Shown here: positions 1 through 64,000 of the stretch, one piece after another
How positions within the stretch are numbered: the first letter of the stretch is position 1
Layout of the letters: every line of letters starts with the position of its first letter
NCBI GenBank assembly: GCA_026745465.1
Contig: JACYXH010000043.1
Coordinates: 62,001 to 126,000 of the forward strand
DNA length: 64,000 nucleotides
Direction of reading: 5' to 3'
From: Lota lota
Lineage: Eukaryota; Chordata; Actinopteri; Gadiformes; Lotidae
Translations under genes and position numbers: made by a program
Notes under the pieces: generated by a model
Told to the model about the DNA's origin: nothing
Databases searched by the model: none
What the model saw: the letters and a program-made list of their open reading frames with translations, nothing else

Positions 1-1
1 T

Positions 2-1125
2 GTGGGATGTCGCTACATCGGGATCAACAAATATGAAATCACAATGAACCATCAAAATGGGAAAAGGAGACTGTTGGACGGCTTCAAAATCAAGAACACC
101 AGGGTTATGGCAAAAGAACTAACTAATGACGAGATGGTGGTGTCGTTCATTGGTCTACCGGTATACATCACGGATGAGGAAATCCTACGCAAACTGTTCG
201 ACTGGGGAGTGAAAGCTGTTTCACCCATTAGGAGGAGGATGTGGCCAGGGACGAGGATCGTGGAGGGCACCCGCTTTGTTAAAGTTAAGTTTACGGACAC
301 TGTTAAATCGTTGCCGTATTCAACGCGTTTTGATACGGAGACGGGTGCAGAATATTTCCGAGTTATACATGATCGCCAGGTAAAGGTATGTAGACTGTGT
401 ACACAACCAGGACACATTGTCCATGAGTCCCCAGATTTTTTGTGCAGGAAGTGTGGGGAGCAGGGACATTATGCAAGGGAGTGTGTGTACACGGAACCAA
501 AGTGCATGGAGTGTGGGAACAGGACGTCAAACTGTGTATGTAAAGTCAATAGGGATGAGGAGGAGGAGGGAGGCAGCATATCGGATATGGATGAGGAAAG
601 AAGGACGGACAATGAGGAAGGTGAGCAGGAGGAAGAGATAATGGGGGGGGGGGGGGAGGGATGATGGAGGAGATGAGGCCAGCAGGCCAAACATTCAAAC
701 AGTTAGGAGAAAGTGTGGGAGAGGACATGGAGTCTGTTCGGGATATTGATTGGGCCACAGTTAAGGACCCTACACACAGATATTTAAAGGCGGGCAGGAG
801 CATGGAAGATGGTGAAAGGGCGACCGGAGGGAGAACAGTCCAAAAGGAGCCTTTGCTTCCTGGAACTGTAAGCCCAGAAGTGAATTGAAGAGTAGCCATT
901 GGAGCTAGTGAAAAAACAGCTGGAATAGCAGATAGTGCATCTGACTGCCAGAGAGAAATACCTGTTAGCTGCATGATCTCAGAGACTAGAAAGAATATGG
1001 GAGGGAGAGGTAAGGAGATGGACAGAATTGAGCCGGAGGAGGAACTTTTGTCAATGGTGGGAGGGAGGAAGAGGGCGCTCCTAGAAAAGCCCAAAAGGTT
1101 AACGGGGTCTAAGACACAAAATTAA
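2..1125 (+). pseudogene. ORF1 (nucleic-acid-binding protein) of LINE copy A, 5' incomplete, broken
   Basis: ORF1 proteins of this family bind the element RNA and form the ribonucleoprotein. The visible part has an RRM-like central region (about nt 130-380) and zinc knuckles (CRLC..GH, CRKCGEQGHYAREC and a third C-rich motif, nt about 391-540), then an acidic tail. Reading is lost in a long G run near nt 643-657, continues one frame over to a TGA at 886-888, and ends at TAA 1123-1125. The start lies before the window. ORF2 begins 23 nt downstream. The poly-G frameshift could be an assembly error, but the TGA is a second lesion. Confidence 0.8.
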
Positions 1126-1148
1126 AGGAAGAAAGGGAAACTAAAAGA

Positions 1149-4100
1149 ATGATTGTAAAGATAGTATTTGTCCTTTCTGGCATTGCTTTAATGGTCACGC
1201 TTACCTCAATTAACATCAATGGTCTTAGGAGTAGTGAGAAACTGGAGGAAGTGTTGATAAATTTTCCATCTGATATTTTAGTGATCCAGGAAACCAATTG
1301 GACACCAGATAAAATACCGGAAATCAGGAAAAGCTGGAGTGGGATGCTATTTGTTAATTGTGGAACGGATAGATCAGGGGGGGTAGCTATCCTAGTGAAA
1401 AAGAATGTGATGGAAAATGTAAAAGAAATGTGTAACGATGGGAAAGGGAGGGTGATAGTGATAGAGTTTGATCTACACGATGTCTCTTTTAGATTAATTA
1501 ATGTATATGCCCCTAATAAGGAAGTAGAGAAGAAGGACTTTTTTGTCACACTAGGGCAGCTCTGTACGGGGAATTGTATTTTGGTGGGTGATTTCAATGT
1601 GTTTTGCACTAAATTGAATGTGTATAGGGTGGATACGTTCAGGCATGATTCAGCGCAGAGGGGGTTGTTGAAAATGATCGAAGACCAAAATTTGATTGAT
1701 GTTTGGAGGATGGGAAATGCAAGTAAGAGAGAATTCTCGAGGAGACAGGTAGTGAACGGCGTTTTGAAACAAAGTAGAATTGATTTATGTTTGGCACTGC
1801 AGAATATTGTAAAAACAATAAGCAATATACAATATAGATTTACCGGATATAGCGACCATGCCGCACTTACATTTAAACTGGGAGACGGACAAAAAGGAAA
1901 GGGTGGGGTGGTATGGTGTCTAAATGCAAGTGTGTTAGCAGAGAATGATTATAAAGAAATGGTAAAGGAGTGTGTGATGGAGCAAATTCAGTGTGAGATG
2001 TATGAGGAGGATGTGTGTGAATGGTGGGAATGCGTGAAAACACGGGTGAGAATGTTAAGTATTAGGTACTGTAAAAATAGGAATCAAGCGAGAAGGAGAA
2101 GAGAATATTTGCTAAGAGAGAGAATGGCGGAGGAAGTAAAACAAATGGAGAAAAACCCAAATAGAAGCATAGCGGAATTCATGGAAGTCAAAGGAGAATT
2201 GGAAGCGTATGAAAAAGAGAAATGTAAAGGGGCAATAATTAGGAGCCGGGCACAGTATGCGGTGGAAGGGGAAAAATGTACATCCTTTTTCCTGGGGTTG
2301 GAAAAGCAGAAACAGAGTAGAACATATCTGGATGTAGTAGAGAATGAGAAAGGGGAGGTAGTGAGTGATTACGTCGGGGTCTTGGAAACAGTACAGGGGT
2401 TTTATAGTAATTTGTTTAAGAAAGGTAGTGTAGATGAAGACAGTATAGAAGAGGTGTTAGGAACTGTGGAAGCTAGACTTTCAGACAGTGAGAGGATAGT
2501 GTGCGAATGTGATTTGTCTGAGTTTGAAGTGAAAGCAGCCATCAAGAGTCTGTCTAGCGACAAAAGCCCTGGCTCTGACGGTCTGACGGGTGAATTCTAT
2601 AAATGTTTCAGTGAGCTGTTAAGTCCAATTTTGTTGAAGGTGTATAAGGAAATGGAAAAGACGGAGCAGGTCAGTGAAGCGATGTCAACAGGTTTGATCA
2701 CATTATTGTACAAGAAAAAGGGTAGTAAATTGCAGCTTGGGAATTATAGAGGGATCACCTTATTAAACACAGATTATAAGATAATAGCAAAGGTATTGGC
2801 GAACAGAATTAAGTCAGTGGTGGGATCTATCGTTTCATCGACACAAGCGTATAGTATTCCGGGGAGAGACATTGCGGACACGATAGGGTCAGTCAGGGAT
2901 GTAGTGAGGCACATGAAAGAAGAGGGAGGTATAGTTTTGAGTGTAGATTTCAACAAAGCGTTTGATAGAGTGGAGCACGGGTTTATGTTTAGGGCATTAC
3001 AGAGATTTGGATTTGGGGATAGGTTGGTGAAGTAGATTCGGTTGTTGTATAGAAGTGCAAAGAGTAGGGTAAAATGTAATGGGGTAATGACAGACAGTTT
3101 TAGGTTAGAGAGATCAGTCAGGCAGGGGTGTCCGTTATCGGCTTTACTGTACAGTATCACAGCGGAACCATTAGCCACAATGGTAAAATCCGATCGGTAC
3201 ATACAAGGCATCAATATTCCAGGAGGAGGCAGGAGTTTAATCCATCAGTATGCAGATGACACCAATGTTACAGTTACAAATCTAGACAGTATGAAAAGAG
3301 TGATTCAACTTCTACAAACATACGGAAAAGCATCAGGAGCAAAAATAAATACAGGAAAATCTGAAGTGATGTGTGTAGGGGAGGTAGACATGAGGGGATG
3401 TGATATACCAGTGAAAGTGGCTAAAGGGATGATAAAAGTATTAGGAGTCAATATAGGCGTGAATGAAAAAGAAGCAAGAGATTTAACATGGACAGGGGTT
3501 TTGAACAAGGTGAAACAGAGCATGAATTTTTGGAAGATGAGGAAGTTGAGGTTGAGGGGAAAGGTTATTGTGGTTAACTGTTTAATTTTGTCACGGGTGA
3601 ATCATGTGTTGAGTGCGCTTGATTTGCCATTGTGGGTGGTGAAAGAGTTAAACAAGGCCATTGATAATTTATTGTGGGATGGGAAGCAGGCAAAGATTAA
3701 GCACAGGTTATTAGTGAATGGGTATAAAGATGGCGGACTGAAATTGATAGACATTGTAGTGAAAAAGCGGGCTTTAAGGGTTAAAACAATAAAAAAATAT
3801 ATGTATGGTAGAGATGAGTATTGCTGGATGGGTTTTTTTGAGGATTGTTTGCACAAGTGTGGTGGATGTGGTGTGCATGGGCTCTTAATGGTTTTAAATA
3901 AACCGAGATGTGAGGAGATGTCATACTTCTATAGGGAGGTGTTTGAAGCGTGGGGGAAGTATATGAAATATGTGAAGTATGAGTGTGTGGACAAGGATGA
4001 GGTATTCAATCAGCCAATCTTTCATAACCTCAAATTAACTCACAACAATAACGTACTGGTCAGCAAACATTTTCAACAAGCAGGAATAAAACAGGTCAAA

Positions 4101-4987
4101 CATTTAATGGCGAAAAACAATGTTCTTTTCAAACCAGAACATGAAATCATACAAGAAATCAGAAAAGTAAATAAAGATGTAAGAAAGAGTGTGGTTGTTG
4201 GAATGTATAAAAAAGTTAAGGAAACTGTTGTTAGTATGTGGGACAAAATCCTATCAGGACAGGGACAGGTGGGTGAGCCAGATAGGATGGAGGAGTTGAA
4301 TGTGGAGAGGAAGGGGATAGGGGTCAAATTTAAGAGTGTCAAAACTAAATGTGTGTGTATGGATTTAGTGGAGGAGGGGATGGTGAGGCCGACAGCCGAG
4401 AAGGTGTGGGAAAAGGTTTTTGTGGATCTGGAGGTTGATAAAGTATGGGGAAATTTGAACGTGAGGTATAACTGTATAGAGTGCGAACATAATGATTTTA
4501 AAATTAGGCACAATAGAGTGTTAACAAATGTTGTCTTGCACCAAATTGATAAGAACGTAAATAGAGTATGTGATGTATGTAAAGGCGGTGATGAAACCTT
4601 TAATCACTATTTTTTTGAATGTCCAATGTTACTTGACATGTTTGAGAAGGTGAAGGATTTGTTAAGTGTACACTGTGGGGTCAAAAGTGAAAATGAAATT
4701 GAATGGAAGAAAATGTTGATATTTGGAGTGTGCGGAAAGAAAAGGATATGAATGTTAATTTGGTGAATTTTATTTTGAGTCATGTGCGTTACACAGTTGT
4801 TTGTCGGAGGAACATTGCCCATTATGAAGGGAGAGTCGTTGCGGGTTGGAAATTGTTTGTGTCAATGTTTAAGAAGAATGTCAGCTTGGTGTACTCACTT
4901 AAGAAGGTGGATTTTAGTAAGCATTTTGTAAATAACAGTACTTTAGTCATGGGTAAGGAAAATGGTAATTTAGAATTTAAGATGTAG
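1149..4987 (+). pseudogene. ORF2 (endonuclease-reverse transcriptase) of LINE copy A, nonsense and frameshift
   Basis: ORF2 of about 1,280 residues, beginning at ATG 1149. Residues 17-240 are the AP-like endonuclease that nicks the target (SININGLR, QETNW, NVYAPN, GDFN, SRIDL, SDH). Residues about 460-800 are the reverse transcriptase (SPGSDG, VDFNKAFDRVEH, QGCPLS, and YADD at nt 3249-3260). A CX2CX8HX4C knuckle lies near nt 4569-4622. Lesions are a TAG at 3033-3035 and a frameshift near 4738. At the TAG position the right arm reads TGG. The catalytic YADD is intact here, whereas the right arm has YEDD. Otherwise this is the best-preserved ORF2 of the 5S-targeted family in the window. Confidence 0.9.
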
Positions 4988-5176
4988 TGTGGGCGCAACA
5001 CAAGTGAAAGGATTCCAGTTTGATATTTCAGTTTCGGTTTATGGTTTTTCAGTGGGTCTGTCATGGTATGTCACGGTTCAATGGTTAAATCCATTGCTGA
5101 ATGCAACTTTGTAAATGCTGCTGAAATATGACGAATGTGTAATTCTATAATAAAAATAAAAAAATTATAAAATTAA
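4988..5176 (+). other. 3' UTR and A/T-rich tail of LINE copy A
   Basis: Non-coding 3' end of the element, closing in an A/T-rich run (ATAATAAAAATAAAA and similar) directly before 5S sequence. This is where target-primed reverse transcription would have started. Confidence 0.75.
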
Positions 5177-5269
5177 GCCCAATGTCGTCTGATCTCGGAA
5201 GCTAAGCAGGGTCGGGCCCGGTTAGTACTTGGATGGGAGACCGCCTGGGAATACCAGGTGCTGTAAGCT
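5177..5269 (+). rRNA. 5S rRNA 3' fragment (about nt 27-120)
   Basis: Matches the vertebrate 5S gene from GCCC at nt 27 to the 3' end CTGTAAGCTT, with changes near the junction (GCCCAATG for GCCCGATC). The internal control region (A box AAGCTAAGCAGGGTCGGG, intermediate element, C box GGATGGGAGACCGCCTGG) is complete. The first 26 nt are missing because LINE A sits upstream. It cannot give a normal 5S rRNA. Confidence 0.92.
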
Positions 5270-5919
<650 letters not shown>

Positions 5920-8900
5920 TCAACTCATATCATCAACAAAAAATAGTTTCCCCTCCTCCACAAAACAAACCGCTCTTTCATAAGCCCACTTCTCCTCAAA
6001 CAATGGGAGATCTTTTACAGCTGAAAAGAACTCAAAATCCACTTTTATTCTTGCTTTCACTAATCCTTTAAAAACACATCTTACATCCTGCCCATATCCC
6101 GTTTCTATCTTATGTTTCCTACTCAGAAAAATGGACATCTTAGCTTGTCCCAAAATAAAACAGTTGACATTTTCTTTTCTGATGCTTACTATATTGAAAC
6201 CCCAAAATAAAAACAGTGTTATTGAAAATCTCCCCTACAGCTTTAAACAAAGACTCCAGCATTTCCAATAGAGGTTTTATCCTCTCACACTCCATAAAAC
6301 AATGAAAAATTGTTTCTCTTATATTACAAAAATCTGAGTTAATAACAGATACAAAAGCATTAACTGCAATGATGCCATGCAAAACCCTCCATTGCATATC
6401 CCCAGTACCCTTTTGTAACGGTGGCTTGTACAGTGCTCTCCATGCTGGCTTTACCTTGTCATCAATGCCCAATTTTACCCTCCATGGAGTGTCTTTTCTA
6501 TTTTTCAATTTATCTTTATTCAAAACCTTGACACACCCCCTGTATAAGTATTTCCCATTCACCTCATCCAAACCCACCTCTTCCAACCGTCTCAAATCCA
6601 GTAATAGCGCCTTTCTTTCTGACTCTGGGATATTGGGTGTAATCCCTAGTCTTGGAAATGAGACGTTTTCATCTTGTACCTTCTTCTTGTGACTATTCAG
6701 CATACCCCACTCTTCTGCTGACAGAGCCTTCCTGCAGCTTCCCAGCAGATGTCCGACAATCCTTTCCGACCTCACCCCCAAATGTTCAGCCACCCTTCTT
6801 CCATCCATTAAGGCGGTCCCAGCCATGGCCATTAACTGTTTTAAGGTGATGATTTTGCCCTCCACCAGAATCTTGGAGAAATATGGAACAGCTGCAGTTG
6901 TACAATTCAGTCTTGCCCCATACACCAGAGGTTCCTCCAACAGCCAATGCGCTGACTCCGCTGACGTTCGTCTGGATACCTTCATAATGCGCCACACCCT
7001 AAGAAGGCCTCTGTAAAACGGATGTACTCCCTCCCTAGAAATCTGGCTACTATCAACCAAAAATAAAGCTTTCTTTAAACCTAATCCCCCAACCTGCTGT
7101 AATACAAGACCTGCCACCCCTCTCCAAACCACATTTTCCGGTCCATAAAGCAACCTTTGAATAAACTGAAACCGGAAAGCAGCAGCCCTACTAGCAAGAT
7201 GTACAAGACCTGGTCCCCCCTCCTCTTTTGACAAATACAAAACACTTTGTGGAACCCAGTGATATTTATCCCAAAAAAATCCACAATAATTGCCTGTATC
7301 TTAGCCAGAAGGCCAGATGGTGGCTCTAAAACTGACAACCGATGCCACAGTGCAGAGGCAATCACATTGTTAACTATAATAGTGCGCCCCCTATATGACA
7401 TACGCGATAACAACCAACGGCATCTCCTCATCCTCCCTTCTACCATTTCAACCACCCCAATCCAATTTTTTTCCATTGTCCCCTCATCTCCTAGGTACAC
7501 TCCAAGGTACTTAAAACCTCCCTTACACCATTCCAGCCCCCCTGGCAAAGCCATGATCCCTCCATACCACTCTCCAATCTGTAAAGCACAACTTTTTCCC
7601 CAATTTACCTTTGCAGAGGATATTCCCCTAAAACGGTCAACCATTAGACTCAAAGTATCCACCTCCGCTTGATTTTTCACTAAAACAACTACATCATCAG
7701 CATAGGCTGAGAGACGAATAGGAGGAATATCCTCTGAAAGGTACACCCCTTCAATGCGACTTCTAATGCTATTTAGTAGTGGCTCCATAGCAATGGCATA
7801 TAACATTCCCGACAAAGAACATCCCTGCCTAATACCTCTACACACTTTAAAAGGAGCACTCAAACCACCGTTAACTTTCAATACACTTTCAATGTCACCA
7901 TATATCACCTTTATCATGGCAATAAAACCAGAGCTGATTCCAAACGCCTCAAAAGTGTGCCATAAGTATTGATGTTCAACTCGGTCAAATGCCTTTTCCT
8001 GATCAATTGAAATTAGACCAGCATCCAACCCAATAGCCCTAGAGACGTCCAAAAAACCACGAATCAGAGAAATGTTATCCCCTATCTGCCTGCCAGGAAC
8101 ACAGTAGGACTGGTCCGTATGTATGATTTGCCCCATCACCTCCCTCAGCCTGTTGGATAAAGCCTTGGACAGGATCTTATAATCAGTGCACAATAGAGCC
8201 ACCGGCCTCCAGTTCTTCACCTCCCTAGGGTCACCCTTTTTGGGCAGTAAGGTGAGGACAGCCCTTCTGCAGCTTATTGGTAGTAACCCTCTGGTTAAAC
8301 TATCATTAACTACTGCTAGCCAATCCTCTCCCAACATAGCCCAAAAAGACTTAAAAAAGTCAACGGGAAGCCCATCAATGCCTGGTGCCCTTCCATTTTC
8401 CATGCCTTTTAATGCAGTGTATAGCTCCTGCAAAGACAATGGTTGCTCTAGCTCAACCTGAGCTTCTGCAGCCACCTGTGGGAGCCCATCAAGGAACTGC
8501 TGTGTCACTGTTTTATCCTCTTTGTACTCACACTTGTAGAGCTCAGCATAGAACTCTACTGCCCTCTTTCTAATTTCACTAGGGCTAGTGAGCTCCTGTC
8601 CAACAGCTGATTTGAGACATTGAATAATTATTCTTTGTCCATTCTTTTTCTCTAAACCAAAGAAAAATGTGGATGATGCATCCATTTCAGAGATTCCCTG
8701 AAACTTACTTCTCACCAATGCCCCCTGTGCTCTGATACCCAGCAGGTCTGCCAATGTAGCTTTTTTCCTCTTGAGGGCCTGAGTATGGCCTCGATCTCCT
8801 GTGGTCTCAACCAACGTCATGAGTTCCACTATTTCAGTCTCTAGGGCTTTCATTGATTTGGTGATATCCCTGGTGACATTCCTCGTGTATTGATTACATA

Positions 8901-9790
8901 ATTGTTGAATCTGGATTTTCCCTATATCCCACCACTGTTGAAGGGATACAAAACTGGCCTTTTGAGACCTCCACCTCTCCCAGAAAAAACTAAAACATTT
9001 CCTAAAGTGAGCATCACTCAATAAAGTTATATTAAAATGCCAATATGCGCTTTTAGGTTTTACATCATTAATGAACACCACCTCTGTTATTAAACAATGA
9101 TCAGAAAATCCCACTGGGGTTATCACACTTGATTTACAGACCTGAGATTGATGCTCAAAACAATAAAACCTATCTAACCTGGCCATAGAGATGGTGTTCT
9201 CTCTCACATGCACCCAGGTGTACTGTCTCGTGCCTCCATGTTGACTCCGCCAAATATCACACAGTTCATGTGTTACAATGAGGCGTTTTAAAAAAGTCCT
9301 TGAGGCTATATGAGGTTCTTTGTGATTTCTATCTAAATCACTGACTGTGCAGTTAAAATCCCCAGCAATAAATAAATAATCTTCATTATTACATTTCTCA
9401 ATGGTATTTGATAATGTCTCTAAAAAGCATACCCTCTCAACTGCCACCACTGGGGCATATACATTTATCAGACACATAGTGATGTTTTCATACCTTGCTC
9501 TAACTTTTAATAACCTCCCCTCAAGTACCTCTTCAACCTCATATGACAAAGGCAAAAACCCTTTTGAGAACAAGATGGCCACACCCCCACTTTTTGAGGT
9601 TTTATGACTACACACCACTGTCCCCCCCCCACTCCTGTTGCCACATAACTTCATTTTCCAAATTACTATGCGTTTCTTGTAGAAAATGTATGTCACTTCC
9701 CTTTCCCCTAATTAACTCATACACTATGGCTCTTTTTTTAACGTCTCTTGCCCCATTTACGTTTAAAGAAGAAATCTTAAAACTGCTCAT
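5920..9790 (-). pseudogene. ORF2 (endonuclease-reverse transcriptase) of Kibi-like LINE, frameshifted
   Basis: ORF2 begins at ATG 9790-9788 (MSSFKISSLNVNGARD). The endonuclease carries LQETHS, GVAILFS, NVYAPV, GDFN and FSDH. The reverse transcriptase carries APGIDGLP, SIDQEKAFDRVEH, RQGCSLSG and an intact YADD at 7704-7693. The C-terminal knuckle keeps FCNIRETIFHCFMEC, but a short in-frame deletion has removed its first cysteine. Frameshifts lie in the G/C run at 9622-9630, at the GGG at 7270-7272 (one G fewer than the right arm) and near 6170. The homopolymer shifts are simple decay or possible base-call errors; the zinc-knuckle deletion is real loss. Confidence 0.88.
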
Positions 9791-9944
9791 GGATGAAAAA
9801 AAAATACAGAGGAAGACACAGAAACCACATCTCTTTACAGAGTTAAGGCTGCGACTGAACTCTTTCATTTTTGTTTAGAATTTGCATCACTTATCACTCT
9901 CGTCTAGCAATTTCAGGACTTGTCAAACCTCCCCCTGTTATTTT

Positions 9945-11156
9945 TTACATCAGAAACTTTGCTGATTCAATAAACAATTCACTTTCAGGGAAAAAATCTG
10001 TTACATTATAATCCTGCATATATTTCTTCCCTTTTGTCAACTTCAGAAATTGACGTACTTTCTCAATCCCATACCTCCCTTCCACCCCATTTATCTCACT
10101 AGTTTGTTGTGATGCATCAGATGACTCACTCTCGCTATCCTCCCCAGAAGAAAACTCCACCATCTCTACAACCTGTTTATCTTCAACTGATTTATCAATC
10201 TCTACCTTTCTCTTGGAATTAGACCCTTCACCACCCCTTACATTCTTCCTCTTACTCCTCGGTACTTTGAAAACAGCTGCTTCCTTTTCCATTATTTCAA
10301 TCTCCTCCTGACCTCCACTTTCATTTTCCAGCACCACCTCACCAACGGCAGTCGCAATCTCACCGACTTTTCCCCCTCCTTCTTTGTTCTGATCTACCAC
10401 CATTGCCCCCGTATCCACACTGCCTTCCTCTCCTACTTTTCCTACCACATCTGCCCACCTCCTCCCTTCCCCAGCACCCACACCCTTAGCATGTTCATCC
10501 CTTCGCGGTGGTGCATTAGCTGCACCAGCACTAGAGCTGCTACCTGAATCTTCGCGCTGATTCTCGGGACAATTACGCACCAAATGCCCCTCTCTTCCAC
10601 AACCAAAGCATTTCATTGATTCAGTAGAAGCATAGGAGACATAATCAAATCCATCAATCTTAAAACTGAATGCTAAATTCAGTTCACCAATGTCCTTTTT
10701 TGAAATCATATGCACTTGTCTCCTATGAGACACGACATGTTTCAGCAACGGAGATCTGCATCCAAAAAGAACCTTCTTTATTGTTGATACAATTTGACCA
10801 TGACAAGATAACTCTCGCTCCAACACTTCATCTCTAACAAATGGTGGCACGTTAGAAAGTATAACTTTCTTCGCCGGATTCATAAGCGGAAATACCGGCG
10901 TCTGTGTCTCCTGCAACACAACACCACTCTCAACTATCTTATTCACCTTTTCAATGGAATCTAAAAATATCACTACAGCGCTATTCATCCTTGAGGCTGA
11001 TTTGATGCTATCATACCCAATAATAGCACCCACTGCCAAGCTACATTCTTCCGCTGAACACCCGGCCGCAGCAGGAATCTTAACTCCATGTCGCCGACTA
11101 AGTTTTTCAAACTCCAAACTCGCGAAAAACAACCTCAACAATCCCACCACCCCCAT
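9945..11156 (-). CDS. ORF1 of Kibi-like LINE (403 aa), open
   Basis: Open frame of 403 residues, presumed to be the element's RNA-binding protein. Residues about 95-130 resemble an RRM-like fold (VILSNVPPF..VLEREL). A CCHC knuckle, CFGCGREGHLVRNC, lies at residues 183-196 (nt 10569-10610). A lysine/acid-rich tail follows. The start at 11156 sits about 145 nt inside the element. The stop precedes the ORF2 ATG by about 155 nt. It has no lesion here, while the right-arm copy has lost about 330 bp of the tail. Whether it is expressed cannot be judged. Confidence 0.82.
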   Translation of the reverse strand: MGVVGLLRLFFASLEFEKLSRRHGVKIPAAAGCSAEECSLAVGAIIGYDSIKSASRMNSAVVIFLDSIEKVNKIVESGVVLQETQTPVFPLMNPAKKVILSNVPPFVRDEVLERELSCHGQIVSTIKKVLFGCRSPLLKHVVSHRRQVHMISKKDIGELNLAFSFKIDGFDYVSYASTESMKCFGCGREGHLVRNCPENQREDSGSSSSAGAANAPPRRDEHAKGVGAGEGRRWADVVGKVGEEGSVDTGAMVVDQNKEGGGKVGEIATAVGEVVLENESGGQEEIEIMEKEAAVFKVPRSKRKNVRGGEGSNSKRKVEIDKSVEDKQVVEMVEFSSGEDSESESSDASQQTSEINGVEGRYGIEKVRQFLKLTKGKKYMQDYNVTDFFPESELFIESAKFLM

Positions 11157-11299
11157 ACGTGCTTAGTGATAGTTAGACAAGATAACCTTAAAACATGTAA
11201 ACTAATCAATATAAATAAATACACACCAAAACCCAATAGAGTGAAAAAAAAATCCAGTCGCTCTCACACTCACTCCTGCTTCACGACTCACTCTCTCTC

Positions 11300-11300
<1 letters not shown>

Positions 11301-11330
<30 letters not shown>

Positions 11331-11340
11331 CACACACACA
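11301..11340 (+). repeat. (AG)n(CA)n microsatellite, 5' flank of Kibi-like LINE
   Basis: GAGAGACAGAGAG... followed by (CA)n. It continues the spacer microsatellite interrupted at 5782; the CA tail and the following AAGTCTTA match the uninterrupted spacer at 32990-33010. Confidence 0.88.
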
Positions 11341-11868
11341 AAGTCTTATCAAGTTAATTAATTAATTCCTGTCTCACAATATTCGGCTGCACAACGCAAC
11401 AGCACAGAGCGTGGACTTTTGTAATTCAATTTTTTTGAAGCAAACAAACCATCTTTTGAAACAATTGTAACAACCGCGGGCCACTTCAAATGTTAAAAGA
11501 AATCATTACAGTGAGCCGGATCACATGCTTATTTTTTCTGTTCTGTTGTAGGCCTTTAGTCTTTATCTGTCAACAAACAAGCAAGTCGAATGTAGCCTAC
11601 ACATTGTGCATGCTCTCAATGTACGAACGATTTGGTTTGGTGAAAATGACGATGGAAATCGATGAGGACCTGACACTGAAATGATAGCTTAATGCTGGCG
11701 GAATGAATGCCTATGTACGTTGACATCGAGAAGGAATCAGACCGAATCAATTACTGCCCTCTACATTGAACTAATCCTTCCTTTCTAAAAGTGTAACGTG
11801 GGACGTGAGCAACGTTCTCACAATATATGTCCTACTCTATAAAAGCCATTTTGCCGCAACCAAAAATT
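11341..11868 (+). repeat. 5S non-transcribed spacer, unit 1, distal part
   Basis: Spacer leading into the next 5S start. It is matched by 33003-33504 in unit 4 and by 54140-54667 on the minus strand. No gene is seen; short open frames inside it are not conserved in unit 4. Confidence 0.87.
11838..11844 (+). promoter_or_regulatory. TATA-like box of 5S gene
   Basis: TATAAAA at -31 to -25 relative to the 5S start at 11869. The same spacing occurs at 33474-33480 and, on the minus strand, 54164-54170. An upstream TATA-like element near -30 is known to assist some animal 5S genes. Confidence 0.75.
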
Positions 11869-11899
11869 GCTTACGGCCATACCACCCTGAGCACGCCCG
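11869..11899 (+). rRNA. 5S rRNA 5' fragment (nt 1-31)
   Basis: Exact vertebrate 5S start (GCTTACGGCCATACCACCCT...GCCCG), broken after nt 31 by the 5' end of LINE copy B. Since 3' fragments elsewhere begin at nt 27, the target-site duplication is about 5 nt (GCCCG). The internal control region is missing. Confidence 0.95.
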
Positions 11900-12051
11900 T
11901 TGGTTTGAACCAGGAAGTGAGTGAGCAGAGAGCATAGCAGTGTTTGTTTGTATCGTGTGCTTGTGAGTCAAGTTGTGCTTGTTTACTTTGTGTGTTAGAC
12001 TGAGTTGTGTGTGAGTTAGAGAGTGTTTTTGACTGTTTGTTTTCGGTTTTT

Positions 12052-12077
12052 CCCCCAGCAGCATAGCTGTTTGGGGG
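12052..12077 (+). other. Conserved 5' UTR hairpin of 5S-targeted LINE
   Basis: CCCCC-A-GCAGC / loop ATA / GCTGT-T-T-GGGGG can fold into an 11-bp stem with a bulged T, just upstream of the ORF1 ATG. The counterpart in copy E (33653-33678) has base changes that keep the pairing. A role in RNA packaging or translation is inference. Confidence 0.55.
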
Positions 12078-12093
12078 AACGTCCGCGCGGCGT

Positions 12094-13307
12094 ATGTTTT
12101 GTGATCGGATGGATAACTCGGCAAACGAAAATATGGAACGGATAACAGAAACAGCTTTGAACAACGGAGAAAGGGAGATGGATGCAAGGCGAAGGAAAGT
12201 AAATGAGAAAGGAAGATTGAATGAAGAGACGATTGTGGGAGAGAGACAGAGTGAAAAAAGAAAGATGGATTCCACAGAGACCGTGAGCGCTAATGAAACG
12301 ATGAATGCGGCAGAGAGCGAGGACGACGGGGGATATAAAAAAGAACTTACCTTGATTGTAGAGCTCGTGGGAGATGACAAAGTCACAATGATGGAGTTGT
12401 TGAGGGGGATCAAGGAGCACTGTGGGATTGTTCTAGCATGTAGGTTCAAAGCTAATAACACATATGAGATCACCATGCAGGAGGGACGGGGGAAGAAACT
12501 GTTGCTAGACGGGTTCAAGGTGAAGAACGCCCGGGTGATGGCCAAGGAAGCGCGCAGTAACGAAATGGTAGTGTCTTTCCTCAATTTGCCACCATATGTT
12601 ACAGACAGTGAAATACTGCAAAAACTCTCTGGGTGAGGTGTGAAGGCAGTTTTGTCTATCAAAAGGCGGAAATGGCCAGGGACAGACGTGGCGGACGGGA
12701 CAAGATTTTGCAAAGTTCAATTTACTGAACTAGTGCAATCACTGCCATACTCAACTAAGTTTGAGACACTTGACTTACGGAAATACTTCCGTGTCATTGA
12801 TGACAGGCAAGTTAAAGTCTGCAGGCTGTGCATTCAGCCAGGACATATTTTGAGGGAATGCCCTGTCACAAATGTAAGCAGCAGGGACACTATGCAAGTG
12901 AGTGTGATTCACAAGAGGAGCGACGCAGAGAGGAGGAGCAGCAGGCCGCCACCGAGCCAGCCAGCGGCAGCGAGGACATGTTCGAGTCCGGGGAGGAGCA
13001 GCGGCAACAGGACGAGGATAATGACTATGCAGACGCAACATTGCAGGAGGGAGATGGGGATGCCGGAGTCGCCAGCCGGGGACAAACCATTCCGTCAACC
13101 ATAGGCAGCAGCATGGACGGCGTGTCCTGTAAGGTGGGCTGCAGCACTGAGGGAACACCCGAGGAGAGCGCGATGGTGAGGTCAACTCCGATGACTACAT
13201 CGGTAGGCACCAGACCTGAGGCGATGGAGATGAGGAGCGGTGTGGCGCCGAGAGACAGGGGAGCTGCAACTGCTTTTCCGAATGAGGAGCAGGTCACCCT
13301 AAACCAT
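12094..13307 (+). pseudogene. ORF1 of LINE copy B, nonsense plus frameshift, 3' end lost to hAT
   Basis: ORF1 begins with MFCDRMDNSANENMER at 12094. It has a charged N-terminal region, the RRM-like segment (MVVSFLNLPPYVTD) and zinc knuckles CRLCIQPGHILREC and CHKCKQQGHYASEC (about 12822-12911). A TGA at 12634-12636 replaces an expected tryptophan codon (TGG in the sister copies). A roughly 10-base deletion between the two knuckles, near 12862, shifts the frame. The acidic tail is cut by the hAT insertion at 13308. Both arms share these lesions. About 400 codons remain. Confidence 0.85.
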
Positions 13308-15722
13308 ACATGTCAAACTCATGGCCCGCGGGCCACATCCGGCCCACTGGACAATTGTCTCCGGCCCGCGATATAATATTTTATGTCTATCAGAATTGGC
13401 CCGCCGGAATATAGCACGCACATCATTAATACTACAAATCCCAGACTGCACTGCAATAACCGGCGCCAGCTATTTGTTGAGACATCAATCAACGGCGGCA
13501 AGCCCCTTTATTGACAAACTCTTCAGTCTCACGCTTATCCTGTCACTTCGGATCAACTTTAAGCTAACTCTAGCCCTCCCAAAAATGCCCAAACGAAAGG
13601 TGGACTTTGAAAACAGGGGCTTTCAAGACAGATGGGAGGCAGAGTATCTGTTCACTAACACAAGGGGTAAACCTGTTGGTCTTGTGTGCGGAGCTGTTGT
13701 GGCCGTAATTAAAGAATACAACATAAGACAACACTATGAAACGAAACATGAGGGCGGGTACAGGGAACTGGACACACGGCAGAAGCTCCAGAAGTTAGAA
13801 GAGTTGAAAAAAATTCAGGTGTCACAGCAGGCTATGTTCAAAAAAGCTAAATGTCAAAGTGAAGCTGCCTTTAAAGCTAGTTTTATTGTGGCTGAAGAAA
13901 TAGCTAAATCGGCCCGGCCATTTACCGAGTGAGAGTTTGTGAAGCGATGCATGATTAAAGTGTGCGAAGTCGTGTGTCCTGACCAAAAGCAAGCATTTTT
14001 AAATGTAAGCCTTACCAGAAACACCGTTGCTGACCGGACATGCGAGCTTGCTACCAATATACAAAATCAGCTAATGGAAAAAGGAAAAGACTTCATTGCT
14101 TATTCCCTTGCTGTAGATGAGAGCAGCGACATAACAGATACTGCCCAGCTGTCAATCTTCATCCGTGGAGTGGACTCTGACTTGCGTGTTACAGAGGACC
14201 TTTTGGGTATTAAATCAATGCACGGCATGAACCATGGGAAAATACATATTTGAAGAAGTATCTAATTGTGTAAATGAAATGAAGCTGCCTTGGGACAAAC
14301 TGGTAGGACTGACAACAGATGGAGCGCCTGCAATGTGCAGTAGAAAGAGTGGATTAGTGGGCAGAATGCGGGATAAGATGTGGGAGGACAATTGGCCAGG
14401 TGAGCTGACAGTTTACCACTGCATTATACACCAAGAAACATTGCGCGGCAAAGCGCTAACAATGGAACATGTGATGAGCACCGTGACACCGACTGTTAAC
14501 TTTATAAGAGCCAACGGTTTAAACCACCGCCAGTTTAAGGCTTTTCTGGAGGAGATCGAGTCTAAAAATGGTGACGTCCCCTATAACACAGAGGTGCGCT
14601 GGCTAAGTCGAGGGAAAGTGCTCAACAGATATTTCGAGTTGCGTGAGGATATCTGTCAGTTTATGGAAAGCAAAGGGAAAGACACCACAGAGCTCCATGA
14701 TGAAAAGTGGCTGTGTGAGCTGGCCTTTCTGTGTGATATAACGAACCATCTCAATGCGCTAAACCTCCAGCTTCAGGGACGGGACCGTGTGATCACAGAC
14801 ATGCATGCTGCAGTGAGGGCTTTTAAAGCCAAACTGCGTCTGTGGGAGACGCATATGTTGGAAAGAATCTTGGGTCACTTTCCGTGCCGCCTGTCGATGA
14901 CACACAAGGTTTCTGCCGCTATTTTTCCAAGTGCACATTTTGCTGAAAAACTGGGCATACTTAGTAACGAGTTCACATGGCGATTTGCCGACTTCGAAGC
15001 TCAGAAAACTAAGTTTGACCTTCTCAGTAATCCGTTTGCGGTTGACGTGGAAAAGGCACATATGAACATCCAAATGGAGCTGCTTGACCTCCAATGTAGT
15101 GACACACTTAAGGCGAAGTATGACTCTGTGGGCGCTGCACAGTTCCCACATTTCATCCCTGAAACGATGCCTTAACTCCGCCTACAAGCTGCTCAAATGC
15201 TTTGCATGTTTGGTAGCACATACCTGTGTGACTAACTTTTCTCTTTGATGAAGATGAACAAAACATCACACCGGAGTCGTCTCAGTGACGGACACCTTCA
15301 CTCCATCCTGAGAATTGCCACAGCTCAGAGCCTGACTCCAGACATTGATGAACTTACAGCTAAGAAAAGATGTCAAGCATCTGGCTTGGGCTAATGTGCA
15401 TCAGAGCAAAATGTACTTAAATGTTTTTGCATTTTTCTCCTGTAATCACAAGGAATACTGTTAATAGTTATGTCTGAAATATTTGCACATTTTCAATCAA
15501 ATAAGTTATTATTATTACTATCAAAAACATTTATTAGAAATGACTCAGTGGAAAACTCCTGACAGATAATGCCACTGATATGTCTTATTTGGAAATTTGA
15601 TGTCATTACATTCTTAAATCTGTATGCTTGGTTTGTTCTGAATTCTCTTAGGTGCTTTTGGAGAAGTTAAGTTAATTTGTGATAATACATCTGAAAGCTA
15701 ATAATACAATAATACATCTGAA
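13308..15722 (+). mobile_element. hAT DNA transposon (GTF2IRD2/Charlie-type), 3' truncated
   Basis: The 5' end carries the CATGTCAAACTCATGGCCCG-type terminus and GC-rich GGCCCGCGGGCC palindromes typical of hAT-Charlie ends in vertebrates, followed by a transposase gene. No matching right terminal inverted repeat is found before the LTR at 15723, so the 3' end is lost and the 8-bp target duplication cannot be checked. The non-coding tail 15395-15722 has a 27-bp-spaced direct repeat (AATACATCTGAAAGC). The reverse partner is 50286-52700. Confidence 0.8.
13585..15394 (+). pseudogene. hAT transposase (GTF2IRD2-like), inactive
   Basis: Starts at ATG 13585 (MPKRKVDFENRGFQDRW) with a divergent BED-type N-terminus. 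The RNase H-fold core has LAVDESSD (first catalytic Asp region), TTDGAPAM (second) and HCIIHQ. The hAT dimerisation motif (FGSTYLC..LFSLMKMNK) lies near 15212-15261. Lesions are a TGA at 13930-13932, a frameshift near 14240, a TAA at 15173-15175 and a TAA at 15233-15235. The best relatives I recognise are GTF2IRD2-type proteins, where a Charlie-like transposase was domesticated; nothing suggests domestication here. Both arms share every lesion. Confidence 0.88.
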
Positions 15723-16096
15723 AGCAATGTCCACTACTACACGCCACCTAGGTGGCGTGTAGTAGTGGACATTGCTACACGCCACCTAGGTGGCTTTTCT
15801 CACTCCACCTAGGTGACTTTCCTCGGGCTCCTCCAAACGAATGGACACAGGGTGGTGATGTTGAAAATCCGGTTTATTGTAATGGTTGTATAGAATGAGG
15901 CATGCAGCTGTTACTCCATGCTGCCATGCCGGAGAGCTCTCTCTGAGTGTGTGTGGTGGTGGCTGGTTTAACCTGTGCACACTGATTGCTCAATGTGCAA
16001 CAGGTGTGCAGCCCCACCCAGCCCCAGAGTCCAATCAGTCTGACTCGGGCCAGGTGAGGCTGCTTAAACCAGCCACCATCCACACACACTCCCACA
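15723..16096 (-). mobile_element. Solo LTR with folded-back end (family S)
   Basis: Same LTR family as 34270-34610 and 42567-42893, which have TG...CA ends and 5-bp duplications. On the minus strand it starts TGTGGGAG at 16096, contains AATAAA, and should end in CTACA. Instead its terminal part is inverted and repeated, forming a perfect 54-bp palindrome at 15723-15776 centred on CCTAGG. An internal inverted pair (15948-15972 against 16064-16090) gives a second potential hairpin. The left target duplication is lost. Confidence 0.78.
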
Positions 16097-16760
16097 TGAG
16101 GTTAGAAAGGACTTTAAAGAATTGAAAGTAAAGAATGTATACCTTGAACTAGTAGAGAAGCAGTTGAAGAGACCAGCAGCAGAAAAAAATGTGGGAAAGG
16201 GTTTTGCCAGGTGTGAATACACAGTCAATATGGGAAAATCTCAAAATCAAATATAATGCAATAGAATGTGAAAACAATGATTTCATGACGAGACACAACA
16301 GGATTTATGTAAACACTGTACTGCATCAAATAAACAAGGACAATAAGAGAGAGTGTGATGTGTGTGATAGTGAGCCAGAACATTTGTTACATGTGTACAT
16401 TGGATGTAAATGGTAAATGTATTTGTTGAAATGGTGAAAGAGATGTTGTGTAAGAACTGGAAAGAAGACTTTATGAAGGTGCACGAATGGAGGGAAATGT
16501 TGTTGTTTGGAATCAAGGAAAGGAAAAAAGATGTAAATGTTGGTTTGTTTAATTTTGTGTTAAGCCATGTATGGTATGCAATTATGTCCAGAAGGAATCT
16601 TGCTCATTTTGAAGGGAAAAAGATAAATGTGTGGGTTTGGTTTGAGTCTATGGTCAGGAAAAATGTGGGTTTGATCTTTATATATGGGGCTGATGATTTT
16701 GTTGAGGGGTGCAGTCTTATTTCTATATCACCAGAGGGAAAACTTGGGTTTAATTTCTGA
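16097..16760 (+). pseudogene. ORF2 C-terminal remnant of LINE copy B
   Basis: Encodes the segment after the reverse transcriptase: PAAEKMWERVLPG, ECENNDFMTRHNR, and a zinc knuckle CDVC...HVYIGC, then a frame break near 16413 and the terminal LFNFVLSHVWYAIMSRRNLAHFEGK. It aligns with copy A around 4380-4980. No catalytic domain remains. Confidence 0.8.
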
Positions 16761-16972
16761 GTGTAGACTGAATGCAATACATGTTAGCAGAATAGGTGGG
16801 TGAAATAAGTATTTATTTTAGTTCTGTTTTGGGTACAGAACCACATTGATGTTTTCTCTCCCCGCTTGCTTGTTGTAATTTCCCTTTAAGGCTATCAGGA
16901 TAAGTTGGTATGTGATATGACAGTCGTATGTGAACGTGTATGTCTGATGACTGGTGTTCTTTATAAAAAATC
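16761..16972 (+). other. 3' UTR of LINE copy B fused to spacer
   Basis: Non-coding 3' end stopping at TTATAAAAAATC and running straight into spacer (ATCAATGCATCC). The 5S 3' half and about 25 bp of spacer that follow other copies are absent, implying a deletion before the arms duplicated (same junction at 49035/49036). Confidence 0.7.
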
Positions 16973-17333
16973 ATCAATGCATCCAATGGCCTAGATCTGA
17001 TCTTGACCACCAACCGTTTGTGAAAATGTAAACAATATACATAAACTTACAACGTCGCTCAAAACTATTTTTATGAAACATGACGACAGAATACCAAGAC
17101 TGCCAACAGGGTGCACCAGAGAGCTGCAACAAGAGATCTACATTTCTCCAAATGTAATTTCTGACTAAGCATTGTGCCATTGGAAGCTCAATGAAGGGAT
17201 ACATTTTGTCCCGTCCGCAAATTGTTAGTTCTACTCATCACGACTTTGGTCACTTACCCATCTAACAATTTTGACTTACCAGCACATGCTATGGCGAAGG
17301 CAAATAAGGAGCAGAGTAAAACAGTGTAGGCAC
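16973..17333 (+). repeat. 5S non-transcribed spacer, unit 2
   Basis: Nearly identical to 5292-5655. It enters a GA microsatellite without a Kibi-like insertion. No gene seen. Confidence 0.87.
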
Positions 17334-17351
17334 GAGAGAGAGAGAGAGGGA

Positions 17352-17435
<84 letters not shown>
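17334..17435 (+). repeat. (GA)n microsatellite, uninterrupted by LINE
   Basis: About 102 bp of GA with two GGGAGAGGG interruptions. It joins directly to ORF1 sequence of LINE copy C, so the distal spacer, 5S start and LINE 5' UTR are deleted. The right-arm equivalent (48597-48674) is shorter and uninterrupted. Confidence 0.92.
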
Positions 17436-17437
<2 letters not shown>

Positions 17438-18716
17438 AAACAGTAACAGACAATGGAAAGGCACATACTACGAGACAGATTACGGACAACGGCACGGCGC
17501 AGATACCGATTAAGAATACTGACCATGGAAAGGCACCGACTACGAGCAGGATTACGGACAGTGGCATGACGCAGCAACCGACAACGAACACAGATATAGG
17601 AAGGGCAACGACTACGACCAGGTACATGGCCAATGGCAGAGGTGGGTCGGATTCTTTTCAAAGCAAAGAAAAGAACTTTGATAAAGGAGCTCACGCTGGC
17701 GGTGGAGATTGTTGGAGGTGAGATGGTGACTATGATGGAGCTTTTAAGTGAGATAACGAAAACGTGTGGGGTGGTAAATGGCTGCCGATTCAAAGTGCCG
17801 AAGAAATATGAGATAACAATGGCTAATGTAGAAGGAAAGGACAAGTTGTTCGATGGATTTCGCATTAAGAAAAGCACCGTGATGGCAAAGGAAATTAGAA
17901 ATGATAGTGTTGTTCCTTAACCTGCCAACATATATAAAGGACGGTGCCATACTATCAAAGCTTGCAGAATGGGGAGTGAAGGCGATTTCACCCATTAAAA
18001 GAAGATTGTGGCCTGGAACTGATATTGCTGATGGCACCAGGTTCTTAAAAGTTCGTTTTACTGAAACTGTTAAATCGCTTCCCTACTCAACGAAATTTGA
18101 AACGCTAGAGGGCGGAGCATTTTTCAGAGTAATACACGACAGACAAATTAAAGTTAGCAGACTTTGCATAAAGCCGGGGCATTTTTTCAGGGAATGTGCA
18201 CCTGAATCGATAGAGAGAGGTAACGTCAGTGTCACAGAGGAGGGAGATTTTGTTGACAGCGAGGAGGAGGAGCCAGAGGACAGCGACGAGGATGTCATGC
18301 AGACGGAGGGAGACCCTGATGACGAACCAGAGAAGGAGGCGGATACATTGGTGGAGCGGAGCCAAGGACAGGGGCTCCTGATTGACATCGCATTGGAAAA
18401 CACGTTGGACGATGTATGGCCGGAGTGGAGTGCGTCCGGAGAAGAAACAAGTGGGGAGCAGGCTTCCCAGGTGACAAATCCAACAGACGAGACTCTTTCC
18501 ACCGGTAGCCTCGGGGACAAGCAAGGAGGAGATGAAGAAGGTGACGGAGAAGAAAGTGAATCCTGGATAGCGGACATGTTATTCGAAAATGTTTCAGAGA
18601 AGGAGAGGGATAATCAACCACAGATGGAACAAAAGGCGGAAGAGGCCACAAAGAAAAGAAAGGCTGCTCTCCAAGCTGAGGTGAAAAAGAAGAAAGACCA
18701 AAGAAGGAACAAATGA
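17436..18716 (+). pseudogene. ORF1 of LINE copy C, frameshifted, one zinc knuckle deleted
   Basis: The N-terminal part encodes imperfect 24-residue repeats (TDNGKA.TT..ITDNGTAQ type; three 72-bp units at about 17450-17640). The RRM-like region follows, with frame breaks near 17650 and 17915. The first knuckle RLCIKPGHFFREC is present. The second (CYKCHKQGHYAREC in the right arm) is missing through a 57-bp deletion near 18194, bounded by similar GGGAATGT/GGGAGTGT sequence. An acidic tail follows, ending in a lysine-rich stretch at TGA 18714-18716. Confidence 0.82.
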
Positions 18717-19801
18717 AGGTTAGAAATGAAACAATAATTACCTTGTGTTTAATGTTCAGCTTGATTTCATTTAACACAAATGGGCTAAGAAATCAAAGAA
18801 AATTGGAAAAGCTATTAATGAAATGTAAAAATAATGATATGTCATGTTTGCAACAAACAAACAGGACAGATAGTATCATGAACGATATAAAAATGAAATG
18901 GAAAGACATGGTATATGTAAATCATGGTACAGAGAAATCATGTGGGGTGGCAATTTTGATAAAAAAGGATATTGTAGAAAATGTGAGAGAAATCGATAGA
19001 GATAAAATGGGAAGAATTATCATTACAGATTTTAAATACTTAAACATAGCGTATAGATTGATTAATGTATACGCACCAAGTATAGAAAAAGACAAAGGTT
19101 TTTTTCTTGGGTTTGGGAAAATGGTGTGTGGGAAACTGTATTATAGTGGGAGATTTTAATTTAAAAAGTACAAGGTTGGATTTAGCAAGGGGGAAGGAAT
19201 TAAAAAATTATGTATTAAGGAAGGTTTTCCTGAAGATGATGGAGGAAAGACAATTAATTGATGTATGGAGGAATGAAAACCCAAGCAGGAGAGAATATTC
19301 CAGGAGACAAATGGTAATGGGGGAATCAAAGCAAAGCCGAATTGATTTATGTGTTGCAAAACAGAACACGGTAAAATATTAGAAAAAAATCAAATATAAC
19401 TTTACATCGTTTAGTGATCATGCCATTCTATCGGTAGAGGTTGGTATTGGGGTGGAGAGAAGGGGAGGAGGAGTATCGTGCCTAAACAGCAGTCTGCTCG
19501 ATGAAGAGAGGTACAGAAACAAGATAGTTACCTGTGTAGAGGAAGAAAGAAATAACATGGGAGCGTGCAGAAATAAGGGATTATGGTGGGAAAAGACTAA
19601 AGCAAAGGATAAAGACAATAAGCATCAGATATGCTAAGATCCAGAATTTTTAAGAAAGAGAGAAAGTAAAGGGCTTGATTGATGCGTTAGAAGAAGAGGC
19701 AGATAGAGTGGATAAGGATCCAAATCATAGTGTAGAGAAATATCTAAAGGTGAAATCAGAATTGGATGTTTATGAGCAGAATAAATGAATGGGGGCAATA
19801 A
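18713..19801 (+). pseudogene. ORF2 of LINE copy C, part 1 (endonuclease), decayed
   Basis: ATG at 18713 overlaps the ORF1 stop. Endonuclease motifs are SFNTNGLR, QQTN, GVAILIKKD, NVYAPS, GDFN (after a frame break near 19145) and SRIDLCVAKQ, with TAG at 19380-19382, then FSDHAIL. Reading past 19640 is broken by several stops. Coding similarity halts where foreign sequence begins at about 19805. Confidence 0.82.
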
Positions 19802-19804
19802 CAA

Positions 19805-19863
19805 GGACGTCCGTTTTCATCGTTTTTTTTTCTTGTTTTTTTGTTCTTAAAATGTTCGAAATA
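19805..19863 (+). other. Unassigned filler before fold-back element
   Basis: About 53 bp of T-rich sequence (GGACGTCCGTTTTCATCG...) that replaces 10 bp present in the right arm, then GAAATA, the putative target duplication. Origin not recognised. Confidence 0.5.
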
Positions 19864-20572
19864 TACGGAGCCCCTAAGGGGACATGAGCAAAAAAAATTT
19901 AAAATTTAGTTTCACGTGCGTACGCGATAGTTTCACGTGCGCACGCGATAGGTTTCACGTGCGCACGAGATAGTTTGTAGCCGTATGTAGCCTGGGCCAT
20001 ACTGGAGACCGTGACAGCTGGAGAAATGACTACAGTACCGGAGTTAGTTGTACTATATTGTAGCAACCCTGTTTATATGCGTCCAAGCACCACACAGGTT
20101 GTTTTTATTAACTCTCTTTTATTAATCGCGGACACACGTTGTCGAACGCTATAACACAACGAACATGAACTTCCCCACACTTAAATCCGGATATCCAACT
20201 TTAAGGCCCGCCCCCTTCTCCTGAACACCAACCTCTCAGAACATCAACACAATGCAGACAAACACGCAACTCAGAACCGTTACAATATTTTAATCTAGGT
20301 CTTCATTATAAGGACATTGCTGCTTTGCTTGCAAGTCGTTACCATTATATTGTTTAGATACGACATTTAAAACGGATTTTAAAGTCTTGTAATCTGTTCC
20401 AACTCATTTTTAGCCGCCATCTAACCGTAGTTCTTTGCTGAGACTTTCTCGTGCGCACGTGAAACTATCGCGTGCGCACGTGAAACTATCGCGTGCGCAC
20501 GTGAAACTATCGCGTGCGCACGTGAAACATTTTTTTCTTTTTTTTTGCTCATGTCCCCTTAGGGGCTCCGTA
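19864..20572. mobile_element. Fold-back/MITE-like DNA element with inverted tandem arrays (left arm only)
   Basis: About 709 bp with terminal inverted repeats of about 33 bp (TACGGAGCCCCTAAGGGGAC... at 19864; complement ending at 20572) flanked by GAAATA on both sides. Inside each end is a short array of a 21-bp unit containing CACGTG and GTGCGCAC palindromes, three copies on the left (19911-19976) and four inverted copies on the right (20448-20527). No transposase. Absent from the right arm, where GAAATA occurs once (about 46179-46184). Superfamily not certain. Confidence 0.75.
20059..20284 (-). mobile_element. Possible solo LTR nested in the fold-back element
   Basis: 226 bp with TG...CA ends on either strand (minus strand TGTAACGG...GCTACA), AATAAA on the minus strand near its end, and a 4-bp ATAT flank on both sides. 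It looks like an LTR, but the family is not recognised and the short duplication could be chance. Confidence 0.45.
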
Positions 20573-20578
20573 GAAATA

Positions 20579-21373
20579 TGCAATGAAGGGAGAAAAATGT
20601 ACAGGTCATCTTTTGGGATTAGAAAAAAGAAAACAAGAAAGGGGGTATGTCGAAGATGTAGAAAATGAAAATTGAGATATAGTAAATGATTTTGTAGATA
20701 TTATTGATACTGTGGGGACATTTTATAAAAATCTATTCAAAAAAGGAATACAAAAAAGGAAGACATAGATATAGTATTAAGTAATATTAATAAAACTATA
20801 ACAAATGACGGAAAGTGTATGTGTGATGATAATATAAAAAACATAGAAATAAAAGAAGCAATACAATCATAAAAAAACAATAAAAGTCCGGGGACAGATG
20901 GCCTACATGGCGAATTTTATAAAACGTTTATAGAAAATCTGTTACACATATTAAAATAAGTATATGCAGAGATGGAAAAAGAACAGGAGATACCAAAGTC
21001 ATTTGCGACAGGATTAATAACGGTACTGTATAAAAACAAGGGAAGCAGAAGAAAACTGGAGAATTATAGGCCACTAAGTGTACCAAATTACAAAATCTTA
21101 ACAAAGGTTTTAGCAAACAGAATAAAAACGGTAGCACCAACAGTCATCTCATCAACACAGGCGTACAGGATTCCAGGGAGGGACATATCAGATATCATCA
21201 GCATGATAAGGGACACAGTAGACTACATGGGTACAGATCGTTTTAAGCTTAGATTTGAATAAAGCTTTCGATAGGGTTGAGCACAGCTTCCTTTTTTACA
21301 CATTGGAGAAATTTGGGTTTGGAGAGAGGATTGTAAACTGGATAAAATTATTTTAAAGGAAAGCAAAAAGTAG
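20579..21373 (+). pseudogene. ORF2 of LINE copy C, part 2 (start of reverse transcriptase)
   Basis: Resumes after the fold-back element with AMKGEKCTG, KSPGTDGLHGEFYKTF, LENYRPLS and STQAYRIPGRDISD, then LDLNKAFDRVEHSF in another frame, broken by stops (for example near 20870 and 20957). It ends at the BEL target duplication AGTAG (21369-21373). Confidence 0.82.
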
Positions 21374-21887
21374 TGTAACTGCCTCTGTCACGTTGGTTTG
21401 TTTTAGGTATTTGCACTTTTTATTATTTAATTTATTTTGAATTGTACGGTACAACAAGACGGAACTAATTCTTGGTTCCGCCCGAGTGTTGTCACCCAGG
21501 CTCCTTTTAGCGACCCTAAGGGAAACTTGACCGCATGGGCGAATTATTTTCCACTGTTAGCGTGTTCAAGTGCATACTTACCGAAGAAGTTAAAGGACAT
21601 TAAAAGGATGTTTAGCACCTCTGGGACAAGCCGCAATGAGGTTCGTTAACTAGTTACTTTGCTGAGAGTGTTTGTGTTTACATGCGTCATTTTTGGTGTG
21701 AAATGTGCATGGAGTGTCTAGTTGTGAGTTGATTGTAGCGCCGAATGTGTGACACATGCACACGGCGTTATTTTTGTTAATGTATTTTTTCTTTTTCTTT
21801 AACCCAGTTCTCACGGGTTGAACAGCAATAAAACCCTGTATATAAATCAAGATCTCATGCCTCATGCGTGTCACCGGAGGAGCTACA
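21374..21887 (+). repeat. 5' LTR of BEL element
   Basis: 514 bp, TG...CA, with AATAAA near 21828 and a TATATAAA-like stretch near 21840. It matches the 3' LTR with no difference that I could find. Confidence 0.92.
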
Positions 21888-22312
21888 GTGAGAACTCAGC
21901 TGCTCTGCATGAGTAGACGAGGAAGACAGTACCAAAGAGCCGTGATCCATGGACAAGAAGGGACATCTCTACATCCAAGAGTGGCATCTACAGAAGAATC
22001 CAGGCCCCTTACCATGAATCCAGCTGATGCAAAGAAGCTTAAACTATTTCCCACAAGAGACTGACACATTTTTGCCTTCATATTCATACGGTATAGTTGT
22101 GTGTATGTTTAAGTGTTAACTAAGCTACAACCAAGAGACTGAATTTGCATTTCATAGAACAACGTGATATTGATTTGTGTGAAGGAGAAGTGAATATGTT
22201 CTAAAAAATATTAGTGGTAAAAATTGTATAAATGTGAATAGCTAATGGGAGCTGAATCACTTAGCTACAGGCCAAATTAGATTTAAACCAAATTTAAGTA
22301 CACCAAGTAACA

Positions 22313-23698
22313 ATGTCAGATTCTAGTGTTACCTCTGAGAGACAGCAGGTTAATGTAGGTGAAAGTATAGAGCAGCAGTGCATAGACATGCAACCACAGG
22401 CTACTGAAGGCACAAGAGCTAATGTCCACACTTCCTCACAAGAACCACGAAGAAGCCAAAGAGACCGAAAGTTAACGGAAAAAGGCCAAGAACTGAACAA
22501 TGAGCAAATAAGAAGATTTGCTCATCGTTTCACTGTGAGTTATGAGGAGTGGAAGGCTATTGCTAAAGACGCCAAGAAAGCTTTGAGTGGACAATGCTCA
22601 AACAACCTGCTACATGAACACATAAGCAAAATAAGTGCTTCCTCAAAGAATCTGAACATTGCTTATGATGAGTTAAAGCGCATAGACAACCTTGACCATG
22701 ACACACGTCGCAAAATTGACACCTGTGATGCAGTAACCAGGAAGATCATCCAAACTGCAAAGGATCGTTTGGAGACAGCAGATAACGGTGGAGGAGATGA
22801 ACAACGAAGCAACAGGGCGACATCGTCTATATTCAAGTCTGTAGCCTCAGACAAGTTAAGTATCAAATCCCAATGCACTAAGTCCCCTCATGCTCAAAGC
22901 AGCTCCAGACATTCAAGTCGGATTTCTGTTAGCAGACAAGAGGCCGCTGCTGAAGTGGCTGCCAATGAAGCTACTCTAGAAGTACTACAAGAACAAGAGT
23001 GTTGCATTGAGGAATTGGAAAGGCTTGAAGCTGAAGCTGCAGAGAGACAAAAAGTGCTAGATGCAAAGCGGAGACAACTGGAGCGACTAGAGACAGTTAA
23101 AAAGTTAAAGGCTGCTAAGGCACGTCTGCGAGTGTACGATCAGAGTGAGTGCTCAGATAAAGAAATAAGCAGTCTACTCCATCAAAGTGTCTGTATGAAG
23201 GAAAAGGAAGAAGTTAAACATGAAAATAATCTGTTGCAGCACCATTCTTCACCACAAGACTGGGCACATTCAAAGCAGGATGACAGAACAGCAGCTCTTG
23301 TTAGAGCACTTGCAGAGTCCATCAGTGCAAGACGTCTTCCTATACCTGAACCAACAATATTCAATGGCAACCCATGTCTTGAGTTTGGAGATGCCTTTGG
23401 AATAAGCCATCAAGTCATTGTGAAGCAAGTGACATCAGTTCTTCCAAATCTCCCAAACGAAGTACACTATGTCCGTAGAACACAGATCAAAGAAGCAGTC
23501 CTTCCAACAGACGTCATCAAGGTGTTGGAATCTGACTTTGTAGAAAAAGCTTCAGAAGACAACCCAGCTGACCACACCTCAAGGGGTGTCACAGCAGAAC
23601 AACTCACAGCCTCTAATTGGTTCACAGGTCCAGACCTTCATTTGGCAAAAAGAGCTACCAACTGCAGTTGTCATGGTGGGAGAGATCGAGAGCAGTGA
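22313..23698 (+). CDS. BEL/Pao Gag fused to a pol remnant (461 aa)
   Basis: Open frame of 461 residues starting MSDSSVTSERQQ. Residues about 40-320 are charged, with a long heptad-like coiled coil (QEQECCIEELERLEAEAAERQKV...), typical of BEL Gag N-termini. After PEPTIFNGNP (about residue 348) the sequence jumps to downstream pol motifs: VLESDFVEK and NPADHTSRG..L..SNWFTGPDL, which in intact BEL elements lie at the RNase H-integrase junction. So protease and RT are deleted and the frame is joined by chance or selection. It may still make a Gag-like protein. Confidence 0.78.
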   Translation: MSDSSVTSERQQVNVGESIEQQCIDMQPQATEGTRANVHTSSQEPRRSQRDRKLTEKGQELNNEQIRRFAHRFTVSYEEWKAIAKDAKKALSGQCSNNLLHEHISKISASSKNLNIAYDELKRIDNLDHDTRRKIDTCDAVTRKIIQTAKDRLETADNGGGDEQRSNRATSSIFKSVASDKLSIKSQCTKSPHAQSSSRHSSRISVSRQEAAAEVAANEATLEVLQEQECCIEELERLEAEAAERQKVLDAKRRQLERLETVKKLKAAKARLRVYDQSECSDKEISSLLHQSVCMKEKEEVKHENNLLQHHSSPQDWAHSKQDDRTAALVRALAESISARRLPIPEPTIFNGNPCLEFGDAFGISHQVIVKQVTSVLPNLPNEVHYVRRTQIKEAVLPTDVIKVLESDFVEKASEDNPADHTSRGVTAEQLTASNWFTGPDLHLAKRATNCSCHGGRDREQ

Positions 23699-24311
23699 CC
23701 CAGAGGTCAAGAAAGCTCAGGTTCATGACACTCAGGCAGAAGAAGCAAAAACAATTTTAGATCGTCTACACAAGTTCTCAGACTGGGCAAGAATGGTGAA
23801 GGCTGTTGCCAGACTCAAGCGCCGTGCTAAGGAACTCAAAGGTCTCAAGCCAAAGTCCTGTGAGGCCTCGAACTTGGAGAAAAGGAAAGAGGCGGAGCTG
23901 ATCATAATCAAGATGGTCCAGGAAGCAACCCTCTCTCAAGAAATTCAACGCCTTAGACATTACAAGGAGAAAAAGGTCAAAGACAAGCCAGGCGCAGAGT
24001 TCAACTCTTAACCAACAACTTTTGGATACGATGGAAAAAGGAGTATCTCCTGAATCTCCAACATAGACAGAAGTGGACCAAAGATCGCAGAAATGCTAAG
24101 GTCGGTGACATTGTTCTGTTACAAGATGCTGCCACACCACAAACCAATGGAAGCTAGCAAGAGTCATCGAGGTGTATCCTGGAAGAGTGAGGAGACTCAA
24201 GTTACTCATCAGTGACTCCTCCCTGGATGGAAGAGGAAAGCGTACAGCCAAACCTGTTTACCTGGAGAGACCCATTCAGAAAACAGTTACATTGCTAGAA
24301 GCAGACTGATG
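23699..24311 (+). pseudogene. BEL/Pao pol C-terminal remnant
   Basis: Continues in another frame (from about 23586) with EEAKTILDRLHKFSDWARMVKAVARLKR, and after stops with [23 protein letters not shown] and YPGRVRRLKL..., the C-terminal region after the BEL integrase core. No DDE core is present. Stops occur near 24009 and 24155. Confidence 0.72.
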
Positions 24312-24426
24312 GTTCTATCATACACTCACACAAAGTTTATTAGTTGTTTATTAGGACAGAGTTTCATTTAATTCATGCAGTAGGTTTGCTTCCGAGTTTA
24401 AGAAATCACTCGTGATTTGGTGGGAG

Positions 24427-24940
24427 TGTAACTGCCTCTGTCACGTTGGTTTGTTTTAGGTATTTGCACTTTTTATTATTTAATTTATTTTGAATTGTAC
24501 GGTACAACAAGACGGAACTAATTCTTGGTTCCGCCCGAGTGTTGTCACCCAGGCTCCTTTTAGCGACCCTAAGGGAAACTTGACCGCATGGGCGAATTAT
24601 TTTCCACTGTTAGCGTGTTCAAGTGCATACTTACCGAAGAAGTTAAAGGACATTAAAAGGATGTTTAGCACCTCTGGGACAAGCCGCAATGAGGTTCGTT
24701 AACTAGTTACTTTGCTGAGAGTGTTTGTGTTTACATGCGTCATTTTTGGTGTGAAATGTGCATGGAGTGTCTAGTTGTGAGTTGATTGTAGCGCCGAATG
24801 TGTGACACATGCACACGGCGTTATTTTTGTTAATGTATTTTTTCTTTTTCTTTAACCCAGTTCTCACGGGTTGAACAGCAATAAAACCCTGTATATAAAT
24901 CAAGATCTCATGCCTCATGCGTGTCACCGGAGGAGCTACA
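24427..24940 (+). repeat. 3' LTR of BEL element
   Basis: 514 bp, same length and apparent sequence as 21374-21887, followed by the AGTAG duplication. Confidence 0.92.
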
Positions 24941-26659
24941 AGTAGGATTAAAATAAATGGGGCTATAACAGTTCCTTTCTCGTTGGAGAGATCTGTCAGG
25001 CAAGGGCGTCCGCTGTCTGCAGTACTTTACAGCTTAACTGCAGAGAGTCTGGCTGAAATGAAAAAAAACGATAAAGAAATTGAAGGGATAAAATTGCCAA
25101 ATGGGGGGTTAAGTAAAATTCAGCAATATGCGAATGATACCACATGTACGGTAAAAAATGTGAATGGCGTGAAAAGGATAATGGAAAAAATAGAAATATA
25201 TGGGAAAGCATCGGGGGCTAAGGTAAATATGGAATAAACGGAAATAATGTACATTGGAAATATAAACCAGAGTGATTGTAGTATGCCTTTTAGAATTTCA
25301 AATGATTATATAAAAATATCGGGGATAAATATTGGAGTGAAAGAAAAGGAGGCAAGAGACGAGACATGGAATGGGGTTATAAATAAAGTAAGAAACATAT
25401 TAAATGCGTGGAAACCAAGGAGATTAAAATTAAAGGGGAAGGTTGTAGTGGTAAACGCTCTCATGTTGTCAAAAGTGACATATGTAATGACCGTGATAGA
25501 CATGCCAGAGTGGGTTAGCAAAGAAATAAACAATGTAAATACTAATTACATATGGGATGGGAAACCGGCAAGAATAGCGCAAAAAATACTGATAGGGAAA
25601 TATGAAGAAGGAGGATTGAAACTGGTGGATTTAAATATAAAGAAAAAAGCAATAAGAATCAAAACTGTAAAAAGGTATTTGCACGATAGGGTGGATTACC
25701 GATGGAAAAATGTTTTTAAGGAATATTTGTATAAGAACGGAAGGTGTCTAGAAAACGGTATACTTATGATAATGAAAAATACTATGTATGAGAAGGTACC
25801 ACGATTTTATAAAGAGTTGTTTGAAGCATGGGGAAAATACAGAGTTAATATTAAATATGACTGCACAAAACTTAGTCAGATAATGAATCAACCAGTATGG
25901 TGTAATCCAATAATAACAAAGAACAATAATATGCTATGGGAGAAAACATTCTTCTATTCAGGATTAAGGCAAATTAAAGATTATATGTACGAATTCATAC
26001 CTGGATTTCTTAGAAATCAGGCTATTATAGAGTCAGTCCTAAAGTGGTAACAGACAGGGAAATAACTTTTCCAGATTTATATACAGAAAAAAATGGGGGA
26101 AAATGAAACTAAGTAATTTGAAGGTAAAGGACTGTTACAAAACACTGATCAAGAAAGAGTTTAAAGAACCTGCTTCTGAAAAGGTTTGGGAAAGGGTGTT
26201 CCCATGTATGAAGGAAATGAAATATGGAATAAATTTAACGTGAATAACAATAGCATAGAATGTCAGAATCATGATTTTAAAATCAGACACAATAGAATGT
26301 TCACAAATGTTGTGATACACCAAATAAATAGAAATGTAAAGAGGGAGTGTGATGTATGTAAAATTGATGCGGAGACATTAATGCATTTGTATTATGAGTG
26401 TGACAAACTGAAGATGTTCTTTATGAGATTGAAAAGATTCCTGCATGAGAACTGGGGGAGAGAGTATATTGAAAGGATGGACTGGAATTTAATTTTTTAT
26501 TTTGGGTGTGGGAAAAGAAAGAAAGTTTATGTGGATATGCTAAATTATGTGTTAAGTCATGCTAGATATGCCATATGGATGAGAAGGAATTTAGCACATT
26601 TTGAGGATAAATTTATATCTGTATGGTTATATTTTGAATCTGGGATAAAAAATAAATAA
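24941..26659 (+). pseudogene. ORF2 of LINE copy C, part 3 (RT palm to C-terminus)
   Basis: Continues the reverse transcriptase with LERSVRQGRPLSA and the active-site box changed to YAND (shared with the right arm). KASGAKVN and the thumb/C-terminal domain follow (25247-26050). A broken stretch leads to the zinc-knuckle region CDVCKIDAETLMHLYYEC (about 26349-26402) and RYAIWMRRNLAHFE. Several stops (25234, 26048, 26657). The altered second catalytic Asp alone would abolish activity. Confidence 0.84.
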
Positions 26660-26938
26660 ATCTTGATTTATAAATATGAAAAGGTGGAGTTTGAAAGCTT
26701 TATTGAAGGATGTAAGTTCATTTCTGTAATGGATGACGGGAAATTTATGTTTGATCTTGATGTTTGGACTTTAGTTGGTAGGGTAACTTATTGTTACCAT
26801 GTTGATTTTAATGTTTATTTTTATTGTATTAATGTATGATTGTTTTGAGGAAGACAGGTTACCTCATTTGTCTTTCTTGCTGATTAATTAATGTTTGTAT
26901 ATAAAATCTGAATATTTTTGATTATAAAAAAAAAGAAA
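26660..26938 (+). other. 3' UTR of LINE copy C
   Basis: A/T-rich non-coding sequence ending TTATAAAAAAAAAGAAA next to GCCCG of the 5S gene. The mirror 43331-43662 has an additional A-rich segment of about 60 bp. Confidence 0.72.
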
Positions 26939-27032
26939 GCCCGATCTCGTCTGATCTCGGAAGCTTAGCAGGGTCGGGCCTGGTTAGTACTTGGATGGGA
27001 GACCGCCTGGGAATACCACGTGCTGTAAGCTT
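26939..27032 (+). rRNA. 5S rRNA 3' fragment (nt 27-120)
   Basis: 94 nt from GCCCGATCTCGTCTG to CTGTAAGCTT, agreeing with the vertebrate 5S consensus apart from single changes (AAGCTTAGC for AAGCTAAGC, CCACG for CCAGG). A-box region, intermediate element and C box are present, and a T5 terminator follows at 27031-27035. Confidence 0.93.
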
Positions 27033-27120
27033 TTTCTTTTTCAACTTGACATCAATGCATCCAATGACCTAGACCGGATCTAGACCACCAACCGTTTAAG
27101 CAACATACATAAACTAACAC
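27033..27120 (+). repeat. 5S spacer, unit 3, short piece
   Basis: The first roughly 88 bp of the spacer, then broken at AAACTAACAC. The mirror is 43134-43236. Confidence 0.82.
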
Positions 27121-27735
27121 CTAACCTTGCAGGTGGAGAGCGATTGTTTGAATATTGTTTTGTTATTTCGGGTTGTTTCGTTATACTATTTAGTATTTCG
27201 TTTGTCTACCAGTCCGTGTGTATTTCCATGTTGTTTGTGGATAAAGGGATATTCAGGAAAAAAATAGGATAGATTTTTGCCTGGCTAAAAAAGAAATGAT
27301 TAGCCTAGTGAGAAATATGAGGTGTAAGTTTAACAGCTTAAGCGACCATGCTACCATTCTCTTTGATCTGAATGTGGGTATGAAAGAGAGGAGGAGTGTG
27401 GTGTCTCAACACTTGCCTGTTGGAAGAAAAGGAATATACAAGGAAAATCATGGTTTTAATTAATAACGAAATGAAAAATGAGTCAGTAAATAGCTATGCT
27501 TGTGAATGGTGGGAAGTTATGAAAAGCAAAAAAAAAATATATAAGCATTAGATACTCAAAAAAAAGAAAGTGGAAAAGGAATAGAGAAGAGAATATTTTG
27601 CATGATAAACTAGATGTAGAACTAAAGAAAATAGGGAGTGATCCAGGCTATAATACAGAGGAGTATATAAAGATAAAAAATGATATTGATAAATATGAAA
27701 AAGAGAAATGTATGGGGGCGATAATAAGGAGCTCC
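27121..27735 (+). mobile_element. LINE copy D fragment (endonuclease end to pre-RT)
   Basis: Starts with about 120 bp of unidentified sequence (27121-27240), then ORF2 fragments in several frames: RIDFCLAKKEMISLVRNM, LSDHATILFDLNVG, CEWWEVMKSK, LHDKLDVELKKIGSDPGY and YEKEKCMGAIIRSS. It breaks off at about 27735 in the middle of the conserved GAIIRSRA block. The right-arm partner continues through the RT. This copy is the empty site for two right-arm insertions: GATAAACTAG at 27602 (gypsy) and ATATGAGGTG at 27315-27324 (solo LTR). Confidence 0.8.
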
Positions 27736-28056
27736 GGTCGTGGGGCGGGGCCTTGCCTCCCTGTGGGAGGGGGAGCACGGCAGCAAGTAGGAATTTATAT
27801 CCTGTTTGCTCGATTGTGCTTTCCCCTCAGGGTGAGCAAGTATAATTTGTGTGTGTAAATATGTTTTTGTATTCAATATTGCATAATGTTATAATGCAAT
27901 AGTGTTTGTGTGTAATAGTGTTTTTTCTATTATGCAGGAGTTGACGTTGTTTTGCCTTTTGATTGGGGATGTAATTGATTTGTATATATTGTATATATTA
28001 CTTTCTAAATTTGTTAATTGAAAAAAACATTAAAAAGGTTTTTAAAAAAGGGGCGC
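27736..28056 (+). mobile_element. Unassigned 3' tail joined to 5S
   Basis: A 320-bp non-coding stretch: GC-rich start (TCCGGTCGTGGGGCGGGG), then two possible hairpins (27806-27811 with 27834-27839; 27878-27884 with 27894-27900), GT-rich sequence, and an A-rich end (ACATTAAAAAGGTTTTTAAA) abutting 5S nt 24-27. Its position against the 5S target suggests the 3' end of another 5S-targeting retroelement. I do not recognise the family. Confidence 0.45.
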
Positions 28057-28143
28057 GCCCGATCTCGTCTGATCTCAGAAGCTAAGCAGGGTCGGGCCTG
28101 GTTAGTACTTGGATGGGAGACCTCCTGGGAAAACCAGGTGCTT
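28057..28143 (+). rRNA. 5S rRNA 3' fragment, degenerate
   Basis: Matches nt 27-113 of 5S with changes in the C-box area (CCTCCTGG, AAAACCAGG) and a 7-nt deletion at the 3' end (GGTGCTTTTTC instead of GGTGCTGTAAGCTTTTTC). The preceding GCGCGCCC resembles nt 23-30, suggesting a slightly longer target duplication. A T5 terminator remains. Confidence 0.88.
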
Positions 28144-28355
28144 TTTCTTTTTCAACTTGACATCAATGCATCCAATGGCCTAGACCTGATCTTGACCACC
28201 AACCGTTTGTGAAGATTTAAACATACATAAACTTACAACATCGCTCTAAACTATTATTATGATACATGACGACAGAATACTAAGACTGCCAACAGGGTGC
28301 ACCAGAGAGCTGCAACAAGAGTTCTACATTTCTCAAAATGTCATTTCTGACTATG
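28144..28355 (+). repeat. 5S spacer, unit 4, proximal part
   Basis: Same spacer as unit 1, interrupted at CTATG (28351-28355) by the Gmr1-like element. The spacer resumes at 32784 with the duplicated CTATG. Confidence 0.87.
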
Positions 28356-28741
28356 TGTTACGTCCCTAAGTTGTCTAGGGGTGGAGGATGCAGACAACTT
28401 GAAATAATAAACCGGGAGAGAATCAAATGATATACGGCAATGCTGTCAACGATAACTTAAGGGATTTAATAAACAACCTAAACACAAAACAACCTTCAAA
28501 AGGAAGGCGAAAACAACCATGCAAAGACAAATCAAAACTCTGCCGGCCCACTGGCTCTGGAACGGGTTTCTGCTCACACTACTCACACTGCTGGTTTCCA
28601 CTTCCACTTCGCCCCCACTCTGGCTTGGCACAGCCATTTAACACCTTCCCTTGATTGGCTGATTAGCTTCAGCTGCAGGAGTGACGTCACCTGAAGAGAA
28701 TCACACAGAAGAAAACACTACACAGAAAACGGCACGTGACA
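28356..28741 (-). repeat. 3' LTR of Gmr1-like element
   Basis: 386 bp. The minus strand reads TGTCACGTGCC...GGGACGTAACA. Compared with 32407-32783 there are scattered substitutions and small indels. Confidence 0.88.
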
Positions 28742-28845
28742 CCCCCACCCATAAGAGGAAACCCCTCCTCTATTTGCACGTTCCTGTAACGTCATCACAA
28801 AGAAACACATCCCTCACAAGGTAGTCTCACCCACGGGACAGTGTG

Positions 28846-29960
28846 TCAGCCACCACGTTGTCGGCTCCCTTCTGAAACTTTACCTTCCACCACATACGGA
28901 CGTGAGAATCGGGCGGCAAGAGCAGAGCCAGGTGTGGGCAACAATACCAGCACTTTCTCACCTGCGTCAAACTGTCGCTCCACTGCCTTCTTGTCAAAAT
29001 GTCTCTTCATGTTGACCTGAGATGAAGAGTGACTCCTTGGCCAACCGTGTAGCATGGTGCAGACGCTCTCTACAGCGGGTTATAAAATCCAACACATTAT
29101 GTTCGCAAGAGTTACCACCCACTAGCTTCTCCTTCAACACTTTCAACGGGCCACGCACATTGTGACCGAACACTAGCTCTGCTGGGCTAAACCACAGAGA
29201 CTCCTGCTTTGCATCACGTATAGCGAAGAGAACAAAAGGCAAACCAAATCCCAGTCATTCCCAGTCTTATAACAGTACTTTTTCAGCATTGACTTCAAAG
29301 TCTGGTGCCAGTGCTCAAACGCACCCTGAGACTCAGGATGATAGGCACTAGACACCAAGTGTGAGATACCGAGAGAATGGAGAGTTTGCTTAAAAACCCG
29401 GGAAAGGAAGTTTGTTCCCTGATCAGTCTGTACGGTCTTTGGCAGACCGTAAGTGGTAAAGAACTTAATTAAGGCCTTAGTGACCGCCTTAGCGGTTATC
29501 TGGCGCAAAGGAATGGCCTCAGTAAAACGGGTAGAAATACACATCATGGTGAGCAAAAACTGATTCCCAGACTTGGCTTTGGGCAATGGACCCACAAAGT
29601 CGACAAGAACGTGTTCAAAGGGCTCACCAACTGCGGGGACAGGCTGCAGCGGAGCAGGTGGCACAGGCTGATTAGGTTTACCTACCATCTGGCAAGTACT
29701 GCAAGTCTTACAAAAACGCACCACATCTGCTTTCATTCCTGGCCAAAATAACTGTTTGAGAACACGATCATAGGTCTTGCTGATGCCCAAATGACCTGAC
29801 CATAAGTGCTCATGGGCCAGTGCCAAGACATGCTGTCGACAGTCAACAGGGATCACTACCTGCCTAACTACCCCCCAATCCTCCTCTGAATCGGTCGCCA
29901 CCCATCCTGACCGTGAGACCCACTTACGTATCAACACACCATCCTCAACATGGAATGGCA
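28846..29960 (-). pseudogene. Integrase of Gmr1-like element, frameshifted
   Basis: The zinc-binding HHCC part (HLWSGHLGISKTYDRVLKQLFWPGM..FCKTCSTCQ) leads into the catalytic core with DFVGPLP (first Asp), QTDQGTNF (second Asp) and HPESQG, in which the expected DDE glutamate neighbourhood reads GAFEHWHQ. Frame breaks near 29240 and 29050 lead to a C-terminal tail (PAELVFGHNVRGPL; EKVLVLLPTPGSALAARFSRPY). No reverse transcriptase follows. The integrase joins element DNA to host DNA in the nucleus. Confidence 0.84.
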
Positions 29961-30017
29961 GTCATGTTGACAACTGACCTCCAACACTTTTTAAGCGAGG
30001 GATCATTTTTCTGAGCT

Positions 30018-30540
30018 TTAATGAGAGCCCCCCCGAGTAAGCGGCAAGGGTGCCGCAGAGTCAGGCACCAGAACTGTATCTGTAACCTTTTCTACAGGCT
30101 CACCTGAAGTACAGCTTACTGGTCCATCACCAGAGAGCAGACTTTTCCCAGAATGTACAGAAGCAAACAAAGAATTTGACAAGCTAACCTCTTGGGCCTG
30201 CTTACGACCCATCGCTCTAGTGGTCACACTAGCTACAAACACATGAGGGTGTTTTATGGCTAGCTCATCGCTTTCCGACTCAGGAATGGGGGTGCACACC
30301 ACTTCCGGAACAGGATACACTTTCACCCCAGCAATATCATTCCCCATGATAAGGTCAACGCCATCGATAGGGAATCCTGACCGGGCGGCCATTGTGAAAA
30401 ACCCTGTCACTAGGCCAGACTGTACATGGATCTGGTACAGCGGTGCCGGCACAAAACTCATTTCAATGCCCCTCACAACTGCACTAGCGCTTGAGCTAAG
30501 TCCTAGCGGCAGAACGTCAGACAGGATCAGTGACTGAACA
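30018..30540 (-). pseudogene. Protease region of Gmr1-like element
   Basis: Aspartic-protease-region remnant recognised by GFFTMAARSGFPIDGVDLIMGNDIAG and the following linker (HPHVFVASVTTRAM), which in this family leads straight to integrase. The catalytic DSG triad is not evident and should lie upstream, where the frame is lost. Confidence 0.68.
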
Positions 30541-30730
30541 AGCCGTGTCTCGCAGTATTCTCACGGGCCGCTGATCCTTTGATTTCCCTGAAAGATTAAA
30601 TGTTTAAAACAGTGGTCATGCACTTCAGGAGCTAGGGACTCTAAGGAACTGGACTCTGGGAGAAGTTTTAATTAATCCCACCCCTTTAGGTGGTTTCTGA
30701 AAAGACCCATGCTGCTTCCGCTTCCAAGCG

Positions 30731-31933
30731 TCAGTTAGCAACCAGGTGACCAGCCTTATGGCAGAAGAAGCATAGTTTATCAGACCTTGGACGCGAGGGA
30801 GCACTGTCAGAATGCACCGGAAGATCTGATGTCTGGGGAGCTTCATGTGGAAAAGTGTCACGCTTACTAAAAACAGCTTTATGTGTGAGCGTTAACTTAT
30901 CAGCAAGAGTGGCAGCTTGCTGCAGTTTGGAAACTTTCTCCTCGTTTAAATACACAGTCGTACGTTCAGGTATGCAATTTTTTAAGTCCTCCAACAATAT
31001 CAGTTCACGCAAAGAGGACAGATCGGCAACCTTACACGCTGCACACCACCTGTCAAAAAGGATCCCTTTCTCTCGCGCAAAGTCAATAAATGACTGGCTC
31101 TGTGCTTTCCTAAGACTGCGGAAACGCTGTCTGTAGGCCTCAGGCACTAACTCATATGCCTGCAAAATGGCACCTTTAACTTTGTCATAAGTGAGCCCGT
31201 CCTCCACAGACAAAGAGCAGGCCTCTTGAGCTTTACCCTCCAACTTACATTGCAATAGAATAGCCCACACATCTTTAGGCCACCGTAAAGCAGCAGCAAT
31301 ACACTCAAATGCACCAACTTAAGCTTCTACCTCTGACTCACGGAAGATAGGCATCAGTGAAATGTGCTTACTCACAACAAAACTGACAGTAGAACCGGGA
31401 GAATGCACGTCAGCAGTGGAGATATTACGGGCAACTCCCAAACCCGCCTGTTTTTCCATCTGACGCATCTTTAAAGCAGTCTCCGCCTCCAACTTCCTCA
31501 ACTCTAACTCTCTGCGGAGCTGGAAATCTCTCTCTTCCCTCTCTACCTGAAGGCGAATTAAACGCACCTTTAACCTGGCATCCAGTTTAGACACCGGGGA
31601 TATATCTACAGAAAATGGTGACACTGGTTCATACTGCGGCAAGGTGACAGGCTTGGGTTTGGTTCCCTCATGTTAACCAACCGGAGTGACATTAACGGGC
31701 TGATCTGTCACATCAGGTGCACTCACCTCTAGATCAGGACCGCTCGCGGGTGCAGATGAAACTCCCTGGCTAACGAGACCAGCGAACACAAAAGCCTTTG
31801 GCTCAGCTTTTCGGAGGGAAGCTGACACAGAAGTGCCATAATATTCTGCAATCTCATGCAGATCCTGCTTTGTACACTTATCAAACACACCTAAAGTCAA
31901 GTCAGACACAAACGTACTTAACTCAAAAATCAC
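30731..31933 (-). pseudogene. Gag with SCAN-like domain of Gmr1-like element
   Basis: Begins MIFELSTFVSDLTLGVFDKCTKQDL at 31933. A coiled, charged stretch (VEREERDFQLRRELELRKLEAE) comes next. The SCAN-like capsid segment is AILLQCKLEGKAQEACSLS..YDKVKGAILQAYELVPEAYRQRFR, and a zinc knuckle CFFCHKAGHLVANC closes it. In-frame stops sit at about 31671-31673, 31318-31320 and within the knuckle at 30731. Vertebrate SCAN domains are known to derive from Gmr1-like Gag; this copy keeps the recognisable ancestor form. Confidence 0.82.
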
Positions 31934-32406
31934 AACACAGGCGCAATCACTATGAACACGGCAAATTTAATGTTTGATATGTATAAGCCCACACAAGAAG
32001 CCACCGGCCTCACCTCATGGAAACAAATCCTCCTCAGAACCTGCCTAACCAACACTAATCCCTATCTATCTTCTGGAGCCGTGCCGGGCTCGGGGCGAGT
32101 TACAGGCAACACATCAGCGGCCGAAACCCTGAAACGCCAGCCCCCTTTGGAGAACGCCGTCTCCGCCCAGGATTGACTCCAAAAACAAAAAAAAGACAAA
32201 ACAATAAATTAGTGTCCGAAGGAAAGGCTGATTAGGCCTAGCTGGACACTACCCTATCTAGACTGAGGAAGCAGTTTCACAATCACACACTAGCAAAGCC
32301 ACAGAGGCAGTAAACAGGGCTGTATAAAAATATCAAACATTAAAAACGTACCGCAACAGACAATGAAAAACGCACAATCAAAATATCCCAGATGAGCCCA
32401 AGAAAC
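31934..32406 (-). other. Leader of Gmr1-like element
   Basis: Non-coding stretch between the 5' LTR and Gag. A primer-binding site should lie next to 32406, but I could not match it to a particular tRNA. Confidence 0.55.
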
Positions 32407-32783
32407 TGTTACGTCCCCAAGATGTCTAGGGGTGGAGGACGCAGACAATTTGAAATAATAAACCTGGAGAGAAACAAATGATGTACGGCAATGCTGTCAA
32501 CGATAACATAAGGGATTTAATATACAACCTAAACACAAAACAACCTTCAAAAGGAAGGCGAAAACAACCATGCAAAGACAAATCAAAACTCTGCCAGCCC
32601 ACGGGCTCTGGTATGGGTTTCTGCTCACACTGCTGGTTTCCACTGCAACTTCACCCCCACTCTGGCTTGGCAAAGCAATTTAACACCTTCCCTTGATTGG
32701 CTGATTAGCTCCAGCTGCAGGAGTGACATCACCTGAAGAGAATCACACAGAAGAAAACACTACACAGAACACGGCACGTGACA
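32407..32783 (-). repeat. 5' LTR of Gmr1-like element
   Basis: 377 bp, partner of 28356-28741, followed by the duplicated CTATG. Confidence 0.88.
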
Positions 32784-32952
32784 CTATGCATTGCGCCATT
32801 GGCAGCTCAATGAAGGGATACATTCTGTGTCACGTCCACAAATTGTTAGTTCTATTCATTACCACACTTTGGTCACTTTACCATCTAACTATTTTGACTT
32901 ACCAGCATGTGGTATTGCGAAGAAAAATAAGGAGCAGAGTAAAACAGTGTAG

Positions 32953-33002
32953 GCACATACATACATACATACATACATACATACAAAACACACACACACA
33001 CA
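32953..33002 (+). repeat. (CATA)n(CA)n microsatellite of 5S spacer
   Basis: About eight ACAT tetramers followed by ACACAC. It is positionally equivalent to (AG)n(CA)n at 5652-5782 and 11301-11340 but lacks TC/AG repeats. Confidence 0.9.
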
Positions 33003-33473
33003 AAGTCTTAAAGTTATTGAATTAATTCCTGTCTCACAATATTCGGCTGCGCAACGCACCAGCACAGAGCGTGGATTTTTGTAATAATTTTTTTTTGAAG
33101 CAAACAAACCATCTTTTGAAACAATTGTAACAACCACGGGCCACTTCAAATGTAAAAAGAAATTATCACAGTGAGCCGGATCACATGCTTCTTTTTTCTG
33201 TTCTGTTGTAGGCCTATAGTCTTTATCTGTCCACAAACAAGCACGTCAAATGTAGCCTGCACATTGTGCATGCTCTCAATGTACAAACGATTTCGTTTGG
33301 TGAAAATGACGATGGAACTCGATGAGGACCTGACACTGAAATGATAGCTTAATGCTGGCGGAATGAAATGATTCAGACTGAATCAATTACTGCCGTCTAC
33401 ATTGAAGTAATCCTTCTTTTCTAAAAGTGTAACGTGGGATGTGAGCAACGTTCTCACTATATATGTCCTACTC

Positions 33474-33480
33474 TATAAAA
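33474..33480 (+). promoter_or_regulatory. TATA-like box of 5S gene, unit 4
   Basis: TATAAAA starting 31 nt upstream of the 5S start at 33505, as in unit 1. Confidence 0.75.
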
Positions 33481-33504
33481 GCAAGTTTGGCGCAATCAAA
33501 AATT

Positions 33505-33535
33505 GCTTACGGCCATACCACCCTGAGCACGCCTA
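33505..33535 (+). rRNA. 5S rRNA 5' fragment (nt 1-31)
   Basis: GCTTACGGCCATACC...GCAC then GCCTA for GCCCG (a CpG-type change on both strands), broken at the same nucleotide as 11899 by LINE copy E. Confidence 0.92.
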
Positions 33536-33652
33536 TTGGTTGAACCAGGAAGTGAGTGAGCAGACTGCAAGCAGAGCACACGGTCGTTTTGAGGATTGTT
33601 TTTGTTGAGTGTGTGTGTAAGAGAAGAGAGTTTGTAGAGTGTTTTTGTTTTC

Positions 33653-33678
33653 CCCCCTACAGCTTTGCTGTTAGGGGG
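33653..33678 (+). other. Conserved 5' UTR hairpin, copy E
   Basis: CCCCC-T-ACAGC / loop TTT / GCTGT-T-AGGGGG. Relative to copy B (12052-12077) the A:T pair has become T:A and a G:T wobble has become A:T, so pairing is maintained. Confidence 0.55.
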
Positions 33679-33719
33679 ATCATTTATTCTATATTAGTGT
33701 TATTTTACGGACGGACGAC

Positions 33720-34797
33720 ATGGCAAACGAAATCGGAATGGGGAAACGGCATGAGAAAAAGAACAATGGACAAGCTGCGAAAATGTATGGACGTAAACTG
33801 ACAGTGGCGGTGGAGTTTGAAGGACCAGACATAATTACCATGCTGGAGATGCTGAAGAAAGTAAAAGATTAATGTGGAATTGTGGTAGGCTGCAGGTATA
33901 AGACGCCAACGAGGTACGAGCTTACAATGAAGAAAAAGAGGGGAAAAGGAAGTTGATGGATGGGCTGAAGATATAGAGCAGTGGAATTATGGCAAGAAAA
34001 ATTTATAGTAACGAACTTGTCTTTTATTTCCTTGCCGATATATATTGAGGACATGGAGATAGTTAAAAAGCTGGAGGAATGGGGGGTAAAACCGATTTCT
34101 CCTATCAAAAGGAAAATGTGGGCTGGAACTGACGTTGCGGAAGGAACCAGATTTTTTAAAGTACAGTCCAACGAAACCGTCAAATCACTACCATTCTCTA
34201 CGATATTTGATACACTCGAAGGCGCAGAGCATTTTAGAGTGATACATGACCGCCAAGTTAAAGTGTGTCTGTAGCAATGTCCACTACTACACGCCACCTA
34301 GGTGGCTTTTCTCACTCCACCTAGGTGACTTTCCTCGGGCTCCTCCAAACGAATGGACACAGGGTGGTGATGTTGAAAATCCGGTTTATTGTAATGGTTG
34401 CATATAATGAGGCATGCAGCTGGTGATCCATGCTGCCATGCCGGACAGCTCTCTTCTCGAGTGTGTGTGGTGATGGCTGGTTTAACCTGTGCACACCAAT
34501 TGCTCAATGTGAAACAGGTGTGCAGCCTCACCCAGCTCCAGACTCCAATCAGTCTGACTCGGACCAGGTGAGGCTGCTTAAACCAGCCATCATCCACACA
34601 CACTCCCACAGTGTCGATTGTGCATTCAGCCGGGGCATGTGCTGCGTGAATGCCCGGAGTTTAAATGCCACAAGTGCGGCGAACAGGGACGTTGCAGGCG
34701 AGAATGTAAAATGGACAACACCAGATGCACTGCGTGGCACTAAAAATGGATGTTTTGTAAATGTGACCTGCCCGAGCCAACAGTAGACGCATAAGAA
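33720..34797 (+). pseudogene. ORF1 of LINE copy E, split by solo LTR
   Basis: ATG at 33720 (MANEIGMGKRHEKKN). The frame is closed by TAA 33870-33872 and broken again near 33945. The RRM-like block (ISLPIYIEDMEIVKKLEEWGVKPISPIKRK) runs to 34274. The LTR at 34270-34610 separates it from the zinc knuckles (RLCIQPGHVLREC, CHKCGEQGRCRREC at about 34613-34705). A further TAA lies at 34741. Clearly dead. Confidence 0.82.
34270..34610 (-). mobile_element. Solo LTR (family S) with GTGTC duplication
   Basis: 341 bp, plus strand TGTAGCAATG...CTCCCACA, flanked by GTGTC at 34265-34269 and 34611-34615. The minus strand holds AATAAA, so transcription would run leftward. Removing it restores uninterrupted ORF1 similarity, which confirms a 5-bp duplication and a solo LTR. 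Confidence 0.9.
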
Positions 34798-35465
34798 GAG
34801 GACATTGTTTTATCAGAAGTGAAACAAAGTCGCATTGATTTGTGTTTAGCGAAGCAAGAATGTGTACAATACATAAAAAACATGATACAACTTTACTAAA
34901 CTTAGTGATCACGCTATTATGAGGTTTGAATTAAACCTAGAAATGGAAGGAAGGGGTGGAGGGTTTTGGTGCCTCAATTCTAGCTTACTAAAAGAGAAAG
35001 CATACATGAGCAAAATTATAGTGTTATTGCAGAGTTGGGGGAATAACAAATTATTAAAAGACAATGCATGCACAATGCAATGGTGGGAATTTTTGAAAGC
35101 AAAAATAAACGCTTTAAGTATTAGATATTCTAAACAAAGGAAATGGGAAATGAATAAGGAGGTCAACGTTTTAAAAAAAAATGACTAAAGGAGCTAAAGA
35201 AAATTTAAGAAGACCCCAATCATAATGTGGACGAGTATGTTAAGGTTAAAAATGAGTAAGGGAAACATTAAAGAGAAAAATGTAGGGGGGCAATTATTCG
35301 GAGTAGGGCGTTGTATGCCATGGAAGGAGAGAAATGTACTTCATTTTTCCTGGGACTAGAGAAGAAAAAACAGAAGAAAGCATTTATTAGTTAAATAATA
35401 TATAGCAAAGGAGAAACAGTCACAGACTATGTTAAAGTACTGGAGGCAGTACATGATTACTACTT
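34798..35465 (+). pseudogene. ORF2 fragment of LINE copy E
   Basis: Encodes KQSRIDLCLAKQE, SDHAIMRFELN, GGGFWCLNSSLLKE, the linker to GAIIRSRALYAMEGEKCTSFFLGLEKKKQ and VKVLEAVHDYY, with stops near 35186 and 35393. Endonuclease catalytic motifs upstream of SRIDL are deleted and the RT is absent because the copy ends at the inversion junction. Confidence 0.8.
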
Positions 35466-37257
35466 ACAATCACTCCCCTCTCTATGTCCCATTCCCACTC
35501 ATGCACACAATCAATTATAGCTTGATTTGTTAAAAACCCTGGTATCAATTCATATATGTAATCTTTTATCTGTCTCAGTCCAGCATAGTAAAAATCTTTG
35601 TGGTACAGCTCCTTCCCTTCACATGTTACTTTTGGGTTAAAAAACACTGGCTGGTTTTTCACTAATGTGCTTGTTTTACATTCATACACCACTTCTAACA
35701 CACTACCCCATGCTTCAAAAACTTCTCTGTTGAAGTATGGGATGTTTTCTGTCAGTCTTTTTGAACTTCATCATTAAACCACTATCCCCACACCCTCCGC
35801 ATTTATTCAACCACTCTTTAAAAAAATATATCCAACCATACCTCTCTTCATCAAACAAATACTTTTTAATGACCTTCATTCTGATAGCCTTTTTCCTCAC
35901 CTTTAAATCAATTAATTTTAATCCCCCCTCCTTTATTCCCGCTATAAGAGTTTGTTGTGCTATCCTTACTCCCTTCCCCTCCCATAGGAACAGTGACACC
36001 ACTCTGTTAATTTAATTTAGAACCTAATCTGGCAAATCCAAAATATTTAACACATACATAAACTTAGATAACAACATATTTGTTATAATAACCTTACCTT
36101 TTAATTTTAACCCTCTGCTTCCAACAGTTAAGTACCTGTTTTACTTTATTTAAAACCCCTGTCCATGTTAAGTCTCTCGCTTCCTTCTCTTTCTTACCTA
36201 TATATATCCCCAGGATTTTGATGTTTATCATTTGCCACCTTGAAAGGAATTCCCTCTATCACTTCATTACCTCCACCTATATACATAATTTCGGATTTTT
36301 CTGTGTTAATCTTGGCTCCAGCTGCCTTTCCATAACACTCCAAGTGTTCCATAATTACCTTCACACTTCCTCCATCCTTCACTGTAACAGTTGTGTTATC
36401 TGCATATTGATGTATTTTGCTTTCATACCCTCCTGGGGTTTGTATCCCCTTTACCCTAATGTCACCCTTTATAAGTGTGGCCAGAGGTTCTACCGATATG
36501 GTGTAAAGCATCGCTGAAAGCGGACAACCTTGCCTCACTGATATCTCTAAGTGAGATAACCCTCTAAGAGATCCATTCAGTTTAACACAACTCTTAGCAT
36601 TAGCATATAGCAATTTTATCCATCCAATTATATTTTGCCCAAAATTAAACTTTTCCATCGTTTTGAATAAAAAATCATGTTCAACTCTATCAAAAGCTTT
36701 GTTTAAATCAAGACTGATTAAAATACCTCCCTCCTCCTTTATATGCTGCACTGTATCCCTCACAGTACATAATGTTTCTGTTATATCCCTCCCAGGTACA
36801 CTATATGCCTGGGTAGGCCCTATTATGCTCCCTAACACGCTTTTAATCCTCCCTTCCAAAACCTTTGCTAGGATCTTGTAATCCACATTTTGTAATGTAA
36901 TTGGTCTGTAATTTTCTAGGTTTAAGTTGTCCCCTTTATTTTTGTAAATTATTGTAATTACTCCTGTTGCCATCGAATCTGGTACCTTTCCCTTTTCTTT
37001 TCTTTTCTTTCATTTCTTTAAACCCTTTCCATTAATTAGTTCAGGTATATATGTTCTTATTTGTTTCCTCTTTTCTAAACCTAGGAAGTACGACGTGCAC
37101 TTTTCTCCCTCCATGGCATTAATTGCGCTGCTCTTTATTATCGCCCCCATACATTTCTCTTTTTCATATTTATCAATATCATTTTTTATCTTTATATACT
37201 CTGTATTATAGCCTGGATCACTCCCTATTTTCTTTAGTTCTACATCTAGTTTATCCT

Positions 37258-37632
37258 TGTCACGGTTTCGGCCGAGGCGGCCCCTCCCCCTTGTTCGGGC
37301 AGGTTTCGGCGGTCGTCGTCTCCGGAGTACTAGGTGCTACCGCTCTATGTTTCTTGTTTGATTGTTTTTGTCTGTCTGTCACACCTGTTTTGTGTTATGT
37401 CTTAATTAGCACCCTATTTAGTTTCCTTGTTGTTAGTTAGGTGTTGTGTGTAATTGTCCCATGTCATGTTGCTGCGCTACATTTATTTTGATGCGCTATT
37501 TTGTGCTTTCCTCCTCGTTGGTTGTTCAGGAGTTGATTACGCACTTGTTTCCAGTAAAGTATATTTTGTTGGACTTTACTTTTGTCTCCTGCGCATGATT
37601 CTACACCACACCTACCTTAGCAACCCGTGACA
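37258..37632 (+). repeat. 5' LTR of gypsy element
   Basis: 375 bp. It differs from the 3' LTR by a short CGT-type duplication near 37318, a 13-bp extra segment (GATGCGCTATTTT) near 37490, and a few substitutions. Confidence 0.93.
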
Positions 37633-37649
37633 GAATTACACACCACGTT

Positions 37650-40600
37650 ATGGAATCAGCAGGAGCACCCACCGACATCGTGGAGGAGCGTTTTCGCGGT
37701 CAAGAGGATCGTATTAACCAAATCGGACACGCCTTGGACCGCGTATTGAACACCCTCCATCGATGGGAAACCAGCGGGGTACCCACACCTCCACCTATCG
37801 CACCATCACCAGCGGACAGCCCGCCCGTCCGACTACCGGAACCCAGTGGGATTCGGCTCGCGCTCCCGAGGGCGTACGACGGCACCGCTGCCGGGTGTCA
37901 AGAGTTCATCTTACAAGTGGAACTCTACCTTGCCACCATACACCCGGCGCCCTCGGGATACGAGAGCGTTTCCGCCCTCATCTCCTGTCTCACCGGCAAG
38001 GCGTTGGAGTGGGCCAACGCTGAATGGAGGGGAATAGACGCCGCCACAGTCACCTATGCGGAGTTCTCCCGCCGCTTCCGTGCTGTCTTCGACCATCCAC
38101 CAGAGGGGAAGGCGGCGGGGGAGCGTCTATTCCACCTCCGACAGGGGATGAGGAGCACTCATGAGTTTGCGTTGGAGTTCCGGACTCTAGCGGCCGACGC
38201 AGGTTGGAATGAGAGGGCCCTCATAGACCACTTCAGATGTAGCCTTCGGGAGGACGTCCGCAGAGAGTTAGCGTGCAGGGATACTACACTAACATTTGAC
38301 CAGCTGGTGGACATGGCCATTCGGCTGGACACCCTGCTCGCGACCCGCGGACGTTCCAGAGGGGGGTTTCCCATTCCACCCTCCAGCGCTTCTGAGCAGA
38401 GCCCGATGGAGCTTGGAGTTGCTGACGCTAGAGGGAAGAGAGGAGGGAACCCGAGGGGGGCAGTCTCCTGCACCAACTGTGGCCGCGGAGGACACACCAC
38501 GGCTAGGTGCTGGGGAGGGTCCCCTGGTAAGGTAGATGGCAGGTCACACATTGGGGAGTCCTCCCAGGTGAGTAGGCGCCCTACTTACCCAGAGCTTTCT
38601 GTCGTCCACATTAAATTACCTGTTTGTTTTCCACAGGTTGCACCTCGTTCCCAGCATAAGGCGCTAGTCGATTCAGGCGCAGCTGGGAATTTTGTAGATC
38701 GTAATTTCTGTGTTAAGTTAGGGATTCCTCTCCTTCCAGTCGATAAACCCTTCCCTGTACATGCCTTAGATAGTCGTCCGTTAGGATCTGGGTTAATTAG
38801 GAAGGTCACGGCGCCACTTAGGATGATGACGCAGGGGGGTCATGAGGAGACGATTCAACTCTATCTGATCGACTCTCCTGCGTATCCGGTGGTACTGGGG
38901 CTTCCCTGGTTGATTACCCATGATCCTACGATTTCTTGGCGAGAGAAAGCTCTTACAGGGTGGTCTGCTCAGTGTGAGGGGCTATGTCTGGGTGTTTCCG
39001 TAGGGGCGACCTCGGTGGAGAGCCCGAACCAGATGCCAGCACTGCACATTCCCCTTGAGTATGAGGATTTGGCACTCGTGTTTAGTAAGACCAGAGCGGC
39101 AAGGTTGCCACCTCATAGACAGGGGGATTGTGCGATAGACCTCCAGACAGGAGCTGCGCTCCCGCGGAGCCATGTGTATCCTTTGTCACAGGAGGAGAAA
39201 AGGGCAATGGAGACGTACATTGCCGAGTCTCTGAGACAGGGATACTTACGGCCCTCCACTTCTCCCGCGTCCTCGAGCTTCTTTTTTGTGAAGAAAAAGG
39301 ATGGAGGTTTGCGTCCGTGTATTGATTACCGCGGTCTCAATCAGGTGACTGTGAAATATAGTTATCCGCTCCCGCTGATTGCGACCATGACGGAGTCATT
39401 ACACGGGGCACGGTTTTTCACAAAATTGGACCTCAGGAGCGCATATAACTTGGTGCGCATTAGGGAGGGCGATGAGTGGAAGACAGCATTTAGTACTACC
39501 TCCGGCCATTACGAGTATCTCGTCATGCCATATGGGTTAATGAATGCTCCATCAGTCTTCCAATCGTTTGTGAAAGAGATTTTCCGGGACATGCAGGCGC
39601 AGGGAGTAGTGGTGTACATAGATGATATCCTTGTGTACAGTTCTACTCGGGCCGAGCATGTAGCCCTGGTGCGCAGGGTATTGAGGAGACTGTTGGAGCA
39701 TGACCTGTATGTCAAAGCCGAGAAATGTCTGTTCTTTCAGGAGTCAGTCTCCTTTTTGGGTTACCAGTTGTCTGCGTCAGGGGTGAGAATGGAGGTGGAC
39801 CGAGTGTCCGCCGTGCGTAATTGGCAAACCCCAACTACGGTTAAGGAGGTGCAGCGGTTCTTGGGTTTTGCGAATTACTACCGAAGGTTTATCCGGGGTT
39901 TTGGACAGGTGGCAGCTCCCATAACGTCTCTTCTTAAGGGGGGTCCGGTGCGCTTGCAATGGTCGGCTGAGGCGGACAGGGCTTTTGGGAGACTGAAGGA
40001 CCTGTTTACCTCGGCTCCGGTGCTAGCGCACCCGGATCCCACGTTACCTTTCCAAGTAGAGGTGGACGCGTCTGAGGTCGGTATCGGGGCAGTGCTTTCA
40101 CAACGGTCCGGCACACCACCTAAGCTCCGCCCCTATGCCTTTTATTCTAAGAAGCTCAGTCCGGCGGAGCGGAACTATGACATAGGGGACAGGGAGCTGT
40201 TAGCCGTAGTACAGGCCCTAAAGGTGTGGAGGCATTGGCTTGAGGGGGCTCAGCACCCTTTCCTCATTCAGACCGACCATCGTAACCTGGAATACATTCG
40301 GGCGGCTAGTAGACTGAATCCTCGCCAGGCTCGATGGACTATGTTTCTCGCCCGGTTTGTGTTCAAGATCACTTACATTCCTGGGTCCCAGAACGGGAAG
40401 GCAGATGCCCTGTCCCGGCGGTATGACACGGAAGAGAGGTGCGTGGAGCCCATTCCCATACTACCGGAGTCTTGTCTGGTGGCACCGGTGGTGTGGGAGG
40501 TCGATGCGGAGATCGAGCGGGCATTACGCACCGACCCTAGCCCTCCACAGTGTCCGGTGGGTCGGACGTACGTCCCGCTCGAGGTCCGGGATCGGCTGAT

Positions 40601-41918
40601 TTATTGGGCTCACACGTCCCCCTCCTCTGGACATCCAGGTATTGGCCGGACAGTGCACTGCCTTAGTACGAAGTACTGGTGGCCAACGTTAGCCAGGGAT
40701 GTGAGGGTTTATGTCTCCTCCTGCTCAGTATGTGCCCAGTGTAAGGCGCCCAGACATTTGCCCAGGGGTAAATTACAACCCCTGCCCGTTCCACAACGAC
40801 CCTGGTCCCACCTCTCGGTGGATTTTGTTACAGACCTTCCCCTCTCACAGGGGAATACTACCATCCTGGTCGTTGTGGATCGGTTCTCGAAGGCCTGTCG
40901 TCTCCTTCCCATGCCGGGTCTTCCTACTGCCCTACAGACCGCTGAGGCTCTATTTACTCACGTCTTCCGGCATTACGGGGTACCCGAGGATATAGTGTCC
41001 GATCGAGGCCCCCAGTTTACCTCCAGGGTCTGGAGAGCCTTTATGGAACGGTTGGGGGTCTCGGTGAGCCTTACCTCGGGTTACCACCCGGAGAGTAATG
41101 GGCAGGTCGAACGAGTCAACCAGGATGTGGGTAGGTTTCTGAGGTCATATTGTCAGGGCCGGCCGGAGGAGTGGGCGAGATATGTGCCCTGGGCCGAGAT
41201 GGCACAGAACTCTCTCCGCCACTCTTCCACGAGACTAACCCCTTTCCAGTGTGTGTTAGGGTACCAGCCGGTTCTGGCACCTTGGCATGAGAGCCAGATC
41301 GAGGCCCCTGCTGTGGATGAGTGGGTGCGGCGCTCGGAGGAGACGTGGAACGCTGCACACATCCATCTGCAGCGAGCCATCCGTCAACAGAAGACGAGCG
41401 CCGACCTACACCGCAGTGAGGGGCCAGTGTACGCACCTGGAGATCGAGTCTGGCTCTCAACCAGAAATCTACCCCTCCGCCTGCCCTGCCGGAAGCTGGG
41501 TCGGCGGTTTGTGGGGCCTTTTAAAGTCCTGAGGAGATTGAACGAGGTGTGTTACAGGTTACAACTGCCCATTGATTACAAGAATATTAACCCCTCGTTC
41601 CATGTGTCTCTCCTCAGGCCGGTGGTAGCTGGTCCACTCCAGGACTTTGAGATTGAGGAGACTCCTCCGCCCCCGTTGGACATCGAGGGGGCTCCGGCGT
41701 ACTCTGTTCGTACCATCCTGGATTCGAGACGCCGGATGGGGGGTCTCCAATATCTCGTGGAGTGGGAGGGGCTGGGTGCCGAGGAGGGACATTCTGGATC
41801 CGTCCCTTCTGACCGAATTCCATCGTGGCCATCCTGGGCGCCCTGCTCCGCGTCCTCCGGGTCGTCCCCGAGGCCAGGGGCGGCGCACGGCTGGAGCCGC
41901 GCGTCAAGGGGGGGGTAC
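37650..41918 (+). pseudogene. Gag-Pol polyprotein of gypsy chromovirus, one frameshift in the chromodomain
   Basis: Starts at ATG 37650, 18 nt after the LTR. Gag occupies about residues 1-290, with knuckle [14 protein letters not shown] at 274-287. The protease DSG is at 341-343. Reverse transcriptase includes KLDLRSAYN and YIDD at 656-659; RNase H begins with DAS at 806. Integrase has an HHCC zinc finger about 988-1031 and DDE residues D1058, D1118 and E1154. A chromodomain start ([17 protein letters not shown]) lies near 1350. The frame is lost near 41772, where a small deletion moves the chromodomain end ([18 protein letters not shown]) into another frame; reading on in the original frame enters the 3' LTR by chance. 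Catalytic residues look intact. Confidence 0.93.
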
Positions 41919-42277
41919 TGTCACGGTTTCGGCCGAGGCGGCCCCTCCCCCTTGTTCGGGCAGGTTTCGGCCGTCGTCTCCGGAGTACTAGCTGCTACCG
42001 CTCTATGTTTCTTGTTTGATTGTTTTTGTCTGTCTGTCACACCTGTTTTGTGTTATGTCTTAATTAGCACCCTATTTAGTTTCCTTGTTGTTAGTTAGGT
42101 GTTGTGTGTAATTGTCCCATGTCATGTTGCTGCGCTACATTTATTTTGTGCTTTCCTCCTCGTTGGTTGTTCAGGAGTTGATTACGCACTTGTTTCCAGT
42201 AAAGTATATTTTGTTGGACTTTACTTTTGTCTCCTGCGCATGATTCTACACCACACCTACCTTAGCAACCCGTGACA
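41919..42277 (+). repeat. 3' LTR of gypsy element
   Basis: 359 bp, followed by the duplicated ATCCT. Confidence 0.93.
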
Positions 42278-42566
42278 ATCCTGCAAAAAATTCTCTTCTC
42301 TATTCCTTTTCCACTTTCTTTCTTTTGAGTATCTAATGCTTATATATATATATCTTTTGCTTTTCACCCTTTCCCACCATTCACAAGCATCGCTATTTAC
42401 TGACTCATTTTTCATTTCGTTTTTAATTAAAACCATGATTTTCCTTGTATATTCCTTTTCTTCCAACAGGCAAGTGTTGAGACACCACACTCCTCTATTT
42501 CATACCCACATTCACATCAAAGAGAATGGCAGCATGGTCGCTTAAGCTATTAAACTTATACCTCAT

Positions 42567-42893
42567 TGTAGCAAAGTCCCATACTACACGCCACCTAGGT
42601 GGCTTCCACTCCACCTAGGTGACTTTCCTCGGGCTCCTCCAAACGTATAGACACAGGGTGGTGATGTTGAACCGGTTTATTGTAAAGGTTGCATGGAATG
42701 AGGCATGCAAATGTTTATGCCATGCCGGAGAGCTCTCCCCTGAGTGTGTGTGGAGATGGCTGGTTTAACCTGTGCACACTGATTGCTCAATGTGCAACAG
42801 GTTTGCAGCCCCACCCAGCCCCAGAGTCCAATCAGTCTGACTCGGGCCAGGTGAGGCTGCTTAAACCAGCCACCATCCACACACACTCCCACA
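42567..42893 (-). mobile_element. Solo LTR (family S) with CTCAT duplication, right arm only
   Basis: 327 bp, plus strand TGTAGCAAAG...CTCCCACA, flanked by CTCAT at 42562-42566 and 42894-42898. The left arm has the single target (ATGAG at 27317-27321 on its strand), so this insertion postdates the arm duplication. Confidence 0.9.
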
Positions 42894-43133
42894 CTCATAT
42901 TTCTCACTAGGCTAATCATTTCTTTTTTAGCCAGGCATAAATCTATCCTACTTTGTCTCAGCTTATTCATCACAATTTGTCTCCTTGAAAATTCTTGTTT
43001 TCCTGAATGTCCATTTCTCCACAAACACCATGGAAATACACACGGACTGGTAGACAAACAAAATACTAAATAGCATAACGAAACAACCCGAAATAACAAA
43101 ACAATATTCAAACAATCGCTCTCCACCTGCAAA

Positions 43134-43236
43134 GTTAGGTGTAAGTTTATGTATGTTGCTTAAATTTTCACAAACGGTTGGTGGTCTAGATCAGGTCTAG
43201 GTCATTGGATGCATTGATGTCAAGTTGAAAAAGAAA
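43134..43236 (-). repeat. 5S spacer, unit 3', short piece
   Basis: Mirror of 27033-27120: spacer start next to the 5S fragment, broken where LINE D' sequence begins. Confidence 0.82.
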
Positions 43237-43330
43237 AAGCTTACAGCACGTGGTATTCCCAGGCGGTCTCCCATCCAAGTACTAACCAGGTCCGACCCTG
43301 CTTAGCTTCCGAGATCAGACGAGATCGGGC
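43237..43330 (-). rRNA. 5S rRNA 3' fragment (nt 27-120), minus strand
   Basis: 94 nt, mirror of 26939-27032, with an intact internal control region apart from single changes and a T-run terminator beyond 43237. The LINE C' tail abuts its nt 27 end at 43331. Confidence 0.93.
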
Positions 43331-43662
43331 TTTCTTTTTTTTTATAATCAAAAATATTCAGATTTTATATACAAACATTAAATAATCAGCAAGAAAGACA
43401 GATGAGGTAACCTGTCTTCCTCAAAACAATCATACATTAATACCCACAAAAAATTATATTGAAGGAAATTAAACACAGAAATCCAGGTATACAATAAAAA
43501 TAAACATTAAAATCAACATGGTAACAATAAGTTACCCTACCAACTAAAGTCTAAACATCAAGATCAAATATACATTTCCCATCATCCATTACAGAAATGA
43601 ACTTACATCCTTCAATAAAGCTTTCAAACTCCACCTTTTCATATTTATAAATCAAGATTTAT

Positions 43663-46600
43663 TTATTTTTTTATCCCAGATTCAAAATATGACCATACAG
43701 ATATACATTTATCCTCAAAATGTGCTAAATTCCTTCTCATCCATATGGCATATCTAACATGACTTAACACATAATTTAGCATATCCACATAAACTTTCTC
43801 TTTCTTTTCCCACACCCAAAATAAAAATAAAATTCCACTCCATCCTATCAATATACTCTCTCCCCCAGTTCTCATGCAGGAATCTTTTCAATCTCATAAA
43901 GAACATCTTCAGTGTGTCACACTCATAATACAAATGCATTAATGTCTCCGCATCAATTTTACATACATCACACTCCCTCTTTATATTTCTATTTATTTGG
44001 TGTATCACAACATTTGTGAACATTCTATTGTGTCTGATTTTAAAATCATGATTCTGACATTCTATGATATTGTTATTCACGTTAAATTTATTCCTTATTT
44101 CATTTCCTTCATACATGGGAACACCCTTTCCCAAACCTTTTCAGAAGCAGGTTCTTTAAATTCTTTCTTGATCAGTGTTTTGTAACAGTCCTTTACCTTC
44201 AAATTACTTTGTTTCATTTTCCCCCATTTTTTTTCTGTATATAAATCTGGAAAAGTTATTTCCCTGTCTGTTACCACTTTAGGACTGACTCTAGAATAGC
44301 CTGATTTCTAAGAAATCCAGGTATGAATTCGTACATATAATCTTTAATTTGCCTTAATCCTGAATAGAAGAATGTTTTCTCCCATAGCATATTATTGTTC
44401 TTTGTTATTATTGGATTACACCATACTGGTTGATTTATTATCTGACTAAGTTTTGTGCAGTCATATTTAATATTAACTCTGTTTTTTCCCCATGCTTCAA
44501 ACACCTCTTTATAAAATCGTGGTACCTTCTCATACATAGTATTTTTCATTATCATAAGTATACCGTTTTCTAGACACCTTCCGTTCTTATACAAATATTC
44601 CTTAAAAACATTTTTCCATCGGTAATCCACCCTATCGTGCAACTACCTTTTTACAGTTTTGATTCTTATTGCTTTTTTCTTTATATTTAAATCCACCAGT
44701 TTCAATCCTCCTTCTTCATATTTCCCTATCAGTATTTTTTGCGCTATTCTTGCCGATTTCCCATCCCATATGTAATTAGTATTTACATTGTTTATTTCTT
44801 CGCTAACCCACTCTGGCATGTCTATCACGGTCATTACATATGTCACTTCTGACAACATGAGAGCGTTTACCACTACAACCTTCCCCTTTAATTTTAATCT
44901 CCTTGGTTTCCACGCATTTAATGTTTCTTACTTTATTTATAACCCCATTCCATGTCTCGTCTCTTGCCTCCTTTTCTTTCACTCCAATATTTATCCCCAA
45001 TATTTTTATATAATCATTTGAAATTCTAAAAGGCATACTACAATCACTCTGGTTTATATTTCCAATGTACATTATTTCCGTTTATTCCATATTTACCTTA
45101 GCCCCCGATGCTTTCCCATATATTTCTATTTTTTCCATTATCCTTTTCACGCCATTCATATTTTTTACCGTACATGTGGTATCATTCGCATATTGCTGAA
45201 TTTTACTTAACCCCCCATTTGGCAATTGTATCCCTTCAATTTCTTTATCGTTTTTTTTTCATTTCAGCCAGACTCTCTGCAGTTAAGCTGTAAAGTACTG
45301 CAGACAGCGGACGCCCTTGCCTGACAGATCTCTCCAACGAGAAAGGAACTGTTATAGCCCCATTTATTTTAATCCTACTTTTTGCTTTCCTGTAAAATAA
45401 TTTTATCCAGTTTACAATCCTCTCTCCAAACCCAAATTTCTCCAATGTGCAAAAAAGGAAGCTGTGCTCAACCCTATCGAAAGCTTTATTCAAATCTAAG
45501 CTTAAAACGATCTGTACCCATGTAGTCTACTGTGTCCCTTATCATGCTGATGATATCTGATATGTCCCTCCCTGGAATCCCGTAAGCCTGTGTTGATGAG
45601 ATGACTGTTGGTGCTACCGTTTATATTCTATTTGCTAAAACCTTTGTTAAGATTTTGTAATTTGGTACACTTAGTGGCCTATAATTCTCCAGTTTTCTTC
45701 TGCTTCCCTTGTTTTTATACAGTACCGTTATTAATCCTGTCGCAATTGACTCTGGTATCTCCTGTTATTTTTCCATCTCTGCATATACTTATTTTAATAT
45801 GTGTAACAGATTTTCTATAAACGTTTTATAAAATTCGCCATGTAGGCCATCTGTCCCCGGACTTTTATTGTTTTTTAATAATTGTATTGCTTCTTTTATT
45901 TCTATGTTTTTTATATTACCATCACACATACACTTTCCGTCATTTGTTATTGTTTTATTAATATTACTTAATACTATATCTATGTCTTCCTTTTTTGTAT
46001 TCCCTTTTTTGAATAGATTTTTATAAAATGTCCCCACAGTATCAATAATATCTACAAAATCATTTACTATATCTCCATTTTCATTTTCTACATCTTCGAC
46101 ATACCCCCTTTCTTGTTTTCTTTTTTCTAATCCCAAAAGATAACCTGTACATTTTTCTCCCTTCATTGCATATTTCGCCCTACTCATTGTTATTGCCCCC
46201 ATTCATTTATTCTGCTCATAAACATCCAATTCTGATTTCACCTTTAGATATTTCTCTACACTATGATTTGGATCCTTATCCACTCTCTCTGCCTCTTCTT
46301 TTAACGCATCCGTCAAGCCCTTTACTTTCTCTCTTTCTTAAAAATTCCGGATCTTAGCATATTGGATGCTTATTGTCTTTATCCTTTGTTTTAGTCTGTA
46401 CCACCTTAATCCCTTATTTCTGCACGCTCCCATGTTATTTTTTTCTTCCGCTACACAGGTAACTATCTTGTTTCTGTACCTCTCTTCTTCGAGCAGACTA
46501 CTGTTTAGGCACCATACTCCTCCTCCCCTTCTCTCCACCCCAATACCAACCTCTACCGATAGAATGGCATGATCACTAAACGATGTAAAGTTATATTTGA

Positions 46601-47266
46601 TTTTTTTCTAATATTTTACCGTGTTCTGTTTTGCAACACATAAATCAATTCGGCTTTGCTTTGATTCCCCCATTACCATTTGTCTCCTAGAATATTCTCT
46701 CCTGCTTGGGTTTTCATTCCTCCATACATCAATTAATTGTCTTTCCTCCATCATTTTCAGGAAAACCTTCCTTGATACATCATTTTTTAATTCCTTCCCC
46801 CTTGCTAAATCCAACCTTGTACTTTTTAAATTAAAATCTCCCACTATAATACAGTTTCCCACACACCATTTTCCCAAACCCAAGAAAAAAACCTTTGTCC
46901 TTTTCTATATTTGGTGCATATACATTAATCAATCTATACGCTATGTTTAATCTATAATGATAATTCTTCCCATTTTATCTCTATCGATTTCTCTCACATT
47001 TTCTACAATATCCTTTTTATCAAAATTGCCACCCCACATGATTTCTCTGTACCGTGATTTACATTAACCATGTCTTTCCATTTCATTTTTATATCGTTCA
47101 TGATACTATCTGTCCAGTTTGTTTGTTGCAAACATGACATATCATTATTTTTACATTTCATTAATAGCTTTTCCAATTTGCTTTGATTTCTTAGCCCATT
47201 TGTGTTAAATGAAATCAAGCTGAACATTAAACACAAGGTAATTATTGTTTCATTTCTAACCTTCAT
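43663..47266 (-). pseudogene. ORF2 of LINE copy C', decayed
   Basis: ATG at 47266 overlaps the ORF1 stop (ATGA). Endonuclease pieces lie at 47266-46338 (SFNTNGLR, GVAILIK, GDFN, SRIDL). The RT front is at 46202-45789 (SPGTDGLHGEFYK), then KAFDRVEHSF and RQGRPLSA (45493-45245). YAND lies at about 45190, as in copy C. The thumb and C-terminal knuckle (CDVCKIDAETLMHLYYEC) are at 44873-43754. Stops and frame breaks are numerous; some are shared with copy C (YAND), others private. Confidence 0.83.
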
Positions 47267-48584
47267 TTGATCCTTCTTTGGTCTTTCTTCTTTTTCACCT
47301 CAGCTTGGAGAGCAGCCTTTCTTTTCTTTGTGGCCTCTTCCGCCTTTCGTTCCATCTGTGGTTGATTATCCCTCTCCTTCTCTGAAACATTTTCGAATAA
47401 CATGTCCGCTATCCAGGATTTACTTTCTTCTCCGTCACCTTCTTCATCTCCTCCTTGCTTGTCCCCGAGGCTGCCGGTGGAAAGAGTCTCGTCTGCTGGA
47501 TTTGTCACCTGGGAAGCCTGCTCCCCACTTGTTTCTTCTCCGGACGCACTCCACTCCGGCCATACATCGTCCAACGTGTTTTCCAGTGCAATGTAAATCA
47601 GGAGCCCCTGTCCTTGGCTCCGCTCCACCAATGTATCATGCTCCTTCTCTGGTTTGTCCTCCAGGTCTCCCTCCGTCTGCATGACATCCTCGTCGCTTTC
47701 CTCCTCCTCCTCCTCCTCGCTGTCAACAACGTCTCTCTCCTCTGTGACACTGATGTTAACTCTCTCTATCGATTCAGGAATACACTCCCTTGCATAATGC
47801 CCCTGTTTGTGACATTTGTAACACCGGAATTCAGGACATTCCCTAAAAAAATGCCCCGGCTTTATGCAAAGTCTGCTAACTTTAATTTGTCTGTCGTGTA
47901 TTACTCTGAAAAATGCTCCCCCCTCTAGCGTTTCAAATTTCGTTGAGTAGGGAAGCGATTTAACAGTTTCAGTAAAACGAACTTTTAAGAACCTGGTGCC
48001 ATCAGCAACATCAGTTCCAGGCCACACTCTTCTTTTAATGGGCGAAATCGCCTTCACTCCCCATTCTGCAAGCTTTGATAGTATGGCACCGTCCTTTATA
48101 TATGTTGGCAGGTTAAGGAACTACACTATCATTTCTAATTTCCTTTGCCATCACGGTGCTTTTCTTGATGCGAAATCCATCGAACAACTTGTCCTTCCCT
48201 TCTACATTAGCCATTGTTATCTCATATTTCTTCGGCACTTTGAATCGGCAGCCATTTACCACCCCACACGTTTTCGTTATCTCACTCAAAAGTTCCATCA
48301 TCGTCTCCAACAATCTCCACCGCCAGCGTGAGCTCCTTTATCAAAGTTATTTTCTTTGCTTTGAAAAGAATCCGACCCACCTCTGCCGTTGGCCATGTAC
48401 CTGGTCGTAGTCGCTGCCCTTCCTATATCTGTGTTCGTTGTCGGTTGCTGCGTCATGCCACTGTCCGTAATCCTGCTCGTAGTCGGTGCCTTTCCATGGT
48501 CAGTATTCTTAATCGGTATCTGCGCCGTGCCGTTGTCCGTAATCTGTCTTGTAGTATGTGCCTTTCCATTGTCCGTTACTGTTT

Positions 48585-48596
<12 letters not shown>
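47263..48596 (-). pseudogene. ORF1 of LINE copy C', frameshifted
   Basis: The N-terminal 24-residue repeats (48590-48390) are in one frame with no stop. Frame breaks occur near 48340 and 48110, then 264 codons are open from 48057 to 47263, including the RRM-like end, both zinc knuckles (RLCIKPGHFFREC and CYKCHKQGHYAREC), an acidic tail and a lysine-rich end. This is better preserved than copy C and is useful for judging the original ORF1. Confidence 0.83.

Positions 48597-48674
<78 letters not shown>
48597..48674 (-). repeat. (TC)n microsatellite
   Basis: 78-bp pure TC run, mirror of 17334-17435 but shorter and without the GGG interruptions. Confidence 0.93.
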
Positions 48675-48676
<2 letters not shown>

Positions 48677-49035
48677 CTACACTGTTTTACTCTGCTCCTT
48701 ATTTGCCTTCGCCATAGCACGTGCTGGTAAGTCAAAATGGTTAGATGGGTAAGTGACCAAAGTGGTGATGAGTAGAACTAACAATTTGCGGACGGGACAC
48801 AAAATGTATCCCTTCATTGAGCTTCCAATGGCGCAATGCTTAGTCAGAAATTACATTTGGAGAAATGTAGATCTCTTGTTGCAGCTCTCTGGTGCACCCT
48901 GTTGGCAGTCTTGGTATTCTGTCGTCATGTTTCATAAAAATAGTTTTGAGCGACGTTGTAAGTTTATGTATGTTGTTTACATTTTCACAAACGGTGGGTG
49001 GTCAAGATCAGGTCTAGGCCATTGGATGCATTGAT
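48675..49035 (-). repeat. 5S non-transcribed spacer, unit 2'
   Basis: Mirror of 16973-17333, ending at the same fusion to the LINE B' 3' UTR. Confidence 0.87.
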
Positions 49036-49247
49036 GATTTTTTATAAAAAACACCAGTCATCAGACATACACGTTCACATACGACTGTCATATCACATAC
49101 CAACTTATCCTGATAGCCTTAAAGGGAAATTACAACAAGCAAGCGGGGAGAGAAAACATCAATGTGGTTCTGTACCCAAAACAGAACTAAAATAAATACT
49201 TATTTCACCCACCTATTCTGCTAACATGTATTGCATTCAGTCTACAC

Positions 49248-49911
49248 TCAGAAATTAAACCCAAGTTTTCCCTCTGGTGATATAGAAATAAGACTGCACC
49301 CCTCAACAAAATCATCAGCCCCATATATAAAGATCAAACCCACATTTTTCCTGACCATAGACTCAAACCAAACCCACACATTTATCTTTTTCCCTTCAAA
49401 ATGAGCAAGATTCCTTCTGGACATAATTGCATACCATACATGGCTTAACACAAAATTAAACAAACCAACATTTACATCTTTTTTCCTTTCCTTGATTCCA
49501 AACAACAACATTTCCCTCCATTCGTGCACCTTCATAAAGTCTTCTTTCCAGTTCTTACACAACATCTCTTTCACCATTTCAACAAATACATTTACCATTT
49601 ACATCCAATGTACACATGTAACAAATGTTCTGGCTCACTATCACACACATCACACTCTCTCTTATTGTCCTTGTTTATTTGATGCAGTACAGTGTTTACA
49701 TAAATCCTGTTGTGTCTCGTCATGAAATCATTGTTTTCACATTCTATTGCATTATATTTGATTTTGAGATTTTCCCATATTGACTGTGTATTCACACCTG
49801 GCAAAACCCTTTCCCACATTTTTTTCTGCTGCTGGTCTCTTCAACTGCTTCTCTACTAGTTCAAGGTATACATTCTTTACTTTCAATTCTTTAAAGTCCT
49901 TTCTAACCTCA
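49248..49911 (-). pseudogene. ORF2 C-terminal remnant of LINE copy B'
   Basis: Mirror of 16097-16760 with identical translation (PAAEKMWERVLPG to NLAHFEGK) and the same frame break after HVYIGC. Confidence 0.8.
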
Positions 49912-50285
49912 TGTGGGAGTGTGTGTGGATGGTGGCTGGTTTAAGCAGCCTCACCTGGCCCGAGTCAGACTGATTGGACTCTGGGGCTGGGTGGGGCTGC
50001 ACACCTGTTGCACATTGAGCAATCAGTGTGCACAGGTTAAACCAGCCACCACCACACACACTCAGAGAGAGCTCTCCGGCATGGCAGCATGGAGTAACAG
50101 CTGCATGCCTCATTCTATACAACCATTACAATAAACCGGATTTTCAACATCACCACCCTGTGTCCATTCGTTTGGAGGAGCCCGAGGAAAGTCACCTAGG
50201 TGGAGTGAGAAAAGCCACCTAGGTGGCGTGTAGCAATGTCCACTACTACACGCCACCTAGGTGGCGTGTAGTAGTGGACATTGCT
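49912..50285 (+). mobile_element. Solo LTR with folded-back end, right arm
   Basis: Mirror of 15723-16096. On this strand it reads TGTGGGAG... with AATAAA near 50133 and ends in the 54-bp perfect palindrome at 50232-50285. Confidence 0.8.
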
Positions 50286-52700
50286 TTCAGATGTATTATT
50301 GTATTATTAGCTTTCAGATGTATTATCACAAATTAACTTAACTTCTCCAAAAGCACCTAAGAGAATTCAGAACAAACCAAGCATACAGATTTAAGAATGT
50401 AATGACATCAAATTTCCAAATAAGACATATCAGTGGCATTATCTGTCAGGAGTTTTCCACTGAGTCATTTCTAATAAATGTTTTTGATAGTAATAATAAT
50501 AACTTATTTGATTGAAAATGTGCAAATATTTCAGACATAACTATTAACAGTATTCCTTGTGATTACAGGAGAAAAATGCAAAAACATTTAAGTACATTTT
50601 GCTCTGATGCACATTAGCCCAAGCCAGATGCTTGACATCTTTTCTTAGCTGTAAGTTCATCAATGTCTGGAGTCAGGCTCTGAGCTGTGGCAATTCTCAG
50701 GATGGAGTGAAGGTGTCCGTCACTGAGACGACTCCGGTGTGATGTTTTGTTCATCTTCATCAAAGAGAAAAGTTAGTCACACAGGTATGTGCTACCAAAC
50801 ATGCAAAGCATTTGAGCAGCTTGTAGGCGGAGTTAAGGCATCGTTTCAGGGATGAAATGTGGGAACTGTGCAGCGCCCACAGAGTCATACTTCGCCTTAA
50901 GTGTGTCACTACATTGGAGGTCAAGCAGCTCCATTTGGATGTTCATATGTGCCTTTTCCACGTCAACCGCAAACGGATTACTGAGAAGGTCAAACTTAGT
51001 TTTCTGAGCTTCGAAGTCGGCAAATCGCCATGTGAACTCGTTACTAAGTATGCCCAGTTTTTCAGCAAAATGTGCACTTGGAAAAATAGCGGCAGAAACC
51101 TTGTGTGTCATCGACAGGCGGCACGGAAAGTGACCCAAGATTCTTTCCAACATATGCGTCTCCCACAGACGCAGTTTGGCTTTAAAAGCCCTCACTGCAG
51201 CATGCATGTCTGTGATCACACGGTCCCGTCCCTGAAGCTGGAGGTTTAGCGCATTGAGATGGTTCGTTATATCACACAGAAAGGCCAGCTCACACAGCCA
51301 CTTTTCATCATGGAGCTCTGTGGTGTCTTTCCCTTTGCTTTCCATAAACTGACAGATATCCTCACGCAACTCGAAATATCTGTTGAGCACTTTCCCTCGA
51401 CTTAGCCAGCGCACCTCTGTGTTATAGGGGACGTCACCATTTTTAGACTCGATCTCCTCCAGAAAAGCCTTAAACTGGCGGTGGTTTAAACCGTTGGCTC
51501 TTATAAAGTTAACAGTCGGTGTCACGGTGCTCATCACATGTTCCATTGTTAGCGCTTTGCCGCGCAATGTTTCTTGGTGTATAATGCAGTGGTAAACTGT
51601 CAGCTCACCTGGCCAATTGTCCTCCCACATCTTATCCCGCATTCTGCCCACTAATCCACTCTTTCTACTGCACATTGCAGGCGCTCCATCTGTTGTCAGT
51701 CCTACCAGTTTGTCCCAAGGCAGCTTCATTTCATTTACACAATTAGATACTTCTTCAAATATGTATTTTCCCATGGTTCATGCCGTGCATTGATTTAATA
51801 CCCAAAAGGTCCTCTGTAACACGCAAGTCAGAGTCCACTCCACGGATGAAGATTGACAGCTGGGCAGTATCTGTTATGTCGCTGCTCTCATCTACAGCAA
51901 GGGAATAAGCAATGAAGTCTTTTCCTTTTTCCATTAGCTGATTTTGTATATTGGTAGCAAGCTCGCATGTCCGGTCAGCAACGGTGTTTCTGGTAAGGCT
52001 TACATTTAAAAATGCTTGCTTTTGGTCAGGACACACGACTTCGCACACTTTAATCATGCATCGCTTCACAAACTCTCACTCGGTAAATGGCCGGGCCGAT
52101 TTAGCTATTTCTTCAGCCACAATAAAACTAGCTTTAAAGGCAGCTTCACTTTGACATTTAGCTTTTTTGAACATAGCCTGCTGTGACACCTGAATTTTTT
52201 TCAACTCTTCTAACTTCTGGAGCTTCTGCCGTGTGTCCAGTTCCCTGTACCCGCCCTCATGTTTCGTTTCATAGTGTTGTCTTATGTTGTATTCTTTAAT
52301 TACGGCCACAACAGCTCCGCACACAAGACCAACAGGTTTACCCCTTGTGTTAGTGAACAGATACTCTGCCTCCCATCTGTCTTGAAAGCCCCTGTTTTCA
52401 AAGTCCACCTTTCGTTTGGGCATTTTTGGGAGGGCTAGAGTTAGCTTAAAGTTGATCCGAAGTGACAGGATAAGTGTGAGACTGAAGAGTTTGTCAATAA
52501 AGGGGCTTGCCGCCGTTGATTGATGTCTCAACAAATAGCTGGCGCCGGTTATTGCAGTGCAGTCTGGGATTTGTAGTATTAATGATGTGCGTGCTATATT
52601 CCGGCGGGCCAATTCTGATAGACATAAAATATTATATCGCGGGCCGGAGACAATTGTCCAGTGGGCCGGATGTGGCCCGCGGGCCATGAGTTTGACATGT
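50286..52700 (-). mobile_element. hAT DNA transposon, right arm
   Basis: Mirror of 13308-15722: the terminus with GGCCCGCGGGCC palindromes is near 52640-52700, and the other terminal repeat is missing. Confidence 0.8.
50614..52423 (-). pseudogene. hAT transposase (GTF2IRD2-like), right arm, inactive
   Basis: Starts at ATG 52423. All translated segments (203, 104 and 313 codons) are identical to the left-arm copy, and the two stops, the frameshift and the terminal stop fall at the mirrored positions. Same function and lesions as 13585-15394. Confidence 0.88.
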
Positions 52701-53914
52701 ATGGTTTAGGGTGACCTGCTCCTCATTCGGAAAAGCAGTTGCAGCTCCCCTGTCTCTCGGCGCCACACCGCTCCTCATCTCCATCGCCTCAGGTCTGGTG
52801 CCTACCGATGTAGTCATCGGAGTTGACCTCACCATCGCGCTCTCCTCGGGTGTTCCCTCAGTGCTGCAGCCCACCTTACAGGACACGCCGTCCATGCTGC
52901 TGCCTATGGTTGACGGAATGGTTTGTCCCCGGCTGGCGACTCCGGCATCCCCATCTCCCTCCTGCAATGTTGCGTCTGCATAGTCATTATCCTCGTCCTG
53001 TTGCCGCTGCTCCTCCCCGGACTCGAACATGTCCTCGCTGCCGCTGGCTGGCTCGGTGGCGGCCTGCTGCTCCTCCTCTCTGCGTCGCTCCTCTTGTGAA
53101 TCACACTCACTTGCATAGTGTCCCTGCTGCTTACATTTGTGACAGGGCATTCCCTCAAAATATGTCCTGGCTGAATGCACAGCCTGCAGACTTTAACTTG
53201 CCTGTCATCAATGACACGGAAGTATTTCCGTAAGTCAAGTGTCTCAAACTTAGTTGAGTATGGCAGTGATTGCACTAGTTCAGTAAATTGAACTTTGCAA
53301 AACCTTGTCCCGTCCGCCACGTCTGTCCCTGGCCATTTCCGCCTTTTGATAGACAAAACTGCCTTCACACCTCACCCAGAGAGTTTTTGCAGTATTTCAC
53401 TGTCTGTAACATATGGTGGCAAATTGAGGAAAGACACTACCATTTCGTTACTGCGCGCTTCCTTGGCCATCACCCGGGCGTTCTTCACCTTGAACCCGTC
53501 TAGCAACAGTTTCTTCCCCCGTCCCTCCTGCATGGTGATCTCATATGTGTTATTAGCTTTGAACCTACATGCTAGAACAATCCCACAGTGCTCCTTGATC
53601 CCCCTCAACAACTCCATCATTGTGACTTTGTCATCTCCCACGAGCTCTACAATCAAGGTAAGTTCTTTTTTATATCCCCCGTCGTCCTCGCTCTCTGCCG
53701 CATTCATCGTTTCATTAGCGCTCACGGTCTCTGTGGAATCCATCTTTCTTTTTTCACTCTGTCTCTCTCCCACAATCGTCTCTTCATTCAATCTTCCTTT
53801 CTCATTTACTTTCCTTCGCCTTGCATCCATCTCCCTTTCTCCGTTGTTCAAAGCTGTTTCTGTTATCCGTTCCATATTTTCGTTTGCCGAGTTATCCATC
53901 CGATCACAAAACAT
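52701..53914 (-). pseudogene. ORF1 of LINE copy B', nonsense plus frameshift
   Basis: Mirror of 12094-13307: same start, same TGA (53372-53374), same inter-knuckle frameshift and the same loss of the tail to the hAT element. The hairpin counterpart lies upstream at 53931-53956. Confidence 0.85.
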
Positions 53915-53930
53915 ACGCCGCGCGGACGTT

Positions 53931-53956
53931 CCCCCAAACAGCTATGCTGCTGGGGG
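53931..53956 (-). other. Conserved 5' UTR hairpin, copy B'
   Basis: Mirror of 12052-12077, identical; not an independent observation. Confidence 0.5.
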
Positions 53957-54108
53957 AAAAACCGAAAACAAACAGTCAAAAACACTCTCTAACTCACACA
54001 CAACTCAGTCTAACACACAAAGTAAACAAGCACAACTTGACTCACAAGCACACGATACAAACAAACACTGCTATGCTCTCTGCTCACTCACTTCCTGGTT
54101 CAAACCAA

Positions 54109-54139
54109 CGGGCGTGCTCAGGGTGGTATGGCCGTAAGC
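54109..54139 (-). rRNA. 5S rRNA 5' fragment (nt 1-31), minus strand
   Basis: Mirror of 11869-11899, identical, broken after nt 31 by LINE B'. Confidence 0.94.
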
Positions 54140-54667
54140 AATTTTTGGTTGCGGCAAAATGGCTTTTATAGAGTAGGACATATATTGTGAGAACGTTGCT
54201 CACGTCCCACGTTACACTTTTAGAAAGGAAGGATTAGTTCAATGTAGAGGGCAGTAATTGATTCGGTCTGATTCCTTCTCGATGTCAACGTACATAGGCA
54301 TTCATTCCGCCAGCATTAAGCTATCATTTCAGTGTCAGGTCCTCATCGATTTCCATCGTCATTTTCACCAAACCAAATCGTTCGTACATTGAGAGCATGC
54401 ACAATGTGTAGGCTACATTCGACTTGCTTGTTTGTTGACAGATAAAGACTAAAGGCCTACAACAGAACAGAAAAAATAAGCATGTGATCCGGCTCACTGT
54501 AATGATTTCTTTTAACATTTGAAGTGGCCCGCGGTTGTTACAATTGTTTCAAAAGATGGTTTGTTTGCTTCAAAAAAATTGAATTACAAAAGTCCACGCT
54601 CTGTGCTGTTGCGTTGTGCAGCCGAATATTGTGAGACAGGAATTAATTAATTAACTTGATAAGACTT
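54140..54667 (-). repeat. 5S spacer, unit 1', distal part
   Basis: Mirror of 11341-11868, essentially identical. No gene seen. Confidence 0.87.
54164..54170 (-). promoter_or_regulatory. TATA-like box of 5S gene, minus strand
   Basis: TATAAAA on the minus strand, first base 31 nt upstream of the 5S start at 54139. Confidence 0.73.
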
Positions 54668-54674
54668 TGTGTGT

Positions 54675-54730
<56 letters not shown>
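54668..54730 (+). repeat. (GT)n(TC)n microsatellite, 5' flank of Kibi-like LINE (right)
   Basis: GT repeats then about 50 bp of TC leading directly into the LINE 5' end. Longer than the left counterpart (11301-11340). Confidence 0.9.
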
Positions 54731-54874
54731 GAGAGAGAGTGAGTCGTGAAGCAGGAGTGAGTGTGAGAGCGACTGGATTTTTTTTTTCACTCTATTGGGT
54801 TTTGGTGTGTATTTATTTATATTGATTAGTTTACATGTTTTAAGGTTATCTTGTCTAACTATCACTAAGCACGT

Positions 54875-55821
54875 ATGGGGGTGGTGGGATTGTTGAGGTT
54901 GTTTTTCGCGAGTTTGGAGTTTGAAAAACTTAGTCGGCGACATGGAGTTAAGATTCCTGCTGCGGCCGGGTGTTCAGCGGAAGAATGTAGCTTGGCAGTG
55001 GGTGCTATTATTGGGTATGATAGCATCAAATCAGCCTCAAGGATGAATAGCGCTGTAGTGATATTTTTAGATTCCATTGAAAAGGTGAATAAGATAGTTG
55101 AGAGTGGTGTTGTGTTGCAGGAGACACAGACGCCGGTATTTCCGCTTATGAATCCGGCGAAGAAAGTTATACTTTCTAACGTGCCACCATTTGTTAGAGA
55201 TGAAGTGTTGGAGCGAGAGTTATCTTGTCATGGTCAAATTGTATCAACAATAAAGAAGGTTCTTTTTGGATGCAGATCTCCGTTGCTGAAACATGTCGTG
55301 TCTCATAGGAGACAAGTGCATATGATTTCAAAAAAGGACATTGGTGAACTGAATTTAGCATTCAGTTTTAAGATTGATGGATTTGATTATGTCTCCTATG
55401 CTTCTACTGAATCAATGAAATGCTTTGGTTGTGGAAGAGAGGGGCATTTGGTGCGTAATTGTCCCGAGAATCAGCGCGAAGATTCAGGTAGCAGCTCTAG
55501 TGCTGGTGCAGCTAATGCACCACCGCGAAGAGATGAACATGCTAAGGGTGCGGGTGCTGGGGAAGGGAGGAGGTGGGCGGATGTAGTAGGAAAAGTAGGA
55601 GAGGAAGGCAGTGTGGATACGGGGGCAATGGTGGTAGATCAGAACAAAGAATGAGGGGAAAAAGTCGGTGAGATTGAATCAGCAAAGTTTCTGATGTCAA
55701 AAATAACAGGGGGAGGTTTGACAAGCCCTGAAATTGCTAGACTCAAGAAAGTGGTCACGAGAGTGATAAGTGATGTAAATTCTAAAGAAAATGAAAGTTC
55801 AGTCGCAGCCTTAACTCCGTA
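54875..55821 (+). pseudogene. ORF1 of Kibi-like LINE, right arm, tail deleted
   Basis: The first 259 codons match the left ORF1, including the RRM-like segment and CCHC knuckle CFGCGREGHLVRNC (about 55421-55462). A TGA at 55652-55654 and a deletion near 55676 remove the charged middle of the tail present in the left copy; SAKFLM resumes afterwards and the frame drifts on to about 55821. Confidence 0.8.
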
Positions 55822-55866
55822 AAGAGATGTGGTTTTTGTGTCTTCCTCTGTATTTTTTTTTCATCC

Positions 55867-58800
55867 ATGAGCAGTTTTAAGATTTCTTCTTTAAACGTAA
55901 ATGGGGCAAGAGACGTTAAAAAAAGAGCCATAGTGTATGAGTTAATTAGGGGAAAGGGAAGTGACATACATTTTCTACAAGAAACGCATAGTAATTTGGA
56001 AAATGAAGTTATGTGGCAACAGGAGTGGGGGGGGGGGGGAAAGTGGTGTGTAGTCATAAAAACCCAGAAAGTGGGGGTGTGGCCATCTTGTTCTCAAAAG
56101 GGTTTTTGCCTTTGTCATATGAGGTTGAAGAGGTACTTGAGGGGAGGTTATTAAAAGTTAGAGCAAGATATGAAAACATCACTATGTGTCTGATAAATGT
56201 ATATGCCCCAGTGGTGGCAGTTGAGAGGGTATGTTTTTTAGAGACATTATCAAATACCATTGAGAAATGTAATAATGAAGATTATTTATTTATTGCTGGG
56301 GATTTTAACTGCACAGTCAGTGATTTAGATAGAAATCACAAAGAACCTCATATAGCCTCAAGGACTTTTTTAAAACGCCTCATTGTAACACATGAACTGT
56401 GTGATATTTGGCGGAGTCAACATGGAGGCACGAGACAGTACACCTGGGATCATTTGAGAGAGAACACCATCTCTATGGCCAGGTTAGATAGGTTTTATTG
56501 TTTTGAGCATCAATCTCAGGTCTGTAAATCAAGTGTGATAACCCCAGTGGGATTTTCTGATCATTGTTTAATAACAGAGGTGGTGTTCATTAATGATGTA
56601 AAACCCAAAAGCGCATATTGGCATTTTAATATAACTTTATTGAGTGATGCTCAATTCAGGAAATGTTTTCATTTTTTCTGGGAGAGGTGGAGGTCTCAAA
56701 AGGCCAGTTTTGTATCCCTTCAACAGTGGTGGGATATAGGGAAAATCCAGATTCAACAATTATGTAATCAATACACGAGGAATGTCACCAGGGATATCAC
56801 CAAATCAATGAAAGCCCTAGAGACTGAAATAGTGGAACGCATGACGTTGGTTGAGACCACAGGAGATCGAGGCCATACTCAGGCCCTCAAGAGGAAAAAA
56901 GCTACATTGGCAGACCTGCTGGGTATCAGAGCACAGGGGGCATTGGTGAGAAGTAAGTTTCAGGGAATCTCTGAAATGGATGCATCATCCAAAATTTTCT
57001 TTGGTTTAGAGAAAAAGAATGGACAAAGAAAAATTATTCAATGTCTCAAATCAGCTGTTGGACAGGAGCTCACTAGCCCTAGTGAAATTAGAAAGAGGGC
57101 AGTAGAGTTCTATGCTGAGCTCTACAAGTGTGAGTACAAAGAGGATAAAACAGTGACACAGCAGTTCCTTGATGGGCTCTCACAGGTGGCTGCAGAAGCT
57201 CAGGTTGAGCTAGAGCAACCATTGTCTTTGCAGGAGCTATACACTGCATTAAAAGGCATGGAAAATGGAAGGGCACCAGGCATTGATGGGCTTCCCGTTG
57301 ACTTTTTTAAGTCTTTTTGGGCTATGTTGGGAGAGGATTGGCTAGCAGTAGTTAATGATAGTTTAACCAGAGGGTTACTACCAATAAGCTGCAGAAGGGC
57401 TGTCCTCACCTTACTGCCCAAAAAGGGTGACCCTACGGAGGTGAAGAACTGGAGGCCGGAGGCTCTATTGTGCACTGATTATAAGATCCTGTCCAAGGCT
57501 TTGTCCAACAGGCTGAGGGAGGTGATGGGGCAAATCATACATACGGACCAGTCCTACTGTGTTCCTGGCAGGCCGATAGGGGATAACATTTCTCTGATTC
57601 GTGATTTTTTGGACGTCTCTAGGGCTATTGGGTTGGATGCTGGTCTAATTTCAATTGATCAGGAAAAGGCATTTGACCGAGTTGAACATCAATACTTATG
57701 GCACACTTTTGAGGCGTTTAGGTTCAGCTCTGGTTTTATTGCCATGATAAAGGTGATATATGGTGACATTGAAAGTGTATTGAAAGTTAACGGTGGTTTG
57801 AGTGCTCCTTTTAAAGTGTGTAGAGGTATTAGGCAGGGATGTTCTTTGTCGGGAATGTTATATGCCATTGCTATAGAGCCACTACTAAATAGCATTAGAA
57901 GTCGCATTGAAGGGGTGCACCTTTCAGAGGATATTCCTCCTATTCGTCTCTCAGCCTATGCTGATGATGTAGTTGTTTTAGTGAAAAATCAAGCGGAGGT
58001 GGATAGTTTGAGTCTAATGGTTGACCGTTTTAGGGGAATATCCTCTGCAAAGGTAAATTGGGGAAAAGTTGTGCTTTACAGATTGGAGAATGGTATGGAG
58101 GGATCATGGCTTTGCCAGGGGGGCTGGAATGGTTTAAGGGAGGTTTTAAGTACCTTGGAGTGTACCTAGGAGATGAGGGGACAATGGAAAAAATTGGATT
58201 GGGGTGGTTGAAATGGTAGAAGGGAGGATGAGGAGATGGCATTGGTTGTTATCGCGTATGTCATATAGGGGGCGCACTATTATAGTTAACAATGTGATTG
58301 CCTCTGCACTGTGGCATCGGTTGTCAGTTTTAGAGCCACCATCTGGCCTTCTGGCTAAGATACAGGCAATTATTGTGGATTTTTTTGGGGATAAATATCA
58401 CTGGGTTCCACAAAGTGTTTTGTATTTGTCAAAAGAGGAGGGGGGACAAGGTCTTGTACATCTTGCTAGTAGGGCTGCTGCTTTCCGGTTTCAATTTATT
58501 CAAAGGTTGCTTTATGGACCGGAAAATGTGGTTTGGAGAGGGGTGGCAGGTCTTGTATTACAGCAGGTTGGGGGATTAGGTTTAAAGAAAGCTTTATTTT
58601 TGGTTGATAGTAGCCAGATTTCTAGGGAGGGAGTACATCCGTTTTACAGAGGCCTTCTTAGGGTGTGGAGCATTATGAAGGTGACCAGACGAACGTCAGC
58701 GGAGTCAGCGCATTGGATGTTGGAGGAACCTCTGGTGTATGGGGCAAGACTGGATTGTACAACTGCAGCTGTTCCATATTTCTCCAAGATTCTGGTGGAG

Positions 58801-59729
58801 GGCAAAATCATCACCTTAAAACAGTTAATGGCCATGGCTGGGACCGCCTTAATGGATGGAAGAAGGGTGGCTGAACGTTTGGGGGTGAGGTCAGAAAGGA
58901 TTGTCGGACAACTGCTGGGAAGCTGCAGGAAGGCTCTGTCAGCAGAAGAGTGGGGTATGCTGAATAGTCACAAGAAGAAGGTACAAGATGAAAACGTCTC
59001 ATTTCCAAGACTAGGGATTACACCCAATATCCCAGAGTCAGAAAGAAAGGCGCTATTACTGGATTTGAGAGGGTTGGAAAAGGTGGGTTTGGATGAGGTG
59101 AATGGGAAATACTTATACAGGGGGTGTGTCAAGGTTTTGAATAAAGATAAATTGAAAAATAGAAAAGACACTCCATGGAGGGTAAAATTGGGCATTGATG
59201 ACAAGGTAAAGCCAGCATGGAGAGCACTGTACAACCCACCGTTACAAAAGGGTACTGGGGATATGCAATGGAGGGTTTTGCATGGCATCATTGCAGTTAA
59301 TGCTTTTGTTTCTGTTACTAACTCAGATGTTGGAGATGGATGCCCTTTTTGTAATATAAGAGAAACAATTTTTCATTGTTTTATGAGTGTGAGAGGATAA
59401 AACCTCTATTGGAAATTCTGGAGTCTTTGTTTAAAGCTGTAGGGGAGATTTTCAATAACACTGTTTTTATTTTGGGGTTTCAATATAGTAAGCATCAGAA
59501 AAGAAAATGTCAACTGTTAAATTTTATTTTGGGACAAGCTAAGATGTCCATTTTTCTGAGTAGGAAACATAAGATAGAAACGGGATATGGGCAGGATGTA
59601 AGATGTGTTTTTACAGGATTAGTGAAAGCAAGAATAAAAGTGGATTTTGAGTTCTTTTCAGCTGTAAAAGATCTCCCATTGTTTGAGGAGAAGTGGGCTT
59701 ATGAAAGAGCGGTTTGTTTTGTGGAGTAG
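55867..59729 (+). pseudogene. ORF2 of Kibi-like LINE, right arm, frameshifted
   Basis: ATG 55867. The endonuclease breaks in the G run at 56028-56039 and continues to 58169. RT motifs SIDQEKAFDRVEH and RQGCSLSG, with YADD at 57957-57968, are intact. One A is missing near 58066 and another base near 58192, shifting the frame. The C-terminal region is open at 58204-59400 with the full knuckle start CPFCNIRETIFHC, which the left copy lost, but a frameshift near 59386 breaks its end. Left and right copies together show an ORF2 of about 1,270 codons. Confidence 0.88.
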
Positions 59730-59893
59730 GGGAAACTATTTTTTGTTGATATGAGTTGAATGTATATGTTCTTTTGTATTTTTATTTTATTTTATTTTAT
59801 TTTATTTAGGAATTACATTTTTTTTCTCTGAAAAGGCAGTGTGCCATTATTTATGTTAACACTTGAGTATAAAATAAAGGTTTTATAAAAACT

Positions 59894-59897
<4 letters not shown>

Positions 59898-59983
<86 letters not shown>
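59898..59983 (-). repeat. (CT)n microsatellite, 3' flank of Kibi-like LINE (right)
   Basis: 86-bp CT run followed by (TG)n at 59985-59996, mirror of 5652-5782 but shorter. Confidence 0.94.
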
Positions 59984-59985
<2 letters not shown>

Positions 59986-60377
59986 GTGTGTGTGTGCCTA
60001 CACTGTTTTACTCTGCTCCGTATTTGTCTTCGCCATAGCACGTGCTGGTAAGTCAAAATGGTTAGATGGTTAAGTGACCAAAGTGTGGTGATGAGTAGAT
60101 CTAACAGTTTGCACACGGGACACAGAACGTATCCCTTCATTGAGCTTCCAATGGCGCAATGCATAGTCAGAAATTACATTTGGAGAAATGTAGATCTCTT
60201 GTTGCAGCTCTCTGGTGCACCCTGTTGGCAGTCTTGGTATTCTGTCGTCATGTTTCATAAAAAATAGTTTTGAGCGACGTTGTAAGTTTATGTATGTTGC
60301 TTAAAATTTCACAAACGGTTGGTGGTGAAGATCAGGTCTAGGCAATTGGATGCATTGATGTCAAGTTGAAAAAGAAA
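59984..60377 (-). repeat. 5S spacer, unit 1', proximal part
   Basis: Mirror of 5270-5660, with the T-run terminator of the 5S fragment at its right end. Confidence 0.87.
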
Positions 60378-60468
60378 AAGCTTACAGCACCTGGTATTCC
60401 CAGGCGGTCTCCCATCCAAGTACTAACCGGGCCCGACCCTGCTTAGCTTCCGAGATCAGACGTTGGGC
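60378..60468 (-). rRNA. 5S rRNA 3' fragment, minus strand
   Basis: Mirror of 5177-5269, with the junction region shortened by a few bases (GCCCAACGTCTG). The A box, intermediate element and C box are retained. Confidence 0.91.
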
Positions 60469-63400
60469 TTATTTTTATTAATTTTTTATTTTTATTATAG
60501 AATTACACATTTGTCATATTTCAGCAGCATTTACAAAGTTGCATTCAGCAATGGATTTAACCATTGAACCGTGACATACCATGACAGACCCACTGAAAAA
60601 CCATAAACCGAAACTGAAATATCAAACCGGAATCCTTTCACTTGTGTTGCGCCCACACTAAATCTTAAATTCTAAATTACCATTTTCCTTAACCATGACT
60701 AAAGTACTGTTATTTACAAAATGCTTACTAAAATCCACCTTCTTAAGTGAGTACACCAAGCTGACATTCTTCTTAAACATTGACACAATTTCCAACCCGC
60801 AACGACTCTCCCTTCATAATGGGCAATGTTCCTCAGACAAACAACTGTGTAACGCACATGACTCAAAATAAAATTCACCAAATTAACATTCATATCCTTT
60901 TTCTTTCCGCACACTCCAAATATCAACATTTTCTTCCATTCAATTTCATTTTCACTTTTGACCCCACAGTGTACATTTAACAAATCCTTCACCTTCTCAA
61001 ACATGTCAAGTAACATTGGACATTCAAAAAAATAGTGATTAAAGGTTTCATCACCGCCTTTACATACATCACATACTCTATTTACGTTCTTATCAATTTG
61101 GTGCAAGACAACATTTGTTAACACTCTATTGTGCCTAATTTTAAAATCATTATGTTCGCACTCTATACAGTTATACCTCACGTTCAAATTTCCCCATACT
61201 TTATCAACCTCCAGATCCACAAAAACCTTTTCCCACACCTTCTCGGCTGTCGGCCTCACCATCCCCTCCTCCACTAAATCCATACACACACATTTAGTTT
61301 TGACACTCTTAAATTTGACCCCTATCCCCTTCCTCTCCACATTCAACTCCACCATCCTATCTGGCTCACCCACCTGTCCCTGTCCTGATAGGATTTTGTC
61401 CCACATACTAACAACAGTTTCCTTAACTTTTTTATACATTCCAACAACCACACTCTTTCTTACATCTTTATTTACTTTTCTGATTTCTTGTATGATTTCA
61501 TGTTCTGGTTTGAAAAGAACATTGTTTTTCGCCATTAAATGTTTGACCTGTTTTATTCCTGCTTGTTCAAAATGTTTGCTGACCAGTACGTTATTGTTGT
61601 GAGTTAATGTGAGGTTATGAAAGATTGGCTGATTGAATACCTCATCCTTGTCCACACACTCATACTTCACATATTTCATATACTTCCCCCACGCTTCAAA
61701 CACCTCCCTATAGAAGTATGACATCTCCTCACATCTCGGTTTATTTAAAACCATTAAGAGCCCATGCACACCACATCCACCAAACTTGTGCAAACAATCC
61801 TCAAAAAAACCCATCCAGCAATACTCATCTCTACCATACATATATTCTTTTATTGTTTTAACCCTTAAAGCCCGCTTTTTCACTACAATGTCTATCAATT
61901 TCAGTCCGCCATCTTTATACCCATTCACTAATAACCTGTGCTTAATCTTTGCCTGCTTCCCATCCCACAATAAATTATCAATGGCCTTGTTTAACTCTTT
62001 CACCACCCACAATGGCAAATCAAGCGCACTCAACACATGATTCACCCGTGACAAAATTAAACAGTTAACCACAATAACCTTTCCCCTCAACCTCAACTTC
62101 CTCATCTTCCAAAAATTCATGCTCTGTTTCACCTTGTTCAAAACCCCTGTCCATGTTAAATCTCTTGCTTCTTTTTCATTCACGCCTATATTGACTCCCA
62201 ATACTTTTATCATCCCTTTAGCCACTTTCACTGGTATATCACATCCCCTCATGTCTACCTCCCCTACACACATCACTTCAGATTTTCCTATATTCATTTT
62301 TGCTCCTGATGCTTTTCCGTATGTTTGTAGAAGTTGAATCAACTCTTTTCATACTGTCTAGATTTGTAACTGTAACATTGGTGTCATCTTCATACTGATG
62401 GATTAAACTCCTGCCTCCTCCTGGAATATTGATGCCTTGTATGTACCGATCGGATTTTACCATTGTGGCTAATGGTTCCGCTGTGATACTGTACAGTAAA
62501 GCCAATAACGGACACCCCTGCCTGACTGATCTCTCTAACCTAAAACTGTCTGTCATTACCCCATTACATTTTACCCTACTCTTTGCACTTCTATACAACA
62601 ACCGAATCCACTTCACCAACCTATCCCCAAATCCAAGTCTCTGTAATGCCCTAAACATAAACCCGTGCTCCACTCTATCAAACGCTTTGTTGAAATCTAC
62701 ACTCAAAACTATACCTCCCTCTTCTTTCATGTGCCTCACTACATCCCTGACTAACCCTATCGTGTCTGCTATGTCTCTCCCAGGAACACTGTACGCTTGT
62801 GTCGATTAAACGATAGATCCCACCACTGACTTAATTCTGTTCGCCAATACCTTTGCTATTATCTTATAATCTGTGTTTAATAAGGTGATCCCTCTATAAT
62901 TCCCAAGCTGCAATTTACTACCCTTTTTCTTGTACAATAATGTGATCAAACCTGTTGACATCGCTTCACTGACCTGCTCCGTCTTTTCCATTTCCTTATA
63001 CACCTTCAACAAAATTGGACTTAACAGCTCACTGAAACATTTATAGAATTCACCCGTCAGACCGTCAGACCCAGAGCTTTTGTCGCTAGACAGACTCTTG
63101 ATGGCTGCTTTCACTTCAAACTCAGACAAATCACATTCGCACACTATCCTCTCACTGTCTGAAAGTCTAGCTTCCACAGTTCCTAACACCTCTTCTATAC
63201 TGTCTTCATATACACTACCTTTCTTAAACAAATTACTATAAAACCCCTGTACTGTTTCCAAGACCCCGACGTAATCACTCACTACCTCCCCTTTCTCATT
63301 CTCTACTACATCCAGATATGTTCTACTCTGTTTCTGCTTTTCCAACCCCAGGAAAAAGGATGTACATTTTTCCCCTTCCACCGCATACTGTGCCCGGCTC

Positions 63401-64000
63401 CTAATTATTGCCCCTTTACATTTCTCTTTTTCATACGCTTCCAATTCTCCTTTGACTTCCATGAATTCCGCTATGCTTCTATTTGGGTTTTTCTCCATTT
63501 GTTTTACTTCCTCCGCCATTCTCTCTCTTAGCAAATATTCTCTTCTACTTCTCGCTTGATTCCTATTTTTACAGTACCTTATACTTAACATTCTCACCCG
63601 TGTTTTCACGCATTCCCACCATTCACACACATCCTCCTCATACATCTCACACTGAATTTGCTCCATCACACACTCCGTTACCATTTCTTTATAATCATTC
63701 TCTGCTAACACACTTGCATTTAGACACCATACCACCCCACCCTTTCCTTTTTGTCCGTCTCCCAGTTTAAATGTAAGTGCGGCATGGTCGCTATATCCGG
63801 TAAATCTATATTGTATATTGCTTATTGTTTTTACAATATTCTGCAGTGCCAAACGTAAATCAATTCTACTTTGTTTCAAAACGCCGTTCACTATCTGTCT
63901 CCTCGAGAATTCTCTCTTACTTGCATTTCCCATCCTCCAAACATCAATCAAATTTTGGTCTTCGATCATTTTCAACAACCCCCTCTGCGCTGAATCATGC
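60469..64000 (-). mobile_element. 5S-targeted Tx1-clade LINE, copy A', 5' end outside window
   Basis: Mirror of copy A from its 3' tail (60469-60713) up into the endonuclease; the window ends before the ORF2 start and ORF1. Confidence 0.9.
60714..64000 (-). pseudogene. ORF2 of LINE copy A', 5' incomplete, nonsense and frameshifts
   Basis: Covers the endonuclease from DSAQRGLLKMIEDQNLIDVW (63998 leftward; SRIDL, YSDHAAL) through the RT to the C-terminal knuckle CDVCKGGDETFNHYFFEC. Private lesions are a TAA at about 62806-62808 (TCA in the left arm), one extra T near 62333, and the active-site box changed to YEDD (about 62386-62397). It keeps TGG where the left arm has the TAG, and it reads through the left arm's frameshift near 4738 before shifting at about 60790. 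SSGSDG replaces SPGSDG. Confidence 0.88.

Follow-up and report, generated by a model that had tools for sequence, protein, structure and literature searches.

A large inverted repeat of relict 5S rDNA and LINEs in Lota lota with a near-identical block that looks like recent gene conversion between its arms

Self-alignment of the window, which here means the whole 64,000-nucleotide stretch of Lota lota DNA that was analysed (C43:62001-126000, C43 being the parent contig), reveals an inverted repeat of positions 1643-27735 against 37127-64000, and one sharply bounded block of its arms, almost free of differences, looks like recent arm-to-arm gene conversion. Judged from the sequence, an inverted duplication joined at 35465/35466, followed by insertions and deletions and then by patchy conversion, probably accounts for the locus. 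The inverted repeat is present in assembly GCA_026745465.1, as confirmed by collinear inverted blocks; the window has no Ns, and the collinear order of the nested elements rules out a chance or shared-repeat origin of the match. A sequence-only reading had proposed a giant inverted repeat with arms of about 27 kb and an unmatched centre of about 9.4 kb, and this is borne out by six collinear inverted blocks, by arms that are longer still on C43, and by an unmatched centre of 9,391 bp (27736-37126). In total, the in-window blocks give 21,297 aligned columns with 273 substitutions.

1643..27735, plus strand: left arm (inverted alignment), with inverted homology extending left past the window to C43 60722
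37127..64000, minus strand: right arm (inverted alignment), with inverted homology extending right past the window to C43 128891
1643-9971 / 64000-55673: collinear inverted block, left versus right arm
10355-19807 / 55676-46184: collinear inverted block, left versus right arm
20573-21373 / 46176-45375: collinear inverted block, left versus right arm
24934-27321 / 45386-42894: collinear inverted block, left versus right arm
27317-27606 / 42566-42278: collinear inverted block, left versus right arm
27604-27735 / 37255-37127: collinear inverted block, left versus right arm
27735..27736, no strand: second joint, where LINE4 meets the LINE X 3' UTR with a common 'GC'; LINE4 continues 1.66 kb further in the right arm
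27736..35465, plus strand: central spacer without mirror partner, comprising LINE X 3' UTR, a 5S 3' half, spacer with an LTR element, a 5S 5' half and the 5' part of LINE6
35465..35466, no strand: inversion joint, where plus-strand LINE6 meets minus-strand LINE4, with protein homology of both to within a few bases

Within the unmatched centre, 35466-37126 reads as the right arm's own LINE (LINE4) running on, and the foreign spacer is therefore 27736-35465. The joint at 27735/27736 requires a second event; assignment of 27736-28054 to LINE4 as its own 3' UTR was rejected, this stretch being the 3' UTR of family X.

The arms consist of relict teleost 5S rDNA, and no whole 5S copy was found in the window; the 5S halves adjoin LINEs of several families near nt 29. 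Read by eye, the 3' junctions of three independent insertions lie at nt about 26-28 and the 5' junctions of two independent insertions at nt about 29-31, marking a fixed insertion site in the 5S gene, while the 3' junction of LINE2 lacks a 5S half. The ORF2 of LINE1 matches PF03372, PF14529, PF00078 and PF13966 (endonuclease and reverse transcriptase; LINE1 only).

1..5176, plus strand: LINE1, 5S-site LINE, left copy, with endonuclease, RT and zf-RVT; ORF2 frame interrupted by one stop (3033-3035)
5177..5270, plus strand: 5S rRNA 3' half, unit 1 left; right copy at about 60379-60468
5783..11299 (outer limits approximate), minus strand: LINE K in (GA)n of the 5S spacer; its 3' end adjoins (TC)n
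11869..11897, plus strand: 5S rRNA 5' half, unit 1 left; right arm at 54111-54139, minus strand
11899..16971, plus strand: LINE2 in the 5S site, carrying a hAT-labelled insert and an LTR; 3' end fused to spacer without a 5S 3' half
about 13303-15720: insert in LINE2, called hAT by the sequence-only reading; sole domain found PF18658
about 15725-16096: LTR in LINE2
17436..26938, plus strand: LINE3, interrupted by left-only inserts and ending on a 5S 3' half
26939..27031, plus strand: 5S rRNA 3' half, unit 3 left; right arm at about 43238-43330, minus strand
28056..28149, plus strand: 5S rRNA 3' half, central unit
33505..33533, plus strand: 5S rRNA 5' half, central unit

The divergence between the arms is a mosaic. 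Segmentation, starting at C43 60842 and leaving out the prior 200 columns (60622-60841, 74 mismatches) that span the (GA)n boundary, yields four blocks of 7.2%, 1.2%, 0.03% and 2.5%, and shuffled data give one block in 20 of 20 cases; at a lower penalty (8) the same segmentation yields 11 blocks and leaves the 0.03% block unchanged, and a two-state model also finds one low-divergence segment in the arms. This block has abrupt edges at 10500 and 16959 and holds 2 substitutions in 6458 columns, versus 271 in 14,839 elsewhere in the arm alignment. Its limits were picked from the data, a choice that the shuffle tests alone take into account: with no more than two mismatches, the longest run spans 6458 columns, and the maximum in 2000 shuffles is 1449. 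Arm identity is not above 99% over most of the length, the 7.2%, 1.2% and 2.5% blocks making up 17,654 of 24,079 columns.

10501..16958, plus strand: near-identical block, left copy, proposed gene-conversion tract
49050..55530, minus strand: near-identical block, right copy (arm alignment)

The gene conversion suggested earlier thus has a visible sign in this block. Since it contains dead elements and runs across element borders, the block would not be explained by constraint or by a fresh insertion; recent insertion of LINE2 as its cause is ruled out by the block's start, 1.4 kb upstream of that LINE. The view that the arm differences are mostly consensus errors was also rejected, because control pairs have comparable transition:transversion values: about 1 in the arms (51:57, 84:79), with a range from 14:23 to 15:8 in seven within-window control pairs.

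The position of the block affects how the arms can be dated. Both arms have the TGA at 12634 and the 16971/16972 fusion, and such shared lesions had been taken to predate the duplication. That TGA, the hAT-like stops and the folded-back LTR (taken as 15725-16096) all lie inside the near-identical block, and the fusion lies 13 bp past its edge; sharing is therefore no proof of age, and all four lesions may have been copied between the arms later. The dating claim thus loses its footing, and, for the dating of nested insertions generally, lesions common to two arms need not predate a duplication.

Each arm also carries insertions of its own. As first read from the letters, the BEL-type and fold-back inserts are left-only, without right-arm counterparts, and the gypsy-type element and one solo LTR are right-only. 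The BEL-type, gypsy-type and solo LTR insertions have empty sites on the opposite arm and 5-bp target duplications, which indicates that they inserted after the arms were separate. A 383-bp deletion in the right arm, corresponding to left 9972-10354 and flanked by repeated CAAT, was missing from the earlier list.

19808..20572, no strand: left-only fold-back insert lacking a clear target duplication, inverted ends 19864-19976 / 20462-20572
21372..24940, plus strand: left-only LTR element, BEL label from the sequence-only reading, LTRs identical at 516/516, target duplication AGTAG; no Pfam match in its longest open frame
28356..32784, minus strand: LTR element in the central 5S spacer, integrase match, LTRs with 21 differences in 378, target duplication CTATG
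37258..42277, plus strand: right-only element of gypsy type, two-piece matches to RT, RNase H and integrase, LTRs differing by 1 substitution and two gaps, target duplication ATCCT
42567..42893, no strand: right-only solo LTR, target duplication CTCAT

The 5S spacers of the two arms are closer to each other (3/471, 7/360 and 4/185 differences) than the spacer of left unit 1 is to that of unit 2 or of the central unit (21/362 and 35/461). Both in the arms and in their surroundings, tandem 5S units are about 4-8% apart and have not been evened out, so that the description of this DNA as 'satellite-like' fits poorly. Neighbouring 5S units of contig C296 are alike (99.3% identity over 533 columns, 98.0% over 895), which shows that 5S arrays of the same genome do undergo homogenisation between tandem units or recent tandem duplication; the lack of homogenisation here is local. 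The examined part of C43 yielded no intact 5S joint when up to 6 substitutions were allowed, and the tandem 291-bp repeats at C43 168387-170000 were rejected as intact 5S units, being spacer-derived.

When the arms are set against paralogous array copies, the polarity of change is mixed. Relative to two outside K copies, both arms mutate, with 20 sites derived in the left arm, 29 in the right and 25 in both. The K ORF2 protein has 54 differing columns against P0116, of which the left arm matches the reference at 37, the right at 15 and neither at 2; by our own count, 13 of the 37 left-matching columns fall within columns 765-801, where the right arm is frameshifted, and without these the result is 24 versus 15 (binomial p 0.20). 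At C43 61399-61884 compared with C296, the right arm is the odd one, with 55 derived sites to 10 in the left (p 1.2e-8), and against the copy at C43 20888-22348 the outer edge has 61 derived sites in the left arm and 28 in the right over 1424 columns. The 7.2% of the outer edge was rejected as a base-line divergence; the arm with the excess of derived sites differs with the comparison copy.

The favoured history would begin with a teleost 5S rDNA array whose genes were already split by 5S-site LINEs. Some 24 kb of shared sequence would then be duplicated in inverted orientation (the arms now measure about 29 kb, later inserts included), presumably through a single fold-back or strand-switch event at a break; the geometry is a head-to-head join inside two different LINEs, with 7.7 kb of array between the arms. 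The arms then diverged, each gaining its own LTR insertions and deletions, and at least one later conversion would have overwritten about 6.5 kb of one arm with the other's sequence, lowering the divergence from about 2% to 0.03%. As neighbouring tandem units are not evened out here, it appears to be the mirror arrangement that guides the copying. We propose tentatively, as a possibility on the doubtful side, that a mirror arrangement alone can sustain copying where tandem homogenisation has stopped, with conversion between dead arms, in the absence of genes or selection, rewriting the apparent age of lesions.

An artefact has to be weighed against this history. A missed-adaptor read palindrome is expected to have near-identical arms and almost no spacer, and is ruled out by the arm divergence and the spacer. 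Two haplotypes of one 5S/LINE locus might be misjoined head to head, with the near-identical block reflecting recent shared descent or collapse; an arm divergence of 1-2.5% with insertion differences is, in our judgement, plausible for haplotypes in a repeat-rich region, and no separate allelic contig was seen for the LINE4 stretch (40 of 70 candidates scored, all other copies at 69% identity or less) or the K stretch (the two arm copies only at 98% or more, 37 of 37 scored). Such a misjoin is nevertheless unlikely: there is no gap at 35465/35466, and the joint unites two different LINEs, the left piece of LINE4 and LINE6 being about 69% alike over 231 comparable columns, too little likeness to make a false overlap likely. 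In the left flank the order of C296 is kept (93.9% over 2506 columns beyond (GA)n, except for about 0.75 kb), and no inverted match of at least 150 bp was found between C43 50001-60721 and the examined C43 right of 128891; the right flank consists largely of other elements, with N at C43 150001-157500 and 160001-167500 beyond them, so that it tests the outer end less than cleanly. C43 also has further orientation changes, its 5S order being minus, plus, minus, plus, which implies a history more complex than a single event; mixed orientation is confined to C43, a single orientation being found in 11 of 12 contigs with at least two scored 5S matches.

The same order is what a plus block in a minus array would give, as if the segment had been duplicated in tandem, not by a fold-back, and one copy then inverted, the later history, including conversion, being identical. 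By our reading, restoring the block would not rejoin the broken flanking elements: a K'-type LINE that ends near C43 54.8 kb would be paired with LINE6 at 97465, and LINE4 at 97466 with a further LINE near 55.1 kb. Extra deletions would be needed, which leaves this route conceivable and rather doubtful. It is quite improbable that a third array copy donated the near-identical block to both arms, or that the block is the sum of several conversions. The right-arm excess at C43 61399-61884 does suggest exchange with something else, but a third donor would require two long events with matching ends, not one, and the other array copies compared are about 4.5% or more from the arms (5S promoter stretch). 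Inverted duplication with later arm-to-arm conversion is thus preferred.

A palindrome with arm-to-arm conversion is an already known kind of structure. Converting large inverted repeats are known mostly from sex chromosomes, with genes and selection mixed in; a dead 5S/LINE palindrome with arm-private insertions would measure arm-to-arm copying times more cleanly. For the human P6 palindrome, PMC3723533 gives conversion tracts with a mean minimum of 2068 bp and up to 9023 bp inferred, so that a large inverted repeat with multi-kilobase tracts is shared with what is proposed here; Y palindromes have >99.9% arm identity and such palindromes often contain germ-cell genes, whereas conversion here is patchy and the content looks dead. 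In pike (Esox lucius), inverted blocks of 5S tandem repeats, with or without spacers, are described in PMC5437419 for 11 of 286 long reads analysed; these are mirror-image 5S blocks in a teleost genome, as here, but they are dense 5S tandems, whereas the present 5S copies are split, with kilobase units and a measurable arm-by-arm divergence. Among the literature matches listed (titles and abstract openings), none was a fish 5S palindrome with a mapped conversion tract, which is weak evidence of absence from the literature.

The LINEs have counterparts as well. Studies cited with the LINE Mutsu are reportedly those of Kojima and Fujiwara 2004 and Locati et al. 2017. Mutsu is a 5S-targeting LINE of zebrafish according to PMC3706591 and PMC11202950, and the likeness, a LINE in fish 5S genes, is one of insertion site; unlike Mutsu, several mutually diverged LINE families share the 5S site here. 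For LINE K, the 3' end adjoins (TC)n at 3 of 3 independent loci, namely the shared arm insertion, L037 and L038, a count that omits the C791 and C498 copies. Kibi-type LINEs target (TC)n, and LINE K, in the arms and at the two other loci, resembles them in this habit.

The window corresponds to C43:62001–126000, on a 170-kb contig of an assembly that totals 575 Mb and comprises 867 contigs. Two parts of the window pair through six collinear inverted blocks:

1643–27735, left arm of the inverted repeat
37127–64000, right arm, in inverted orientation

The aligned arms differ by 273 substitutions in 21,297 columns, so that the giant inverted repeat described in the sequence-only reading is real in sequence. 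The inverted homology extends past the window to positions 60722 and 128891 of C43, and each arm is ~29 kb long, private inserts included. The repeat is confirmed, and its general kind is already known; what the analysis usefully adds is a conversion-like block, mapped with sharp boundaries, which in turn requires the dating to be corrected.

A two-state model finds one low-divergence block, 10501–16958. Over its 6458 columns the arms show 2 substitutions; gaps take up 23 columns, of which 22 belong to one (AG)n whose length differs between the arms. Outside the block there are 271 substitutions in 14,839 columns, giving an outside/inside ratio of 59 (95% interval 16–489). Segmentation of the whole arms yields four segments, with 132/1825 (7.23%), 116/9400 (1.23%), 2/6425 (0.03%), and 163/6429 (2.54%) substitutions, and shuffled arm profiles gave a single segment in 20 of 20 cases; a lower penalty divides the observed profile further. 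Within the window, the outer part outside the block is less diverged than the inner part (108/8427 versus 163/6412, p = 2e-8); substitutions are clumped in the inner part (observed clumping reached by 0 of 2000 shuffles) and not in the outer part (292 of 2000). The block covers the 5′ portion of LINE K (a LINE of the 5S spacer), the promoter and 5′ half of a 5S copy, and LINE2 together with the two insertions it carries. None of this content looks to be under selection, and the plain reading of the block is recent copying of one arm onto the other.

The block bears directly on the order of events. Lesions shared by the arms had been dated before the duplication, but those cited for this fall within the block (TGA at 12634, hAT-like stops, folded-back LTR) or, in the case of the LINE2/spacer fusion at 16971/16972, 13 bp past its edge; conversion would leave them shared at any lesion age, so their sharing does not date them. 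Array damage before the duplication is still argued for by shared features outside the block, among them the 3′ part of LINE K and the lack of a 5S 5′ half ahead of LINE3. LINE K copies from two further contigs diverge from the arms by 1.9–2.3%, against 1.4% between the arms in the K stretch, where 25 derived sites are common to both arms; K had therefore probably entered the spacer ahead of the duplication, if it was not carried across by conversion. The left-only BEL-type and right-only gypsy-type insertions postdate the separation of the arms: both are flanked by target duplications, and in each case the opposite arm has the corresponding empty site. Over 516 bases the two LTRs of the BEL-type element match exactly; the gypsy-type LTRs differ by one substitution and two gaps, and this near-identity, together with an open frame of 1499 codons (37599–42098), indicates a young element. 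The conversion block also came late. The LTRs of the central LTR element, between the arms, show 21 differences in 378 positions, which suggests that it is older. Two smaller structures were also seen. At 15725–15775, as read by eye, the start of the LTR within LINE2 repeats its own opening bases in inverted orientation, forming a short palindrome at the edge of the insertion; the left-only insert at 19808–20572 has inverted ends built from a 21-bp tandem repeat, lacks a clear target duplication, and appears to replace a few empty-site bases.

The same 5S spacer unit differs between the arms at 3/471, 7/360, and 4/185 positions; comparing left unit 1 with left unit 2 gives 21/362, and with the central unit 35/461. 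Tandem units in this stretch are thus not being evened out against one another. On C296, another contig with a 5S array copy, adjacent units have spacers that agree at 99.3% of 533 columns and 98.0% of 895 columns, so the absence of evening-out is local to the C43 stretch. The outer edge seems to have had some other exchange in the past. Compared with the head-to-tail copy on C296, C43 61399–61884 carries 55 derived sites in the right arm and 10 in the left; at C43 62686–67660, derived sites number 16 in the left arm, 29 in the right, and 382 in both. A more distant C43 copy gives the reverse excess at the edge (61 left-derived, 28 right-derived). The outer 1.8 kb has a pattern unlike the other divergence blocks.

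The alternative to a real inverted repeat is an assembly error. Against an error, the window has no gaps, each arm has private insertions with target duplications, and different sequences meet at the inversion joint: at 35465/35466 a plus-strand LINE joins a minus-strand LINE, the positions within the element differing between the two. At a second joint, 27735/27736, LINE4 joins the 3′ UTR of another family, X, with GC shared. The left flank beyond (GA)n keeps the order of C296 except for ~0.75 kb, the flank next to the left arm has no inverted match of at least 150 bp to anything right of the right arm, and C43 has further orientation changes. On the side of an error, the flank comparison is weak, because a K′-like LINE containing a large insert occupies the right flank as far as 143.4 kb, followed by other open frames up to 150 kb and then by stretches of N; a K′-like LINE near the left arm is 90–97% alike to it in direct orientation. 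Searches with two stretches revealed no third, allelic copy that would tell the cases apart. Orientation of 5S is single in 11 of 12 contigs with two or more scored matches, C43 being the sole exception, which makes inversion rare among the contigs seen, by biology or by error. Between 14.6 and 168 kb, the C43 5S blocks run minus (14.7–50.5 kb), plus (59.6–95.5), minus (105–128), and plus (168). Inverted duplication by fold-back priming at breaks has been reported in yeast (PMC10622511), and widely spaced, diverged inverted repeats are described as able to interact in single-stranded DNA (PMC10164571); fold-back priming or another route may have acted here.

Rfam gives five 5S matches in the window, and in 5/5 the first ~26 bases are LINE tail. 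Separate 5′ halves lie at 11869, 33505, and 54111, and no whole 5S copy was found among the Rfam matches and 5′ halves inspected. The halves adjoin LINEs near nt 26–31, and by protein identity these LINEs are of different families: LINE1 and LINE3 share 41% over 570 residues, and LINE1 and LINE K 21–33%. Among the named protein matches, the close ones are from teleosts, and a few distant ones are from other animals or a fungus. LINE K lies inside the (GA)n of the 5S spacer, and (TC)n adjoins its 3′ end here and at two other loci; at 32955–32985, the central unit has (ACAT)n in place of the (GA)n of units 1 and 2, and LINE K is absent there. Of 16,521 first-look candidates in a genome-wide scan, 47 were scored as 5S matches: 7 attain 114.1 bits, and 34 have at most 67.7, close to the range of the window's split copies (38.5–63.8 bits).

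Family X (window 27731–28355), perhaps a recently active further 5S-site LINE family, occurs at six loci on five contigs (L003–L008); as these are 97.6–99.9% alike in the longest pairwise matches, X has recently either been mobile or had its surroundings duplicated. At several X loci the downstream spacer passes into tandem repeats of ~290 bp. At C43 168387–170000 (L020) a 291-bp unit recurs in tandem ~5.5 times; it stems from the 5S spacer, including its (GA)n, and is a possible spacer-born satellite.
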